From the NCBI RefSeq assembly GCF_003002895.1, contig NZ_PVTI01000027.1:1-48821 (forward strand): DNA of 48,821 nt, given 5' to 3'. The DNA is from Knoellia remsis. Its GTDB lineage: Bacteria > Actinomycetota > Actinomycetes > Actinomycetales > Dermatophilaceae. Below the pieces are notes generated by a model that saw only the letters and a program-made list of their open reading frames with translations, did no database searches and was not told where the DNA came from. The translations under genes and the position numbers were made by a program. Positions 1 through 48,821 of this stretch are shown here, piece after piece (the stretch's first letter is position 1; the number at the start of each line of letters is the position of its first letter).

Positions 1-91
1 GGGCGGTTGGGACTTCGACAATCCACACCTCACCCGGAGGTTCTCCTCGTCGTCAACGCCTACGTGTCACCAACCTCGCGGCCGAGTACAG
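1..91. other. left edge, no gene recognised
   Basis: No reading frame here has recognisable content. The stretch lies just downstream of the minus-strand helicase stop and ends at the window edge, so it may hold the end of a gene that continues to the left. No clear terminator hairpin is visible. Confidence 0.4.
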
Positions 92-1744
92 CTAGCTGTC
101 GAGGTCGTCGGCGTCGACGATGCGGTACGCGTAGCCCTGCTCGGCGAGGAATCGCTGCCGGTGCGCGGCGAAGTCGGCGTCGACGGTGTCCCGCGCGACG
201 ACGGTGTAGAAGTGCGCGGTCCGTCCGTCGCCCTTGGGCCGGAGCACCCGGCCGAGCCGTTGCGCCTCCTCCTGCCGGGAGCCGAACGTCCCGGACACCT
301 GGATGGCGACGCTCGCCTCCGGCAGGTCGACCGAGAAGTTCGCGACCTTGCTCACGACGAGCAGCGAGATCTCGCCCGTCCGGAAGGCCTCGAAGAGCCG
401 TTGCCGCTGAGCCACCGGCGTCTCACCGGTGATGAGCTCGGCATCGAGCCGCCCCGAGATCTCCTCGAGCTGGTCGAGGTACTGCCCGATGACGAGGGTC
501 GGCTCGCCGCGGTGCCGGGCCACGAGGCGTTCGACGACGGGGAGCTTGGCGTCCGAGCAGGAGGCGAGGCGGTAGCGGTCGTCGGCGTCAGCGACGGCAT
601 ACGCCATCCGCTGCCCCTCGGGCACCGTGACCCGCACCTCGACGCAGTCCGCGGGTGCGATGTACCCCTGCGCCTCGATGTCCTTCCACGGCGCGTCGAA
701 TCGCTTGGGCCCGATGAGCGAGAAGACGTCGGACTCGCGCCCGTCCTCGCGCACGAGCGTCGCGGTGAGGCCGAGGCGGCGACGGGCCTGGAGGTCGGCG
801 GTCATCCGGAAGATCGGTGCCGGCAGCAGGTGCACCTCGTCGTAGACGATGAGGCCCCAGTCCCGCGCGTCGAGCAGGTCGAGGTGGGTGTAGACGCCCT
901 TCCGGCGGGTCGAGAGCACCTGGTAGGTCGCGATGGTCACCGGCCGGATCTCCTTGCGGGAGCCGGAGTACTCGCCGATCTCGTCCTCGGTGAGGGTCGT
1001 GCGGCGCAGCAGCTCGTCCTTCCACTGCCGCGCCGAGACGGTGTTGGTCACGAGGATGAGCGTCGTCGTCGCGGCCTTGGCCATCGCGCCCGCGCCGACA
1101 AGCGTCTTGCCGGCGCCGCAGGGGAGGACGACGACGCCGGAGCCGCCGTCCCAGAAGCCGTCGACCGCTTGCTCCTGGTAGGGCCGCAGGGTCCACGCGT
1201 CGTCGCCCTCACCGGTGTCGAGGGCGATGGGGTGCGCCTCGCCGTCGACGTAGCCGGCCTCGTCCTCCGCCGGCCAGCCGACCTTGAGCAGCTCCTGCTT
1301 GAGGTGACCGCGTTCGCTCGGGTGGACGAGGACGGTGTCGTCGTCGAGCTGCTCTCCCACGAGCGGGCGAATCTTCTTGTGCCGCAACACTTCCGTGAGC
1401 ACGGCGCGGTTCGTCGTGCGGAGGACGAGGCGGCCTTCGTCGTCCTTGGTCAGGGTGAGCCGTCCGTAGCGCGCCATCGTCTCGGCGACGTCGACGAGGA
1501 GCGAGTGCGGGACGGCATACCGGCTGTGCGTCACGAGGGCGTCGACGACCTGCTCGGCGTCGTGCCCGGCGGCGCGGGCGTTCCACAGCCCGAGCGGCGT
1601 GACGCGGTAGGTGTGGATGTGCTCCGGAGCGCGCTCGAGCTCGGCGAACGGGGCGATGGCCCGGCGCGCCTCGGCGGCGCGGGGATGGTCGACCTCGAGC
1701 AGGAGCGTCTTGTCGCTCTGGACGATGAGGGGGCCGTCGGTCAC
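92..1744 (-). CDS. XPB/ERCC3-like DNA repair helicase
   Basis: A 550-residue superfamily 2 helicase of the bacterial XPB type, an ATP-driven 3'-5' DNA translocase. The N-terminal ~180 residues are the XPB-like damage-recognition and helicase-associated part. Walker A reads PCGAGKT near residue 207, the DEAH-type box reads YDEVHLLPAP near residue 300, and motif VI reads QEEAQRLGRVLRPK near residue 495. The length suits bacterial XPB. The start is a GTG 21 bases after the stop of the proline-rich membrane protein gene (1766-2650), so the two may be co-transcribed. No convincing ribosome site or leaderless -10 is seen, so the exact start is uncertain. In mycobacteria the xpb gene sits beside a helicase-associated-domain gene; here the likely partner is at 4143-6104, three genes away. 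Confidence 0.9.
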   Translation of the reverse strand: MTDGPLIVQSDKTLLLEVDHPRAAEARRAIAPFAELERAPEHIHTYRVTPLGLWNARAAGHDAEQVVDALVTHSRYAVPHSLLVDVAETMARYGRLTLTKDDEGRLVLRTTNRAVLTEVLRHKKIRPLVGEQLDDDTVLVHPSERGHLKQELLKVGWPAEDEAGYVDGEAHPIALDTGEGDDAWTLRPYQEQAVDGFWDGGSGVVVLPCGAGKTLVGAGAMAKAATTTLILVTNTVSARQWKDELLRRTTLTEDEIGEYSGSRKEIRPVTIATYQVLSTRRKGVYTHLDLLDARDWGLIVYDEVHLLPAPIFRMTADLQARRRLGLTATLVREDGRESDVFSLIGPKRFDAPWKDIEAQGYIAPADCVEVRVTVPEGQRMAYAVADADDRYRLASCSDAKLPVVERLVARHRGEPTLVIGQYLDQLEEISGRLDAELITGETPVAQRQRLFEAFRTGEISLLVVSKVANFSVDLPEASVAIQVSGTFGSRQEEAQRLGRVLRPKGDGRTAHFYTVVARDTVDADFAAHRQRFLAEQGYAYRIVDADDLDS

Positions 1745-1765
1745 GCGGTCTGTCGTGTCCTCGCG

Positions 1766-2650
1766 TCAGTAGGTCGGCTCGTAGTCGGTGCTGTAGTCGC
1801 TGCCCATGCCGTCGGCAACCCCGAAGGCGATGAGGACTCCCACGATGACCAAGCTGAGGACGAACAGGACGGCGAAGGCGATCCACCCCCACCTCGTGAG
1901 CCGTCGCGACCCCTCGGGGTCGGTGGAGTTCTTGCTCAGGGCCATGATGCCGAAGACCAGCGAGACGACCATGGGCAGGCAGCAGCTGACCGTCAGCAGC
2001 CCCGAGAGGATCGTCAGGACGAGGGCGCTCGTGTTGCTCTGCGGCGCCGCGCCGTACGCAGCGGGCGGGTTCTGCCAGTCACCGGGTGCTGCGTAGGGCG
2101 GGTAGCCGCCGGGCTGGGCCTGGCCGCCGGTCGCCGCATAGGGGTCGTATGCCGGCTGCGCACCGTAGGGCTGCTGCGCACCGTACGCCTGTTGGCCGCC
2201 ATGCGACTGCTGCGGCTGCTGGGACCACGGGTCGGACGCCGGAGGCGGCGCCGCGGCATACGGGCTCTGGGAGTAGGGGTCCGAGGGGCGCGCGTCGGCG
2301 GGGTAGGGGTTGGTCGGCTGCGCGCTCGACCCGGCGTAGGGGTCACCGCCCGGTCGCGGCGCCGCGAGCGGACTGTCGTAGGACGGGTGGTCCGGGGCTG
2401 GCGGGACGGGTGGGACGCCCGGCTCGGACCCGCCGGACGAACCGTGTGCCGATGAGGCGGTCGGGTCGCTCGGCTCGCTCGGGTCGTTCGACTCGCTCGA
2501 CCCTTGGGGGAGGTGCTGGGTCCCGCCCTGCGGGATCTGCTCGGTGGGCGCGCTCGCCGGAGCGCCGCTGGGGGAGCTCCAGTCCGGGTTGGCCGTCGGG
2601 TCCGAGAACCCTCCCTGCTGCTCGTTCCCCTGCTCGTCCTTCTCGCTCAT
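1766..2650 (-). CDS. proline/glutamine-rich protein with two membrane segments (DUF4190-like)
   Basis: About 294 residues. Residues 1-185 are low complexity, rich in Pro, Ser, Gln, Gly and Tyr, with repeated QPYGAQ-like and DPYxxS-like units. The C-terminal ~90 residues hold two hydrophobic segments separated by a short polar loop (MALSKNSTDPEGSRRLTRWG). This resembles DUF4190-type actinobacterial membrane proteins, in which a disordered cytoplasmic tail precedes a two-helix anchor. The start at MSEKDEQ is supported by a TACCGT -10 seven bases upstream; an upstream ATG would place this -10 inside the gene. The role is unknown. It may share a transcript with the XPB helicase. Confidence 0.75.
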   Translation of the reverse strand: MSEKDEQGNEQQGGFSDPTANPDWSSPSGAPASAPTEQIPQGGTQHLPQGSSESNDPSEPSDPTASSAHGSSGGSEPGVPPVPPAPDHPSYDSPLAAPRPGGDPYAGSSAQPTNPYPADARPSDPYSQSPYAAAPPPASDPWSQQPQQSHGGQQAYGAQQPYGAQPAYDPYAATGGQAQPGGYPPYAAPGDWQNPPAAYGAAPQSNTSALVLTILSGLLTVSCCLPMVVSLVFGIMALSKNSTDPEGSRRLTRWGWIAFAVLFVLSLVIVGVLIAFGVADGMGSDYSTDYEPTY

Positions 2651-2657
2651 GGGGAGA

Positions 2658-2663
2658 ACGGTA
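2658..2663 (-). promoter_or_regulatory. leaderless -10 (TACCGT) of the DUF4190-like gene
   Basis: TACCGT fits TANNNT and ends 7 bases before the ATG at 2650, so transcription should begin at or next to the start codon. No ribosome-binding site lies between. Confidence 0.5.
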
Positions 2664-2702
2664 TCCTCTGGTTCACCGATCCACACCGGAAGAGGGGGAG
2701 CA

Positions 2703-2975
2703 GTGAGCGAGGACAAGGCATCGGCGCAGGACCGTCCGGCCATGGACCCGGGGGAACTGGAGAAGGCGTCGCTGGGTGCGCGTCTCTACGGGCTGCAGTG
2801 GGGTGTGGCGCTGCTCGCCGTGATCTTCACGTTCCCGGCACTGACCGCCGTCGTGAAGGGTGACGTGGACACGCGCGGCATGATCGGCATGTGGCTGCTG
2901 CCGGTCCTGCTCTGGGGCGCCTTCCTGTTCATCGTCGTGAGCGCGTGGCGGAGCCGCAGGCGGCTCTCCCGCTGA
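2703..2975 (+). CDS. small membrane protein, unknown function
   Basis: 90 residues from a GTG start preceded by the purine-rich ribosome site GGAAGAGGGGGA. A polar N-terminus (about 1-30) is followed by two hydrophobic segments, near 31-50 and 61-82, and a basic tail SRRRLSR. That predicts a two-pass inner-membrane protein. It is transcribed divergently from the DUF4190-like gene, with 52 bases between starts. I do not recognise a family. Confidence 0.6.
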   Translation: MSEDKASAQDRPAMDPGELEKASLGARLYGLQWGVALLAVIFTFPALTAVVKGDVDTRGMIGMWLLPVLLWGAFLFIVVSAWRSRRRLSR

Positions 2976-3006
2976 GGCCGGCGCCCCGGCATGCCACCAT
3001 CGGGGC

Positions 3007-3948
3007 ATGAGCATGCGCACCCCGCAGGTCGAGAAGGACTCGACGCTGCCAGCCGAGATCACGATCTACGAGGTCGGCGCTCGCGACGGCCTGCAGAACG
3101 AGAAGGCCGTCGTCCCTGCCGACGTCAAGGCCCAGTTCATCCGTCAGCTCGCCGCGGCCGGACTCGGGACGATCGAGACGACGTCGTTCGTCAACCCGCA
3201 GTGGGTGCCGCAGCTCGCCGACGCCGCCGAGGTGCTCGAGCTGCTCGGTGACGAGGGCAGGGGGCCGCGGCGTCCCGTCCTCGTCCCCAACGAGCGGGGC
3301 ATGGACCGTGCCCTCGAGGCCGGCGTCGGTGCCATCGCGATCTTCGGCAGCGCCACCGAGACCTTCGCCCGCAAGAACCTCAACCGCACCGTCGACGAGT
3401 CCATCGAGATGTTCCGTCCCGTGGTGGCGCGCGCCCGCGAGGCGGGCATGTGGGTGCGTGCCTATGTGTCGATGTGCTTCGGCGACCCGTGGGAGGGGCC
3501 GGTGCCGGTCGAGCAGGTCGTCGACGTCTCGCAACGCCTCATGGACCTCGGTTGCGACCAGCTCTCGCTCGGCGACACCATCGGCGTCGCGACGTCCGGT
3601 CACGTCAACCGGTTGCTCGATGCGTTGGGGGACAAGGGGATCGGTGACGAGGTCATCGGTGTGCACTTCCACGACACCTATGGCCAGGCGCTGAGCAACA
3701 CGCTTGTGGCCCTGCGCCACGGCGTCACCGTCGTCGACTCCTCGACCGGCGGCCTGGGCGGCTGCCCCTACGCCAAGAGCGCCACCGGCAACCTCGCCAC
3801 CGAGGACCTCGTCTGGGCGATGGAGGGTGCGGGGGTGCGCACCGGCGTCGACCTCGAGAAGCTGCTGTCGACGAGCCTGTGGATGACACAGCACCTCGGC
3901 CGTCCGTCGCCGTCCGCGGTCGTGCGCGCGCTCGGCACCGCCTCGTAG
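3007..3948 (+). CDS. hydroxymethylglutaryl-CoA lyase-type enzyme
   Basis: 313 residues, the usual length for HMG-CoA lyase, which splits HMG-CoA into acetoacetate and acetyl-CoA in leucine degradation. The TIM-barrel entry motif EVGARDGLQNE (near residue 23) carries the conserved Arg-Asp pair. Other matches are the metal-binding HxH in GVHFHDTYGQ (near 220) and the active-site cysteine loop GGLGGCPYAKSATGN (near 250). Together these argue for the lyase over other HMGL-like enzymes. The start is an ATG six bases after CACCAT, a weak leaderless -10. No other leucine-degradation gene is nearby. Isopropylmalate-synthase-like enzymes are less likely given the cysteine loop. Confidence 0.9.
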   Translation: MSMRTPQVEKDSTLPAEITIYEVGARDGLQNEKAVVPADVKAQFIRQLAAAGLGTIETTSFVNPQWVPQLADAAEVLELLGDEGRGPRRPVLVPNERGMDRALEAGVGAIAIFGSATETFARKNLNRTVDESIEMFRPVVARAREAGMWVRAYVSMCFGDPWEGPVPVEQVVDVSQRLMDLGCDQLSLGDTIGVATSGHVNRLLDALGDKGIGDEVIGVHFHDTYGQALSNTLVALRHGVTVVDSSTGGLGGCPYAKSATGNLATEDLVWAMEGAGVRTGVDLEKLLSTSLWMTQHLGRPSPSAVVRALGTAS

Positions 3949-3962
3949 GCCAGTCCCCTCCC

Positions 3963-4129
3963 GCGTCCCGTTCTCACCCAAGTGGACGGTTGGGGACGGA
4001 GGCGCCGGTATGCCGTGTGCTCACCTTCGCGTCCCGTTCTCACCCAAGTGGACGGTTGGGGACGGAGGCGCCGGTACGCCGTGTGCTCACCTTCGCGTCC
4101 CGTTCTCACCCAATTGGACGGTTGGGGAC
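3963..4129. repeat. 66-bp tandem repeat, about 2.5 copies
   Basis: Copies begin at 3963, 4029 and 4095. Each starts GCGTCCCGTTCTCACCCA and runs through GGACGGTTGGGGAC. The first full copy contains GTATGCC; the second has GTACGCC at that place. CCCAA and TTGGG within each unit can pair as a short hairpin. The array fills the gap between the convergent lyase and helicase-associated genes and could act in termination. No protein is assigned. Confidence 0.9.
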
Positions 4130-4142
4130 ACGACCCGCGGCG

Positions 4143-6104
4143 TCAGTCGGGCGCAACGCCGGTGATGCGGTGGACGGACAGGGTGCGGGTCATCCCGTCG
4201 ACGAGCCCGGTGACGCGGCCGGCGTCCACTCGCTGGGGATAGAACAGCAGCCGCTTCCTCACGCCGGATGCGTCGGTGTGTCCGACCCAGACTCCTCGAT
4301 GGTCCGCGGCAGCATCGCGCAGCAACGCGAGCGAGGTCTCGGGGTCGCTCTCCGGCATGGCCCCGTCGTCACCGTGCGTCGAAGCCCGGTTCCGCTCCTG
4401 CTCCCGCAGCCGCTCGACGAGACTCGCGAGCTGTGACCCATCAGGTCGGCGGACGACCACGGGGTCGGTGACCGGCCGGCGCGACGTACGTCGAGCGCCG
4501 GGGGAGGACGCCGACACCTCGCCGGTCACGCTCTCGGCGACGGAGGCGAAGCCCGCTGCTCGCAGCCGGTCGAGGACCCTGCCCGGGGCGAGCGGCGAGG
4601 TGACCACCGTCGGTGCCAGGCGGCGCAACCTGAGCGCGTCCAACCGCGGGTCCACGAGCATCGCGCTCAGGGTTCCCTCGTCCTCACTGCGGATCACGGT
4701 GGTCGCAGCGCTCACCCGCACCGATGCGTGTCGGCGCGCCGCGTCACGGACGAGGTAGTCGAGCGGCTGCGGGACCGGGGTCCGGCTCGCATCCCGCAGG
4801 CCGTCGAGGATGTCGTCAGCCGTCCAGCCCGCGTCCAGCGCGCGGCGGATCGAGGCCTCTCCGAAGCGGAAGACCGACGCCCCACCGCGCGACTCGATGT
4901 CACCGACGAGCCGGAGGAACGCCGCGAGCGATCCCGTCACCGGACCGGGGGCGACGGCGGTGAGGTCGGCCTGCAGGAGGACCGCGTCGACGGGTGCCGG
5001 CAGGTGGGGGTGGACGAGCTCGGCGATGTGCTGCGGGTCGGCCCCGGCGAGCAGGGTCCGCCCGCCGGCGCCGAGCGTCCCCAGCCCCAGCACGCCGAGC
5101 CAGGCGGCCTCGCGCAGCACGGCGCCGACGACGGTTTCGAGGTCGTCCGGGACGCGCAGGGGTCGCGCCCAACGCAGGACGGCGGCGACATCGTCCAGCG
5201 CTGGCGCCGCCCCGCTCGCCTCGTCGACGACACCGAGCACCGCCCGGCGCAGGAAACGGATGGGCGCCCACGTGACATCGGGCTCGAGCGCGTTGACGGG
5301 GGCACCGGTGTCGGTGCGGCCGCCGACGCGATGAGCCGCGCGGGTGGAGCCGAGCCAGGCCACCGCGAGACGGGCCCAGCGTTCACCGCCGGGCGCCCCC
5401 TGCCACGCGTCGTAGTCCGCGGTCGGCACCCAGTGCGGCTCGAGCTCGCCGTCATCCGCGACGAGGCCGGCGGCGAGGGCGAGCTCGACGAGGAACGCCG
5501 CCTGTGACGACGGCACGTCGAGGCGGGCCGCGGTGTCGGAGAGGTCGCGCACGGCCAGTCCGCCGGCCCGCAGCACCCGGGGTGGGGACTGCGACCAGCC
5601 GTCGACCACCTCGTCGACGAGGGCGAGCACCTCGCTCGCCGCAGCCCCCGCGGCGGCGTCAACCCGGTCCGGAGGGGGTGTCGGGCCGGTCAGTTCGGGA
5701 CGCCTGAACCCGTCACCGATGATCCCAGCGGCGACGCGTTCGCGCCGGTCGGTGACGACCTCGGCGGCGGTGCGGGTCACGACAAGACCGTCCGGACCGC
5801 GCCACGCCAGTCCGAGCCGCCACAGGTCCTCGCGTGCCGCGTCCACGGCCGCAGCATCGGCGCCCGCCGGACGGGAGTCACGGGTGGCCGCGTCGAGGAC
5901 GAGCAGGTGGGCCGTGTCGAGCCCGTCGACCGCTCGCATCGTGCTCGCCCGAGTCGAGCTGCGCGCGGCCAGGGCGGTGAGGTCCGGTGGTGCTGGCCGA
6001 ACGAGGTCGGGCCGGGCGCGCAGCAGCGCGACGATCTCGGCATCGGAGCGATCGCGCAGGTCGTCCGCGAGTGAGCGGTTCGGTGCGGACGACGGGTGCG
6101 GCAC
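4143..6104 (-). CDS. helicase-associated domain protein (XPB partner type)
   Basis: About 653 residues with no Walker motifs of its own. The N-terminal part (SLADDLRDRSDAEIVALLRARPDL) and the central winged-helix-like stretches resemble the actinobacterial helicase-associated-domain family found beside XPB helicase genes. A region near residues 420-520 (VFRFGEASIRRALDAGWTAD, then PVPQPLDYLVRD) fits the helicase C-terminal-3 domain. The last ~60 residues, ending LSVHRITGV, look WYL-like. The start chosen is a GTG at 6104 because TACCGT lies six bases upstream. An ATG at 6137 is possible but would overlap the divergent epimerase start. It probably acts with the helicase at 92-1744 in DNA repair; that link is inferred from family context. 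Confidence 0.75.
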   Translation of the reverse strand: MPHPSSAPNRSLADDLRDRSDAEIVALLRARPDLVRPAPPDLTALAARSSTRASTMRAVDGLDTAHLLVLDAATRDSRPAGADAAAVDAAREDLWRLGLAWRGPDGLVVTRTAAEVVTDRRERVAAGIIGDGFRRPELTGPTPPPDRVDAAAGAAASEVLALVDEVVDGWSQSPPRVLRAGGLAVRDLSDTAARLDVPSSQAAFLVELALAAGLVADDGELEPHWVPTADYDAWQGAPGGERWARLAVAWLGSTRAAHRVGGRTDTGAPVNALEPDVTWAPIRFLRRAVLGVVDEASGAAPALDDVAAVLRWARPLRVPDDLETVVGAVLREAAWLGVLGLGTLGAGGRTLLAGADPQHIAELVHPHLPAPVDAVLLQADLTAVAPGPVTGSLAAFLRLVGDIESRGGASVFRFGEASIRRALDAGWTADDILDGLRDASRTPVPQPLDYLVRDAARRHASVRVSAATTVIRSEDEGTLSAMLVDPRLDALRLRRLAPTVVTSPLAPGRVLDRLRAAGFASVAESVTGEVSASSPGARRTSRRPVTDPVVVRRPDGSQLASLVERLREQERNRASTHGDDGAMPESDPETSLALLRDAAADHRGVWVGHTDASGVRKRLLFYPQRVDAGRVTGLVDGMTRTLSVHRITGVAPD

Positions 6105-6110
6105 CGCTCC

Positions 6111-6128
6111 ACGGTACGCGCGTAGATT
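6111..6128. promoter_or_regulatory. back-to-back leaderless -10 elements
   Basis: The minus-strand TACCGT (6116-6111) ends 6 bases before the GTG at 6104. The plus-strand TAGATT (6123-6128) ends 7 bases before the ATG at 6136. The two divergent genes are thus served by -10 boxes only 6 bases apart, and neither has room for a ribosome site. Confidence 0.55.
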
Positions 6129-6135
6129 CGCGTCC

Positions 6136-7098
6136 ATGACCACGCCCGGCACCGACCCGAACGCCGCCCCCCACTCCGCCGAGACCTCCCCGGCACCGAG
6201 CGGCGAGCAGTGGACGATCTCCGTCGGCGACGACGAGGCCACCGTCGTCGAGGTCGGTGGCGGACTCCGGCGCTGGCGTCGCGGCGGCGTCGACGTCCTC
6301 GCCGGCTACGACGCCGACGCGGTGTGCACGAGCGGGCGCGGCCAGCAGCTCATCCCCTGGCCCAACCGCATCCGCGACGGCCGGTACACGTATGCCGGCA
6401 CCGAGCGCCAGCTCGCGATCACCGAGGTCGACCTCGGCAACGCCAGCCACGGCCTCGTCCGCTGGGCGCCGTGGCGACTCGTCGAGCAGACGCCGACGTC
6501 GATCACCGTCGGTCACCGGCTCTTCCCGCAGCCGGGGTGGGACTGGCACCTCGAAAGCACGACCACGTATGCCGTTGCGCCAGAAGGTCTTTCGGTCACC
6601 ACCCGGGTCGAGAACATCGGTCAGGGCACCGCGCCATTCGCCTATGGGGCGCACCCCTACATCGCCATCGGCGACGCCGCCGTCGAGGACGTCGAGCTCG
6701 TCATCCCGGCCTCTCGCTGGGTCGAGGTGGACGAGCGCAGCCTGCCCACGGCGACGCGGGACGTCGACGGGACGGCATACGACCTCCGCGAACGGAAGGC
6801 GATCGGGACGCAGCGTCTCGACACGGCATACACCGACCTCGCGGCCGTCGACGGCCGGTGGGCCGTCACCGTGGCCGTGCCCGGGCGGGCGCCGGTCGAG
6901 GTGTGGGCCGACGCCGATGCGCTGCCGTGGGCGCAGGTGTTCACCGGCAAGGCGGAGGCCGACCAGGCCGGGGAGCACGGAATCGCCGTCGAGCCGATAA
7001 CGGCACCCGCGGACGCCTTCAACTCCGGTGACGGGCTCATCGAGCTCGCCCCCGCTGAGACGTGGACCGGCACCTGGGGCATCAGCGTCCGGAACTGA
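6136..7098 (+). CDS. aldose 1-epimerase family protein
   Basis: 320 residues of the galactose-mutarotase fold, which interconverts alpha and beta anomers of aldoses. Conserved features are the sugar-site arginine in PWPNRIRDG (near 74), the histidines in NASHGLVRW (near 101) and GAHPYIAI (near 174), and the late glutamate in IAVEPITAPADAFNSGDGL (near 290). The length is typical of the GalM-like aldose-epimerase superfamily. The ATG start is fixed by a TAGATT -10 seven bases upstream. Substrate is unknown; no sugar operon surrounds it. Three GTATGCC/GGCATAC motifs encode Tyr-Ala and one reads Ala-Tyr, each in an otherwise normal gene. Confidence 0.88.
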   Translation: MTTPGTDPNAAPHSAETSPAPSGEQWTISVGDDEATVVEVGGGLRRWRRGGVDVLAGYDADAVCTSGRGQQLIPWPNRIRDGRYTYAGTERQLAITEVDLGNASHGLVRWAPWRLVEQTPTSITVGHRLFPQPGWDWHLESTTTYAVAPEGLSVTTRVENIGQGTAPFAYGAHPYIAIGDAAVEDVELVIPASRWVEVDERSLPTATRDVDGTAYDLRERKAIGTQRLDTAYTDLAAVDGRWAVTVAVPGRAPVEVWADADALPWAQVFTGKAEADQAGEHGIAVEPITAPADAFNSGDGLIELAPAETWTGTWGISVRN

Positions 7099-7146
7099 GA
7101 CGGGCAGACCGAGTACCCCACACCGAGGCCGGGCCACAGTCCGGCG

Positions 7147-8487
7147 TCAGGCGAGCGGGACCTGTCCCGAGGGTGCCGCCTCGGTGGCTCCGACCGGCTC
7201 GGGCGGGCCGGCGGCGGGCCCGACCCCGTTGACGGCGGGGCTGATCCGCCTCTCGAGCGCGAGCGCGAGGCCGACCATGGCGACGCAGCCGACGACGAGC
7301 ATCCCGATGAAGACCGATCCCAGCTGGTGCCGCAGCAGGAACCCCGCGACGATCGGAGCGAGGATCGTGCCGGCCTGGAACGCGCCCGAGTTCACCGCGT
7401 TGTACCGGCCACGCAGGTGGTCCGGGGCCATGTCGTTGGTGATCGCAGGGATCGTCGGCTGGAGCATCGTCTCGCCGAGCGCGAAGAGCGAGTGGAAGAC
7501 GAGCACGCCGACCGTCGCCGCGACCGTCGCGGGGACGAGGCCGGTGAGCCCCAGGGCGAGCCATGCCGTCGACCAGAGCACGAGCATGACGAGCAACACT
7601 CGGGTCCGGCGGTGCCCGCTGATCCGGCGCAGCACCCAGAACTGGAGGGTGACGATGACGACGGTGTTGACCGCGAACGCGAACCCGATGACGCTCGTCG
7701 ACACCTCGCTCACCTGGCGGGCGAAGGCAGGGAAGCCGGCCTCCATCTGCCCGTAGCCGACGAAGACCGCGAGGAAGGTCAGCGCCGAGAGCCAGAGCAC
7801 CGCGGGCTGGCGCAGGATCGCGGCATAGGTCCCCGGCTCGTCGCCGGCGTCCTCGTCGGAGGGGCGCTCAGAACGCCCGTGGACGTGCCGCAGCGGACCG
7901 AGCAGCAGCCCGATCGGCACGAGCATGCTCGCCGCGTCGCCGAGGAAGATCCACGTGAATGACATCGGGTTGTCGACATCGGCGAAGACGCCGCCGATGA
8001 CCCCGCCGAGGCCGATGCCGAGGTTGACGAGGGCGAAGTTCACCCCGAAGTACTGCTGGCGTGCCTCACCGCTGACGATCGTCGCGATGAGCGCGTTGAA
8101 CGCCGGCCACGAGATGCCGAAGTTCAGCCCGATGAAGCAGAACCCGAGCGCGAACGCCCACGGCGTCGTCGCGAAAGCGAGGATGACGCAGCCGACCAGC
8201 TGTGACGTCGTCGCGATGAGCAGCATCCGTCGCGCACCCCACCGGTCGGTGAGCGCGCCGCCGGGTGCGGTGACGATGAGCGCGACGACGGCGATGACGG
8301 CCATGAGGACGCCGGCGAGGTCGAGCGAAATGCCGCGGACCTCGTGCATGTAGATCACGGTGAACGGCAGGGTCAGACCGCGCCCGAGCGTCTGCACCGC
8401 GACCGTCGACAGCAGCCAGCGCCCGGCCGGGGGCAGGTCCGCCCAGAACTGCCGCAGGCTCACGCGGGGCGCGGGGGTGCTCGTCAC
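7147..8487 (-). CDS. MFS transporter (multidrug-type)
   Basis: About 446 residues with 12 predicted membrane segments and the loop 2-3 signature GGALTDRWGARR near residue 75, the hallmark of the major facilitator superfamily. A charged central loop (GRSERPSDEDAGDEPG) separates the two halves, and the C-terminus is polar and Pro-rich. This looks like a proton-driven exporter of the MdtG/DHA1 kind, but the substrate cannot be told. The GTG at 8487 is preferred because GAGAGT lies six bases upstream; a further upstream ATG (8523) would add a Gly-rich 12-residue extension. It converges with the epimerase gene. Confidence 0.85.
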   Translation of the reverse strand: MTSTPAPRVSLRQFWADLPPAGRWLLSTVAVQTLGRGLTLPFTVIYMHEVRGISLDLAGVLMAVIAVVALIVTAPGGALTDRWGARRMLLIATTSQLVGCVILAFATTPWAFALGFCFIGLNFGISWPAFNALIATIVSGEARQQYFGVNFALVNLGIGLGGVIGGVFADVDNPMSFTWIFLGDAASMLVPIGLLLGPLRHVHGRSERPSDEDAGDEPGTYAAILRQPAVLWLSALTFLAVFVGYGQMEAGFPAFARQVSEVSTSVIGFAFAVNTVVIVTLQFWVLRRISGHRRTRVLLVMLVLWSTAWLALGLTGLVPATVAATVGVLVFHSLFALGETMLQPTIPAITNDMAPDHLRGRYNAVNSGAFQAGTILAPIVAGFLLRHQLGSVFIGMLVVGCVAMVGLALALERRISPAVNGVGPAAGPPEPVGATEAAPSGQVPLA

Positions 8488-8696
8488 CGGAGCACTCTCG
8501 CAGCCGCCACCGACACCGCCCAAACGACTTTCGCTGCGACGGGGTGCGGCGGGGCTCGACGGGGAGCGGACGCCATACCCGAAAGGCGGGCGCGCGGCAT
8601 ACGGCAGGCGAGATAGCCTTGACGGGTACGCCCGGCGACGCGGCCACCGCGCGCCGGCGACACACAGACTCCCAGCGCAGACACATGAGGTGCCCC

Positions 8697-9101
8697 GTGC
8701 CGACTGGCAAGGTGAAGTTCTACGACTCCGAGAAGGGTTTCGGGTTCGTCTCGACCGACGACCCGACCGAGGGCGGCGACGTCTTCGTGCCCTCGAGCGC
8801 GCTCCCGGAGGGCGTGACCCAGCTCAAGAGCGGCGCCCGCGTCGAGTTCGGCATCGTCGAGGGACGCCGCGGCGCCCAGGCGCTGTCGCTGCGACTGCTC
8901 GACCCGGCCCAGAGCGTCACCGCGAACCGCAAGGCGCGTGACCGCAAGCCGGCCGAGGAGATGGTCGTCATCGTCGAGGACGTCATCACCCTCCTCGACT
9001 CGGTGCAGTCCTCGCTGCGTCGCGGCCACTACCCCGACCGCGCGCACGGCAAGAAGGTCGCGCAGGTGCTGCGCGCCGTCGCCGACGACCTCGACGCCTG
9101 A
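8697..9101 (+). CDS. cold-shock domain protein with C-terminal extension
   Basis: 134 residues. Residues 1-68 form a cold-shock domain with RNP1-like KGFGFV (near 13) and RNP2-like DVFVPSSAL (near 29), a single-stranded nucleic-acid-binding beta barrel. The remaining ~65 residues are a mostly helical extension (VVIVEDVITLLDSVQSSLRRGHYP) common in longer actinobacterial Csp proteins. The start is a GTG with GAGG six bases upstream. Its stop overlaps the DUF3027 start by one base (TGATG), so the two are probably translated together. The long upstream gap to the divergent MFS gene could hold a structured cold-shock leader. Confidence 0.88.
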   Translation: MPTGKVKFYDSEKGFGFVSTDDPTEGGDVFVPSSALPEGVTQLKSGARVEFGIVEGRRGAQALSLRLLDPAQSVTANRKARDRKPAEEMVVIVEDVITLLDSVQSSLRRGHYPDRAHGKKVAQVLRAVADDLDA

Positions 9102-9838
9102 TGGCGGCGATCAAGCCCGACGCGACCCTGCGCGGCGCCGTCGACCTCGCCCGCGAGGCGGCCGAGTCGATCGCCGAGCGCGGCACCGTCGGCGAGCACC
9201 TCGGCATGGACATGGTCGAGGAGCGCGTCGGCACGCACTACTTCGCGTGCACCGCCAAGGCGTACCCCGGCTGGCGGTGGGCGATCACCGTCGCGCGCGT
9301 GCCGCGCTCGAAGACGGTCACCATCTCCGAGACGAACCTCGTCCCGGGTGACGGTGCGTTGTTGTCGCCCGAGTGGGTTCCGTATGCCGACCGGCTGGCT
9401 CCCGGGGACATCGGTCCCGGGGACGTCACGCCGAAGGTCGACGACGACCCGCTCCTCGAGGCCGGTTACGAGGCCACGGGGGACGAGGACGTCGACCAGC
9501 TGGCGCAGTTCGAGCTCGGGCTGGGCCGCGAGCGCGTCCTCTCCGCCGAGGGCCGTGAGGTCGCGGCGCAGCGCTGGTACGACGGCGACCACGGCCCGAA
9601 CGCCCCGGTGGCGCAGAAGGCCCCGGCGCCGTGCTCGACGTGTGGCTTCTTCATCCCGATGGCAGGTGCACTCCGGTCTTTTTTCGGCGTGTGCGCCAAC
9701 GCCTGGTCGCCCTCCGACGGTCGCGTCGTGAGCCTTGACCACGGCTGCGGCGCACACTCCGAGATCGACGTCGAGGCTCCAGAGCCCGAGGTCGTCGCGC
9801 CGCCCGTGCTCGACGACACCGAGCTCGAGCGGGTCTGA
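9101..9838 (+). CDS. DUF3027 family protein
   Basis: 245 residues matching the DUF3027 family of actinobacteria, function unknown. The N-terminal ~100 residues are compact and rich in conserved aromatics (HYFACTAKAYPGWRWAITVARV). A cysteine cluster follows near residues 178-213 (CSTCGFF, GVCANAW and HGCGAH), which suggests a structural metal site. The C-terminal tail is acidic. The ATG overlaps the stop of the cold-shock gene, and the pair is often conserved together in this phylum as I recall. A GTATGCC motif at 9381 encodes Tyr-Ala. Confidence 0.85.
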   Translation: MAAIKPDATLRGAVDLAREAAESIAERGTVGEHLGMDMVEERVGTHYFACTAKAYPGWRWAITVARVPRSKTVTISETNLVPGDGALLSPEWVPYADRLAPGDIGPGDVTPKVDDDPLLEAGYEATGDEDVDQLAQFELGLGRERVLSAEGREVAAQRWYDGDHGPNAPVAQKAPAPCSTCGFFIPMAGALRSFFGVCANAWSPSDGRVVSLDHGCGAHSEIDVEAPEPEVVAPPVLDDTELERV

Positions 9839-9859
9839 GGGATCGAGGGGACGCGCGCG

Positions 9860-10183
9860 ATGAGCAACGGTGTGCACAGCGATCCGGGAGCCGGCGACGC
9901 GCGGCGCGCGGCCGGCATACCGGACGACCCCGCGGACGATGCCACCCGGGTCACCGACGGCGAGGCCGAGGTCCTCGCCGCGATGGACGTGCCGACGCAG
10001 CGGATCATCGTCGTGGGGCTCGCGGTGTGGGTCGTCGCGTTCGTCGTCACCCTCGCCGTGCCGGCGCTCCACGAGGGGGACAGGTCGTGGTGGCCGTGGG
10101 CGTGCGTCGCCGGGTTTGCGCTGGGCCTGCTCGGGCTGCTCTACGTCCGACGCGGCCGCGGCAACGCCGCCCTCACCGACTGA
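9860..10183 (+). CDS. DUF2530-like small membrane protein
   Basis: 107 residues: a polar N-terminal region, then two hydrophobic segments (IIVVGLAVWVVAFVVTLAV near 48-66 and a second near 80-97) and a basic end YVRRGRG. It matches the general pattern of DUF2530 proteins. It lies 21 bases after the DUF3027 stop, in the same presumed operon. One GGCATAC motif at 9914 forces an ATA isoleucine codon, which is very rare at this GC content. Role unknown. Confidence 0.7.
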   Translation: MSNGVHSDPGAGDARRAAGIPDDPADDATRVTDGEAEVLAAMDVPTQRIIVVGLAVWVVAFVVTLAVPALHEGDRSWWPWACVAGFALGLLGLLYVRRGRGNAALTD

Positions 10184-10201
10184 CCGAGGTGGGTCCGTCG
10201 C

Positions 10202-11698
10202 TCAGACGCCGAGGGCGGTCTTGATCGGGTCGATCGCGAAGTAGAGGACAAAGAGCCCGGCGACGAGCCACATGAGCGGGTGGATCGCCGACGCCTTGCC
10301 GCGCACGACCTTGATGAGGACGTAGGCGACGAAGCCGGCGCCGATGCCCGCGGTGATGGAGTACGTGAACGGCATGAGCACGATCGTGAGGAACGCCGGG
10401 ATGGCGATCTCGACGTCGTCCCAGTCGATCTCCTTGACCTGCTGCATCATGAGGAACCCGACGAGGACGAGCGCGGGCACGGCGGCTTCGGACGGAATGA
10501 CCTGGACGAGCGGCGCGAAGACCATCGAGGCGAGGAAGAGCAGTCCGGTGACGACGGACGCCAAGCCGGTGCGCGCACCCTCGCCGACGCCGGAGGCGGA
10601 CTCGATGTAGCTCGTGTTCGACGAGACGCCGGCGGCGCCACCGGCAGCTGCAGCGAGGGAGTCGACGACGAGGATGCGGTCGGTGTGCGGCGGCAGGCCG
10701 TCCTCGTCGAGGAGGTCGGCCTCGTGTCCGATGGCGGTCATCGTGCCCATGGTGTCGAAGAAGTCGGCGAGCATGAGGGTGAAGATGAGCAGCGCGGCCG
10801 CGACGATCCCGACGCGGTCGAACGAGCCGAGCAGCGAGAACTGCCCGAGCGTCGCGAAGTCCGGGGTGTCGATGATCTGGTCGGGGAGCGTCGGGACGAT
10901 GAGGCCCCAGCCGGTCGAGTTGACCTTGTCGCCGTCGACGGCCGGGCCGATCTGGGCGATGGCCTCGACGACGATCGCGAGGATGCTCGTGGCGATGATG
11001 GCGATGAGGATGGCGCCGCGCACCTTGCGCACCCAGAGCACGATGATGAGCACGAGCCCGGCGACGAAGACGAACGTCGGCCAGCCCGCGAGGAACCCGT
11101 CGACGCCGAGCTGGACCGGCACCGTGCCCTGCGCGGTGCGGCGCACGAAGCCAGCGTCGACGAACCCGATGAGCGCGATGAACAGGCCGATGCCGACCGA
11201 GATCGCGACCTTGAGCTGGGTCGGCACGGCGTGGAAGACCGCCTGCCGGAAGCCGGTGAGCACGAGGACGAGGATGATGATGCCCTCGAGGACGACGAGG
11301 CCCATCGCGTCGGCCCAGGTCATCTGCGAGGCGACGGCGAACGCGACGAACGCGTTGAGCCCGAGGCCGGTTGCAAGGGCCATGGGGTAGTTCGCGACGA
11401 CGCCCATGAGGATCGTCAGCAGGCCGGCCACGAGGGCGGTGCCGGCCGCGATGGCGGGCAGGTTCGACCCGTCGCCCGCGCCGCCGCCGAGGAAGTTGCC
11501 CTCGGAGTCCTGGGCGAAGCCGAGGATGAGCGGGTTGAGCACGACGATGTAGGCCATGGTGAAGAACGTGACGATGCCGCCGCGCACCTCCCGGCCGACC
11601 GTCGAGCCGCGCTCGGTGATGTGGAAGAAGCGGTCGATCCCGGACGAGCCCGAGGGGCGCTGGGTGCGCGGCTCGGACGAGGTCTTCGCGGTGGGCAT
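10202..11698 (-). CDS. NCS2-family permease (AzgA/hypoxanthine-guanine type)
   Basis: 498 residues with 12 or more membrane segments. The segments TFFTMAYIVVLNPLILGFAQDS near the start and GVSSNTSYIESASGVGEGARTG near 360 are typical of the AzgA branch of nucleobase-cation symporters, which import adenine, guanine or hypoxanthine with protons. The length is typical. ATG start six bases after a TAGGGT -10, so probably leaderless. It is transcribed divergently from the MarR-MFS operon and converges with the DUF2530 gene. Exact purine specificity cannot be read from sequence. Confidence 0.88.
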   Translation of the reverse strand: MPTAKTSSEPRTQRPSGSSGIDRFFHITERGSTVGREVRGGIVTFFTMAYIVVLNPLILGFAQDSEGNFLGGGAGDGSNLPAIAAGTALVAGLLTILMGVVANYPMALATGLGLNAFVAFAVASQMTWADAMGLVVLEGIIILVLVLTGFRQAVFHAVPTQLKVAISVGIGLFIALIGFVDAGFVRRTAQGTVPVQLGVDGFLAGWPTFVFVAGLVLIIVLWVRKVRGAILIAIIATSILAIVVEAIAQIGPAVDGDKVNSTGWGLIVPTLPDQIIDTPDFATLGQFSLLGSFDRVGIVAAALLIFTLMLADFFDTMGTMTAIGHEADLLDEDGLPPHTDRILVVDSLAAAAGGAAGVSSNTSYIESASGVGEGARTGLASVVTGLLFLASMVFAPLVQVIPSEAAVPALVLVGFLMMQQVKEIDWDDVEIAIPAFLTIVLMPFTYSITAGIGAGFVAYVLIKVVRGKASAIHPLMWLVAGLFVLYFAIDPIKTALGV

Positions 11699-11704
11699 GG
11701 CGGA

Positions 11705-11762
11705 ACCCTAGCGTCCGCGGGCCCCGTGGGAAATACTTAGCCGAAGTAATGAGTTAGGCTAA
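11705..11762. promoter_or_regulatory. divergent leaderless promoters and MarR operator candidate
   Basis: The minus -10 TAGGGT (11710-11705) precedes the permease ATG by 6 bases. The plus -10 TAGGCT (11755-11760) precedes the MarR ATG by 6 bases. An inverted repeat, TTAGCC at 11737-11742 and GGCTAA at 11757-11762, overlaps the plus -10 and is a good candidate for an autoregulatory MarR operator. Confidence 0.5.
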
Positions 11763-11766
11763 AGGT

Positions 11767-12222
11767 ATGGGGAGTGACGAGAGCAGCACGTATGCCGCCC
11801 TCTCGCCTGCCGCTGTGTCGAGGCTGGCGGGTGAGCTGCGGCTCGCCTGCATGCGCATTTCGCGCCGCGTCCGCTACGAGAGCACCGACGCCGTTGCGCC
11901 GCACCAGTTCTCGGCCCTCTGCCGCCTCGAGGACGCGCCCCGCACCCCCGGCGAGCTCGCCGAGATCGAGCGGGTGAGCGCGCCGTCGATGACGCGGACG
12001 ACGAACGGCCTCGTGGAGCGGGGCCTCGTCGAGCGCACCGCCGACCCGACCGACAAGCGGCAGGTCATCCTCACCCTCACCCCAGACGGCCACGGGCTCC
12101 TCAAGGAGATCCGGCGCCGGCGTGAGGCGTGGATGTTCGTCCGCGTGAGCCACCTCGACCCCGAGGAGCAGGCCGTGCTGCAGCGCGCCGCCGCCATCCT
12201 CACCCGCGTGGCCGCCGAATGA
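11767..12222 (+). CDS. MarR-family transcriptional regulator
   Basis: 151 residues with a winged-helix fold. The recognition region is TPGELAEIERVSAPSMTRTTNGLVERGL (near 57-84), followed by the beta-wing ERTADPTDKRQVILTLTPDG, whose Asp-Lys-Arg is diagnostic of MarR. The length is normal. The protein should bind DNA as a dimer and release it on ligand binding. The MFS exporter gene starts inside its stop codon (ATGA), so it most likely controls that transporter and itself through the inverted repeat over its promoter. It might also influence the divergent purine permease. Confidence 0.9.
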   Translation: MGSDESSTYAALSPAAVSRLAGELRLACMRISRRVRYESTDAVAPHQFSALCRLEDAPRTPGELAEIERVSAPSMTRTTNGLVERGLVERTADPTDKRQVILTLTPDGHGLLKEIRRRREAWMFVRVSHLDPEEQAVLQRAAAILTRVAAE

Positions 12223-13523
12223 GCCCCACGTTCACCTCGTTCGCCGTCCGCAACTACCGCATCTTCTACGCCGGGTCGTTCGTCTCGAACATCGGCACGT
12301 GGATGGGCCGGGTCGCGCAGGACTGGCTCGTCCTCACCGAGCTGACCGACCACTCGAGCCAGGCGCTCGGCATCGTCACCGGCCTGCAGTTCCTGCCGTT
12401 CCTCGTGCTCGCGCCGTGGGCCGGAGCCATCGCCGACCGCTTCCCCAAGCGGCGCATCCTGCTCGTGACGCAGACCCTGCTCCTCGTGACGAGCCTCGTG
12501 CTCGCCGCACTCGTGCTGTTCGGCGTCGCGGCGCTGTGGCACGTCTACCTCATCGCGCTCGCCCAGGGCGTCGTCACGGCCATCGACAACCCCGCCCGCC
12601 AGTCGTTCGTCTCCGAGATGGTGCCGCGCGACAAGCTCGCCAACGCCGTCGCCCTCAACAGCGCGAGCTTCAACGCCGGCCGGCTCATCGGTCCCGGCCT
12701 GGCCGGCCTCATGATCGCCGCCGTCGGCACGGGGTGGACGCTGCTCGTCAACGTGGCCACCTTCGTCTTCGTCATCGCCGCGCTCGCCCTGCTGCGTCCC
12801 GGCGAGCTCATGCCGGCGCCGCTGACCCGCGGCAAGGGCGCGATCCGTGACGGCATCCGCTACGTGCGGAACCGTCCGGACCTCAAGGTCGTCATGCTCC
12901 TCGTCTTCGTGCTCGGCACCTTCGGCATGAACTTCCAGGTGACGACGGCGCTCATGGCCACCCAGGAGTTCGGCAAGGGCCCGACCGAGTACGGCATCCT
13001 CGGCTCGATCATGGCGACCGGCTCCCTCACGGCCGCCCTGCTCAGCGCCCGTCGTGCCCGCCCGCGCCTGCGCATCCTCCTCGTCGCCCTCGCCGGGTTC
13101 ACGCTCTCGACGACCGCCGCCGCGCTCGCACCGACCTACACCCTCTTCGCGCTCTCGCTCGTGCCCGTCGGCCTGTCCGCCCTCACCGCGCTCACCACGG
13201 CCAACGCCATGGTGCAGCTGCGCGCCGACCCACTCGTGCGCGGTCGGGTCATGGCGCTCTACATGGCGATCTTCATGGGCGGCACGCCCATCGGCGCCCC
13301 GATCATCGGCTGGATCGGCGAGGTCTTCGGCGCGCGCTGGACGATCGCCATCGGCCCCATCGCCGTGGGCGTCACCCTGGTCGCCGTCATGTGGTGGCTG
13401 GCCCGGGAGCAGAATGTCCGCGTGAGTTTCGAGTCGCAGCGTCACCCGCGCCTCACCATCGAGGCCGTGCCGCCCAAGGTGCGGGACACCGTCACCGAGC
13501 CGGCGCCGGAGGCGGCGCGATGA
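12219..13523 (+). CDS. MFS transporter (EntS-like exporter family)
   Basis: 434 residues. The N-terminal FAVRNYRIFYAGSFVSNIGTWMGRVAQDWLV and the loop AGAIADRFPKRR near 67 are typical of the MFS_3/EntS-type group, with 12 predicted membrane segments and a cytoplasmic C-terminal tail of about 35 polar residues. Many relatives export siderophores, macrolides or other drugs; the actual substrate here is unknown. Start and stop both overlap the neighbouring genes by ATGA, giving a tight MarR-transporter-small-peptide operon. Confidence 0.88.
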   Translation: MSPTFTSFAVRNYRIFYAGSFVSNIGTWMGRVAQDWLVLTELTDHSSQALGIVTGLQFLPFLVLAPWAGAIADRFPKRRILLVTQTLLLVTSLVLAALVLFGVAALWHVYLIALAQGVVTAIDNPARQSFVSEMVPRDKLANAVALNSASFNAGRLIGPGLAGLMIAAVGTGWTLLVNVATFVFVIAALALLRPGELMPAPLTRGKGAIRDGIRYVRNRPDLKVVMLLVFVLGTFGMNFQVTTALMATQEFGKGPTEYGILGSIMATGSLTAALLSARRARPRLRILLVALAGFTLSTTAAALAPTYTLFALSLVPVGLSALTALTTANAMVQLRADPLVRGRVMALYMAIFMGGTPIGAPIIGWIGEVFGARWTIAIGPIAVGVTLVAVMWWLAREQNVRVSFESQRHPRLTIEAVPPKVRDTVTEPAPEAAR

Positions 13524-13606
13524 CGCCGACGTTCCGTCGCCGGATGACGCTCGGCGTGCTTGCTGTGCTCGTCATCGTCGCCGTCGCGTATGCCGTCCTC
13601 ACCTGA
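13520..13606 (+). CDS. 28-residue single-pass membrane peptide
   Basis: A short frame starting within the stop of the MFS gene (ATGA overlap). The sequence has a basic start (MTPTFRRRM), one hydrophobic helix (LGVLAVLVIVAVAYAVLT) and no C-terminal tail. The overlap and coherent membrane-peptide composition support translation, and it could be a small partner of the transporter. A GTATGCC motif encodes the Tyr-Ala pair. It is too short for homology to be judged by eye. Confidence 0.5.
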   Translation: MTPTFRRRMTLGVLAVLVIVAVAYAVLT

Positions 13607-13638
13607 GGGCGTGTCCCCGACCGACCGGGCGCCCACCA

Positions 13639-13682
13639 CGCCGACGGCCCGGTCCCGCTGGTGCGGGGCCGGGCCGTCGGCG
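13639..13682. terminator. long perfect hairpin terminator
   Basis: Arms CGCCGACGGCCCGG (13639-13652) and CCGGGCCGTCGGCG (13669-13682) pair perfectly, and an inner CCCGC/GCGGG stem closes on TGGT. It lies between the convergent MarR operon and the lytic transglycosylase gene, so it can serve both. Confidence 0.8.
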
Positions 13683-13705
13683 TCGTTGTCGTGCCGGTGT
13701 CGGCG

Positions 13706-15022
13706 TCAGACGAGCTTGACGCTGCTGTAGGGGAGCACGACCGAGGGCTTGAGCAGGCCGAGGACGTTGACCTCCACCGTCACCGTGTTGGCGGCGGTGT
13801 CGACCTTGAGCACCTTGGCCGAGAGCCCGAGGTACTCACCGGCGGTGATCTTCACCGTGTCACCCGGCGAGAACGGGTCGGGGTCGACCGCGACGGTCGT
13901 CGACGGCAGCGGCGTCGCCGTCACCTTCGGCACGGGAACCGGCAGCTTGGGCGCCACGGTCGGCTTGGGAGCCGGGGCCGGCGGAGCCGTGGTGTCCTCG
14001 GGCTCCGGTTCGGGTGCCGACGTGGGCTTGCTCGTCGAGCCCGGCTTGGGTGCCGTGGTCGGCCGTGTCGTCTTCGACGGCGTGGGCTTCGACGACGCCG
14101 ACGACGTCGGCGTGGGGCTGGCCGAGGGGGCCGGCGGCAGGTACGGCGAGCGGTCGGCATACCCCGGCGGGAGAGCCGTGGCGGGCAGGACGCTGTGACC
14201 GGCGCGGTACGACGCGGCGATGCTCGTGACCTTGCGGACGTAGTCCATCGAGTTGTTGTAGCGGAGCACGGCCTTGGTCAGGTCGTTCGCGTTCGTGAGG
14301 TCGCCGGGGCCCGAGCACAGGTAGACCCCCGCACTGGTCGCGGCATCCGCCATGTTCTGCGGGTCGCGCTTGCCGTCGCCGTTGCCGTCCTGACCGACGG
14401 ACTTCCAGGTGCCCGGGATGAACTGCATGGGTCCAACGGCCCGGTCGAAGACGACGTCACGGTCGAAGCGGCCGCCATCGGTGTCGGTGATCCGGGCGAC
14501 ACCGTTGCCGTTGAGCGGGATGCCGTAGATGCCGGGTGTCGCGTTCCCCGCGGCGTCGAGGAGGTTGCGGCCCCAGCGCCCGTGGTCGCTCTCGACCTTG
14601 CCGATGCCGGCGAGCAGCGCCCAGTCGATCTTGCAGCCCGGGTCGGCCTGCGCGAGCAGCTGCTGCGCGGCCTGGTAGGCGGCGAGCGCCTGGGCGGGGA
14701 TGCCACCGGCAACGCTGGACATGCCCCAGGTCTGCGGCTCACTCGGGCCGGGCAGGGACTCCGGGGGGATGGAGGAGTTCGGGTCCGGCAGCGCGAGCGC
14801 CGGAAGGGCCGGGAGCGCCGGGAGGCTCTTGACCCCGCCGGCCTGCTGGACGGCGACGGGAGGCACGACGATGCGCGGCTTGGCCGTGGCGGACTGCTCG
14901 GTCGCAGCGACTGCGGCGACGCCGGTCGTCGTCACCGCGATGGCGGCAACGGCCCCCGCGATGCGTCGGCCGGTCGTGGTGCGCAGAGCGGCCAGTGCCG
15001 CTCGGTGTGTGCTGACACCCAT
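13706..15022 (-). CDS. secreted lytic transglycosylase with KOW-like C-terminus
   Basis: 438 residues. A signal-type N-terminus (basic GRR, then IAGAVAAIAVTTTGVAAVAA) leads to an MltB/SLT_2-like domain near 105-300, which cleaves the MurNAc-GlcNAc bond in peptidoglycan. The likely catalytic glutamate is E144 in GIGKVESDHGRWG; GPMQFIPGTWK and LRYNNSMDYVRKV are family motifs. A Pro/Ser/Thr/Lys linker (about 310-380) follows. The last 60 residues, GDTVKITAGEYLGLSAKVLKV onward, resemble a KOW motif, normally found in NusG and ribosomal proteins and unusual on a secreted wall enzyme. The ribosome site AAGGAG lies about 8 bases before the ATG. Confidence 0.87.
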   Translation of the reverse strand: MGVSTHRAALAALRTTTGRRIAGAVAAIAVTTTGVAAVAATEQSATAKPRIVVPPVAVQQAGGVKSLPALPALPALALPDPNSSIPPESLPGPSEPQTWGMSSVAGGIPAQALAAYQAAQQLLAQADPGCKIDWALLAGIGKVESDHGRWGRNLLDAAGNATPGIYGIPLNGNGVARITDTDGGRFDRDVVFDRAVGPMQFIPGTWKSVGQDGNGDGKRDPQNMADAATSAGVYLCSGPGDLTNANDLTKAVLRYNNSMDYVRKVTSIAASYRAGHSVLPATALPPGYADRSPYLPPAPSASPTPTSSASSKPTPSKTTRPTTAPKPGSTSKPTSAPEPEPEDTTAPPAPAPKPTVAPKLPVPVPKVTATPLPSTTVAVDPDPFSPGDTVKITAGEYLGLSAKVLKVDTAANTVTVEVNVLGLLKPSVVLPYSSVKLV

Positions 15023-15066
15023 GTCAGCTGCTCCTTCCGCTCACGCCGTCGTTGGCGTACCGATCA

Positions 15067-15126
15067 AGGTTACCCGGAGGTATGGCCGCGGGGAAATCCT
15101 TCGGTGAGTTTTGCCACAGGTGGCAA
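15067..15126 (-). promoter_or_regulatory. promoter and palindrome upstream of the lytic transglycosylase
   Basis: A minus-strand -10 candidate TAACCT (15072-15067) lies 45 bases before the start. Further upstream, TTGCCACAGGTGGCAA (15111-15126) is a perfect 7-2-7 inverted repeat, a likely operator for an unidentified dimeric regulator. Confidence 0.45.
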
Positions 15127-15188
15127 GGCCATTCGTGCTCAAGGTCGGGGGAGGCGCGTCCATTCCCCGGACACGGACGAGGACATGG

Positions 15189-15223
15189 CACGGGGACGGC
15201 CTCGTGTGGAAGCCGTCCCCGTG
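15189..15223 (-). terminator. hairpin terminator downstream of serC
   Basis: CACGGGGACGGC (15189-15200) pairs perfectly with GCCGTCCCCGTG (15212-15223). It follows the serC stop and precedes the lytic transglycosylase promoter. Confidence 0.75.
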
Positions 15224-15261
15224 AGGGCGTGGCGCCGTACGGCGCGCGATGAAACCGCTGG

Positions 15262-17659
<2,398 letters not shown>

Positions 17660-17710
17660 GGTTTCCCTCGTCTCGGGTTCATCCGGTGGGTGGGCGGGAC
17701 CATTGTGCCC

Positions 17711-18424
17711 TCACCCCTCGGCGCGCTCACGGCCGATGGTGATCCACGTCTGTTCGGCCCGCGCGAGGAGCTGCCCGTCCGCGGTGAAGAGTGCCGAGCC
17801 GGCATACCTCTTGCGGCCGTCCGCCCCGCGCGGCCACGACACGACGACGTGCTCCTCGCCGACGACCGGGGGCGTGAAGAGCTGCGCCGTCATCGTGCCC
17901 AGCACCATGGGCGGCGACGGGAACCCGGCGGCCTTGCCGCCGGGGCAGTCGAGCGCGGCCCACACCTCGGGCAGCGAGGCATCGCGGGGTGTCCAGGTCG
18001 CGGCATACCGGCTGTCGGCACCAGCGGGGTCCACGGCGCCGGAGCGGATCTGGAGGCCGTCAGGGTTGGCGGGTCCGCAGCCGTAGCACGTCGGGAACGG
18101 GTGATCCTGCGCGCGCACCCCGCGCGACTCGGCCTCGCGTGCGACGGCAGTGGAGACGGGGTCGGGCACCTCCTCGCGCAGCGGTGGCGCCGCCACGGCC
18201 GTCGCGACGACCGTGTCGCCGTCGAGGAGGGTCGTCGCCTCTCCCGGGGTCCTGCCCTCGTCCAGGACGAGCTCGCGCTCGAGCGGCGGCGGCTGCTGGA
18301 GGCGAGCCGTCACCGCGGACGCCACCGTCGGGAGCGGGGTGTGCATGGCGAGGATGCCACTCACCCAGCCGCCGTTGCCGGACGTCGGAGGGCCGCTGTA
18401 CCGCTGGGGGATCACCACGTGCAC
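17711..18424 (-). CDS. hotdog-fold thioesterase-like protein
   Basis: 237 residues with two repeated halves. The sequence HPFPTCYGCGPANPDGLQI near 108 is the CxGCG-type segment seen in hotdog-fold thioesterase-like proteins. The second half (AALDCPGGKAA, then LGTMTAQLFTPPVVGEEHVVVSW) fits one hotdog domain. Catalytic residues cannot be fixed by eye. GTG start six bases after a TAGGTT -10, so probably leaderless. It sits between citrate synthase and a divergent MFS gene. Acyl-CoA hydrolysis is a plausible activity but not shown. Confidence 0.65.
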   Translation of the reverse strand: MHVVIPQRYSGPPTSGNGGWVSGILAMHTPLPTVASAVTARLQQPPPLERELVLDEGRTPGEATTLLDGDTVVATAVAAPPLREEVPDPVSTAVAREAESRGVRAQDHPFPTCYGCGPANPDGLQIRSGAVDPAGADSRYAATWTPRDASLPEVWAALDCPGGKAAGFPSPPMVLGTMTAQLFTPPVVGEEHVVVSWPRGADGRKRYAGSALFTADGQLLARAEQTWITIGRERAEG

Positions 18425-18430
18425 GGTCCC

Positions 18431-18436
18431 AACCTA
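18431..18436 (-). promoter_or_regulatory. leaderless -10 (TAGGTT) of the hotdog-fold gene
   Basis: TAGGTT ends 6 bases before the GTG at 18424. Only 21 bases separate this start from the divergent MFS start, so the two promoters must overlap. Confidence 0.55.
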
Positions 18437-18445
18437 CGTGTCAGG

Positions 18446-19882
18446 GTGAGCGGCGTGCCGCCGTCCGAGAGCTCCACGGGGAACCCCGGCCCGCGGGAGC
18501 TCTCGCTGAGGAGCATCGCGCTCCCGGCGTTCGGGCCCACGGCGGTGTGGTCGGTCGGGCTCGGGGCGTCCCTGCCGGTCGTCGCGCTCAGCGCCCGCGA
18601 CCTCGGGGCGAGCGTCGCGGTGGCGGCGGCGTTCGTCCTCATCGAGGGGCTGGCGGCGTTCGTGGCGACGCTCCCGGCCGGGTCCCTCGTCGCGCGGGTG
18701 GGGGAACGGCGCGCCCTCGTCGGGGCGGCCGTCGTCGACGCGGTCGGGGCACTCATGGCCGTGCTCGCGCCGAACCTGCTCGTCCTCGGGCTCGCCATCG
18801 GCCTCATGGGCACGACCGGCTCGGTCTTCCTCCTCGCCCGCCAGTCCTGGCTCACCGCCCGCGCTCCGGTGCGGGTGCGGGCTCGCGCGATGTCGACGAT
18901 GGGTGGCGTCCAGCGCATCGGCCTCTTCGTGGGACCGTTCCTCGCGGCACCGGTCATCGCCGTGTGGGGCACGAGGAGCGCGTATGCCGTCGCGGTCGTC
19001 GCGGGGCTGCTCGCCGCGGTCTGGGCGTGGGTCGCGCTGCGCGACGACGAGTTCGACGAGGGTGCCCCCGCGACGTCCGGTGCGGCCGCCACCTCGGGTG
19101 CGCACGGCGGGACGGGACCGGACACTCACACGGGTGCGGGCGGGCATACGGAGAGGGACACGCACACGGGTGCGGGCCGGCATACGGAGAGGGACACGCC
19201 CACACGCGCGGGCAGGCATACGGGTTCGGGTGGGGAGAGGACGACGAACACGCAGAGGGCAGCCTCCGTCCGGGAGCCCGGACCACGACTGCTCGACGTC
19301 GTCCGCGGGCACCGCGGCGTCCTCGCGACCCTCGGGCTCGGCGTCCTCCTCATCGGCGCGGCGCGACAGGGACGGTTCGTCGTCGTGCCGCTGTGGGCCG
19401 AGCACGTCGGCATCAGCGACAGCACGACGGCGGTGATCTTCGGCGTCGCGGGGGCGGCCGAGGTGCTGCTCTTCTATCCGGCCGGCTCGGTGATGGACCG
19501 CTTCGGGCGGGTGTGGGTGGGGGTGCCGCTGCTCCTCGTCCTCGGTGTCGGGATGGTGGTGCTGCCCCTGACCCAGACGGTCGCGGCGGTCACCGTGGTC
19601 TCGACGGTCATGGGCGTCGGCAACGGGCTCGGCTCCGGCATCGTCCAGACGCTCGGCGCCGACGTCGCACCCGTGGGGCAGAGGGTGCAGTTCCTCGCGG
19701 TGTGGCGCTTCCTCTCGCTCATCGGGCAGAACGGCGGGCCGCTCCTCGTCAGCGCGGTGTCGGCGCTCGCGGGCCTGGCGACGGCCTGCGTCGTCCTCGG
19801 CGCGCTCGTCCTCGCCGGGGTGCCGCTCCTCGCCCGGTGGCTCCCTCGGCACGACCCCCGCCGCACCGTCGGTCCCGGGTGA
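18446..19882 (+). CDS. MFS transporter with repeat-bearing central loop
   Basis: About 478 residues with 12 predicted membrane segments in two halves. The first half has GSLVARVGERRALVG near 75 and the second has GSVMDRFGRVWVG near 350, both typical MFS loop 2-3 motifs. The central cytoplasmic loop (about 205-280) holds three 12-residue repeats of the form DTHTGAGxHTER, an unusual expansion. The GTG at 18446 is chosen for lack of an alternative upstream of the divergent start. Substrate unknown. The gene is followed 13 bases later by the DtxR regulator. Confidence 0.82.
   Translation: MSGVPPSESSTGNPGPRELSLRSIALPAFGPTAVWSVGLGASLPVVALSARDLGASVAVAAAFVLIEGLAAFVATLPAGSLVARVGERRALVGAAVVDAVGALMAVLAPNLLVLGLAIGLMGTTGSVFLLARQSWLTARAPVRVRARAMSTMGGVQRIGLFVGPFLAAPVIAVWGTRSAYAVAVVAGLLAAVWAWVALRDDEFDEGAPATSGAAATSGAHGGTGPDTHTGAGGHTERDTHTGAGRHTERDTPTRAGRHTGSGGERTTNTQRAASVREPGPRLLDVVRGHRGVLATLGLGVLLIGAARQGRFVVVPLWAEHVGISDSTTAVIFGVAGAAEVLLFYPAGSVMDRFGRVWVGVPLLLVLGVGMVVLPLTQTVAAVTVVSTVMGVGNGLGSGIVQTLGADVAPVGQRVQFLAVWRFLSLIGQNGGPLLVSAVSALAGLATACVVLGALVLAGVPLLARWLPRHDPRRTVGPG
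19121..19228 (+). repeat. three 36-bp in-frame tandem repeats
   Basis: Units begin at 19121, 19157 and 19193, each ending in GGCATACGG (heptamers at 19143, 19179 and 19215). The first two units differ at only a few bases; the third is more diverged. They encode DTHTGAGGHTER, DTHTGAGRHTER and DTPTRAGRHTGS in the MFS central loop. Confidence 0.9.
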
Positions 19883-19895
19883 GAGACTGTTGTCT

Positions 19896-20609
19896 GTGAC
19901 TGACCTGATCGACACCACGGAGATGTACCTGCGGACCGTCTTCGAGCTCGAGGAAGAGGGCATCACGCCCCTGCGCGCCCGGATCGCGGAACGCCTCGGT
20001 CACTCCGGCCCCACCGTGTCGCAGACCGTGGCCCGCATGGAGCGCGATGGGTTGCTCCAGGTGGCCGGGGACCGGCACATCGAGCTCTCCGAGGAGGGCC
20101 GCCGGCTCGCGACCCGCGTCATGCGCAAGCACCGCATCGCCGAGCGGCTGCTCATCGACGTCATCGGTCTCGAGTGGGAGTTCGTCCACGACGAGGCGTG
20201 CCGGTGGGAGCACGTCATGTCCGACCGCGTCGAGCAGAAGATCCTCGCGCTGCTGCCGAACCACACCGAGTCGCCCTACGGCAACCCGATCCCCGGGCTC
20301 GACGAGTTCGGGGAGGATGCCGCGGGCGAGGACTTCCGCACCGGGCTCTCGACCCTGACCGAGGTGGCCGAGGACGCGCCGGTGACCGTGACCGTCCGGC
20401 GCATCGGCGAGCCGGCGCAGATGGACCACGAGGCCCTGACGCTGATCACTGCTGCGGGGCTCCTGCCGGGGCAGCTGGCCACCGTCCGGCGTGATGGGAC
20501 GCGGGTCATCGCCTCGCGCGAGGGTGCCGACGAGGCCTCGGGCGTCTCGCTGCCCGACGATCTCGCCTCGCACGTCTTCGTCGCGCGCACCACGGCACCG
20601 GCCTCCTGA
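19896..20609 (+). CDS. DtxR/IdeR-type iron-dependent regulator
   Basis: 237 residues. A winged helix (TPLRARIAERLGHSGPTVSQTVARMERDGL, near 24-53) is followed by a dimer and metal domain and an SH3-like C-terminal domain (near 145-230). Metal ligands fall exactly at the DtxR positions: M10, H79, E83, H98, C102, E105 and H106. A cysteine at 102 favours iron (DtxR/IdeR) over the MntR type. GTG start seven bases after GAGACT, a GANNNT -10. It should repress iron-uptake genes when Fe2+ is plentiful; none are in this window, so its targets lie elsewhere. Confidence 0.93.
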   Translation: MTDLIDTTEMYLRTVFELEEEGITPLRARIAERLGHSGPTVSQTVARMERDGLLQVAGDRHIELSEEGRRLATRVMRKHRIAERLLIDVIGLEWEFVHDEACRWEHVMSDRVEQKILALLPNHTESPYGNPIPGLDEFGEDAAGEDFRTGLSTLTEVAEDAPVTVTVRRIGEPAQMDHEALTLITAAGLLPGQLATVRRDGTRVIASREGADEASGVSLPDDLASHVFVARTTAPAS

Positions 20610-20649
20610 GCCGACCTCCTGAGCCGCCCCGCCTGAGCGGACCACCCGG

Positions 20650-20672
20650 GCCGGCCGGCCTGCCCGGCCGGC
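20650..20672 (+). terminator. hairpin after dtxR-type gene
   Basis: GCCGGCC (20650-20656) pairs with GGCCGGC (20666-20672) around a 9-base GC-rich loop. No U-run follows, as is common at this GC content. Confidence 0.45.
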
Positions 20673-20686
20673 GCGACACGAAGGCC

Positions 20687-20730
20687 GTTACCGGAATGTG
20701 ACTTTCGCGGTCATCGCGGTTACGGTGGGT
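20687..20730 (+). promoter_or_regulatory. MtrA-like box and promoter of the M15-like hydrolase
   Basis: GTTACCGGAATGTGAC (20687-20702) is a direct repeat of GTNAC with 6-base spacing, resembling sites described for the actinobacterial cell-wall response regulator MtrA. A -10 candidate TACGGT lies at 20725-20730, 30 bases before the start. Confidence 0.45.
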
Positions 20731-20760
20731 CCACCCCTGATCCACCGAGAGGTTTCTTTC

Positions 20761-21690
20761 GTGTCTACCCCTGCCACTTCGGACTCCGCCGAGAACAGCG
20801 CCGACGAGGGTGCCGTCCCCACCCGGGCGGCGCGTCGGCGCGGTCGCAGCCGCACCCTGCCGGTCTCCTTCGGCGCCCTCGCCGGCGCCGCCCGCACCGT
20901 GTCCCGTCCCACCGCGGTCAAGGGCCTCGTCGGGCTCGGCCTGGCCTCGAGCCTCGCTGCGGCCATCGCGATCCCCGTCCAGGCCTCGCCCGAGCAGGTC
21001 GAGCTCGCCAGCGGCAGCACGGCCGCTCTCGTGGCGCGCGACCGGGCCGCCGCCGCTGACGGCACGACGTCGCGCAGCACCGGTCGCGCCGCCGTCGCAG
21101 AGCGCGTCGCCGTGACCGCGCCGGCCGCTCCCAAGGGCGCGACCGTCGACGCCGGCGTGGGTGGTGTCGCGGCGGTGGCGAAGCCGAAGCCGAAGCCGAC
21201 GCCCACTCCCGAGAAGACCACCGAGGAGCGCGAGAGCACCACGGAGCGTCAGAGCTCCTCGACGGATGAGTCGTCGCGCACGCAGTCGCGCTCGAGCTCG
21301 TCCGAGTCCTCGTCGTCGCCCTCCTCGTCGGGTGGTTCCGGCGTCTCCATGGCGTACTACGGCTGGTGCAACGACAAGGGCCTCGGCAGCAACGCGTCCA
21401 AGGTCTGCTCCGCGGTCCGCTCGAACTTCGGCATCACGAACATCGGCGGCTTCCGCGCCGGTGCCGGGGACCACGGCACGGGCAAGGCGGTCGACATCAT
21501 GATCTCCAGCTCGTCCCAGGGTGACGCGGTCGCCCGCTGGGCCATTGCCAACATGGGTGCCTACAACATGACCTACGTCATCTGGCAGCAGCGCATCTGG
21601 CTCGCCGGCGCCGACGGCTGGCGCTCGATGGAGGACCGTGGCTCGCCGACGCAGAACCACATGGACCACGTCCACGTGTCGGTGGAGTGA
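20761..21690 (+). CDS. secreted M15-like peptidase (ARB-07466-type domain)
   Basis: 309 residues. A basic N-terminus precedes a hydrophobic segment near 57-75 (GLVGLGLASSLAAAIAI), then a low-complexity region with AKPKPKPTPTP and a Ser/Glu-rich stretch. The C-terminal ~110 residues contain DHGTGKAVDIMI and HMDHVHVSVE, the His-Asp...His pattern of VanY/M15-type zinc peptidases, as in the ARB-07466-like domain of actinobacterial wall proteins. It probably trims peptidoglycan peptides outside the cell. GTG start with GAGAGG eight bases upstream. It shares its leader and linker design with the NlpC/P60 gene downstream. Confidence 0.78.
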   Translation: MSTPATSDSAENSADEGAVPTRAARRRGRSRTLPVSFGALAGAARTVSRPTAVKGLVGLGLASSLAAAIAIPVQASPEQVELASGSTAALVARDRAAAADGTTSRSTGRAAVAERVAVTAPAAPKGATVDAGVGGVAAVAKPKPKPTPTPEKTTEERESTTERQSSSTDESSRTQSRSSSSESSSSPSSSGGSGVSMAYYGWCNDKGLGSNASKVCSAVRSNFGITNIGGFRAGAGDHGTGKAVDIMISSSSQGDAVARWAIANMGAYNMTYVIWQQRIWLAGADGWRSMEDRGSPTQNHMDHVHVSVE

Positions 21691-21710
21691 CGAGCCACCG
21701 ACCGTCCCGA

Positions 21711-21749
21711 CGAGACGCCCCGAGCGCCCTGTGCGTTCGGGGCGTCTCG
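21711..21749 (+). terminator. perfect 13-bp hairpin terminator
   Basis: CGAGACGCCCCGA (21711-21723) pairs with TCGGGGCGTCTCG (21737-21749). It separates the two hydrolase genes. Confidence 0.8.
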
Positions 21750-21812
21750 CATCCGTGGGCGGTCCGCCGCGCCGGGGGTGAGGGCCGCGCAGCAAGGCGG
21801 TGACTCGCTCTC

Positions 21813-21853
21813 GTGACCCAAACGTGACATTGCCGAGTGGTCTGGGGTAGCGT
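21813..21853 (+). promoter_or_regulatory. MtrA-like box and promoter upstream of the c-di-AMP leader
   Basis: GTGACCCAAACGTGAC (21813-21828) again has two GTNAC elements spaced by 6 bases. GTGACA (21824-21829) could serve as the -35, with TAGCGT (21848-21853) as the -10 at 18-base spacing. Transcription would then give a leader of more than 200 bases holding the riboswitch. Confidence 0.5.
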
Positions 21854-21929
21854 GACGGCGGCTCATCCTCCCCTGGGACGAGCTGTCGCGACGGACTTGC
21901 CGAGTCCTGCCTCCGCCGCCGACCAGGAC

Positions 21930-22079
21930 ACGCACACCGCTTGGCAGGAGCGGGGGACCCACTTCCGGGTCGATCGAGGTGCCTCGCACCGTGGTCGTCC
22001 CTCGGGGTGAAGCCAGCTCCGGCTGGCCGGGCAGAACCTCCGCCCGAACCCGACAGCTCACCTCGCAGGCATCGAGAGG
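21930..22079 (+). promoter_or_regulatory. ydaO-type c-di-AMP riboswitch
   Basis: Several blocks match the ydaO/yuaA leader motif in order: GGAGCGGGGGACCCA near 21947, GGGGTGAA near 22004, CCGGGCAGA near 22028, CCCGAACCCGACAGC near 22043 and TCACCTCGCAGGC near 22058, then GAGAGG just before the gene. In this RNA family, c-di-AMP binding usually switches off expression of wall-remodelling and osmoprotection genes. The leader sits directly on an NlpC/P60 hydrolase gene, a common actinobacterial arrangement. Exact boundaries are approximate. Confidence 0.9.
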
Positions 22080-22087
22080 TTCACATC

Positions 22088-22909
22088 GTGGCTCACTCCA
22101 CTCCCGGCCGGCACCGCGCGCCCGGTCGACACAACCCTGTCGCCGAACTGTCCGAGATCGCCTCCCAGGCCGGGATGACGAGCGCCAAGGCGTCCGCCGT
22201 CCTCGCCGCCTCCGGTGGCCTCGTCGCCGCGTTCGCGCTCCCGGCCACGGCCGCTCCGCACGGCCCGTCGAAGCAGGCCACCACGACGACGGCCGCTCCC
22301 GCCGCTGCCGTCCCGGACAAGGCCGCCGCTGCACCCGCCGTGACCGCGCCCGCGAGCGTTGCGCCGACGCGCGTCGAGTCGGTCGGCGTCTTCGGTGTCA
22401 CCGCCGTGGCCAAGCCGAAGCCGAAGCCCAAGCCGAAGCCCAAGCCCGCCCCGGTCGTCGAGACCCGCGAGAGCCGCAACGTCGAGCGCGCCGAGAGCTC
22501 GCAGCGTTCCGAGCGGTCGGAGTCCGGCACGAGCCGCTCCACGACGCGCCCGTCGGTCAACAACAACGTCAAGCAGTCCTCGAGCGAGATCGTCAACATC
22601 GCCCGGACCCTGCTCGGCATCGCCTACGTCTACGGCGGCGAGGACCCGTCCGGGTTCGACTGCTCCGGCCTCACGCAGTACGTGTACGGCAAGGCGGGCA
22701 TCTCCCTCCCGCGCACCGCGTCCCAGCAGCAGCGCGAGGGCACCCGGGTGAGCAACCCGCAGCCCGGCGACCTCGTCTTCTACGGGAGCCCCGCCTGGCA
22801 CGTCGGCATCTTCACCGGCGGCGACATGATGATCGACTCGCCGCGCCCCGGGAAGTACTCCAGCGAGCGCAACATGTTCGGCACCCCGACCGAGTTCCGC
22901 CGGTACTGA
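22088..22909 (+). CDS. secreted NlpC/P60 peptidoglycan endopeptidase
   Basis: 273 residues. A secretion-type hydrophobic segment near 38-55 (ASAVLAASGGLVAAFAL) is followed by an Ala/Thr-rich region and a Lys-Pro linker. The C-terminal NlpC/P60 domain (about 165-273) has the catalytic cysteine C192 in GFDCSGLTQYVYGKAG and the histidine in AWHVGIFTGG. Such enzymes cut the D-Glu-diaminopimelate bond of stem peptides. GTG start nine bases after GAGAGG. It is controlled by the c-di-AMP riboswitch directly upstream and perhaps by an MtrA-like site. The GVFGVTAVAKPKPKP segment is shared with the M15-like protein upstream. Confidence 0.92.
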   Translation: MAHSTPGRHRAPGRHNPVAELSEIASQAGMTSAKASAVLAASGGLVAAFALPATAAPHGPSKQATTTTAAPAAAVPDKAAAAPAVTAPASVAPTRVESVGVFGVTAVAKPKPKPKPKPKPAPVVETRESRNVERAESSQRSERSESGTSRSTTRPSVNNNVKQSSSEIVNIARTLLGIAYVYGGEDPSGFDCSGLTQYVYGKAGISLPRTASQQQREGTRVSNPQPGDLVFYGSPAWHVGIFTGGDMMIDSPRPGKYSSERNMFGTPTEFRRY

Positions 22910-22962
22910 GCCCACGGCGCGCCACCGCGTGAGGCGCGCACCCGGCATACGGCACGACGCGA

Positions 22963-22990
22963 CGCCCCTGGACCACACGGTCCGGGGGCG
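22963..22990 (+). terminator. hairpin terminator after NlpC/P60 gene
   Basis: CGCCCCTGGACC (22963-22974) pairs with GGTCCGGGGGCG (22979-22990) with one T-G pair and an ACAC loop, followed by TTCG. Confidence 0.7.
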
Positions 22991-23080
22991 TTCGCGCGCT
23001 CCCCGACGCCGGCCGCACGCCCCTGCCACGGTGTCGGGAGGAGATCTGTGCGCGACCCGTCGCTGTGGTTGGGTTGACAG

Positions 23081-23665
23081 GTGCCCGAACTCGTTGTGGA
23101 CCTGTGGGGCGACCCCACCGACCCGTGGTCGTGGCTGGCCAAGCGGCGGCTCGAGGAGGCCGTGGCGCGTTCCAGTCGGCCCGCCGACGTCACGGTCGTG
23201 CACCACACCCTGCCGCGAGCGCCGCTGTCCGCCGAGGAGCTGCAGCGCGCCTCGGTGACGGCGCGGCCGGACGGCCTCGACATCACCCTCGCCGAGCCGT
23301 CACGCGGCGACACCAGGGCGGCCAGCCGGCTCGTCGCACTCGCCCACTCCCTCGGCGGGCCCCCGCTCCAGGCGGCGTTGCTCGAGCGGCTGTTCGCGGC
23401 CGTGTTCACCGAGGGCGCCGACATCGCCTCGAACCCGGTGCTGCAGCGGCTCGCCGCCGAGGCCGGGCTCGACGAACGGCGGGTCGGGGCCGTCTTGGCC
23501 TCCGAGGAGCTCTCCGACGAGGTCGATGCGGACGTCGCGCTCGCCGCCGAGCTCGGCATCGAGGCGCCGCCGTTCGCCGTCGTGGGCGGACGTGTCGGGC
23601 TCGGCGGCGTGGCCTCGGTCGAGGACTACCTCGGGCGCATCGAGAGCGCGCTCGAGACGGCCTAG
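23081..23665 (+). CDS. DsbA/FrnE-like thioredoxin-fold protein lacking CxxC
   Basis: 194 residues. The start VVDLWGDPTDPWSWLAKRRLEEAV aligns with the DsbA/FrnE/2-hydroxychromene isomerase group, where that position holds the active site. There is no Cys-x-x-Cys here (DPTDPWSW instead), so a disulfide role is unlikely. GIEAPPFAVVGGRVGLGGVASVEDYLGRI near 165 is the typical cis-Pro strand and final helix. It could be a degenerate oxidoreductase or a glutathione-transferase-kappa-like enzyme. The nearby genes give no further clue. Confidence 0.7.
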   Translation: MPELVVDLWGDPTDPWSWLAKRRLEEAVARSSRPADVTVVHHTLPRAPLSAEELQRASVTARPDGLDITLAEPSRGDTRAASRLVALAHSLGGPPLQAALLERLFAAVFTEGADIASNPVLQRLAAEAGLDERRVGAVLASEELSDEVDADVALAAELGIEAPPFAVVGGRVGLGGVASVEDYLGRIESALETA

Positions 23666-23698
23666 GCGGTCAACGGCGCGGCGGGCTGCCGCATCGGC

Positions 23699-24757
23699 TC
23701 AGTGGTGGAGCGTCCAGCGCGGCGGGACGCCGTGGACCGACCGGTACTGCGCGCTGAACCGGCCGACGTTGAGGAAGCCCCACGACATCGCGATGTCGGT
23801 GACCGAGGTGCCGGAGGCCGGGTCGGCCGCGAGGAGGTCGTCGTGGGCCCGGTCGAGGCGGACTCGGCGGAGGTAGCCCGTCGGCGTCGTGTCGAGGTGG
23901 CGCCGGAACGCCAGCTGGAGGGCGCGCACGCTGACATGGGCTGCTCGGGCGATGTCGGTGACCGTGATGTCGGCGTCGCAGTGCTCCTCGACGTAGGCGA
24001 CCGCGCGTTGCACCGTGGTGTTCGTCGCGTCCGTGCGGTCCGTCGGGGTGGGTGTCACACCGGCCGGGTCGAGCGCGGTGATGAGCGTCGCGGCGACGAG
24101 TCGGGCCGAGGTCCCGAGGACGACGGGGTTCTCCGACAGCCGGTCATCGGACAGCACGACGTCGGTGAGGTGATGCAGCGTGCGTTTCCAGTGCCACGCC
24201 ATCAGCGGTTCGAACGTCTCGAGGTGGAACCGGTCGACGACGTCGCGCACCGGCTCGTCCGTGACCTCGGCGAGGAGGTCGAGGTCGACGCCGACGATCT
24301 CGAGCCCGGCACCCTCGAGGCGGGTCGAGTAGGCCTTCTCGGGATGGGCCAGCAGGACGACGTCGCCCGGTCCGACGCGGCGATGGCGTCCGTCGGTCCA
24401 GATGTCCATGTGCCGGTCCAGGACACGGCACACGACGAGGCAGCCGAGCGGCTCGACGTCGTACTCCGTCACGAGACTGTTGTGGAAGGAGTCGATGCGC
24501 AGCGACCCGAGGTCGCGTCGGCTCTGGCGGAACCGGAAGTCGTCTGCTTGGCCCTGGACGCGCAACCGGTTGTCGGCGTATGCCGCCCGCACCAGGGCGC
24601 TGCCCTCGTCCGGGATCGTCGTGGTGAACCGAGAGACGATCGGCGGGTGCAGTCCGCTCTTCGGCGACACATCCGCGGTGGGCGCTCGGTCCGTCGTGGG
24701 CGGCTCGCTCGCAGGGGGCGCCGAGGGACCCTGGCCGGCGTCGGAGGAGACACTCAT
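23699..24757 (-). CDS. AraC-family regulator, second of a coupled pair
   Basis: 352 residues. A variable N-terminus (1-40) precedes an AraC-binding-like cupin region (about 50-215: GCLVVCRVLDRHMDIWTDG, then VGPGDVVLLAHPEK). The C-terminal AraC helix-turn-helix pair covers about 245-350 (ITVTDIARAAHVSVRALQLAFRRH, then VTDIAMSWGFLNVGRFSAQYRSVHG). The start ATG overlaps the stop of the AraC gene upstream (ATGA), so the two regulators are co-transcribed and translationally coupled. Ligand and targets are unknown. The proteins are paralogous in design but clearly diverged. Confidence 0.87.
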   Translation of the reverse strand: MSVSSDAGQGPSAPPASEPPTTDRAPTADVSPKSGLHPPIVSRFTTTIPDEGSALVRAAYADNRLRVQGQADDFRFRQSRRDLGSLRIDSFHNSLVTEYDVEPLGCLVVCRVLDRHMDIWTDGRHRRVGPGDVVLLAHPEKAYSTRLEGAGLEIVGVDLDLLAEVTDEPVRDVVDRFHLETFEPLMAWHWKRTLHHLTDVVLSDDRLSENPVVLGTSARLVAATLITALDPAGVTPTPTDRTDATNTTVQRAVAYVEEHCDADITVTDIARAAHVSVRALQLAFRRHLDTTPTGYLRRVRLDRAHDDLLAADPASGTSVTDIAMSWGFLNVGRFSAQYRSVHGVPPRWTLHH

Positions 24758-25800
24758 GACCGCAGCGTCTCTCGCGGGGTCGTGCCGTAGGTCTCCCGGT
24801 AGAGCGCCGCGAACCGGTCGGGTCGTCCGAAGCCCCAGCGTCCCGCGATGTCGCGCACCGTGTCGCCGCGGCTCGGGTGGCCCAGCTGGAGGTCGCGGTG
24901 GGCGCGCTCGAGCCGGACCCGCCGCAGGTGGGCCATCGGGGTGGTGTGGCGGTGCCGGGCGAAGGCCTGCTGGAGGCCCCGCACGCCGATGCTCGCGCCC
25001 GCCGCGATCTCTGCCACGGTGAGTGGGCGGTGGGCGTTCGCCTCGATGAACTCCTCGGCGCGACGCACCGTCGACGGGGTGCTCGCACCGCCGCTCTCGA
25101 ACCAGTCCTCGGTCGTGGGGGCGTTCGGGAAGGTCGTCAGTGCCGTCGCGGCGAGCATGCGTGTGGTCTCGGCCGCCACGAGGGGATGCCCGAGCGCGGA
25201 GTGGGTGGTGCGCAGCTCCTGCTCGACGTGTTCGGTGACCCTGCGCCAGTGGTGCGCCAGACGCGGCGCGGCGGCTCGCGACTGACCGAAGAGTGACGCG
25301 GGTGAGGCGCTGTCGTCCAGCCGGGCGACGTCGGCCACCACCGCGAGGGGGAGTGCGACGAGCGTGATCTGGCCGCCCTGCCACGCGACTCGCGACGGCC
25401 TGTCGGTCGCATAGGCGAGGCAGTCGCCGGCAGCGAGCCGGATCTCGTCGCCGCCCATGGACACCTGCAGGCCGCCCTCGCGGGCCATGACGGCGACGAA
25501 CATCTCGACCGGGTGGGCGTGGGCCGCCATCGGCGCGGTGTTCCACATGCGCTCGACCCGCAGAGGGGCGGCCGGGTTGACGTTGACGGCGTCGGAGCCG
25601 AACGCGAACTCGCCCTGCGGCGCGGCGAGCTGGATCGGTTGGTTCGGGCCGTAGGTCTGACGGAGCAGCTGGTAGACCTCGTCCGCCTCGGCTGACGCGA
25701 ACCGGTTACGAACCGGTTCCTGGTAGTCCGGCGCCGTGCCAGTGCGACTGCTCGTGACACTGCGACTGCTCGTGCCACTGGGACTGCTCGAGCTGCTCAT
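24754..25800 (-). CDS. AraC-family regulator, first of a coupled pair
   Basis: 348 residues. The Ser/Thr-rich start (MSSSSSPSGTSSRS) derives from short imperfect repeats near 25740-25795. A cupin-like sensing region (about 45-215: HPVEMFVAVMAREGGLQVSMGGDEIRLAAGDCLAY) precedes the AraC DNA-binding domain (about 240-348: LTVAEIAAGASIGVRGLQQAFARH, then RDIAGRWGFGRPDRFAALYRETYG). GAGGAG lies six bases before the ATG. A vegetative-type promoter is visible about 85 bases upstream. The two AraC genes presumably form one regulatory unit. Confidence 0.87.
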   Translation of the reverse strand: MSSSSSPSGTSSRSVTSSRTGTAPDYQEPVRNRFASAEADEVYQLLRQTYGPNQPIQLAAPQGEFAFGSDAVNVNPAAPLRVERMWNTAPMAAHAHPVEMFVAVMAREGGLQVSMGGDEIRLAAGDCLAYATDRPSRVAWQGGQITLVALPLAVVADVARLDDSASPASLFGQSRAAAPRLAHHWRRVTEHVEQELRTTHSALGHPLVAAETTRMLAATALTTFPNAPTTEDWFESGGASTPSTVRRAEEFIEANAHRPLTVAEIAAGASIGVRGLQQAFARHRHTTPMAHLRRVRLERAHRDLQLGHPSRGDTVRDIAGRWGFGRPDRFAALYRETYGTTPRETLRS

Positions 25801-25881
25801 GACGCTCCTCGCGTCCGGGGTGAGCGCCGTCGTCGGGGGTCGAGGTGGAGCAGGCCCGGGGCTACGGCGTCCTCGAGACCG

Positions 25882-25910
25882 ACCGTAGCGCGAGACACGC
25901 AGGACGTCAC
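25882..25910 (-). promoter_or_regulatory. candidate promoter of the AraC pair
   Basis: On the minus strand GTGACG (25910-25905) and TACGGT (25887-25882) are separated by 17 bases, a good -35/-10 arrangement for actinobacteria. Confidence 0.45.
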
Positions 25911-26078
25911 CCCCGGAAACGACCTGAGTACCCCCGAGAGCGAGCAGATCGCAGGCGTGCCGTGTGGATACCCGCGGTTGGGGGAACACTGTCACCTGCG
26001 GGCCGAGGTAACTCTCCGCCGGGGCCGGGCGCAGGGTTGAACACGCAGCCCCGCGCACGGCCCGCGCGCCGGGCGGGC

Positions 26079-26807
26079 TCACGCGCGTGGGGTAATGCCG
26101 GGCAGCTCGACGGGCAGCTCGCCCGTCTCCGCAAGGTGGCCGGCGACCGAGCGCAGCTTGTGGTTGGTGCGCTGCGACGCCTCGACGAGGAGGTCGAAGG
26201 CGGCCGCGTCGCTGATTCGGTAGCGCTCCATGAGGATGCCCTTGGCCTGGCCGATGAGGTCGCGTGCTTCCAGGGCCTGTTCGAGATGGCGGGCGTGGTC
26301 GATGGCGCCGAGGGCCGTGAGTGCGTGGGCGGCGAGGGTGGTGCTGAGCTGCTCGTCGGCGCCGGTGAAGGCGTCGGACTCCGGGGCGTAGAGGTTGAGC
26401 GAGGTCATCGCGTCGGGCCCGGTCGTGAGCCCGAATGACATCGCCGACCGGATCCCCAGCTCGTTCGCGGCCTCGGCCAGGAGTGGCCACCGCCGGTCGT
26501 GGGCCAGGTCGTCGGATCGTACGACATGGTGCTCGCCGTCCTCCGTGGCGTCGAGGGACGGACCCTGAGACGCACGGAACTGGCTCGTCGCGGCGCGGGC
26601 AACGAGGTCGTCGTTGCGGACCGGCGTGCGGACACCCGTCGTGGACAGGAGGGTCACTCCCGCGTACTGCGCACCGTCGACATGGTGCAGTGACGCTTCG
26701 ACGAGGCGACGGAGGATGCCGGACCGGTCGTCATCGATGACGAAGGGCCGGGTCCACCGGTCGAGGGGCTCGGTCGGTGGCTGATGGTCGCCGTCACTGG
26801 ACGACAT
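26079..26807 (-). CDS. GAF-ANTAR domain transcription antitermination regulator
   Basis: 242 residues. A GAF-like sensor covers about 25-170 (SFGLTTGPDAMTSLNLYAPESDAFTG). The C-terminal ANTAR three-helix RNA-binding domain covers about 180-232 (ALEARDLIGQAKGILMERYRISDAAAFDLLVEASQ), with the conserved AKG.LM segment. ANTAR proteins bind paired hairpins in nascent RNA and prevent termination. No neighbouring target hairpins are obvious. The 278-base gap downstream, to the AraC gene, holds no gene that I can see. Confidence 0.9.
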   Translation of the reverse strand: MSSSDGDHQPPTEPLDRWTRPFVIDDDRSGILRRLVEASLHHVDGAQYAGVTLLSTTGVRTPVRNDDLVARAATSQFRASQGPSLDATEDGEHHVVRSDDLAHDRRWPLLAEAANELGIRSAMSFGLTTGPDAMTSLNLYAPESDAFTGADEQLSTTLAAHALTALGAIDHARHLEQALEARDLIGQAKGILMERYRISDAAAFDLLVEASQRTNHKLRSVAGHLAETGELPVELPGITPRA

Positions 26808-26968
26808 CGTGAGCCTTCACGAGGCGAGTCTTCCGCTCACCCGACGTGAGCGACAAGACAGGAAACGAACAACAGGGCCGCAGAACCGGCCGCGGAACGC
26901 AGTGGTCCGACGACTGGGGTGGTATGCCGTGTCCCTTAGGCTGGTCCGCGGCCTTCGGGCCGTCTTCC

Positions 26969-27040
26969 GCCTCCGTAGCTCAGGGGAAGAGCACTTCTCT
27001 CCTAAAGAAGGTGTCGCAGGTTCGAATCCTGCCGGGGGCA
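26969..27040 (+). tRNA. tRNA-Arg(CCU)
   Basis: 72 bases. The acceptor GCCTCCG pairs with CGGGGGC, followed by discriminator A. The anticodon stem CTTCT/AGAAG encloses loop CTCCTAA, giving anticodon CCT (reads AGG). The T-arm is GCAGG-TTCGAAT-CCTGC. CCA is not encoded. Its last 8 bases are part of a downstream 49-bp duplication. Confidence 0.95.
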
Positions 27041-27174
27041 CGCGCGAACGCGCGACGCGAAGCGAGCGCGTCGGGCGTGAGTCCGGCAGAAGCAACAGGT
27101 CGCTCGAACGGAGTGAGAGCGCCGACGGGGGCACGCGCGAACGCGCGACGCGAAGCGAGCGCGTCGGGCGTGAG
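27033..27174 (+). repeat. 49-bp direct repeat starting in the tRNA-Arg 3' end
   Basis: Identical 49-bp copies lie at 27033-27081 and 27126-27174, each beginning CGGGGGCA, the tRNA 3' end. Inside, GACGCG and CGCGTC can form a hairpin. The 44 bases between hold another small hairpin, CGCTC...GAGCG. No integrase gene is near. The layout resembles paired attachment-type sequences or a simple local duplication. Confidence 0.9.
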
Positions 27175-27201
27175 GCGTCGCGGACGGCATACTGACCCCT
27201 C

Positions 27202-28488
27202 GTGGCGGAGACGGGGGCGACCCAGATGAGCGGCAGTGAGCGGGACCCCGTGCAGCGACGGACGGTCGCGACGCTGTCGATGTCGCAGATCCTCGGCGGG
27301 ATCTCGCTCGCGAGTGGGGTCGCCGTGGGTGCGTTGCTCGCCGAGGAGGTGTCCGGATCGCCGACGTATGCCGGCCTCGGCTCGACGTTCCAGGTCATCG
27401 GTTCGGCGCTCATCGCCGTGCCGATGGCGCGGCTCAGCGCGGCGCGGGGGCGCCGGTTCGGACTGACCTTGGGTTATGCCCTGTCGTTCGTCGGCGCGCT
27501 CGGGCTCATCATGTCCGGCATCGTCGGCAGTTTTGCCCTGCTCCTCGCGGCGAGCCTGCTCTTCGGCGGCTCGACCGCGTCGAACAACCAGGCGCGGTAT
27601 GCCGCCGCCGACCTTGCGGAGCCGGCTCACCGAGGCCGCGACCTCAGCCTCGTCGTGTGGGCCACGACGGTCGGAAGCGTTCTCGGCCCGAACCTCGTCG
27701 GACCGAGCGAACCGGTGTCGCGCCTCCTCGGGCTGCCGCGTCTCACAGGGCCGTTCGTCTTCTCGCTGATCGGGCTGGTGCTGGCGATCACGGTGCTCTG
27801 GACGCGGCTGCGGCCCGATCCGCTGCTCGAGGCACGTCGGCGCGCGACGGGAGACCACGAGTCCGCCGGCGCGACTCCTGTGCACGGGTCCGTGCGCCGC
27901 GGACTGCGCGTCATCGCCGAGAACCGGCAGGCGCTCCTCGGCGTGCTGACCCTGGCGCTGGGGCACATGACGATGGTGAGCGTCATGGTCATGACGCCAC
28001 TGCACATGCGGCACGGCAACGCCGAGCTCACCGTCATCGGCTTCGTCATCAGCATCCACATCCTCGGGATGTTCGCGTTCTCCCCGCTCACGGGCATGGC
28101 CGTCGACCGGTTCGGCGGGCGCGCCGTCGCGGTCGCGGGGTCGGCGATCCTCGTGTCGGCCGCGCTCCTTGCGTCCACCGCTCCGCAGGGGCACTCGATG
28201 CGCCTGCTCGTGGCGCTGTTCCTCCTGGGGCTCGGCTGGTCGTGCACGCTCGTGTCCGGGTCGACACTGCTCACGGGAGCGCTGAGCGTCGGGGAACGTC
28301 CGGGCGCGCAGGGTGCGAGCGACCTCGTCATGGGGCTCGCGGCCGGGTTGGGCGGCGCGCTCGCCGGCGTCGTCGTGGACGTCGCGAGCTTCCACGCCCT
28401 CGCTCTCGCGGCCATCGTCGTCGCCGGCTCCATCGCGGTCGCCGCCGTTGTCCTGCGAACCCCGACAGAGGAAGAGCACCCCGGCTGA
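27202..28488 (+). CDS. MFS transporter
   Basis: 428 residues with 12 predicted membrane segments. The first half includes VPMARLSAARGRRFGLTLG near 75 and the second MAVDRFGGRAVAVAG near 300, both of the MFS loop 2-3 type. The central loop (RPDPLLEARRRATGDHESAG) is short. It looks like a drug-exporter-type MFS protein; substrate unknown. GTG start eight bases after CATACT, a -10-like sequence that overlaps a GGCATAC motif. It is the first gene after the tRNA-Arg duplication. Confidence 0.85.
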   Translation: MAETGATQMSGSERDPVQRRTVATLSMSQILGGISLASGVAVGALLAEEVSGSPTYAGLGSTFQVIGSALIAVPMARLSAARGRRFGLTLGYALSFVGALGLIMSGIVGSFALLLAASLLFGGSTASNNQARYAAADLAEPAHRGRDLSLVVWATTVGSVLGPNLVGPSEPVSRLLGLPRLTGPFVFSLIGLVLAITVLWTRLRPDPLLEARRRATGDHESAGATPVHGSVRRGLRVIAENRQALLGVLTLALGHMTMVSVMVMTPLHMRHGNAELTVIGFVISIHILGMFAFSPLTGMAVDRFGGRAVAVAGSAILVSAALLASTAPQGHSMRLLVALFLLGLGWSCTLVSGSTLLTGALSVGERPGAQGASDLVMGLAAGLGGALAGVVVDVASFHALALAAIVVAGSIAVAAVVLRTPTEEEHPG

Positions 28489-28642
28489 TCGCTGCCGTGC
28501 CGCGGGTCTCGGCGGTGCTGCGGTGGGATGCAGCACTGCAGAGCGTCGGTGGCGGCTGGTTGTGGCCGGGTCGCGGCACGCCATGCCCGCCACGCGCAGG
28601 CATTGCACACCCGGCATACCCGGCACTCCGAGGTGGCGTTGT

Positions 28643-28648
28643 TAGCCT
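28643..28648 (+). promoter_or_regulatory. leaderless -10 (TAGCCT) of the helicase-nuclease gene
   Basis: TAGCCT ends 6 bases before the GTG at 28655. Confidence 0.55.
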
Positions 28649-28654
28649 GCTGCG

Positions 28655-31600
28655 GTGAGTGAGACCGGTCCGCAGCCCGACGTCGAACCGCGGACCGCAC
28701 GGGTCCGCGACGCCGTCGCGGCCTGGACCAGGCACCTCGTGGACCTCGGTGGGCGCAACACGCTGCTGTGGTACCGCGACCTCCCGTCGGGCACGCTCGA
28801 CCTCACGACCGCGCACCCCGGTGGCGTCGCGATGCTGCTCGCCGGTCGCCCCACCCGCCTGTCCGACCTCGTGCGCGAGCCGGCCGCCTTCGACGAGGCC
28901 CGCCGCCGCGCCCGCACCATCGCCGGCAAGGCCCGCGAGCTGCGCGAGGAGCGCGGCATCGACGCGGGGTTCGTCGCCGTGGGCATGGCGACGTGGAGCC
29001 TCGGTCGCGCCGGGGGCGCGGCCAGCCGTCAGCCCGCCGCGCCGGTCCTGTTGCGCTCCTGCACGCTGCGGGCGACGAGCCCGCAGCACGACGACTACGA
29101 GCTCGACCTCGGCGACGAGCTGGAGCTCAACCCGGTCCTCGAGCACTACCTCGCGTCGGAGCAGGGGATCACCCTCGACGTCGAGCGACTCGAGGGCCTC
29201 GCCACCACCCCGAACGGCTTCGACCCGTATCCCACGTATGCCGCGCTCACCGAGGCCTGCGCGCGCATCCCGGACTTCGCCGTCGAGCCGCGGATCGTGC
29301 TCGGCACCTTCTCCTACGCAAAGCTGCCGATGGTCGCCGACCTCGCAGGCCACGGCGACTCGCTCGCCGACCACGACGTCATCGCCGCCATCGCCGGCGA
29401 CCCGACCGCGATGCGCTCGGTGCGCCACGAGCTGCCGGCTCGTCCGGCGGACGCCGTGCCCGACCCCGCGCAGGGGCTGCTCGTCCTCGATGCGGACGCC
29501 TCGCAGGAGGAGGCCATCGACGCGGTGCGCTCCGGCGCCAACCTGGTCGTGCACGGTCCTCCCGGCACCGGCAAGTCGCAGACCATCGCGAACCTCCTCG
29601 CCGCACTGGCCGCCGACGGCAAGCGCGTCCTCTTCGTCGCCGAGAAGCGCGCGGCGATCGACGCCGTCGTCGGGCGGCTCGACCGCGTCGGGTTGAGCGA
29701 CCTCGTCCTCGACCTCCATGACGGTGCGCGCGGCCGTCGGCGGATCGCGACCGAGCTCGCGGACTCGCTCCCGGGCCGGAGCCCGCGCCCCCAGGACCCG
29801 CCGAGCCGTGACGTCGACCGGCTCCGGGCGAGCGCGTCGACGCTGCGCGAGCACCGCGACGCGATGCATGAGTCCCGCCACCCGTGGGGTGTGAGTGTCC
29901 ACGAGGTCCAGGAGGCCATCAGCTCGCTCGCCTCGCGCGAGCGACCCCCGCACTCGCGGGTCCGACTGCGTGGCGAGGCTCTGCAGTCCCTGCCCCGGGA
30001 CCGCTTCGAGGTGCTCACCCGCGAGCTGACCCGGGTGGCCTCCCTGGGTGCCTGGCGCACCGACCGCGGTGACGACCCGTGGTACGGCGCGACGGTGCGG
30101 ACCCAGGAGGACGCCGTCCGGGCTCAGGAGCTCGTCGACCGCTGGTCCGGTGGCGGCGTGGCCGCGGTCGGCACGATCATCGACGAGGTCTTCACCGGCC
30201 TGCGAGTCCCGGCCTCACGCAGCGTGCGCGACTGGGGCAGCATCCTCGACACCGTCTCGAGCGTCCGGGACACCCTCGAGACGTTCCGGCCCGAGATCTT
30301 CGACACCCCCCTCGGTGACGTCGTCGCGGCAACCGGCTCCGCGGCATACCGCGCACAGGTCGGCGCCGAGCTCGGGTGGTGGGAGCGTCGGTCGCTGCGC
30401 CGGGGCGTGCGACGGCACGTCCGGCCCGGCCGTCCGCCGGCCGACCTGCACGCCGCCCTCGTCCGTGCGAACGAGCAGCGCAGCGCCTGGACGCGGATGG
30501 CAGGCGGCGGAGGCCGACCCGAGATGCCCGCGGACCTCGACCGGGCGATCACGGCGTATGCCGCCCTCGCAGCCGATCTCGAATGGCTCCAGGAGCGCGT
30601 CCCCGCCGCATCATCGGGCGCGGGAAGCGAGACGTCGACGGCGGGGGTCGCGCTCGTCGACCTCCCCCGTGAGGAGCTGACGGCGCGGCTCGACGCGCTC
30701 GCCGCGGCTCCCGAGCGACTCGCCGTCCTGCCGTCCGTCATCGGGCCGCTCGAGTCAATGCGTTCGGCGGGGCTCGGTCCGCTCATCGACGACCTCGCGC
30801 TGCGCGGCGTCGAGGCCGACGACGTCGCACCCGAGGCCGACTTCGTCTGGTGGAGCTCGGTGCTCGACGACATCGCCCTGCGCGACCCGCGTGTCGGAGC
30901 CCATGACGGGGACGACCTGCGGCGCGTCGTCGGTGAGTTCGCCGACGCCGACGCGGCGGTACTGCGTGGCAACGCGACCCGGGTGCGCGCCGCTGTGCGA
31001 GCCCGCATCGACTCCGTCATCGCTGACTCACCCGAGCTCGAGAGCATCGTGCGCGCCGAGGCCGCGAAGTCGCGCCGGCACCGGTCGCTGCGCGACCTCA
31101 TGCCGGTCGCCGGTGAGCTCGTCACGGCGTTGCGGCCCTGCTGGGTCATGAGCCCACTCGTCGTCGCCTCCGTGCTGCCGCCGGGGGTGTGGTTCGACGT
31201 GGTTGTCTTCGACGAGGCGTCGCAGATCCCGCCCGCCGAGGCCGTCTCGGCGATTGCTCGCGCCCGTCAGGTCGTCGTCGCCGGTGACGCCAAGCAGCTG
31301 CCGCCGACGTCGTTCTTCACGACCGTCAGCGACGACGGCGAATCCGCACCGACCGACAACCTCTCCGAGGGCGTGGAGTCGGTGCTGGACGTCCTCGCCG
31401 CGACGCTGCCCAGCCGCCGGCTCACGTGGCACTACCGCTCGCTCGACGAGCGCCTCATCGCCTTCGCCAACGAGCAGGTCTACGACTCCGCTCTGGTCAC
31501 CTTCCCGGGCACCGGCACCGCGCCGGTGCTGACGCACGAGCTCGTCGACGGCGTCGGGGTCGTCGCTGACGGTGCGGCGAGTGTCGAGACGACCCAAGCC

Positions 31601-32482
31601 GAAGTGGACAGGGTTGTCGACCTCGTGCTGGACCACGCCCTGAACCGGCCGGGGGAGAGCCTGGGCGTCATCGCCCTCGGGATCGCCCACGCCCGGCGGC
31701 TCGAGGAGGCCCTCCGTCGGGCCCTCGCCGGTCTCGACCAGGAGACCGCGCGCTTCTTCACCGAGGATGTCCACGAGCGCTTCTTCATCAAGAACCTCGA
31801 GCGGGTCCAGGGTGACGAACGGGACGCGATCATCCTGTCGGTGGGCTACGGCAAGACGCCACACGGCCGGGTCCTGCACCGGTTCGGGCCGCTCAACACC
31901 GAGGGTGGGGAGCGGCGGCTCAACGTCGCGGTGACGCGGGCCCGGCGGCGGATGACCGTCGTCTCCTCGATCGGCGCCGACGAGCTCGACCCGCAGCGGC
32001 TCAAGGCCCGCGGGGCGATCATGCTGCGCGACTTCCTCGCCCATGCCGCCGCGTCGTCGGCCGGTGCGCCCCGCGACGCGACCGCCACCGGGGGCGCGGT
32101 CGGCGCCGAGGCCTCGCAGCTCGACTCCGTCGTCCTCGCCGAGTTCGCGAGGCGCCTGCGCGAGAGCGGCCTCGTCGTGCACGAGCGCTACGGCTCGTCC
32201 GAGACTCCCGTCGATCTCGCGGTCGAGGACCCGAACCGTCCCGGCCGCCTCGCCGTCGCCGTCGAGTCCGACGGGTCGTCGTATGCCGCGATGTCCAGCA
32301 GCCGTGAGCGCGACCGGCTGCGTGCCGAGCAGCTCGGCCGGCTCGGCTGGCAGCACGTGCGGGTGTGGACGCGTGACGCGTTCCGCGACCCTGCCCGCGA
32401 CGTCGCGCGCATCCACGCCCTGGCCGGGCAGTCCGGGGTGCGCCCCGAGGCAGCTGCCCGCCCCGGCCGGGGCGGCGCGTGA
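28655..32482 (+). CDS. DUF4011-type SF1 helicase with C-terminal MTES_1575/Vsr-like nuclease
   Basis: 1275 residues. The N-terminus (RDAVAAWTRHLVDLGGRNTLLWYRDL) resembles the DUF4011-containing helicase family. Walker A is GPPGTGKSQT (K307). Motif II is FDEASQIPPAEA (D853-E854), separated from motif I by a ~540-residue insertion, as in large COG1112-type helicases. Motif VI is NVAVTRARRRM near 1090. Residues ~1155-1260 form an endonuclease-like domain of the MTES_1575/Vsr type (PVDLAVEDP, then VAVESDG with E1204). Related helicase-nuclease fusions are suspected in phage defence, but this gene could equally act in repair. It is a GTG start, six bases after TAGCCT. The next small gene overlaps it by GTGA. 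Confidence 0.85.
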   Translation: MSETGPQPDVEPRTARVRDAVAAWTRHLVDLGGRNTLLWYRDLPSGTLDLTTAHPGGVAMLLAGRPTRLSDLVREPAAFDEARRRARTIAGKARELREERGIDAGFVAVGMATWSLGRAGGAASRQPAAPVLLRSCTLRATSPQHDDYELDLGDELELNPVLEHYLASEQGITLDVERLEGLATTPNGFDPYPTYAALTEACARIPDFAVEPRIVLGTFSYAKLPMVADLAGHGDSLADHDVIAAIAGDPTAMRSVRHELPARPADAVPDPAQGLLVLDADASQEEAIDAVRSGANLVVHGPPGTGKSQTIANLLAALAADGKRVLFVAEKRAAIDAVVGRLDRVGLSDLVLDLHDGARGRRRIATELADSLPGRSPRPQDPPSRDVDRLRASASTLREHRDAMHESRHPWGVSVHEVQEAISSLASRERPPHSRVRLRGEALQSLPRDRFEVLTRELTRVASLGAWRTDRGDDPWYGATVRTQEDAVRAQELVDRWSGGGVAAVGTIIDEVFTGLRVPASRSVRDWGSILDTVSSVRDTLETFRPEIFDTPLGDVVAATGSAAYRAQVGAELGWWERRSLRRGVRRHVRPGRPPADLHAALVRANEQRSAWTRMAGGGGRPEMPADLDRAITAYAALAADLEWLQERVPAASSGAGSETSTAGVALVDLPREELTARLDALAAAPERLAVLPSVIGPLESMRSAGLGPLIDDLALRGVEADDVAPEADFVWWSSVLDDIALRDPRVGAHDGDDLRRVVGEFADADAAVLRGNATRVRAAVRARIDSVIADSPELESIVRAEAAKSRRHRSLRDLMPVAGELVTALRPCWVMSPLVVASVLPPGVWFDVVVFDEASQIPPAEAVSAIARARQVVVAGDAKQLPPTSFFTTVSDDGESAPTDNLSEGVESVLDVLAATLPSRRLTWHYRSLDERLIAFANEQVYDSALVTFPGTGTAPVLTHELVDGVGVVADGAASVETTQAEVDRVVDLVLDHALNRPGESLGVIALGIAHARRLEEALRRALAGLDQETARFFTEDVHERFFIKNLERVQGDERDAIILSVGYGKTPHGRVLHRFGPLNTEGGERRLNVAVTRARRRMTVVSSIGADELDPQRLKARGAIMLRDFLAHAAASSAGAPRDATATGGAVGAEASQLDSVVLAEFARRLRESGLVVHERYGSSETPVDLAVEDPNRPGRLAVAVESDGSSYAAMSSSRERDRLRAEQLGRLGWQHVRVWTRDAFRDPARDVARIHALAGQSGVRPEAAARPGRGGA

Positions 32483-32739
32483 CCGGTCGTCGTCGCCGTC
32501 GGGCGTCGAGCGGACCGCGCCAGGTCGGCTCGGGCGACGGGCTCGTGTCCGAGCGTTCCAGCGTCCGCGAGGAGTCGCCCGACGGACGCGACGGGCCCGC
32601 CACGGAGGGGAGGCCGCGACGCGTGCGCCGTTCCCGGCTCGAGCAGACGCGTGACGACACCGACGCCGGGTGGGGCGAGGCGTCCGACGACGAGGCGTCC
32701 GCGCGCTGGCTCGAGGAGAACCGGCCGCCCCACTGGTGA
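32479..32739 (+). CDS. 86-residue protein coupled to the helicase-nuclease
   Basis: Starts at a GTG inside the helicase stop (GTGA). The first 50 residues are basic and disordered (TGRRRRRASSG). The C-terminus is a short conserved-looking block, DTDAGWGEASDDEASARWLEENRPPHW. I recall similar short actinobacterial proteins ending in RPPHW, but know of no function. The coupling suggests that it is made together with the helicase-nuclease. Confidence 0.65.
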   Translation: MTGRRRRRASSGPRQVGSGDGLVSERSSVREESPDGRDGPATEGRPRRVRRSRLEQTRDDTDAGWGEASDDEASARWLEENRPPHW

Positions 32740-32786
32740 GGCCGCTTCCCGGTCACCCAGGCGCGGCCGGACGCGATGCGAACACC

Positions 32787-32840
32787 GCACGGGCCGGAGA
32801 GACGGCACGGGCCGGAGAGACGGCACGGGCCGGAGAGACG
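32787..32840 (+). repeat. three perfect 18-bp tandem repeats
   Basis: GCACGGGCCGGAGAGACG is repeated at 32787, 32805 and 32823 without change, running directly into the terminator hairpin. Confidence 0.95.
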
Positions 32841-32841
32841 G

Positions 32842-32882
32842 CACGGGGCGGGGCCGACCGATGTGGTCGACCCCGCCCCGTG
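32842..32882. terminator. large hairpin between convergent genes
   Basis: CACGGGGCGGGG (32842-32853) pairs with CCCCGCCCCGTG (32871-32882). An inner GACC/GGTC stem closes on GATGT, with a two-base mismatch between stems. It can terminate both the helicase operon and mscL. Confidence 0.75.
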
Positions 32883-32941
32883 GCGGTGTGGATCAGGTCA
32901 GGTGAGCGCTGGGCTCACCGGCGATCCGGTGGTGATGCGGC

Positions 32942-33310
32942 TCAGAGGTTCGGACGAGCGCGGAGGCTGTCGCGGATCTCCTTGAGGAGCTCGGTGTTCT
33001 CGTCGATGACGGCCTCCTCCTCCTTGGCGGGGAAGTAGCGGTCCTTCGCCGCGGTGTACGGCTTGACGACGAAGAAGTAGACGACCGCCGCGAGGATGAT
33101 GAAGGCGACGAGGTAGGTGAGGAACTCACCGAGCGAGAGGCCGCCCGGCTTCCAGTTCGAGAAGTCCGGCGTGCCCCCGGCCTTGCCCACGAGCTCCATG
33201 ATGATCTTGACCATCGACTCGACAACCTTGCCGAACGCCCCAGCGATGACGACCGCCACGGCGAGCTCGACGACGTTGCCCTGCATCAGGAAGTCCTTGA
33301 AACCCTTCAT
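32942..33310 (-). CDS. mscL: large-conductance mechanosensitive channel MscL
   Basis: 122 residues, a homopentameric inner-membrane channel that opens under membrane tension to release solutes in hypo-osmotic shock. The N-terminal helix MKGFKDFLMQGNVVELAVAVVIAGAFGKVVESMV is the MscL signature, covering the amphipathic S1 helix and gate TM1. TM2 is LTYLVAFIILAAVVYFFVV, and the charged C-terminal helix ends LLKEIRDSLRA. ATG start with AAAGGGA about 9 bases upstream. The gene downstream of it is a convergent helicase operon. Confidence 0.97.
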   Translation of the reverse strand: MKGFKDFLMQGNVVELAVAVVIAGAFGKVVESMVKIIMELVGKAGGTPDFSNWKPGGLSLGEFLTYLVAFIILAAVVYFFVVKPYTAAKDRYFPAKEEEAVIDENTELLKEIRDSLRARPNL

Positions 33311-33442
33311 GGGTCCAGTCCCTTTCTGTCGGATACGTAATGCCCGACGTGTGATTCGCCGAAGCGCCGACCACAGTAATGGTTGGCCGGTGGGCTCGCG
33401 CGTCCAAGCGTCGGGCCATTTCACGATGAGGTGTCGTCACGC

Positions 33443-34099
33443 TCAGCGGGAAACCACGGCGAGGACGCGCGGCGGGCCGCCATCTGGCCGCTGACCTGCA
33501 AAGATGCGTTCCACGGCGCTGTCGGGCAACGCGGCGACGAGCCCGGCGTCACCGTCACTGCCGTCAGGCAACGATCCGGTGTCGCCGGGCGTGTCGAGGC
33601 CCAGAACGAGAACATCGTTCGCAAGGGACGGGCCGCCCGTGTCCGGGAAGAGTCGCACGCGGTCGCCGGGACGCAGCATGCCGAGCGTGCCCGGGTCGGC
33701 GAGGAGGAGCCGAACGGCGCTCGTCCCGGGGGCGAGCCCGTCGGTGGGTCCGCGCGGGACGACGCGCGTGCGGGTCAGGAGCTCTCCGGCGCTGATCGAG
33801 GTGGCCGTGCGCCGGCCCACGAGGTCGCCTCGGGTCGCGGCCGCGACGGGCGCCGGCTCACTCGGGACGCGCGTGGTGCGCAGGTCCGAGTCGTCGAGGA
33901 CCTGGCCGGGGACGATGTCACGGGCCGCCACGAGAACCGTCGTCATGGGCGCGTCGGGAGGACGGACGACGCCGATGAGCAGGAGGACGGCGCCGACGGC
34001 ACACGCGATCGCCGCCAGCCGTCGGAGCACGATGCGACGCCAGCGTGCCCGACGGGAGGGGCCGAGCAGGGCGGGACGGTTCAGATGGGGTCGTCGCAT
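33443..34099 (-). CDS. SAF-domain protein (CpaB/RcpC-like)
   Basis: 218 residues. A basic N-terminus is followed by one membrane segment (near 29-47, LAAIACAVGAVLLLIGVV) and an SAF domain (about 55-125: VLVAARDIVPGQVLDDSDLRTTRV, then GRRTATSISAGELLTRTRV). The C-terminal half resembles the RcpC/CpaB periplasmic domain of Flp/Tad pilus assembly. No other pilus genes are in the window, so the role is open. Start ATG seven bases after a TAGCGT -10. Its stop lies 132 bases before mscL, same strand. Confidence 0.78.
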   Translation of the reverse strand: MRRPHLNRPALLGPSRRARWRRIVLRRLAAIACAVGAVLLLIGVVRPPDAPMTTVLVAARDIVPGQVLDDSDLRTTRVPSEPAPVAAATRGDLVGRRTATSISAGELLTRTRVVPRGPTDGLAPGTSAVRLLLADPGTLGMLRPGDRVRLFPDTGGPSLANDVLVLGLDTPGDTGSLPDGSDGDAGLVAALPDSAVERIFAGQRPDGGPPRVLAVVSR

Positions 34100-34106
34100 G
34101 CCGGCG

Positions 34107-34112
34107 ACGCTA
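34107..34112 (-). promoter_or_regulatory. leaderless -10 (TAGCGT) of the SAF-domain gene
   Basis: TAGCGT ends 7 bases before the ATG at 34099. Confidence 0.55.
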
Positions 34113-34139
34113 GGTCGCGGCCGCGACGGAGGGCAGGTC

Positions 34140-34472
34140 TCAGGCCGAAGCTGTGGACGACGCGGTGGCGGACGACCCGCCTGTGGACGACGCGCCCGCA
34201 CCAGATGTCGCCGAACCGCCATTGGACGACGAACCCGAACCGCTGTCACCGGAGGACGACGCGCTCGACGAGGCCGGGCTCGAGCTGCTCGACGAGGCCC
34301 GTGAGTCCGTCCGGTAGAAGCCGCCACCCTTGAAGACGACGCCGACGGAGTTGAAGACCTTGCGCAGCGAGCCGCCGCACTCGGGGCACACCGTCAGCGA
34401 GTCGTCGGTGAACGACTGGACGGTCTCGAACTGGTGGCCACAGTCGCGGCACGCGTAGGCGTAGGTGGGCAC
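34140..34472 (-). CDS. FmdB-family zinc-ribbon protein
   Basis: 110 residues. The first ~55 match FmdB-type proteins: PTYAYACRDCGHQFETVQSF and VCPECGGSLRKVFNSVGVVFKGGGFYRTD, with two CxxC pairs for zinc. The second half is an almost pure Ser/Gly/Ala/Thr tail, probably disordered. The family is described as regulatory, but no mechanism is established. GTG start with GGAGG seven bases upstream. Confidence 0.88.
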   Translation of the reverse strand: MPTYAYACRDCGHQFETVQSFTDDSLTVCPECGGSLRKVFNSVGVVFKGGGFYRTDSRASSSSSSPASSSASSSGDSGSGSSSNGGSATSGAGASSTGGSSATASSTASA

Positions 34473-34566
34473 GGTGGGTTCCTCCCGGAAGGCGAAATGC
34501 TGCTCAAGGATACGGAACAGCGCCGAGCGCCCGCGTATGCCGTCCGCTCGCCTTGGTGCGGCCCGC

Positions 34567-34685
34567 CCGCCGCTCGTCACGGTCGCCCGCCGCTGGTCAC
34601 CTGTCCCTTGGTCGGTGAGTCGTCCCTTCATGGTGGGGCGAGTCACCGAGATTGGGGCGAGTCGCGGCGCATGGGGCGACTCACC
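34567..34685. repeat. GGGGCGAGTC repeats and inverted repeat between antiporter and fmdB
   Basis: GGGGCGA(G/C)TC is present three times (near 34635, 34654 and 34673). GGTGAGTCGTCCC (34614-34626) pairs with GGGGCGACTCACC (34673-34685) with one mismatch, the latter overlapping the antiporter stop. A further direct repeat, CGCCCGCCGCT(C/G)GTCAC, lies at about 34565-34600. Possible termination or RNA-structure function for the antiporter transcript. Confidence 0.7.
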
Positions 34686-36273
34686 CGCCTGGGGACGACC
34701 AGCCGGCGAGGCGGCCGGCGCGGGAGACGGCATACAGCCGCTTCTCGACGGGACCACGCAGCTCGGCGGGCGTGACGACGAGGAGGTGGTCCCCGCGCCG
34801 CAGCGGCGTCGTCTCACGAGGCACGAACGAGGACCCCTCACGCACGACGAGGGCGACGTTCGCGCCGGCGGGCAGCCGCAGCTCGTAGACCTGGACCCCG
34901 GCCATGCGGGAGGTGTCGCCGATGGTGACCTCGAGCAGGTGCGCCCCGATGTCGTCGAACGGCGTCGCCTCGAGGGTGAGGTCGACGGAGTGGTGCGCTT
35001 GGTCGAGCCCGAGCCGGCGCGCGACCCACGGCAGCGTCGGCGCCTGGACGAGGGTGAAGACGACGACGAGGACGAAGACGAGGTCGAACACCCAGTCCAC
35101 GCCACGGGCGCCCACGGTCATGGGCACGGTCGCGAGGACGACGGGCACGGCCCCGCGCAGCCCGGCCCAGGAGAGGAAGGCCTGCGTGCGCCAGGACAGC
35201 CCGAACGGGGTGCACGACACGAGGACCGACAGGGGCCGGGCGAGCAGCAGCAGGACGAGCCCGAGGACGAGCGCCGGGACGACCTGGGAGCCGAAGCCGG
35301 CCGGGTCGGCGAGCAGGCCGAGCAGGACGAAGAGGCCGATCTGGGCGAGCCAGCCGAGGGCGGTCGAGAAGCCGAGGACGGCGGCCCGGTGCGGCAGGCC
35401 CATGTTGCCCAGGACGAGCGAGGCGAGGTAGCACGCGATGAAGCCGGACGCGTGGACGACGTCGGCCGCGGCGTACGCGAGGACCGAGACCGCGACGACG
35501 CCGATGGCGAAGAGCGCCGACGACCCGCCCGCGACCCGGGCCATGAGGCGTCCGCCGAGCCAGCCCACGGCCAGCCCGACGAGCGACCCGAGGACGAGCT
35601 CGACGACGACGACGCCGCCGAGCTCCCACCACGACTCGCCCCCGCCGCCCTCCGCGGTGCGGGTCGCGAACGCCGTGACGAGCAGGACGACGGGTGCGTC
35701 GTTGAACCCGGACTCGGCCTCGAGCATGCCGCTGACCCGTCGCGGCAGCGGCACCCGGCGCAGGACCGCGAACACCGCGGCGGCGTCGGTCGAGGCGAGG
35801 ATGGCGCCGATGAGGAGGGCGACGTTCCACGGCATGTCGAGCACGAGGTGCGCCGCGACGGCGACGACGACGATCGAGACGACGACGCCGACGGTCGCGA
35901 GGGCCGCGGCCGGTGCGAGCGAGGACCGGATCGACTGCCACTTCGTCGTCAAGCCACCCTCGGTGAGGATGAGGATGAGGGCGGCATACCCGAGGACCTG
36001 GGTCAGCGCCTCGTCGGAGAAGTCGATGCCCAGGCCGCGGTTGCCGAGGAGCAGCCCGATCCCGAGGTAGAGCAGCAGCGACGGCAGGCCGGAGCGCGTC
36101 GAGAGCCGCACGGCCGCGATGGCGATGATGAGGACGGCTGCGCCGATGAGCAGCGACAGCGACAGGGTCTGCAGGTTCTCGGCCTCGGCGGCGGGGACGG
36201 CCGCCAGGCCCTCGACCCGGGAGGCGACGTGGACGGCCGCGTCCGCGCGCGGCATACCCATCATCGTGATCAC
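34681..36273 (-). CDS. potassium/proton antiporter (CPA1, NhaP2/CvrA type)
   Basis: About 530 residues. There are 12-13 membrane segments from about 30 to 415. Conserved CPA features are STDAAAVFAVLRR (near 155), GFNDAPVVLLVTAFAT (near 180) and SWAGLRGAVPVVLAT (near 360). The C-terminal cytoplasmic domain, VQVYELRLPAGANVALVVREGSSFVP, is a TrkA-C (RCK_C) regulatory domain. The protein would exchange K+ or Na+ for protons in pH and turgor control. GTG start at 36273, divergent from penicillin acylase. RCK_C domains commonly bind c-di-AMP or nucleotides, which would tie it to the c-di-AMP leader at 21930; that link is inference. Confidence 0.9.
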   Translation of the reverse strand: MITMMGMPRADAAVHVASRVEGLAAVPAAEAENLQTLSLSLLIGAAVLIIAIAAVRLSTRSGLPSLLLYLGIGLLLGNRGLGIDFSDEALTQVLGYAALILILTEGGLTTKWQSIRSSLAPAAALATVGVVVSIVVVAVAAHLVLDMPWNVALLIGAILASTDAAAVFAVLRRVPLPRRVSGMLEAESGFNDAPVVLLVTAFATRTAEGGGGESWWELGGVVVVELVLGSLVGLAVGWLGGRLMARVAGGSSALFAIGVVAVSVLAYAAADVVHASGFIACYLASLVLGNMGLPHRAAVLGFSTALGWLAQIGLFVLLGLLADPAGFGSQVVPALVLGLVLLLLARPLSVLVSCTPFGLSWRTQAFLSWAGLRGAVPVVLATVPMTVGARGVDWVFDLVFVLVVVFTLVQAPTLPWVARRLGLDQAHHSVDLTLEATPFDDIGAHLLEVTIGDTSRMAGVQVYELRLPAGANVALVVREGSSFVPRETTPLRRGDHLLVVTPAELRGPVEKRLYAVSRAGRLAGWSSPGG

Positions 36274-36309
36274 GGCCCGTCCTTGCGTGGTTGTCCGAAG
36301 TGACTGGCC

Positions 36310-36315
36310 TAGTCT
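36310..36315 (+). promoter_or_regulatory. leaderless -10 (TAGTCT) of penicillin acylase
   Basis: TAGTCT ends 6 bases before the GTG at 36322. The divergent antiporter begins only 48 bases away. Confidence 0.55.
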
Positions 36316-36321
36316 CGCAGG

Positions 36322-39033
36322 GTGACTGCGCAGCGTGTCGTCCGTCGAGCGGCTCTCGGTGTCGTCGGCTTCCTCGCCGTCGTCGCTCTCGTCCTGTCGA
36401 TCGTCGGGGTCTCGCTCGTGCGGCGCTCCTTCCCGCAGACCGAGGGCGAGCTCGAGCTGCCCGGGCTCTCCGCCGCCGTCACGGTGCTGCGCGACGACCG
36501 CGGGATCCCCCAGATCTACGGCGACACGGTCACCGACATCGCGATGGCCCAGGGCTACGTCCACGCGCAGGACCGGTTCTTCGAGATGGACCTGCGCCGG
36601 CACGTGACCTCCGGCCGGCTCTCCGAGCTCGTCGGGTCGGCCGGACTCGAGACCGACAAGGTCATCCGCACGATGGGCTGGCGGCGCGTCGCGGAGGAGG
36701 AGCTGCCCGCACTCGACCCCCAGACGCGCACCTACCTCCAGGCCTACGCCGACGGCGTCAACGCCTACCTGCGCGGCCGCTCACCGTCCGAGGTGTCGCT
36801 GGAGTATGCCGTCCTCGGCATGAGCGTCAAGGACTACCGCATCGAGGACTGGACCCCCGCCGACTCGGTCGCGTGGCTCAAGGCGATGGCCTGGGACCTG
36901 CGGGGCAACTACTCCGATGAGCTCGCCCGGGCGCGGCTCTCGACCCGTGTGACGCAGGCGCAGATCCGCGAGATCTACCCGCCCTACGACCCGGCGAACG
37001 CGCCGATCCTCTCCGCGCAGGCGTGGTCGCCGCGCACGGCGCCGGGCCAGGTGTCCTCGGCCGTGCCGCCGGCGCTGGGCGACTCCGCGTCGCGGGCGGC
37101 CGCAGCGACGTCCCCGGGGGCAGAGCGTTCGTATGCCGCCGCGCCGAGCGCGGGTGCCGCGGCGCGGGCCGCGTCGACGTCCCCGGGGGCACAGCGTGCG
37201 TATGCCGCGGTGGACCGTGCGCTCGCGGCCGTCCCCGCGCTGCTGGGCCGGGGTGACGGGATCGGCTCGAACTCGTGGGTCGTCGGTCCGCAGCAGTCCG
37301 AGACCGGCAAGCCGCTCCTCGCCAACGACCCGCACCTCGCGCCGGGCATCCCCGGCATCTGGTACCAGGTCGGCCTCAAGTGCCGGAAGGTCTCGACGCA
37401 GTGCCCGCTCGACGTCTCGGGCTTCTCGTTCTCCGGGGTGCCGGGCGTCGTCATCGGCCACAACGCCCGGATCGCGTGGGGGTTCACCAACCTCGCGCCC
37501 GACGTGACCGACTTCTACCTCGAGCGGGTGCGCGGCGACCGGGTCCAGCGGGGCACCGCCTGGGAGCCGCTCACGACCCGCCGGGAGGTCATCCGGGTCG
37601 CCGGCGGCAAGGGCGAGACGATCACCGTGCGCTCGACGCGACATGGGCCCGTCATGTCCGACGTCCTGCCGGAGTTCGCCGACGCCGGTGAGCGCTCACC
37701 GACGCCGCGGCGCGAGGGCAGCGCGCCGCTCCCGGAGGAGTCCTTCGCCGTCTCGATGGCGTGGACCGGCCTGCAGCCGTCCCGCACGGCCGACGCGATC
37801 TTCCAGCTCAACATCGCCCAGAACTTCGGCGAGTTCCGTGAGGCGGCCAAGTCGTTCGCCGTCCCGTCGCAGAACCTCCTCTACGCCGACGTCGACGGCA
37901 ACATCGGCTACCAGGCGCCGGGGATGGTGCCGGTGCGGACGTCGGCCTTCCCCGGCTCACCCCCGGGCTTCTGGCCGGCGCCGGGCTGGGAGGAGACCTA
38001 TGACTGGCAGGGGTGGGTGCCCTTCGAGTCCATGCCGATGGCCTACAACCCGGCCGAGGGCGTCATCGTCACGGCCAACCAGGCGGTGACGATGAGCCAG
38101 AGGCCGTTCCTCACGACCGAGTGGGACTACGGCTTCCGGGCCCAGCGCATCGACGACCTGCTGTCGCAGGCGACGAAGGACGGCGGCAAGGTCGGCGTGG
38201 ACGACATGGCCCGCATCCAGATGGACACCCGCAACCAGTTCGCTCCCAAGCTCGTCGCGGCGCTGCTCGAGGTGCCGCTCGCCGGGCCCGAGGACTCCGA
38301 CGCCGACGTCGCGTTCACCCGCGAGGCGCAGGACCTCCTCAGGTCCTGGGACTTCACGACCCCCGCCGACGACTCCGAGAACGGCGCCGCGGCGGCCTAC
38401 TACAACGCCGTCTGGGCGAACCTGCTGCGCCTCACCTTCGATGACGAGATGCCGGAGGACCTGCGCGCCGACGGAGGCAGCCGGTGGATGGCCGCCGTGA
38501 GCGCGCTCCTCGACAACCCCAAGAGCGCCTGGTGGGACAACCGGCAGACCGCCTCGATCACCGAGGGCCGCAACGAGATCCTGCGCCAGGCGCAGGTGGA
38601 GGCGCGGCTCGAGCTGACCAAGGAGCTCGGCAAGGACCCGGACGGCTGGCGCTGGGGCCGGCTGCACACTCTCGAGCTCACCCACGACGTCCTCGGCGGC
38701 GACGGGGCGCCCGGCATCGTCAACCGCATCTTCAACCGCGGCGGGTTCGAGATGCCCGGCGGCTCCTCGATCGTCAACGCCAACGGCTGGGACGCCAGCG
38801 TCGGCTACGAGACGAGCTGGGCGCCGTCGATGCGGATGGTCGTCGACCTCGGCAACCTCGACGCGTCCACGTGGATCAACCAGACCGGTGCGAGCGGCCA
38901 CGCCTTCAGCAGCAACTACGACGACCAGGCGGAGGACTGGGTCAAGGGGCGGCAGGACCCGTGGCCCTTCTCCGAGAAGGCCGTCCGCGAGGCGAGCGAG
39001 GACGAGCTCACCCTCACGCCCGAGCGCGACTGA
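36322..39033 (+). CDS. penicillin acylase family protein
   Basis: 903 residues, an Ntn-hydrolase precursor. An N-terminal membrane or signal segment (near 9-31) leads to the alpha chain (about 45-235, with AQGYVHAQDRFFEMDLRRH). A variable linker follows (about 240-312). The beta chain begins at the nucleophile S316 in GIGSNSWVVG. FTNLAPDVTDFYLERV and ANQAVTMSQRPF are family motifs. The linker, normally removed by autoprocessing, contains a 32-bp repeat carrying GTATGCC. GTG start, leaderless. Substrate may be acyl-homoserine lactones or other amides; not predictable. Its 3' end overlaps the convergent cyclo-ligase gene by 20 bases. Confidence 0.93.
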   Translation: MTAQRVVRRAALGVVGFLAVVALVLSIVGVSLVRRSFPQTEGELELPGLSAAVTVLRDDRGIPQIYGDTVTDIAMAQGYVHAQDRFFEMDLRRHVTSGRLSELVGSAGLETDKVIRTMGWRRVAEEELPALDPQTRTYLQAYADGVNAYLRGRSPSEVSLEYAVLGMSVKDYRIEDWTPADSVAWLKAMAWDLRGNYSDELARARLSTRVTQAQIREIYPPYDPANAPILSAQAWSPRTAPGQVSSAVPPALGDSASRAAAATSPGAERSYAAAPSAGAAARAASTSPGAQRAYAAVDRALAAVPALLGRGDGIGSNSWVVGPQQSETGKPLLANDPHLAPGIPGIWYQVGLKCRKVSTQCPLDVSGFSFSGVPGVVIGHNARIAWGFTNLAPDVTDFYLERVRGDRVQRGTAWEPLTTRREVIRVAGGKGETITVRSTRHGPVMSDVLPEFADAGERSPTPRREGSAPLPEESFAVSMAWTGLQPSRTADAIFQLNIAQNFGEFREAAKSFAVPSQNLLYADVDGNIGYQAPGMVPVRTSAFPGSPPGFWPAPGWEETYDWQGWVPFESMPMAYNPAEGVIVTANQAVTMSQRPFLTTEWDYGFRAQRIDDLLSQATKDGGKVGVDDMARIQMDTRNQFAPKLVAALLEVPLAGPEDSDADVAFTREAQDLLRSWDFTTPADDSENGAAAAYYNAVWANLLRLTFDDEMPEDLRADGGSRWMAAVSALLDNPKSAWWDNRQTASITEGRNEILRQAQVEARLELTKELGKDPDGWRWGRLHTLELTHDVLGGDGAPGIVNRIFNRGGFEMPGGSSIVNANGWDASVGYETSWAPSMRMVVDLGNLDASTWINQTGASGHAFSSNYDDQAEDWVKGRQDPWPFSEKAVREASEDELTLTPERD
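37106..37206 (+). repeat. 32-bp repeat pair inside the acylase linker
   Basis: Copies at 37106-37137 and 37175-37206 begin CGACGTCCCCGGGGGCA and end CGTATGCC, differing at two bases. They encode TSPGAERSYA and TSPGAQRAYA, 69 bases apart in frame. Confidence 0.85.
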
Positions 39034-39652
39034 CCCAGGTCACGCCCTCCGCGGTGAGCACCCCGTCGACCGGCTCGTCGTGGTCGCCGCACGGCAGCGG
39101 GTCGGTGCGCAGCTCGCCGGGGTGGAGGACGGCGAGCACCCGGGCGTCGCGGTGGCGGCGGGTGAGCGCTCGGTCGTAGCTGCCGCCGCCGCGCCCGAGC
39201 CGGGTGCCGCCGGTGTCGGCAGCGAGCGCCGGGACGAGGACGAGACGCGCCGCGGCGATGGCGTCCCGGCCGAGGGGAGTGCGCGCGGGGTCGGCGGGGT
39301 CGCACCAGTCGAGGTCGCGGTCGGGGAGCGTGACCGGGACGATGACCCGTATGCCGCCCGCGGCCAGCGCCGCGAGCGTCGCCTCCGTGGGGGGCTCGCT
39401 CGGCAGGGCCTCGTAGGCGGCGACCGTGCCGCCGCGGGGGACGCCGGTCGCGGCGGCGAGGCGCACGGCATACGACGCGATGGCGGCGGCGTCGGCGGCG
39501 CGGTCGCGCCCGGCGACGGTGGCGCGCCGCGCCGCGAGGAGACCGGGACGCGCCGCGGCCTTGGCGTCGTGGACCGCTCGCGGCGCGGCCCTGGCGTGGT
39601 CGAGCTCTCGCGCCTCGACGTCTCGCTCCTGCATCGCCCCAGTCTCGCCCAT
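39014..39652 (-). CDS. 5-formyltetrahydrofolate cyclo-ligase
   Basis: About 212 residues. The glycine-rich loop TRLGRGGGSYDRALTRR near 160 is the ATP-binding signature of the family, which converts 5-formyl-THF to 5,10-methenyl-THF with ATP. The central segment AGGIRVIVPVTLPDRDLDWCDPADP fits. The N-terminal start is uncertain; ATG 39634 is an alternative that removes six residues. It is transcribed divergently from the UDP-glucose pyrophosphorylase gene, with 25 bases between starts, and overlaps the acylase 3' end. Confidence 0.87.
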   Translation of the reverse strand: MGETGAMQERDVEARELDHARAAPRAVHDAKAAARPGLLAARRATVAGRDRAADAAAIASYAVRLAAATGVPRGGTVAAYEALPSEPPTEATLAALAAGGIRVIVPVTLPDRDLDWCDPADPARTPLGRDAIAAARLVLVPALAADTGGTRLGRGGGSYDRALTRRHRDARVLAVLHPGELRTDPLPCGDHDEPVDGVLTAEGVTWVSRARA

Positions 39653-39664
39653 GGCGCCGTCGCC

Positions 39665-39670
39665 TAGGGT
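39665..39670 (+). promoter_or_regulatory. leaderless -10 (TAGGGT) of the UDP-glucose pyrophosphorylase
   Basis: TAGGGT ends 7 bases before the ATG at 39678. It starts the presumed six-gene operon up to the acetyltransferase. Confidence 0.55.
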
Positions 39671-39677
39671 GGCGAAC

Positions 39678-41078
39678 ATGAGTGAGGGCCTTGCCAGCGA
39701 CGGTCTGCGGCGCAGCATCGAGCGGATGCGGGAGCGCGATGTCGACGAGCGTGCGATCGCCGCGTTCACCCGGTTCTACGGACTGCTCGAGCAGGACGCG
39801 ACGGGGTACATCCACGAGGACTCGATCGAGCCGGTCACCGACGTGCCGGCCCTCGACGACCTCGACGTCGACGAGACCCGGGCGCGCGCGGCGCTGGGGC
39901 GCACCGTCGTCCTCAAGCTCAACGGCGGCCTCGGGACGTCGATGGGCATCAGCGGCCCCAAGACGGCGCTGCCGGTGCGCGACGGCCTGACCTTCCTCGA
40001 CATCATCGCGCGGCAGGTGCTCGCCGTCCGTGAGGAGAAGGGCGTCGACCTGCCGCTCGTGTTCATGGACTCCTTCCGCACGCGCGAGGAGACGCTGCGG
40101 CTGCTCGAGCCCTACGACGGCCTCGCCGTCGACGGCCTGCCCCTCGACTTCCTGCAGAGTGCCGAGCCCAAGCTGCGCGCCGACGACCTCTCGCCGGTGT
40201 CGTGGCCGGAGGACCCCGAGCTCGAGTGGTGCCCGCCCGGTCACGGCGACGTCTACATCGCGCTCCAGTCGAGCGGTCTGCTCGAAGCGTTGCGGGAGAA
40301 GGGCTTCCGTCACCTCTTCCTGTCGAACGCCGACAACCTCGGGGCGACGGTCGACGCGCGGATCCCGGCGTGGATGGAGCGCGACGGCATCCCCTACGTC
40401 GCGGAGGTGTGCGAACGCACCCGCAACGACCGCAAGGGCGGCCACCTCGCGCGCCGCCGCAGCGACGGCCGGCTCGTCCTGCGCGACTCCGCCCAGGTCG
40501 CGCCGGGCGAGGAGACGTACTTCGCCGACAACACGCGCCATGAGCTCTTCCACGTCAACAACCTCTGGATCGACCTCGACGCGCTCGCCGACCGCCTCGC
40601 CGAGCGCGACGGGGTGCTCGAGCTGCCGATCATCGTCAACAGGAAGACCGTCGACCCCACCCGCAAGGACTCGACACCGGTCATCCAGATCGAGTCGGCG
40701 ATGGGGACGGCGGTCGAGGTCTTCGACGGGTCGCGGGCCCTGCTCGTGCCGCGCGACCGCTTCCGGCCGGTGAAGACGACGAACGAGCTGCTGCTCGTGC
40801 GCTCCGACATCTACGACCTCGACGAGGCCAGCCGCGTCGTCTCGCTCATCGACCACGACGAGCCGTTCATCGACCTGTCGAGCGAGTACAAGTTCGTCGC
40901 CGGCTTCGACGCGCGCTTCCCCCGGGGGGTGCCGTCGATCCGCGAGGCGAGCTCGTTCGCCGTCGACGGTGACGTCACCTTCGGGCGTGACGTCACGTGC
41001 GTGGGCGACGTGCGGGTGAGCGCGCCCGACGGGCCGCGGGTCATCGAGGACGGTGCCCGCCTCGAGGGTGACGGGTGA
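39678..41078 (+). CDS. UTP-glucose-1-phosphate uridylyltransferase (UDPGP family)
   Basis: 466 residues of the eukaryote-like UDPGP family rather than the shorter GalU type. The nucleotide-binding loop is KLNGGLGTSMGISGPKTALPV near 79, and the uridine and metal motifs HLFLSNADNLGATVD (near 209) and NDRKGGHLARR (near 250) are conserved. It makes UDP-glucose for glycolipids and wall polymers. ATG seven bases after TAGGGT. The moeA-like gene begins in its stop codon (GTGA). The gene order pyrophosphorylase, moeA/glp, rimJ-like, sepX is conserved in actinobacteria as I recall. Confidence 0.93.
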   Translation: MSEGLASDGLRRSIERMRERDVDERAIAAFTRFYGLLEQDATGYIHEDSIEPVTDVPALDDLDVDETRARAALGRTVVLKLNGGLGTSMGISGPKTALPVRDGLTFLDIIARQVLAVREEKGVDLPLVFMDSFRTREETLRLLEPYDGLAVDGLPLDFLQSAEPKLRADDLSPVSWPEDPELEWCPPGHGDVYIALQSSGLLEALREKGFRHLFLSNADNLGATVDARIPAWMERDGIPYVAEVCERTRNDRKGGHLARRRSDGRLVLRDSAQVAPGEETYFADNTRHELFHVNNLWIDLDALADRLAERDGVLELPIIVNRKTVDPTRKDSTPVIQIESAMGTAVEVFDGSRALLVPRDRFRPVKTTNELLLVRSDIYDLDEASRVVSLIDHDEPFIDLSSEYKFVAGFDARFPRGVPSIREASSFAVDGDVTFGRDVTCVGDVRVSAPDGPRVIEDGARLEGDG

Positions 41079-42280
41079 GGTCGGTCGAGGAGCACCGCGC
41101 GGCGGTCCTCTCGCTCGTCTCGCCCCTGCCGCCGGTCTCGGTGGGGCTGTCCGAGTCGCTGGGTCGGGTCCTCGCCGCGGACATCGCCGCGGCCGTGGAC
41201 CTTCCGGGCTTCGACAACAGCGCCATGGACGGGTATGCCGTCCGCGCGGCCGACCTCGCGGGCGCGGCGCCGGGGTCGCCGGTCGTCGTCGAGGTCGACG
41301 GTGACATCCCGGCGGGGGACACCCGGCACCACGAGCTGCGCCCGGGTGCCGCCATGCGGATCATGACCGGGGCGCCCATGCCGGCCGGTGCCGACGCCGT
41401 CGTGCCCGTCGAGGAGAGCGACGGGGGTGTGGAGCGGGCGACCCTGACGCTCGCCCCGGCGGTCGGTCGGCACGTCCGGCGACAGGGCGAGGACGTGCGC
41501 TCCGGCGACGTCGTGCTGCGCGCCGGGACACGGGTGACGCCGGGACGGCTGGCGCTGCTCGCCGCGGCCAACGTGCCCGACGTCCTCGTCGCGCCCCGTC
41601 CGCGCGTGCACGTCCTCTCGACCGGCGACGAGCTCGTGCCGGTCGGAGGCCACCTCGAGCACGGCCGGATCGTCGACTCCAACGGCGCGATGCTCGCCGC
41701 CCTCGTCCGAGCCGGCGGTGGGGAGCTCGTCGGGGTCGGGCACCTCGACGACGACCCCGGCGCGTGGACCGGGCTGTTCGACGTCGACGACTCCGGCACC
41801 GACCTCTACCTCACGACGGGCGGTGTCTCGATGGGCGCCTACGACACCGTCAAGGAGGTGCTGTCACGCACGGGGGGAGTCGAGTTCACCAAGGTGGCGA
41901 TGCGCCCGGGCATGCCGCAGGGCGCTGGCGTCGTCGGTCCAAGGCGCACGCCGATCATCACCCTGCCGGGCAACCCGGTGAGCTCGTTCGTGTCCTTCCA
42001 CGTGTTCGTCCTGCCGGCGCTGCGAGCGCTCGCGGGGCTCGACCCGGCGGCGGGCGCGACGGATGCCGTTGCCGCACAGGGCTGGTCGTCGGTTCCCGGC
42101 AAGGTCGAGCTGACCCGGGTCGTCCTGGACGGGGACGGTGCCCGACCCTCGGGTGGCCAGGGGTCGCACATGCTCGGCGCCCTCGCCGACGCCACGCACC
42201 TCGCCGTCGTGGATGCGGCGACGACGGAAGTCCGCCAGGGGGACCCGGTTCGGCTCATTCCTCTTGTCGGGCAGGATTGA
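41075..42280 (+). CDS. moeA: molybdopterin molybdotransferase MoeA / gephyrin-like Glp
   Basis: 401 residues with the full MoeA layout: domain I/II (DLPGFDNSAMDGYAVRAADL near 43, MTGAPMPAGADAVVPVEES near 97), domain III with TTGGVSMGAYDTVKEVL near 249 and LPGNPVSSFVSFHVFVLPALRAL near 300, and a C-terminal barrel. It inserts molybdate into adenylated molybdopterin. However, the position between a UDP-glucose pyrophosphorylase and a rimJ-sepX pair matches the actinobacterial glp gene, whose gephyrin-like product takes part in cell division with FtsZ. With moaC and mog also here, a dual or ambiguous role is possible. GTG start overlapping the previous stop. Confidence 0.9.
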   Translation: MRSVEEHRAAVLSLVSPLPPVSVGLSESLGRVLAADIAAAVDLPGFDNSAMDGYAVRAADLAGAAPGSPVVVEVDGDIPAGDTRHHELRPGAAMRIMTGAPMPAGADAVVPVEESDGGVERATLTLAPAVGRHVRRQGEDVRSGDVVLRAGTRVTPGRLALLAAANVPDVLVAPRPRVHVLSTGDELVPVGGHLEHGRIVDSNGAMLAALVRAGGGELVGVGHLDDDPGAWTGLFDVDDSGTDLYLTTGGVSMGAYDTVKEVLSRTGGVEFTKVAMRPGMPQGAGVVGPRRTPIITLPGNPVSSFVSFHVFVLPALRALAGLDPAAGATDAVAAQGWSSVPGKVELTRVVLDGDGARPSGGQGSHMLGALADATHLAVVDAATTEVRQGDPVRLIPLVGQD

Positions 42281-42341
42281 CCCTGTCCTTGGCTCCCGAC
42301 TCCCCTCGCCAAGGGCGCCACTCCCGGACCGGATGAGGGGA

Positions 42342-42896
42342 ATGGGTGAGTTGCACGTGAGTGACGTCGATCCGACGCCCGACCGGACGCATGACATCGT
42401 CGCGACGCAGGGTGCCCGCACGCAGGGTGCCCGCCTGACCCACGTGCGCCCCGACGGGACGGCGCACATGGTCGACGTGTCCGCGAAGCAGGTCACCGCC
42501 CGCGAGGCCACCGCCCGCGGCCGGGTGCTGCTCAGCCCCGAGGCGGTCGCCGCCCTGCGGGACGGGACCGTCCCCAAGGGTGACGCGCTCGCGGTCGCGC
42601 GACTGGCCGGCATACAGGCCGTGAAGCGGACACCCGAACTCGTGCCACTCGCGCACCCGGTCGCCGTCCACGCGGCGTCGGTGGACCTCGAGGTGGCGGA
42701 CGACGGGGTCGACATCGTCGCCACCGTGCGCACCGCCGACCGCACGGGCATCGAGATGGAGGCCCTCACCGCGGTCGCCGTCGCGGCACTCGGCCTCATC
42801 GACATGGTCAAGGCCGTCGACAAGCACGCCCGCATCACCGACGTCCGTGTCACCGCGAAGTCCGGCGGCCGCTCCGGGGACTGGAGCGAGTCGTGA
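42342..42896 (+). CDS. moaC: cyclic pyranopterin monophosphate synthase MoaC
   Basis: About 184 residues. RLTHVRPDGTAHMVDVSAKQVTAREA, LAGIQAVKRTPELVPLAHPV and GIEMEALTAVAVAALGLIDMVKAVDK are the MoaC signatures; the KRTPELVPLAHP and MEALT motifs line the active site that forms cyclic pyranopterin monophosphate. The start is uncertain: ATG 42342, GTG 42357 and ATG 42333 are all in frame. ATQGARTQGAR reflects a 15-bp tandem duplication near 42410. A GGCATAC motif forces an ATA codon at 42609. Its stop overlaps the mog start (GTGA). Confidence 0.92.
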   Translation: MGELHVSDVDPTPDRTHDIVATQGARTQGARLTHVRPDGTAHMVDVSAKQVTAREATARGRVLLSPEAVAALRDGTVPKGDALAVARLAGIQAVKRTPELVPLAHPVAVHAASVDLEVADDGVDIVATVRTADRTGIEMEALTAVAVAALGLIDMVKAVDKHARITDVRVTAKSGGRSGDWSES

Positions 42897-43477
42897 GCGA
42901 CGAGCACCCGCGCGAGGACGCTCAGCCGAGCGACCAGCACGCGAGTGGCGCCCACCGGAGCGACCAGCACGCGAGTGGCGCCCACCCGAGCGACCGGCCG
43001 CTTGTCGGCCGCCGGGCCATCGTCGTCACCGCTTCGACGCGCGCGGCGGCAGGGGTTTACGAGGACCGCGGGGGAGCGCTGCTCGTCGAGACGCTGCGTG
43101 GGTGGGGCGCCGACGTGCCGGACGCGACCGTCGTCCCGGACGTCGACGTCCCTGCTGCGCTGCGCGACGCGCTGACGCCGTCACCCGACCTGCTGCTCAC
43201 GACGGGCGGGACCGGCATCAGCCCGACCGACCGCACGCCCGAGGCGACCGCCGACCTCCTCGACCGCGAGGTGCCCGGGATCGCCGAGGCGCTGCGGGCC
43301 GCGGGAGTGGCCTCCGGCGTGCCCACGGCGATGCTGTCGCGCGGGCTCGCCGGGGTTTCCGGGCGCACCCTCGTCGTCAACCTCCCCGGCTCGACCGGTG
43401 GAGTGCGCGACGCCCTCGCCGTCCTCGAGCCCGTGCTCGCGCACGCGCTCAGCCAGCTCGCCGGCGGCGACCACTGA
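42893..43477 (+). CDS. MogA/MoaB-type molybdopterin-binding protein
   Basis: 194 residues. The C-terminal ~155 match the MogA/MoaB fold: RAIVVTASTRAAAGVYEDRGG, then LLLTTGGTGISPTDRTPEATADLLDREVPGIAEALRA with the molybdopterin-binding TGGTG, then NLPGSTGGVRDALAVLEPVLAHAL. It adenylates molybdopterin before metal insertion. The first ~38 residues are an odd extension with two SDQHASGAHx repeats. GTG start in the moaC stop; its own stop overlaps the acetyltransferase start (TGATG). Confidence 0.9.
   Translation: MSDEHPREDAQPSDQHASGAHRSDQHASGAHPSDRPLVGRRAIVVTASTRAAAGVYEDRGGALLVETLRGWGADVPDATVVPDVDVPAALRDALTPSPDLLLTTGGTGISPTDRTPEATADLLDREVPGIAEALRAAGVASGVPTAMLSRGLAGVSGRTLVVNLPGSTGGVRDALAVLEPVLAHALSQLAGGDH
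42928..42999 (+). repeat. 30-bp tandem repeat in the mog 5' region
   Basis: GAGCGACCAGCACGCGAGTG begins units at 42928 and 42958, with a partial third at 42988. The units are almost identical and in frame (10 residues). Confidence 0.9.
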
Positions 43478-44142
43478 TGCGCTGGGGCCGGTCGACCGAG
43501 CGCTGGACCCTCCGCCTCACGGGTTCGACTCCGACCGGGGTTCCCGTGCTGCTCCGTCCGGCCCGGCACGACGACGCACGGGAGTACCTCGACCTCCGCT
43601 CCCGCAACCGCGAGTGGTTGGGCCGGTGGGACGCGACCTCGCCCGTCCCCTCGACCGGACCGCGGACCTTCGCCGACCTGGTCGACCACTACCAGGAGGA
43701 GGCGCTGGCCGGACGCATGCTGCCGTTCGTCATCGAGAGCGACGGACGGCTCGTCGGACAGCTCAACGTCAGCAACATCACCCTGGGGTCGTTCCGCTCC
43801 TGCACCGCGGGCTACTGGGTCGCCGAGTCGGCGGCGGGGCGGGGCATCACGCCGACTGCTCTCGCTCTCGTCGCCGACCACGTGTTCGGGGAGCTCGGCC
43901 TGCACCGCCTGGAGATCAACATCCGGCCCGAGAACGCGGCGAGCCTCGCCGTCGTCCGCAAACTCGGGTTCCGGGACGAGGGGCTCCGGCTGCGGATGCT
44001 GCACATCGACGGCGACTGGCGTGACCACCTGTCCTTCGCCCTGACGACCGAGGACCTCGGCGGGCGAACCGTCACGGACCGCCTGACCCACTCGTCACAG
44101 CAGTCACTCGGGCGACACACCGCAGAGGGTCCGACTGCCTGA
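43477..44142 (+). CDS. GNAT acetyltransferase, RimJ-like
   Basis: 221 residues. The GNAT acetyl-CoA motif lies near 110-150 (GYWVAESAAGRGITPTALALVADHVFGELGLHRLEINIRPENAASLAVVRKLGFRDEG), typical of RimJ/RimL N-terminal protein acetyltransferases. In actinobacteria a rimJ-like gene sits between glp/moeA and sepX. Coupled to mog by TGATG. Target protein unknown. Confidence 0.88.
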   Translation: MRWGRSTERWTLRLTGSTPTGVPVLLRPARHDDAREYLDLRSRNREWLGRWDATSPVPSTGPRTFADLVDHYQEEALAGRMLPFVIESDGRLVGQLNVSNITLGSFRSCTAGYWVAESAAGRGITPTALALVADHVFGELGLHRLEINIRPENAASLAVVRKLGFRDEGLRLRMLHIDGDWRDHLSFALTTEDLGGRTVTDRLTHSSQQSLGRHTAEGPTA

Positions 44143-44155
44143 CCTCGCGCACGCA

Positions 44156-44161
44156 TAACGT
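44156..44161 (+). promoter_or_regulatory. leaderless -10 (TAACGT) of sepX
   Basis: TAACGT ends 7 bases before the GTG at 44169 but only 1 base before the GTG at 44163. It therefore supports the second GTG as the real start. Confidence 0.55.
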
Positions 44162-44168
44162 CGTGCTC

Positions 44169-45389
44169 GTGGACCCGAGCAGCCTCATCTTCCTTGTCAT
44201 CATCGGGATCTGGGCTGCCTACTTCGTCCAGTACTGGGTCCGTCGTCGCGAGCACCTCGCCACGATCCGGTCCGTCGACGCCTTCTCCGAGACGATGCGT
44301 GTCCTCGAACGGCGCGCCCCGCTGCCGTCGGTCCACGACGGCGGTCGCGCCCCGCGGACGTATGCCGTGAGCCCCGCCCGCGTCATGCGTCCCGAGGTCA
44401 CCGTCAAGCGCGCCGAGGCGCACACGACGATGACCCTGGACTCGGACGAGGCAGCATCCGCGCCGCGCCTCGCCGGGCAGCGCGGTGGTGTGCGCCCCGG
44501 TGACGCGGTGGTCGCCGCGGGCGAGCGTCGCGCACCCATGGAGGCCGCTGCAGACGACGTGCCGTATGCCGCGATGCACCCGAGCCGCGCCACGCGCGGG
44601 ATCGTCCTGCTCGTCGGTGCTCTCGGCACGGTGGTCTTCGGTGCGCTCGCCGCGTTCGGCGTGCTGCGCTGGTGGTCCTTCGTCGTGCCGCTCGCCATGG
44701 CGATCGGCGGGTTCGTCTGGCTGCGCGCCGGCGTCCAGGGCGAGATTCGGGCCAAGCGTGCCGCTCGCGGCCGCGCCCGCCGCGCCCGGGAGCGGGCTGC
44801 AGCACCGCGCAGCGCCGCCCGACACACGTCGCCGACGAGGTCCGACGCCACCACCGATGACGTGGCCGCTCGTGCCGTGGGTCGGCCCGAGGTCGGGCAC
44901 CACCCGGCTCCTGCCGAGGAGTCGCCGGCGGCGCTGGCCGAGGCCGCGCCGTATGACGCATCGGCCGAAGTCCTCGCCGAGTCGGCCACCGCCGCTCCGG
45001 CCGCTGCCGAGTCGGCCAGCGCCGCTCCGGCCGTCGACACGCCGGAGCCGGTGACGCACGAGCCGGTGGCCTCGCATGAGCCCATGGCTGATGCGGTGCC
45101 GGCGTGGGAGCCCTCCGCCCAGCCGTCGGTTGCCCGGGAGGCCCTCGCGCAGGAGCACGAGATCGCCCTCCCCGAGGTGGACGAGGACGACATCCCGCTC
45201 ACCTGGGACCCGCGGCCGGTGCCGCGCCCGACCTACACGATGAAGGCCCGTGCCGCCGAGCGTCCCGCCCCGGAGCCGGTGCCCGAGACCGGGACCGTCT
45301 CCGCGACGGGAGCCGACGACGGCGGCGAGCGCACGGCATACGACGACGGGTTCGAGACCGCGCCGCAGCGTCGCGTCGCCGGCGCCTGA
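44169..45389 (+). CDS. sepX: divisome protein SepX/GlpR
   Basis: About 406 residues. An N-terminal membrane helix (SLIFLVIIGIWAAYFVQYWV) is followed by the conserved cytoplasmic block RRREHLATIRSVDAFSETMRVLERR. A second pair of membrane segments lies near 142-180 (GIVLLVGALGTVVFGALAAF and VVPLAMAIGGFVWL). A long Ala/Pro/Glu-rich tail ends the protein. This layout and the position after moeA/glp and rimJ fit SepX of Streptomyces and GlpR of Corynebacterium, an actinobacterial divisome membrane protein that binds the gephyrin-like Glp. Start GTG 44169, supported by the -10 spacing. Confidence 0.85.
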   Translation: MDPSSLIFLVIIGIWAAYFVQYWVRRREHLATIRSVDAFSETMRVLERRAPLPSVHDGGRAPRTYAVSPARVMRPEVTVKRAEAHTTMTLDSDEAASAPRLAGQRGGVRPGDAVVAAGERRAPMEAAADDVPYAAMHPSRATRGIVLLVGALGTVVFGALAAFGVLRWWSFVVPLAMAIGGFVWLRAGVQGEIRAKRAARGRARRARERAAAPRSAARHTSPTRSDATTDDVAARAVGRPEVGHHPAPAEESPAALAEAAPYDASAEVLAESATAAPAAAESASAAPAVDTPEPVTHEPVASHEPMADAVPAWEPSAQPSVAREALAQEHEIALPEVDEDDIPLTWDPRPVPRPTYTMKARAAERPAPEPVPETGTVSATGADDGGERTAYDDGFETAPQRRVAGA

Positions 45390-45470
45390 CCGGCGATCAG
45401 CGGGCACCCCGACGGCGCCTGATCGTGCCGCAGCGTCGCGTCGCCGGCGTCTGACCGCGACCGGCGGGCG
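45362..45470 (+). repeat. duplicated 3' end of sepX
   Basis: GCCGCAGCGTCGCGTCGCCG and the next ~20 bases recur 65 bases later (45362 and 45427), so the last codons and stop region of sepX are present twice, the second copy being non-coding. Confidence 0.8.
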
Positions 45471-45485
45471 TCCGACGACCGACGG

Positions 45486-46781
45486 TCAGCTGCCGGGCGC
45501 CTTGTCCTGGAGCTCCTCCTCGGCGAGTCGGCGCTCCTGTTCGGTCTCGTCGCGGGTGCGTTCCCGCTCGGCGAGGGTGAGCATCTCCTCGGCCGTGTCC
45601 GGCAGGTCGGAGCCGTCGAGCAGGTGATGGCCGACGGCGTTGAGGACGGCGATGGTCGGGACGGCGATGAGGGCGCCGACGATGCCGGCGACGACGACAC
45701 CCGCGGCGATGCCGAGGATGACCGCGAGCGGGTGGACGCGCACCGCTCGGCCGAGGAGGAACGGCTGGAGGATGTGCGACTCCATCTGCTGCACGAGGAT
45801 GACGCCGCCGAGCATGAGCAGGGCCTTGACCGGGCCGAGGGCGACGAGGGCGAGCAGCACCGGCACGGCGCCGGAGATGAGCGCACCGATGACCGGGATG
45901 AACGCGCCGAAGAAGACGAGGATGGCGACACCGGACGCGAACGGCACCCCGAGCAGTGCGGCGATGAGTCCGATGCCGAGCGCGTCGGCGGCGGCGACGA
46001 GGATCGTCGCGCGGGTGAAGGCGCTGAGCTGGCCCCACGCGATGATGCCGGAGGAGTGGACTCGCTCGCGGGCAGCGCGGGGGAAGAGCCGGACGACCCA
46101 TGCCCAGATGCGCTCGCCCTCGTAGAGGAAGAAGAACAGCGCGAAGAGGGAGATGAAGAAGCCGGCGATGGTGTGCGAGACCGTGAGCCCGGCCTTCGTC
46201 GCGGTCTGCCCGAGGTTGCCGCTGCCGCTGCTCAGCTGCTCGCGGGCCGTCGCGATCCAGTCCTGCACCTGGGTGTCGGTGATGCCGAAGGTGCTGCGGA
46301 ACCAGTCGCGGATCTGGTCGATGCCCTGACCGACCTGGCTGCTGATGTCGCTGAACTGGGAGGTGAACTGCGACCCGACGAAGCTGAGGATGCCGATGAT
46401 GAGGGCGAAGGTGCCGATGACGGTGAGTCCGGCCGCGAGTCCGGTCGGCATGATGCGGTCGAGGCGCTGGGTGACCGGCCGGAGCAGCGCCGCGAGCAGG
46501 ATCGCGACGATGATCGGGATCGTCACCGTCGACAGGTAGGCGAACAGCCACAGCGCGGCGAGCACGGCGGCGGCGACGACCATGCTGCGCCACGCCCACT
46601 CGCTCGCGGTGCGCACACCCATCGGCACCTTCCAGGCAGCCGGCTGGTGGGTGGGGTCGGTGTCGACGGCGGGGGTGGACGTGCTCGACGGTCCGCTCTC
46701 GGTGACGGCCTGGCTCGAGAGGCGCGGGAGGCCGGCGGGGTCGGCGTGGCCACCCTGGCGGGACGGCATACGAAGTCGCAT
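45486..46781 (-). CDS. AI-2E family transporter
   Basis: 431 residues. A polar N-terminus (1-65) precedes about eight membrane segments. Family motifs include IPIIVAILLAALLRPVTQRLDR near 88, FFFLYEGERIWAWVVRLFP near 222 and the late segment LLMLGGVILVQQMESHILQPFLLGRAVRVHPLAVILGI near 325, typical of the AI-2E/TqsA/PerM superfamily. The C-terminal tail is charged and coiled-coil-like. Members include quorum-signal exporters and ion antiporters, so the substrate is open. ATG start seven bases after TACGCT, a -10 that lies within the GGCATAC motif. Confidence 0.9.
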   Translation of the reverse strand: MRLRMPSRQGGHADPAGLPRLSSQAVTESGPSSTSTPAVDTDPTHQPAAWKVPMGVRTASEWAWRSMVVAAAVLAALWLFAYLSTVTIPIIVAILLAALLRPVTQRLDRIMPTGLAAGLTVIGTFALIIGILSFVGSQFTSQFSDISSQVGQGIDQIRDWFRSTFGITDTQVQDWIATAREQLSSGSGNLGQTATKAGLTVSHTIAGFFISLFALFFFLYEGERIWAWVVRLFPRAARERVHSSGIIAWGQLSAFTRATILVAAADALGIGLIAALLGVPFASGVAILVFFGAFIPVIGALISGAVPVLLALVALGPVKALLMLGGVILVQQMESHILQPFLLGRAVRVHPLAVILGIAAGVVVAGIVGALIAVPTIAVLNAVGHHLLDGSDLPDTAEEMLTLAERERTRDETEQERRLAEEELQDKAPGS

Positions 46782-46798
46782 GTCACTGAGCGTATGCC
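46765..46798 (-). promoter_or_regulatory. inverted motif pair around the AI-2E start and its -10
   Basis: GGCATACG (46765-46772) and CGTATGCC (46791-46798) are perfect inverted copies flanking the start codon at 46781. On the minus strand the distal copy supplies the -10 TACGCT (46794-46789), seven bases before the ATG. Confidence 0.5.
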
Positions 46799-46835
46799 GG
46801 GTCGCGCCGGTTTCGTCGGTGCGCGGGCGCGGTGT

Positions 46836-46841
46836 TAACCT
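46836..46841 (+). promoter_or_regulatory. -10 (TAACCT) of tRNA-Ala
   Basis: TAACCT lies 14 bases before the mature tRNA 5' end, a normal spacing for a tRNA promoter. Confidence 0.5.
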
Positions 46842-46855
46842 GTTCCCCGCTCCAA

Positions 46856-46928
46856 GGGGCTGTGGCGCAGTTGGTAGCGCGTCTCGTTCGCAATGAGAAG
46901 GCCAGGGGTTCGAATCCCCTCAGCTCCA
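46856..46928 (+). tRNA. tRNA-Ala(CGC)
   Basis: 73 bases. The acceptor GGGGCTG pairs with CAGCTCC (one G-T), discriminator A. The anticodon stem TCTCG/TGAGA encloses TTCGCAA, anticodon CGC (reads GCG). The T-arm is AGGGG-TTCGAAT-CCCCT. CC follows, then C, so CCA is not fully encoded. Confidence 0.95.
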
Positions 46929-46938
46929 CCCAGGTCGA

Positions 46939-46967
46939 AGGGCCGGACACGACGCGTGTCCGGCCCT
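46939..46967. terminator. 13-bp perfect hairpin after tRNA-Ala
   Basis: AGGGCCGGACACG (46939-46951) pairs with CGTGTCCGGCCCT (46955-46967) around ACG. It ends the tRNA transcript and can also stop the convergent DUF2200 gene. Confidence 0.85.
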
Positions 46968-46990
46968 CTCGTATGACTGCCTGTGCCTGC

Positions 46991-47332
46991 TCAGGCGCGC
47001 AGGATCTTCTCCATGGGGCGGCCCTTGGCGAGCTCGTCGACGAGCTTGTCGAGGTAGCGGATCTGCTGCATGAGCGGGTCCTCGATCTCCTGGACCTTGA
47101 CCCCGCAGACCGACCCGGTGATGAGCTCGGCCTTAGGGTTGAGCGTTGCGTCCGCGAAGAAGTCGGCGAACGTCGTCTCGTCGTCGAGGTGTCGGCGCAG
47201 CGCCCTCTCGTCGAAGCCGGTGAGCCACTCGATGACCTCGTGCAGCTCGTCGGTGGTGCGGCCCTTCTTCTCGACCTTCGTCACGTAGTGCGGGTAGACC
47301 GACGCGACAGGGACCCCGAAGATGCGGCTCAT
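46991..47332 (-). CDS. DUF2200 family protein
   Basis: 113 residues, nearly all conserved sequence: VASVYPHYVTKVEKKGRTTDELHEVIEWLTGF, then TFADFFADATLNPKAELITGSVCGVKVQEIEDPLMQQIRYLDKLVDELAKGRPMEKIL. It matches the DUF2200 family of small cytoplasmic proteins with unknown function. ATG start six bases after TACCCT, so leaderless. It stands alone between tRNA-Ala and the YihY gene. Confidence 0.93.
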   Translation of the reverse strand: MSRIFGVPVASVYPHYVTKVEKKGRTTDELHEVIEWLTGFDERALRRHLDDETTFADFFADATLNPKAELITGSVCGVKVQEIEDPLMQQIRYLDKLVDELAKGRPMEKILRA

Positions 47333-47338
47333 GCTGCG

Positions 47339-47344
47339 AGGGTA
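47339..47344 (-). promoter_or_regulatory. leaderless -10 (TACCCT) of the DUF2200 gene
   Basis: TACCCT ends 6 bases before the ATG at 47332. Confidence 0.55.
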
Positions 47345-47371
47345 ACCACCTCGCGACCGGCGCCGTCCCGG

Positions 47372-47445
47372 GCGCGGCGCGCCCGCGGCATACGCACACG
47401 TCAACGGCGAGCCTCCGACGCGCGGCGCGCACGCGGCATACGCAC
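47372..47445. repeat. 26-bp direct repeat carrying GGCATACGCAC
   Basis: Copies at 47372-47397 and 47420-47445 begin GCGCGGCGCGC and end CGCGGCATACGCAC, one difference, 48 bases apart, in the divergent gap between DUF2200 and YihY genes. Confidence 0.85.
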
Positions 47446-47489
47446 CTGCGTGCGCAGCGACCGTGCGCCCGGTGTGATGGGATTGAGCC

Positions 47490-48539
47490 GTGGGAGTTGT
47501 CGACCGTCTGGACCGGTTCCAGCGCAAGCACCGGGTGGTCGGCTACCCCATCGCGGTGCTCTACAAGTTCTTCGATGACCAGGCGGGCTATCTCGTCTCG
47601 TTGATGGCGTACTACGCCTTCCTGTCGATCTTCCCGCTGCTGCTCCTGCTGTCGACGCTGCTCGGGTGGGTGCTGCAGAGCAAGCCCGAGTGGCGCGAGC
47701 AGATCATCGACTCGGCCGTCCAGGAGATCCCGGTCATCGGCGCGCAGCTAGGCGACCCGTCGACGCTGCAGGGCAGCCCGTTCGCGATCGTCGTGTCGTC
47801 GCTCGTCGCTCTCTACGGTGGGCTCGGCGTGGGGCAGGCGTTCCAGTACGCGATGAACACCGTGTGGGGCGTGCCGCGCAACTCGCGCCCAAACCCGTTC
47901 GCGGCCCGCGGGCGCAGCTTCGTGCTGCTGCTCAACGTGCTGCTCTTCGTCATCCTCACGACCGGGCTGACGGTCATCGCGTCGACGGATGTGTTCGGGT
48001 CGGCGGAATGGTTCCGGGCCATCGGCGGCAAACGCCTCATCCTCGGCATCGCGTCGTTCGTCATCACGGCGGTCGTCTTCGCGCTCGCGATGCGGCGGGC
48101 GATCGCCAGGCCGGTGACGCTGCGGCAGGTCATGCTCGGCGCGATCGGTTCGGCGCTGACGTGGCAGTTCCTGCAGGTGTTCGGGGTCCGGTTCGTCGAG
48201 GGCGTCATCCAGGGGTCGTCCGCGTCGAACACGGTCTTCGGGATCGTGCTCGGTCTGCTCGCGTTCTTCTATGTCACCGGGCTCGGGATCGTCATGTCGG
48301 CGGAGGCGGATGTGGTGCGCTCCGAGCGGCTGTACCCGCGCGCGCTGATGACGATCTTCACCGACGACGTCGAGCTGACCGAGGGGGATCGGCGCGCGTA
48401 TGCCCGGGCTGCTCGGATCGGGCGGTTCAAGGGGTACCAGCACATCGATGTGCAGTTCGACCCCGACCCCGAGCCGCCGGAGGTGGTCAAGTCCGGATCG
48501 GTGGTGTACGACGGTGATCCGTCGAGGGTTGTGGTTTAG
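47490..48539 (+). CDS. YihY/BrkB-family membrane protein, C-terminus probably altered
   Basis: 349 residues with about six membrane segments. [29 protein letters not shown] near 32, [24 protein letters not shown] near 108 and [33 protein letters not shown] near 250 are typical of the YihY/virulence factor BrkB family, once misnamed RNase BN. The function is uncertain. GTG start with TGGGAT six bases upstream. The last 15-20 residues ([18 protein letters not shown]) appear to be encoded by the end of the IS256-type element, so the native C-terminus may have been replaced. Confidence 0.85.
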
Positions 48540-48821
48540 GCGTTGATGGCGCCGGCGATCAGCTCGGTGGTCACCTCCTCGTTCCCGGCCTGTCCCTCGC
48601 GGGCGATGAGCACGGCGCGGGCGTTCTTGAGGGCTTCGAGGCCGAGGTAGCGGCGTTGTTCGGCCCATTCGTCGTGCTGCTCCGCGAGGACGGCCCCGAC
48701 GAGCCGGATCACGGACTCGCGGTTGGGGAAGATCCCGACGACGTCGGTGCGGCGGCGGATCTCTCGGTTGAGGCGCTCGTTGGGGTTGTTCGACCAGATC
48801 TGGCGCCAGATCTCCTTCGGG
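48482..48821 (-). mobile_element. IS256-family insertion sequence, partial at window edge
   Basis: The transposase C-terminus runs off the right edge. The ~50 bases beyond its stop (minus strand CGTCGTACACCACCGATCC, then GGACTTGACC) resemble the end sequences that I recall for actinobacterial IS256-group elements, which puts the element end near 48482-48492, inside the YihY frame. The exact terminal repeat and target duplication cannot be defined with one end only. Confidence 0.6.
48536..48820 (-). CDS. IS256-family (mutator-type) transposase, C-terminal part
   Basis: 94 residues remain, running off the edge. [20 protein letters not shown] followed by [21 protein letters not shown] and [21 protein letters not shown] is the strongly conserved C-terminal region of IS256-family DDE transposases, including the part around the last catalytic glutamate. 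The frame is open, without visible damage, to a TAA at 48538-48536, which overlaps the convergent YihY stop. The N-terminal two-thirds lie outside the window. Confidence 0.92.

What the first reader, a model, noticed from the sequence alone, without database searches (positions are those of the whole stretch)
596..48404. Strongly over-represented heptamer GTATGCC/GGCATAC across the whole window
By eye I count about 55 copies (28 in one orientation, 27 in the other). A composition-based estimate of about 4-5 for both strands would make this a more than tenfold excess. The motif crosses every context: genes on both strands, intergenic hairpins, tandem repeats and disordered protein linkers. It brings in disfavoured codons (TAT for Tyr in most genes, ATA for Ile at 9914 and 42609) where the synonymous TAC or ATC would break the motif. 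It therefore looks selected or spread at DNA level. Balanced orientation argues against a replication-polar signal of the FtsK type. Candidates are a modification or restriction site, a chromosome-organising protein site, an uptake-type signal, or a mobile short element.
Basis: partly seen in the sequence, partly recalled or inferred. Interest (0 to 1): 0.85.

Follow-up and report, generated by a model that had tools for sequence, protein, structure and literature searches.

The report
Family-wide DNA "self" tag, likely uptake signal
An actinobacterium and many of its relatives carry the same eight-letter DNA word about once per thousand bases, while some relatives carry a different word instead; this looks like the "own DNA" tag used when bacteria pick up free DNA, a thing so far described mainly in two families of Gram-negative bacteria.

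Summary
The window holds 55 GTATGCC (28 +, 27 -) against 1.5 expected; the genome holds 3350, and 3277 GTATGCCG. The word is GTATGCCG, about 0.92 per kb, without strand polarity. It is kept at DNA level: after G and before GCC-G, tyrosine is TAT in 129 of 146 cases, against 138 of 2037 before non-alanine codons. Copies persist between congeners at about 80% identity (66% of aligned cells against 19% for flanking 8-mers). The four motif-poor stretches examined hold mobile, defence or accessory genes.

The strong excess is confined to one family, GTDB Dermatophilaceae; none of 386 other genomes of the class comes near. Several relatives that lack it carry another word: GTACGRCG, GTAGCGGC, GTAGASC, or CGAAGGGGG in Janibacter and a sister genus. 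Dialects, density, lack of polarity and universal comEA/comEC are traits of DNA uptake sequences. All 37 carriers examined match a Tad-pilus ATPase, interrupted in two. I judge a DNA uptake signal most likely (0.66). Uptake was not tested and the receptor is unknown; a methyltransferase-linked repeat like cyanobacterial HIP1 is the main rival.

The parts
596..48404 (.). 55 copies of GTATGCC (52 are GTATGCCG), 28 on + and 27 on -; the genome-wide repeat sampled by this window
37200..37207 (+). coding copy (Tyr-Ala, TAT GCC G) in the penicillin-amidase gene; identical in 8 of 9 aligned congener rows (one congener gives two rows)
39349..39356 (+). copy antisense to a gene (Gly-Ile, ATA); identical in 8 of 8 aligned congener rows
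41233..41240 (+). coding copy (Tyr-Ala) in the moeA-like gene; identical in 8 of 8 aligned congener rows
42608..42615 (-). copy antisense to a gene (Gly-Ile with rare ATA); identical in 8 of 8 aligned congener rows
46764..46799 (.). divergent inverted pair GGCATAC...GTATGCC; the left copy identical in all 4 congeners compared, the right in 3 of 4
16414..16473 (.). intergenic cluster of three copies (one -, two +), not kept in the 3 congeners aligned there
34535..34553 (+). intergenic copy with the own-genus extended flank GTATGCCGTCCGCTCGCCT
11790..11808 (+). intergenic copy with part of the extended flank, core identical in 3 of 3 congeners aligned there
19143..19221 (-). three copies spaced by 36 bp in a repeat

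Best explanation
GTATGCCG is most likely a DNA uptake sequence: a short self tag that a competence pilus or surface receptor prefers when the cell takes up free DNA. Fragments that carry it enter more often and recombine, so alleles with the word spread and are restored after mutation; this would build up about one copy per kb on both strands, wherever protein and regulation tolerate it. The likely machine is a Tad/Flp pilus with ComEA and ComEC, as shown by others for Micrococcus luteus. Related lineages changed the word (dialects). SHOWN here: excess, lack of polarity, DNA-level maintenance, family restriction, other words in several non-carriers, four motif-poor stretches with mobile, defence or accessory genes, matches to com and tad genes in all 37 carriers examined (tadA interrupted in two of them, the own strain included). 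INFERRED: uptake, preference, the receptor and the spread by recombination.
For: Density 0.92 per kb genome-wide (3277 GTATGCCG in 3.57 Mb), of the order of the Neisseriaceae DUS counts seen in passages of PMC3630211. No polarity in a relative on one contig: 80/94 and 93/93 fwd/rev in its two halves, 20 stretches of 20 kb. DNA-level maintenance: TAT 129 of 146 against 138 of 2037; GCA 101 of 200 against 3 of 177; 86 of 130 site cells identical in four congeners against 18.7% of flanking 8-mers. One-mismatch words are near background in the own genome (345 in 469 kb, 0.74 per kb, against 371 in 580 kb, 0.64 per kb, of genomes without the word). Dialects: G118 GTACGRCG 103 in 96 kb against 5 in 28 kb in its two sisters; G141 GTAGCGGC, 6 in 20 kb fetched after discovery against 3 in 122 kb in Ornithinimicrobium sisters; CGAAGGGGG 11 in 28 kb of J. 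indicus and two further g63 genomes not used for discovery, against 8 in 800 kb of own and G131; G131 and Arsenicicoccus GTATGNCG. Motif-poor stretches carry phage integrases, a TrwC relaxase, a SMODS synthase, an HNH nuclease. PF03772 (ComEC) and TIGR00426 (ComEA) match in 75 of 75 at E <= 0.001; ComEA is over its cut-off in 38 of 75. TadA class C matches in 37 of 37 carriers and 29 of 38 others. Mobile elements sit inside tadA in two carriers and a prophage inside comEC in one non-carrier, as discussed for competence genes elsewhere (search listing).
Against: No uptake was tested and no receptor found. ComEA and ComEC do not separate carriers from non-carriers. G125 lacks TadA class C at the threshold used yet has the CGAAGGGGG word, so that pilus is not required for every dialect. 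The own genome's tadA class C is interrupted, so this strain may not be competent now; the match is also partial in G028 (contig end) and G064 and has one in-frame stop in G169, G171 and G176. Convergent inverted pairs are only 15 against 6.2 expected, divergent 10 against 6.3, weaker than described for Neisseria. For g2, g10, g14, g15 and others no dialect was found. One genome of another family, G497, has a mild excess (170 against 27 for the reversed control). Alternate words are also reported for HIP repeats (PMC4390886 abstract). The review passages that I saw name only Neisseria as choosy.
Confidence: 0.66

Rival explanations
1. A methyltransferase-linked repeat like cyanobacterial HIP1: an orphan methyltransferase reads the word, and a methylation-dependent repair or other process creates and keeps it; changes of enzyme give changes of word.
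For: HIP1 is a high-frequency octamer, near absent in some members and replaced by alternate words in others (PMC4390886 abstract). GTATGCCG is exact and kept at DNA level.
Against: The HIP words are palindromes; none of GTATGCCG, GTACGRCG, GTAGCGGC, CGAAGGGGG is. By the abstract HIP1 one-base deviants cluster at the ends; here deviants are near background at all positions in the own genome, and in G131 and Arsenicicoccus the free position is internal. The own genus has an extended one-sided flank to +18. Methyltransferases were not searched, so this stays open.
Confidence: 0.15
2. A binding site of a chromosome-organising or nucleoid protein needed evenly along the chromosome.
For: Both strands, all contexts, no polarity, missing from the islands looked at.
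Against: Several thousand exact 8-bp sites is far denser than known organiser sites (recalled); spacing is Poisson-like (CV 1.03); word changes within a family and within genera are hard to explain for a protein with thousands of sites.
Confidence: 0.08
3. A recombination hotspot (Chi-like) read by a helicase-nuclease during break repair.
For: Chi words are exact, short and over-represented (established knowledge).
Against: RecC has no match in 24 of 37 carriers, the three own-genus genomes included, and a match in 21 of 38 others. No polarity. An AdnAB-read word was not tested.
Confidence: 0.05
4. A restriction-modification or defence recognition word, kept because it marks self.
For: Non-palindromic words of 6-8 bp are read by several defence systems (established knowledge).
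Against: Such words are normally avoided, and an 18- to 38-fold excess kept over a whole family is not expected.
Confidence: 0.04

Closest known systems
DNA uptake sequences (DUS) of Neisseriaceae
   Same: Thousands of copies per genome, coding and intergenic, dialects between species, some family members without an obvious word (PMC3630211 passages). The own-genus flank GTATGCCGTC shares ATGCCGTC with the AT-DUS (the AT prefix is recalled; GCCGTCTGAA seen), but only 162 of 671 own copies have TC there.
   Different: Gram-positive, high-GC host; the DUS core CTG is absent from GTATGCCG; the DUS receptor ComP is a minor pilin of type IVa pili (passage), which are missing in nearly all genomes here (PilT over cut-off in 1 of 75, a split copy in one more).
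Uptake signal sequences (USS) of Pasteurellaceae
   Same: Short non-palindromic core, about one per kb, one-sided flank (recalled; the family's use of uptake sequences is in the abstract of PMC7811141, search listing).
   Different: Different word, phylum, envelope and pilus; the flank here is GC-rich in the own genus.
Tad/Flp-pilus competence of Micrococcus luteus
   Same: tad clusters needed for transformation, com genes beside them (PMC4322843 passages); the likely machine here.
   Different: The term 'uptake sequence' does not occur in the main text of that paper.
HIP1 repeats of cyanobacteria
   Same: Genome-wide octamer, patchy presence, alternate words.
   Different: HIP1 is palindromic and linked to methyltransferases (PMC4390886 abstract).

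Membership tests
DNA uptake sequences (DUS/USS) | Strong genome-wide excess, about one per kb | tested here: met
   3277 GTATGCCG in 3.57 Mb; 38-fold over second-order Markov in 469 kb
DNA uptake sequences (DUS/USS) | No polarity with replication | tested here: met
   173 fwd, 187 rev in 20 stretches of relative G131, no clear difference between halves; origin near the contig start is assumed
DNA uptake sequences (DUS/USS) | Dialects among relatives | tested here: met
   GTATGCCG, GTATGNCG, GTACGRCG, GTAGCGGC, CGAAGGGGG; two checked on DNA not used for discovery
DNA uptake sequences (DUS/USS) | Missing from recently acquired DNA | tested here: met
   Four motif-poor stretches examined, all with mobile, defence or accessory genes; not a genome-wide test
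DNA uptake sequences (DUS/USS) | Inverted pairs forming terminator-like hairpins | tested here: inconclusive
   15 convergent pairs within 45 bp against 6.2 expected in 709 kb, without correction for intergenic density
DNA uptake sequences (DUS/USS) | Competence machinery in carriers | tested here: met
   ComEC and ComEA matches in 75 of 75, TadA class C in 37 of 37 carriers; tadA interrupted in two carriers, comEC split in one
DNA uptake sequences (DUS/USS) | Preferential uptake of tagged DNA | not testable with these tools
   Needs a transformation assay
DUS with a ComP-type receptor | Type IVa pilus | tested here: not met
   PilT family over cut-off in 1 of 75 genomes, not in the own genome
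HIP1-like repeats | Palindromic word | tested here: not met
   GTATGCCG and the other words are not palindromes
HIP1-like repeats | Cognate orphan methyltransferase | not tested
   No methyltransferase search was run
Chi sites of RecBCD | RecBCD in carriers | tested here: not met
   RecC matches in 13 of 37 carriers, in none of the three own-genus genomes tested
FtsK-orienting words (KOPS type) | Polarity | tested here: not met

The most novel reading that the evidence does not exclude
The Dermatophilaceae use sequence-specific DNA uptake: uptake sequences in Gram-positive bacteria, read by an unknown receptor of a Tad/Flp competence pilus or by ComEA, with at least four dialects that split the family, and even genera, into separate gene-exchange groups.
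Probability: 0.58. Interest if true: 0.93.

Novelty: new variant of a known kind. Interest (0 to 1): 0.86.

Why it matters
If right, self-recognition in natural transformation also arose in monoderm actinobacteria, with another pilus. The word switches inside genera (G118, G141, G065) would make the old question of what drives uptake sequences, selection for sex or passive molecular drive, directly testable, and would allow a receptor hunt by covariation. It could also give a practical handle for transforming hard-to-engineer actinobacteria.

Tried and rejected
Replication-polar signal: no polarity. RecBCD Chi: RecC does not track the word. Mobile short element: coding copies sit in two preferred frames, and aligned non-carriers mostly differ by substitutions. 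Codon preference: rejected. Loss of comEC as the cause of word loss: comEC reads in one frame in most non-carriers; it is in two frames in G118, interrupted by a prophage in G113 and cut near a contig end in G141, but also split in carrier G025. At first I read G118, G065 and G141 as plain losers of the word (notes); that was wrong, they have other words; the tables already hinted at it. Type IVa pilus: absent from nearly all. Tad loci of four carriers and four non-carriers: tadA, B and C in 8 of 8, three further genes in 7 of 8, the small flp-like gene in 6 of 8; no carrier-only gene was seen among the clusters listed. Candidate words CCGCATCGG (G117) and CAGTTGC (G018) were not confirmed: 0 hits in 8 kb of one congener each, too little DNA to reject them. 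Repeats in G033 (AACAACTGA and the like) were not followed. Direct repeats at the tadA insertions: the own genome has one chance-level 9-base match, G015 none of 10 or more. The genus name of the own genome was not obtained.
Full report
CHECK OF THE OBSERVATION. GTATGCC occurs 55 times in the window (28 +, 27 -) against a shuffle mean of 1.48. It is the top 7-mer of the window by z-score, and the 8-mer GTATGCCG (52 of 55) the top 8-mer. In the whole genome (3,573,222 bases, 62 contigs) there are 1656 forward and 1694 reverse GTATGCC; GTACGCC, one base away, has 531. In 469 kb of this genome the 8-mer is 38-fold over a second-order Markov model (427 against 11.2).

ANATOMY. With a home-made gene caller (codon log-odds, 84% coding) the density is about 2 per kb between genes and 0.74 per kb inside genes. 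In the own genus the intergenic copies have a one-sided flank, roughly sGTATGCCGtccGCkCgCCT (119 copies without an inverted partner near by). In relative G131 the core is the same but the flank leans to C-G at +8 and +9, and copies are no denser between genes than inside them. Gaps between copies in the own genome are Poisson-like (mean 1063, CV 1.03). Single-mismatch words are near background in the own genome (345 in 469 kb; 371 in 580 kb of genomes without the word); in G131 and in Arsenicicoccus position 6 is free (GTATGNCG: 471 in 400 kb and 64 in 94 kb).

DNA-LEVEL MAINTENANCE. When Tyr is followed by GCC-G and preceded by G, TAT is used 129 of 146 times; before non-alanine codons TAT is used 138 of 2037 times. 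Ala before Tyr is GCA in 101 of 200 cases when a G precedes and 3 of 177 when not. Window against four congeners (79-81% identity in aligned parts): 86 of 130 aligned site cells are identical, against 23% of all 8-mers and 18.7% of 8-mers 9-33 bp away; 9 of 18 sites aligned in all four are identical in all four, against 6.5% of 8-mers; TAT inside the word stays TAT in 47 of 74 cells, TAT elsewhere in 7 of 42. A smaller comparison with eight congeners gave 43 of 76 cells, and 3 of 9 sites fully kept against 194 of 7786 8-mers; there 8-mers around other TA-rich points were kept in 42% of cells, a weaker contrast.

NO POLARITY, ISLANDS. In 20 stretches of 20 kb on the single contig of G131 the forward/reverse counts are 80/94 in the first half and 93/93 in the second; that the contig starts near the origin is assumed. 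The four motif-poor stretches that I looked into hold an HNH nuclease and unassigned genes (L049), a TrwC relaxase (L053), two phage integrases (L018) and a SMODS synthase with a PIN protein (L016).

DISTRIBUTION. All nine genomes of the own genus carry 1971-3277 copies. In 186 family genomes presence goes largely by genus: the 12 genomes of genus g2 hold 18-35 copies, the 16 of g63 hold 9-38. Named loci and shared contig lengths put the family as Dermatophilaceae in the GTDB sense (the family name itself is my reading of the member names): Ornithinimicrobium, Terrabacter, Humibacillus, Intrasporangium oryzae, Arsenicicoccus and Phycicoccus elongatus Lp2 loci carry the word; 12-22 kb loci of Janibacter indicus, Intrasporangium flavum and Dermacoccus abyssi have none. 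Of 394 genomes drawn from the class, 386 lie outside the family; by my reading of the table none exceeds about 52 copies per Mb, while one (G497) has a mild excess, 170 against 27 for the reversed control. On a ComEC tree of 75 family genomes the 37 with at least 140 per Mb need 11 changes, at least 6 forced by well-supported branches (25.3 in shuffles), so the word is old and was lost or replaced, or gained, several times.

DIALECTS. Three genomes that lack the word sit inside carrier genera. G118 has GTACGRCG at 1.07 per kb (103 in 96 kb; 1.12 per kb between genes), its two sisters 0.18 (5 in 28 kb). G141, in the genus of Ornithinimicrobium tianjinense, has GTAGCGGC 14 times in 25 kb, and 6 times in 20 kb fetched afterwards, against 3 in 122 kb of its sisters. 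G065, with Arsenicicoccus, has GTAGASC at 0.76 per kb, its sisters 0.09; this one is weaker and was not tested on new DNA. Genus g63, taken as Janibacter because J. indicus DNA is closest to it (77-80% identity), has CGAAGGGGG 38 times in 100 kb (G097), 11 times in 28 kb of J. indicus and two more g63 genomes, and genus g67 47 times in 76 kb, against 3 and 5 in 400 kb each of own and G131. The words of G118, G141 and G065 keep the start GTA. G118's word may also occur in g66 (11 in 16 kb). For g2, g10, g14, g15, g26 and others I found no convincing word.

MACHINERY. ComEC and ComEA match in 75 of 75 genomes (75 chosen by me from 208 handles; ComEA over its cut-off in 38), so they do not separate carriers. 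A true type IVa PilT is over its cut-off in one genome (G032), with a split copy in G013. A Tad ATPase class (alignment A2) matches in 66 of 75; the nine without it are all non-carriers of GTATGCCG (0 of 37 against 9 of 38, p = 0.002, but only about four independent losses on the tree, and G125 without it has the CGAAGGGGG word). Among the 37 carriers the match is interrupted in two, partial in G028 (contig end) and G064, and has one in-frame stop in G169, G171 and G176. The locus has T2SSE, two T2SSF, TadE and Tad domains and much the same make-up in four carriers and four non-carriers. In M. luteus tad genes are needed for transformation (PMC4322843, passages). Here mobile elements sit in these genes: a 6.8-kb insert with two phage-integrase-family proteins inside tadA of the own genome (L018), an 11-kb insert with two resolvase-family recombinases inside tadA of G015 (L261), and a prophage with tail and lysis genes between two pieces of comEC in G113 (L029-L030). 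Insertion of mobile elements into competence genes is treated in PMC4774983, PMC11472951 and PMC12955456 (search listing and abstract starts only).

MECHANISM. The simplest account is biased uptake: tagged fragments enter more often, and recombination spreads and repairs the word. It explains density, placement by tolerance, exactness, absence from new DNA and dialects at once. Shown: the sequence facts. Inferred: uptake, bias, receptor. The HIP-like methyltransferase account explains several of these too and was not tested.

COMPARISON AND NOVELTY. The DUS passages that I saw (PMC3630211) describe much the same set of features. The receptor type known there (a minor pilin of a type IVa pilus) cannot apply to most carriers. 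Searches of the paper library for the word itself, for uptake sequences with Actinobacteria or Actinomycetota, with Gram-positive and M. luteus, with Dermatophilaceae or Intrasporangiaceae names (12 of 973 listed) and with Janibacter or Terrabacter and oligomer terms listed no report of this word or of uptake sequences in this phylum among the rows shown; the library lacks most subscription papers and holds no preprints.

One-mismatch total in genomes without the word corrected from 372 to 371; the Janibacter label, the prophage and the recombinases were checked.

Noticed in passing
L018:9254-17273 (G000:C3): The own genome's tadA (class C) is interrupted between codons 110 and 111 by a 6.8-kb insert with two phage-integrase-family proteins and no GTATGCC.
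   Followed up: partly
L261:4848-15885 (G015:C43): In another carrier tadA is interrupted near codon 205 by an 11-kb insert with two resolvase-family recombinases.
   Followed up: partly
L029-L030 (G113:C1): A prophage with tail and lysis genes lies between two pieces of comEC.
   Followed up: partly
L031:7063-9458 (G118:C1): comEC is read in two frames, changing near residue 609, in the genome with the GTACGRCG word; could be a sequencing error.
   Followed up: partly
L001-L020, L027 and window: The palindrome CCAATTGG is strongly over-represented in the own genome (23 places in 469 kb, 134-fold over the model); 12 intergenic GTATGCC copies have CCCAATTGGA within 60 bp, as if part of a longer intergenic repeat.
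   Followed up: no
L016:3295-13838: Motif-free stretch with a SMODS nucleotidyltransferase and a PIN-domain protein, a likely defence island.
   Followed up: no
window 28655-32482: Large protein with DUF4011, helicase and MTES_1575 nuclease domains, possibly a defence protein.
   Followed up: no
L174, L225, L226: G125 DNA is rich in long C/G runs (CCCCCCCCC 45 times over both strands in 48 kb).
   Followed up: no
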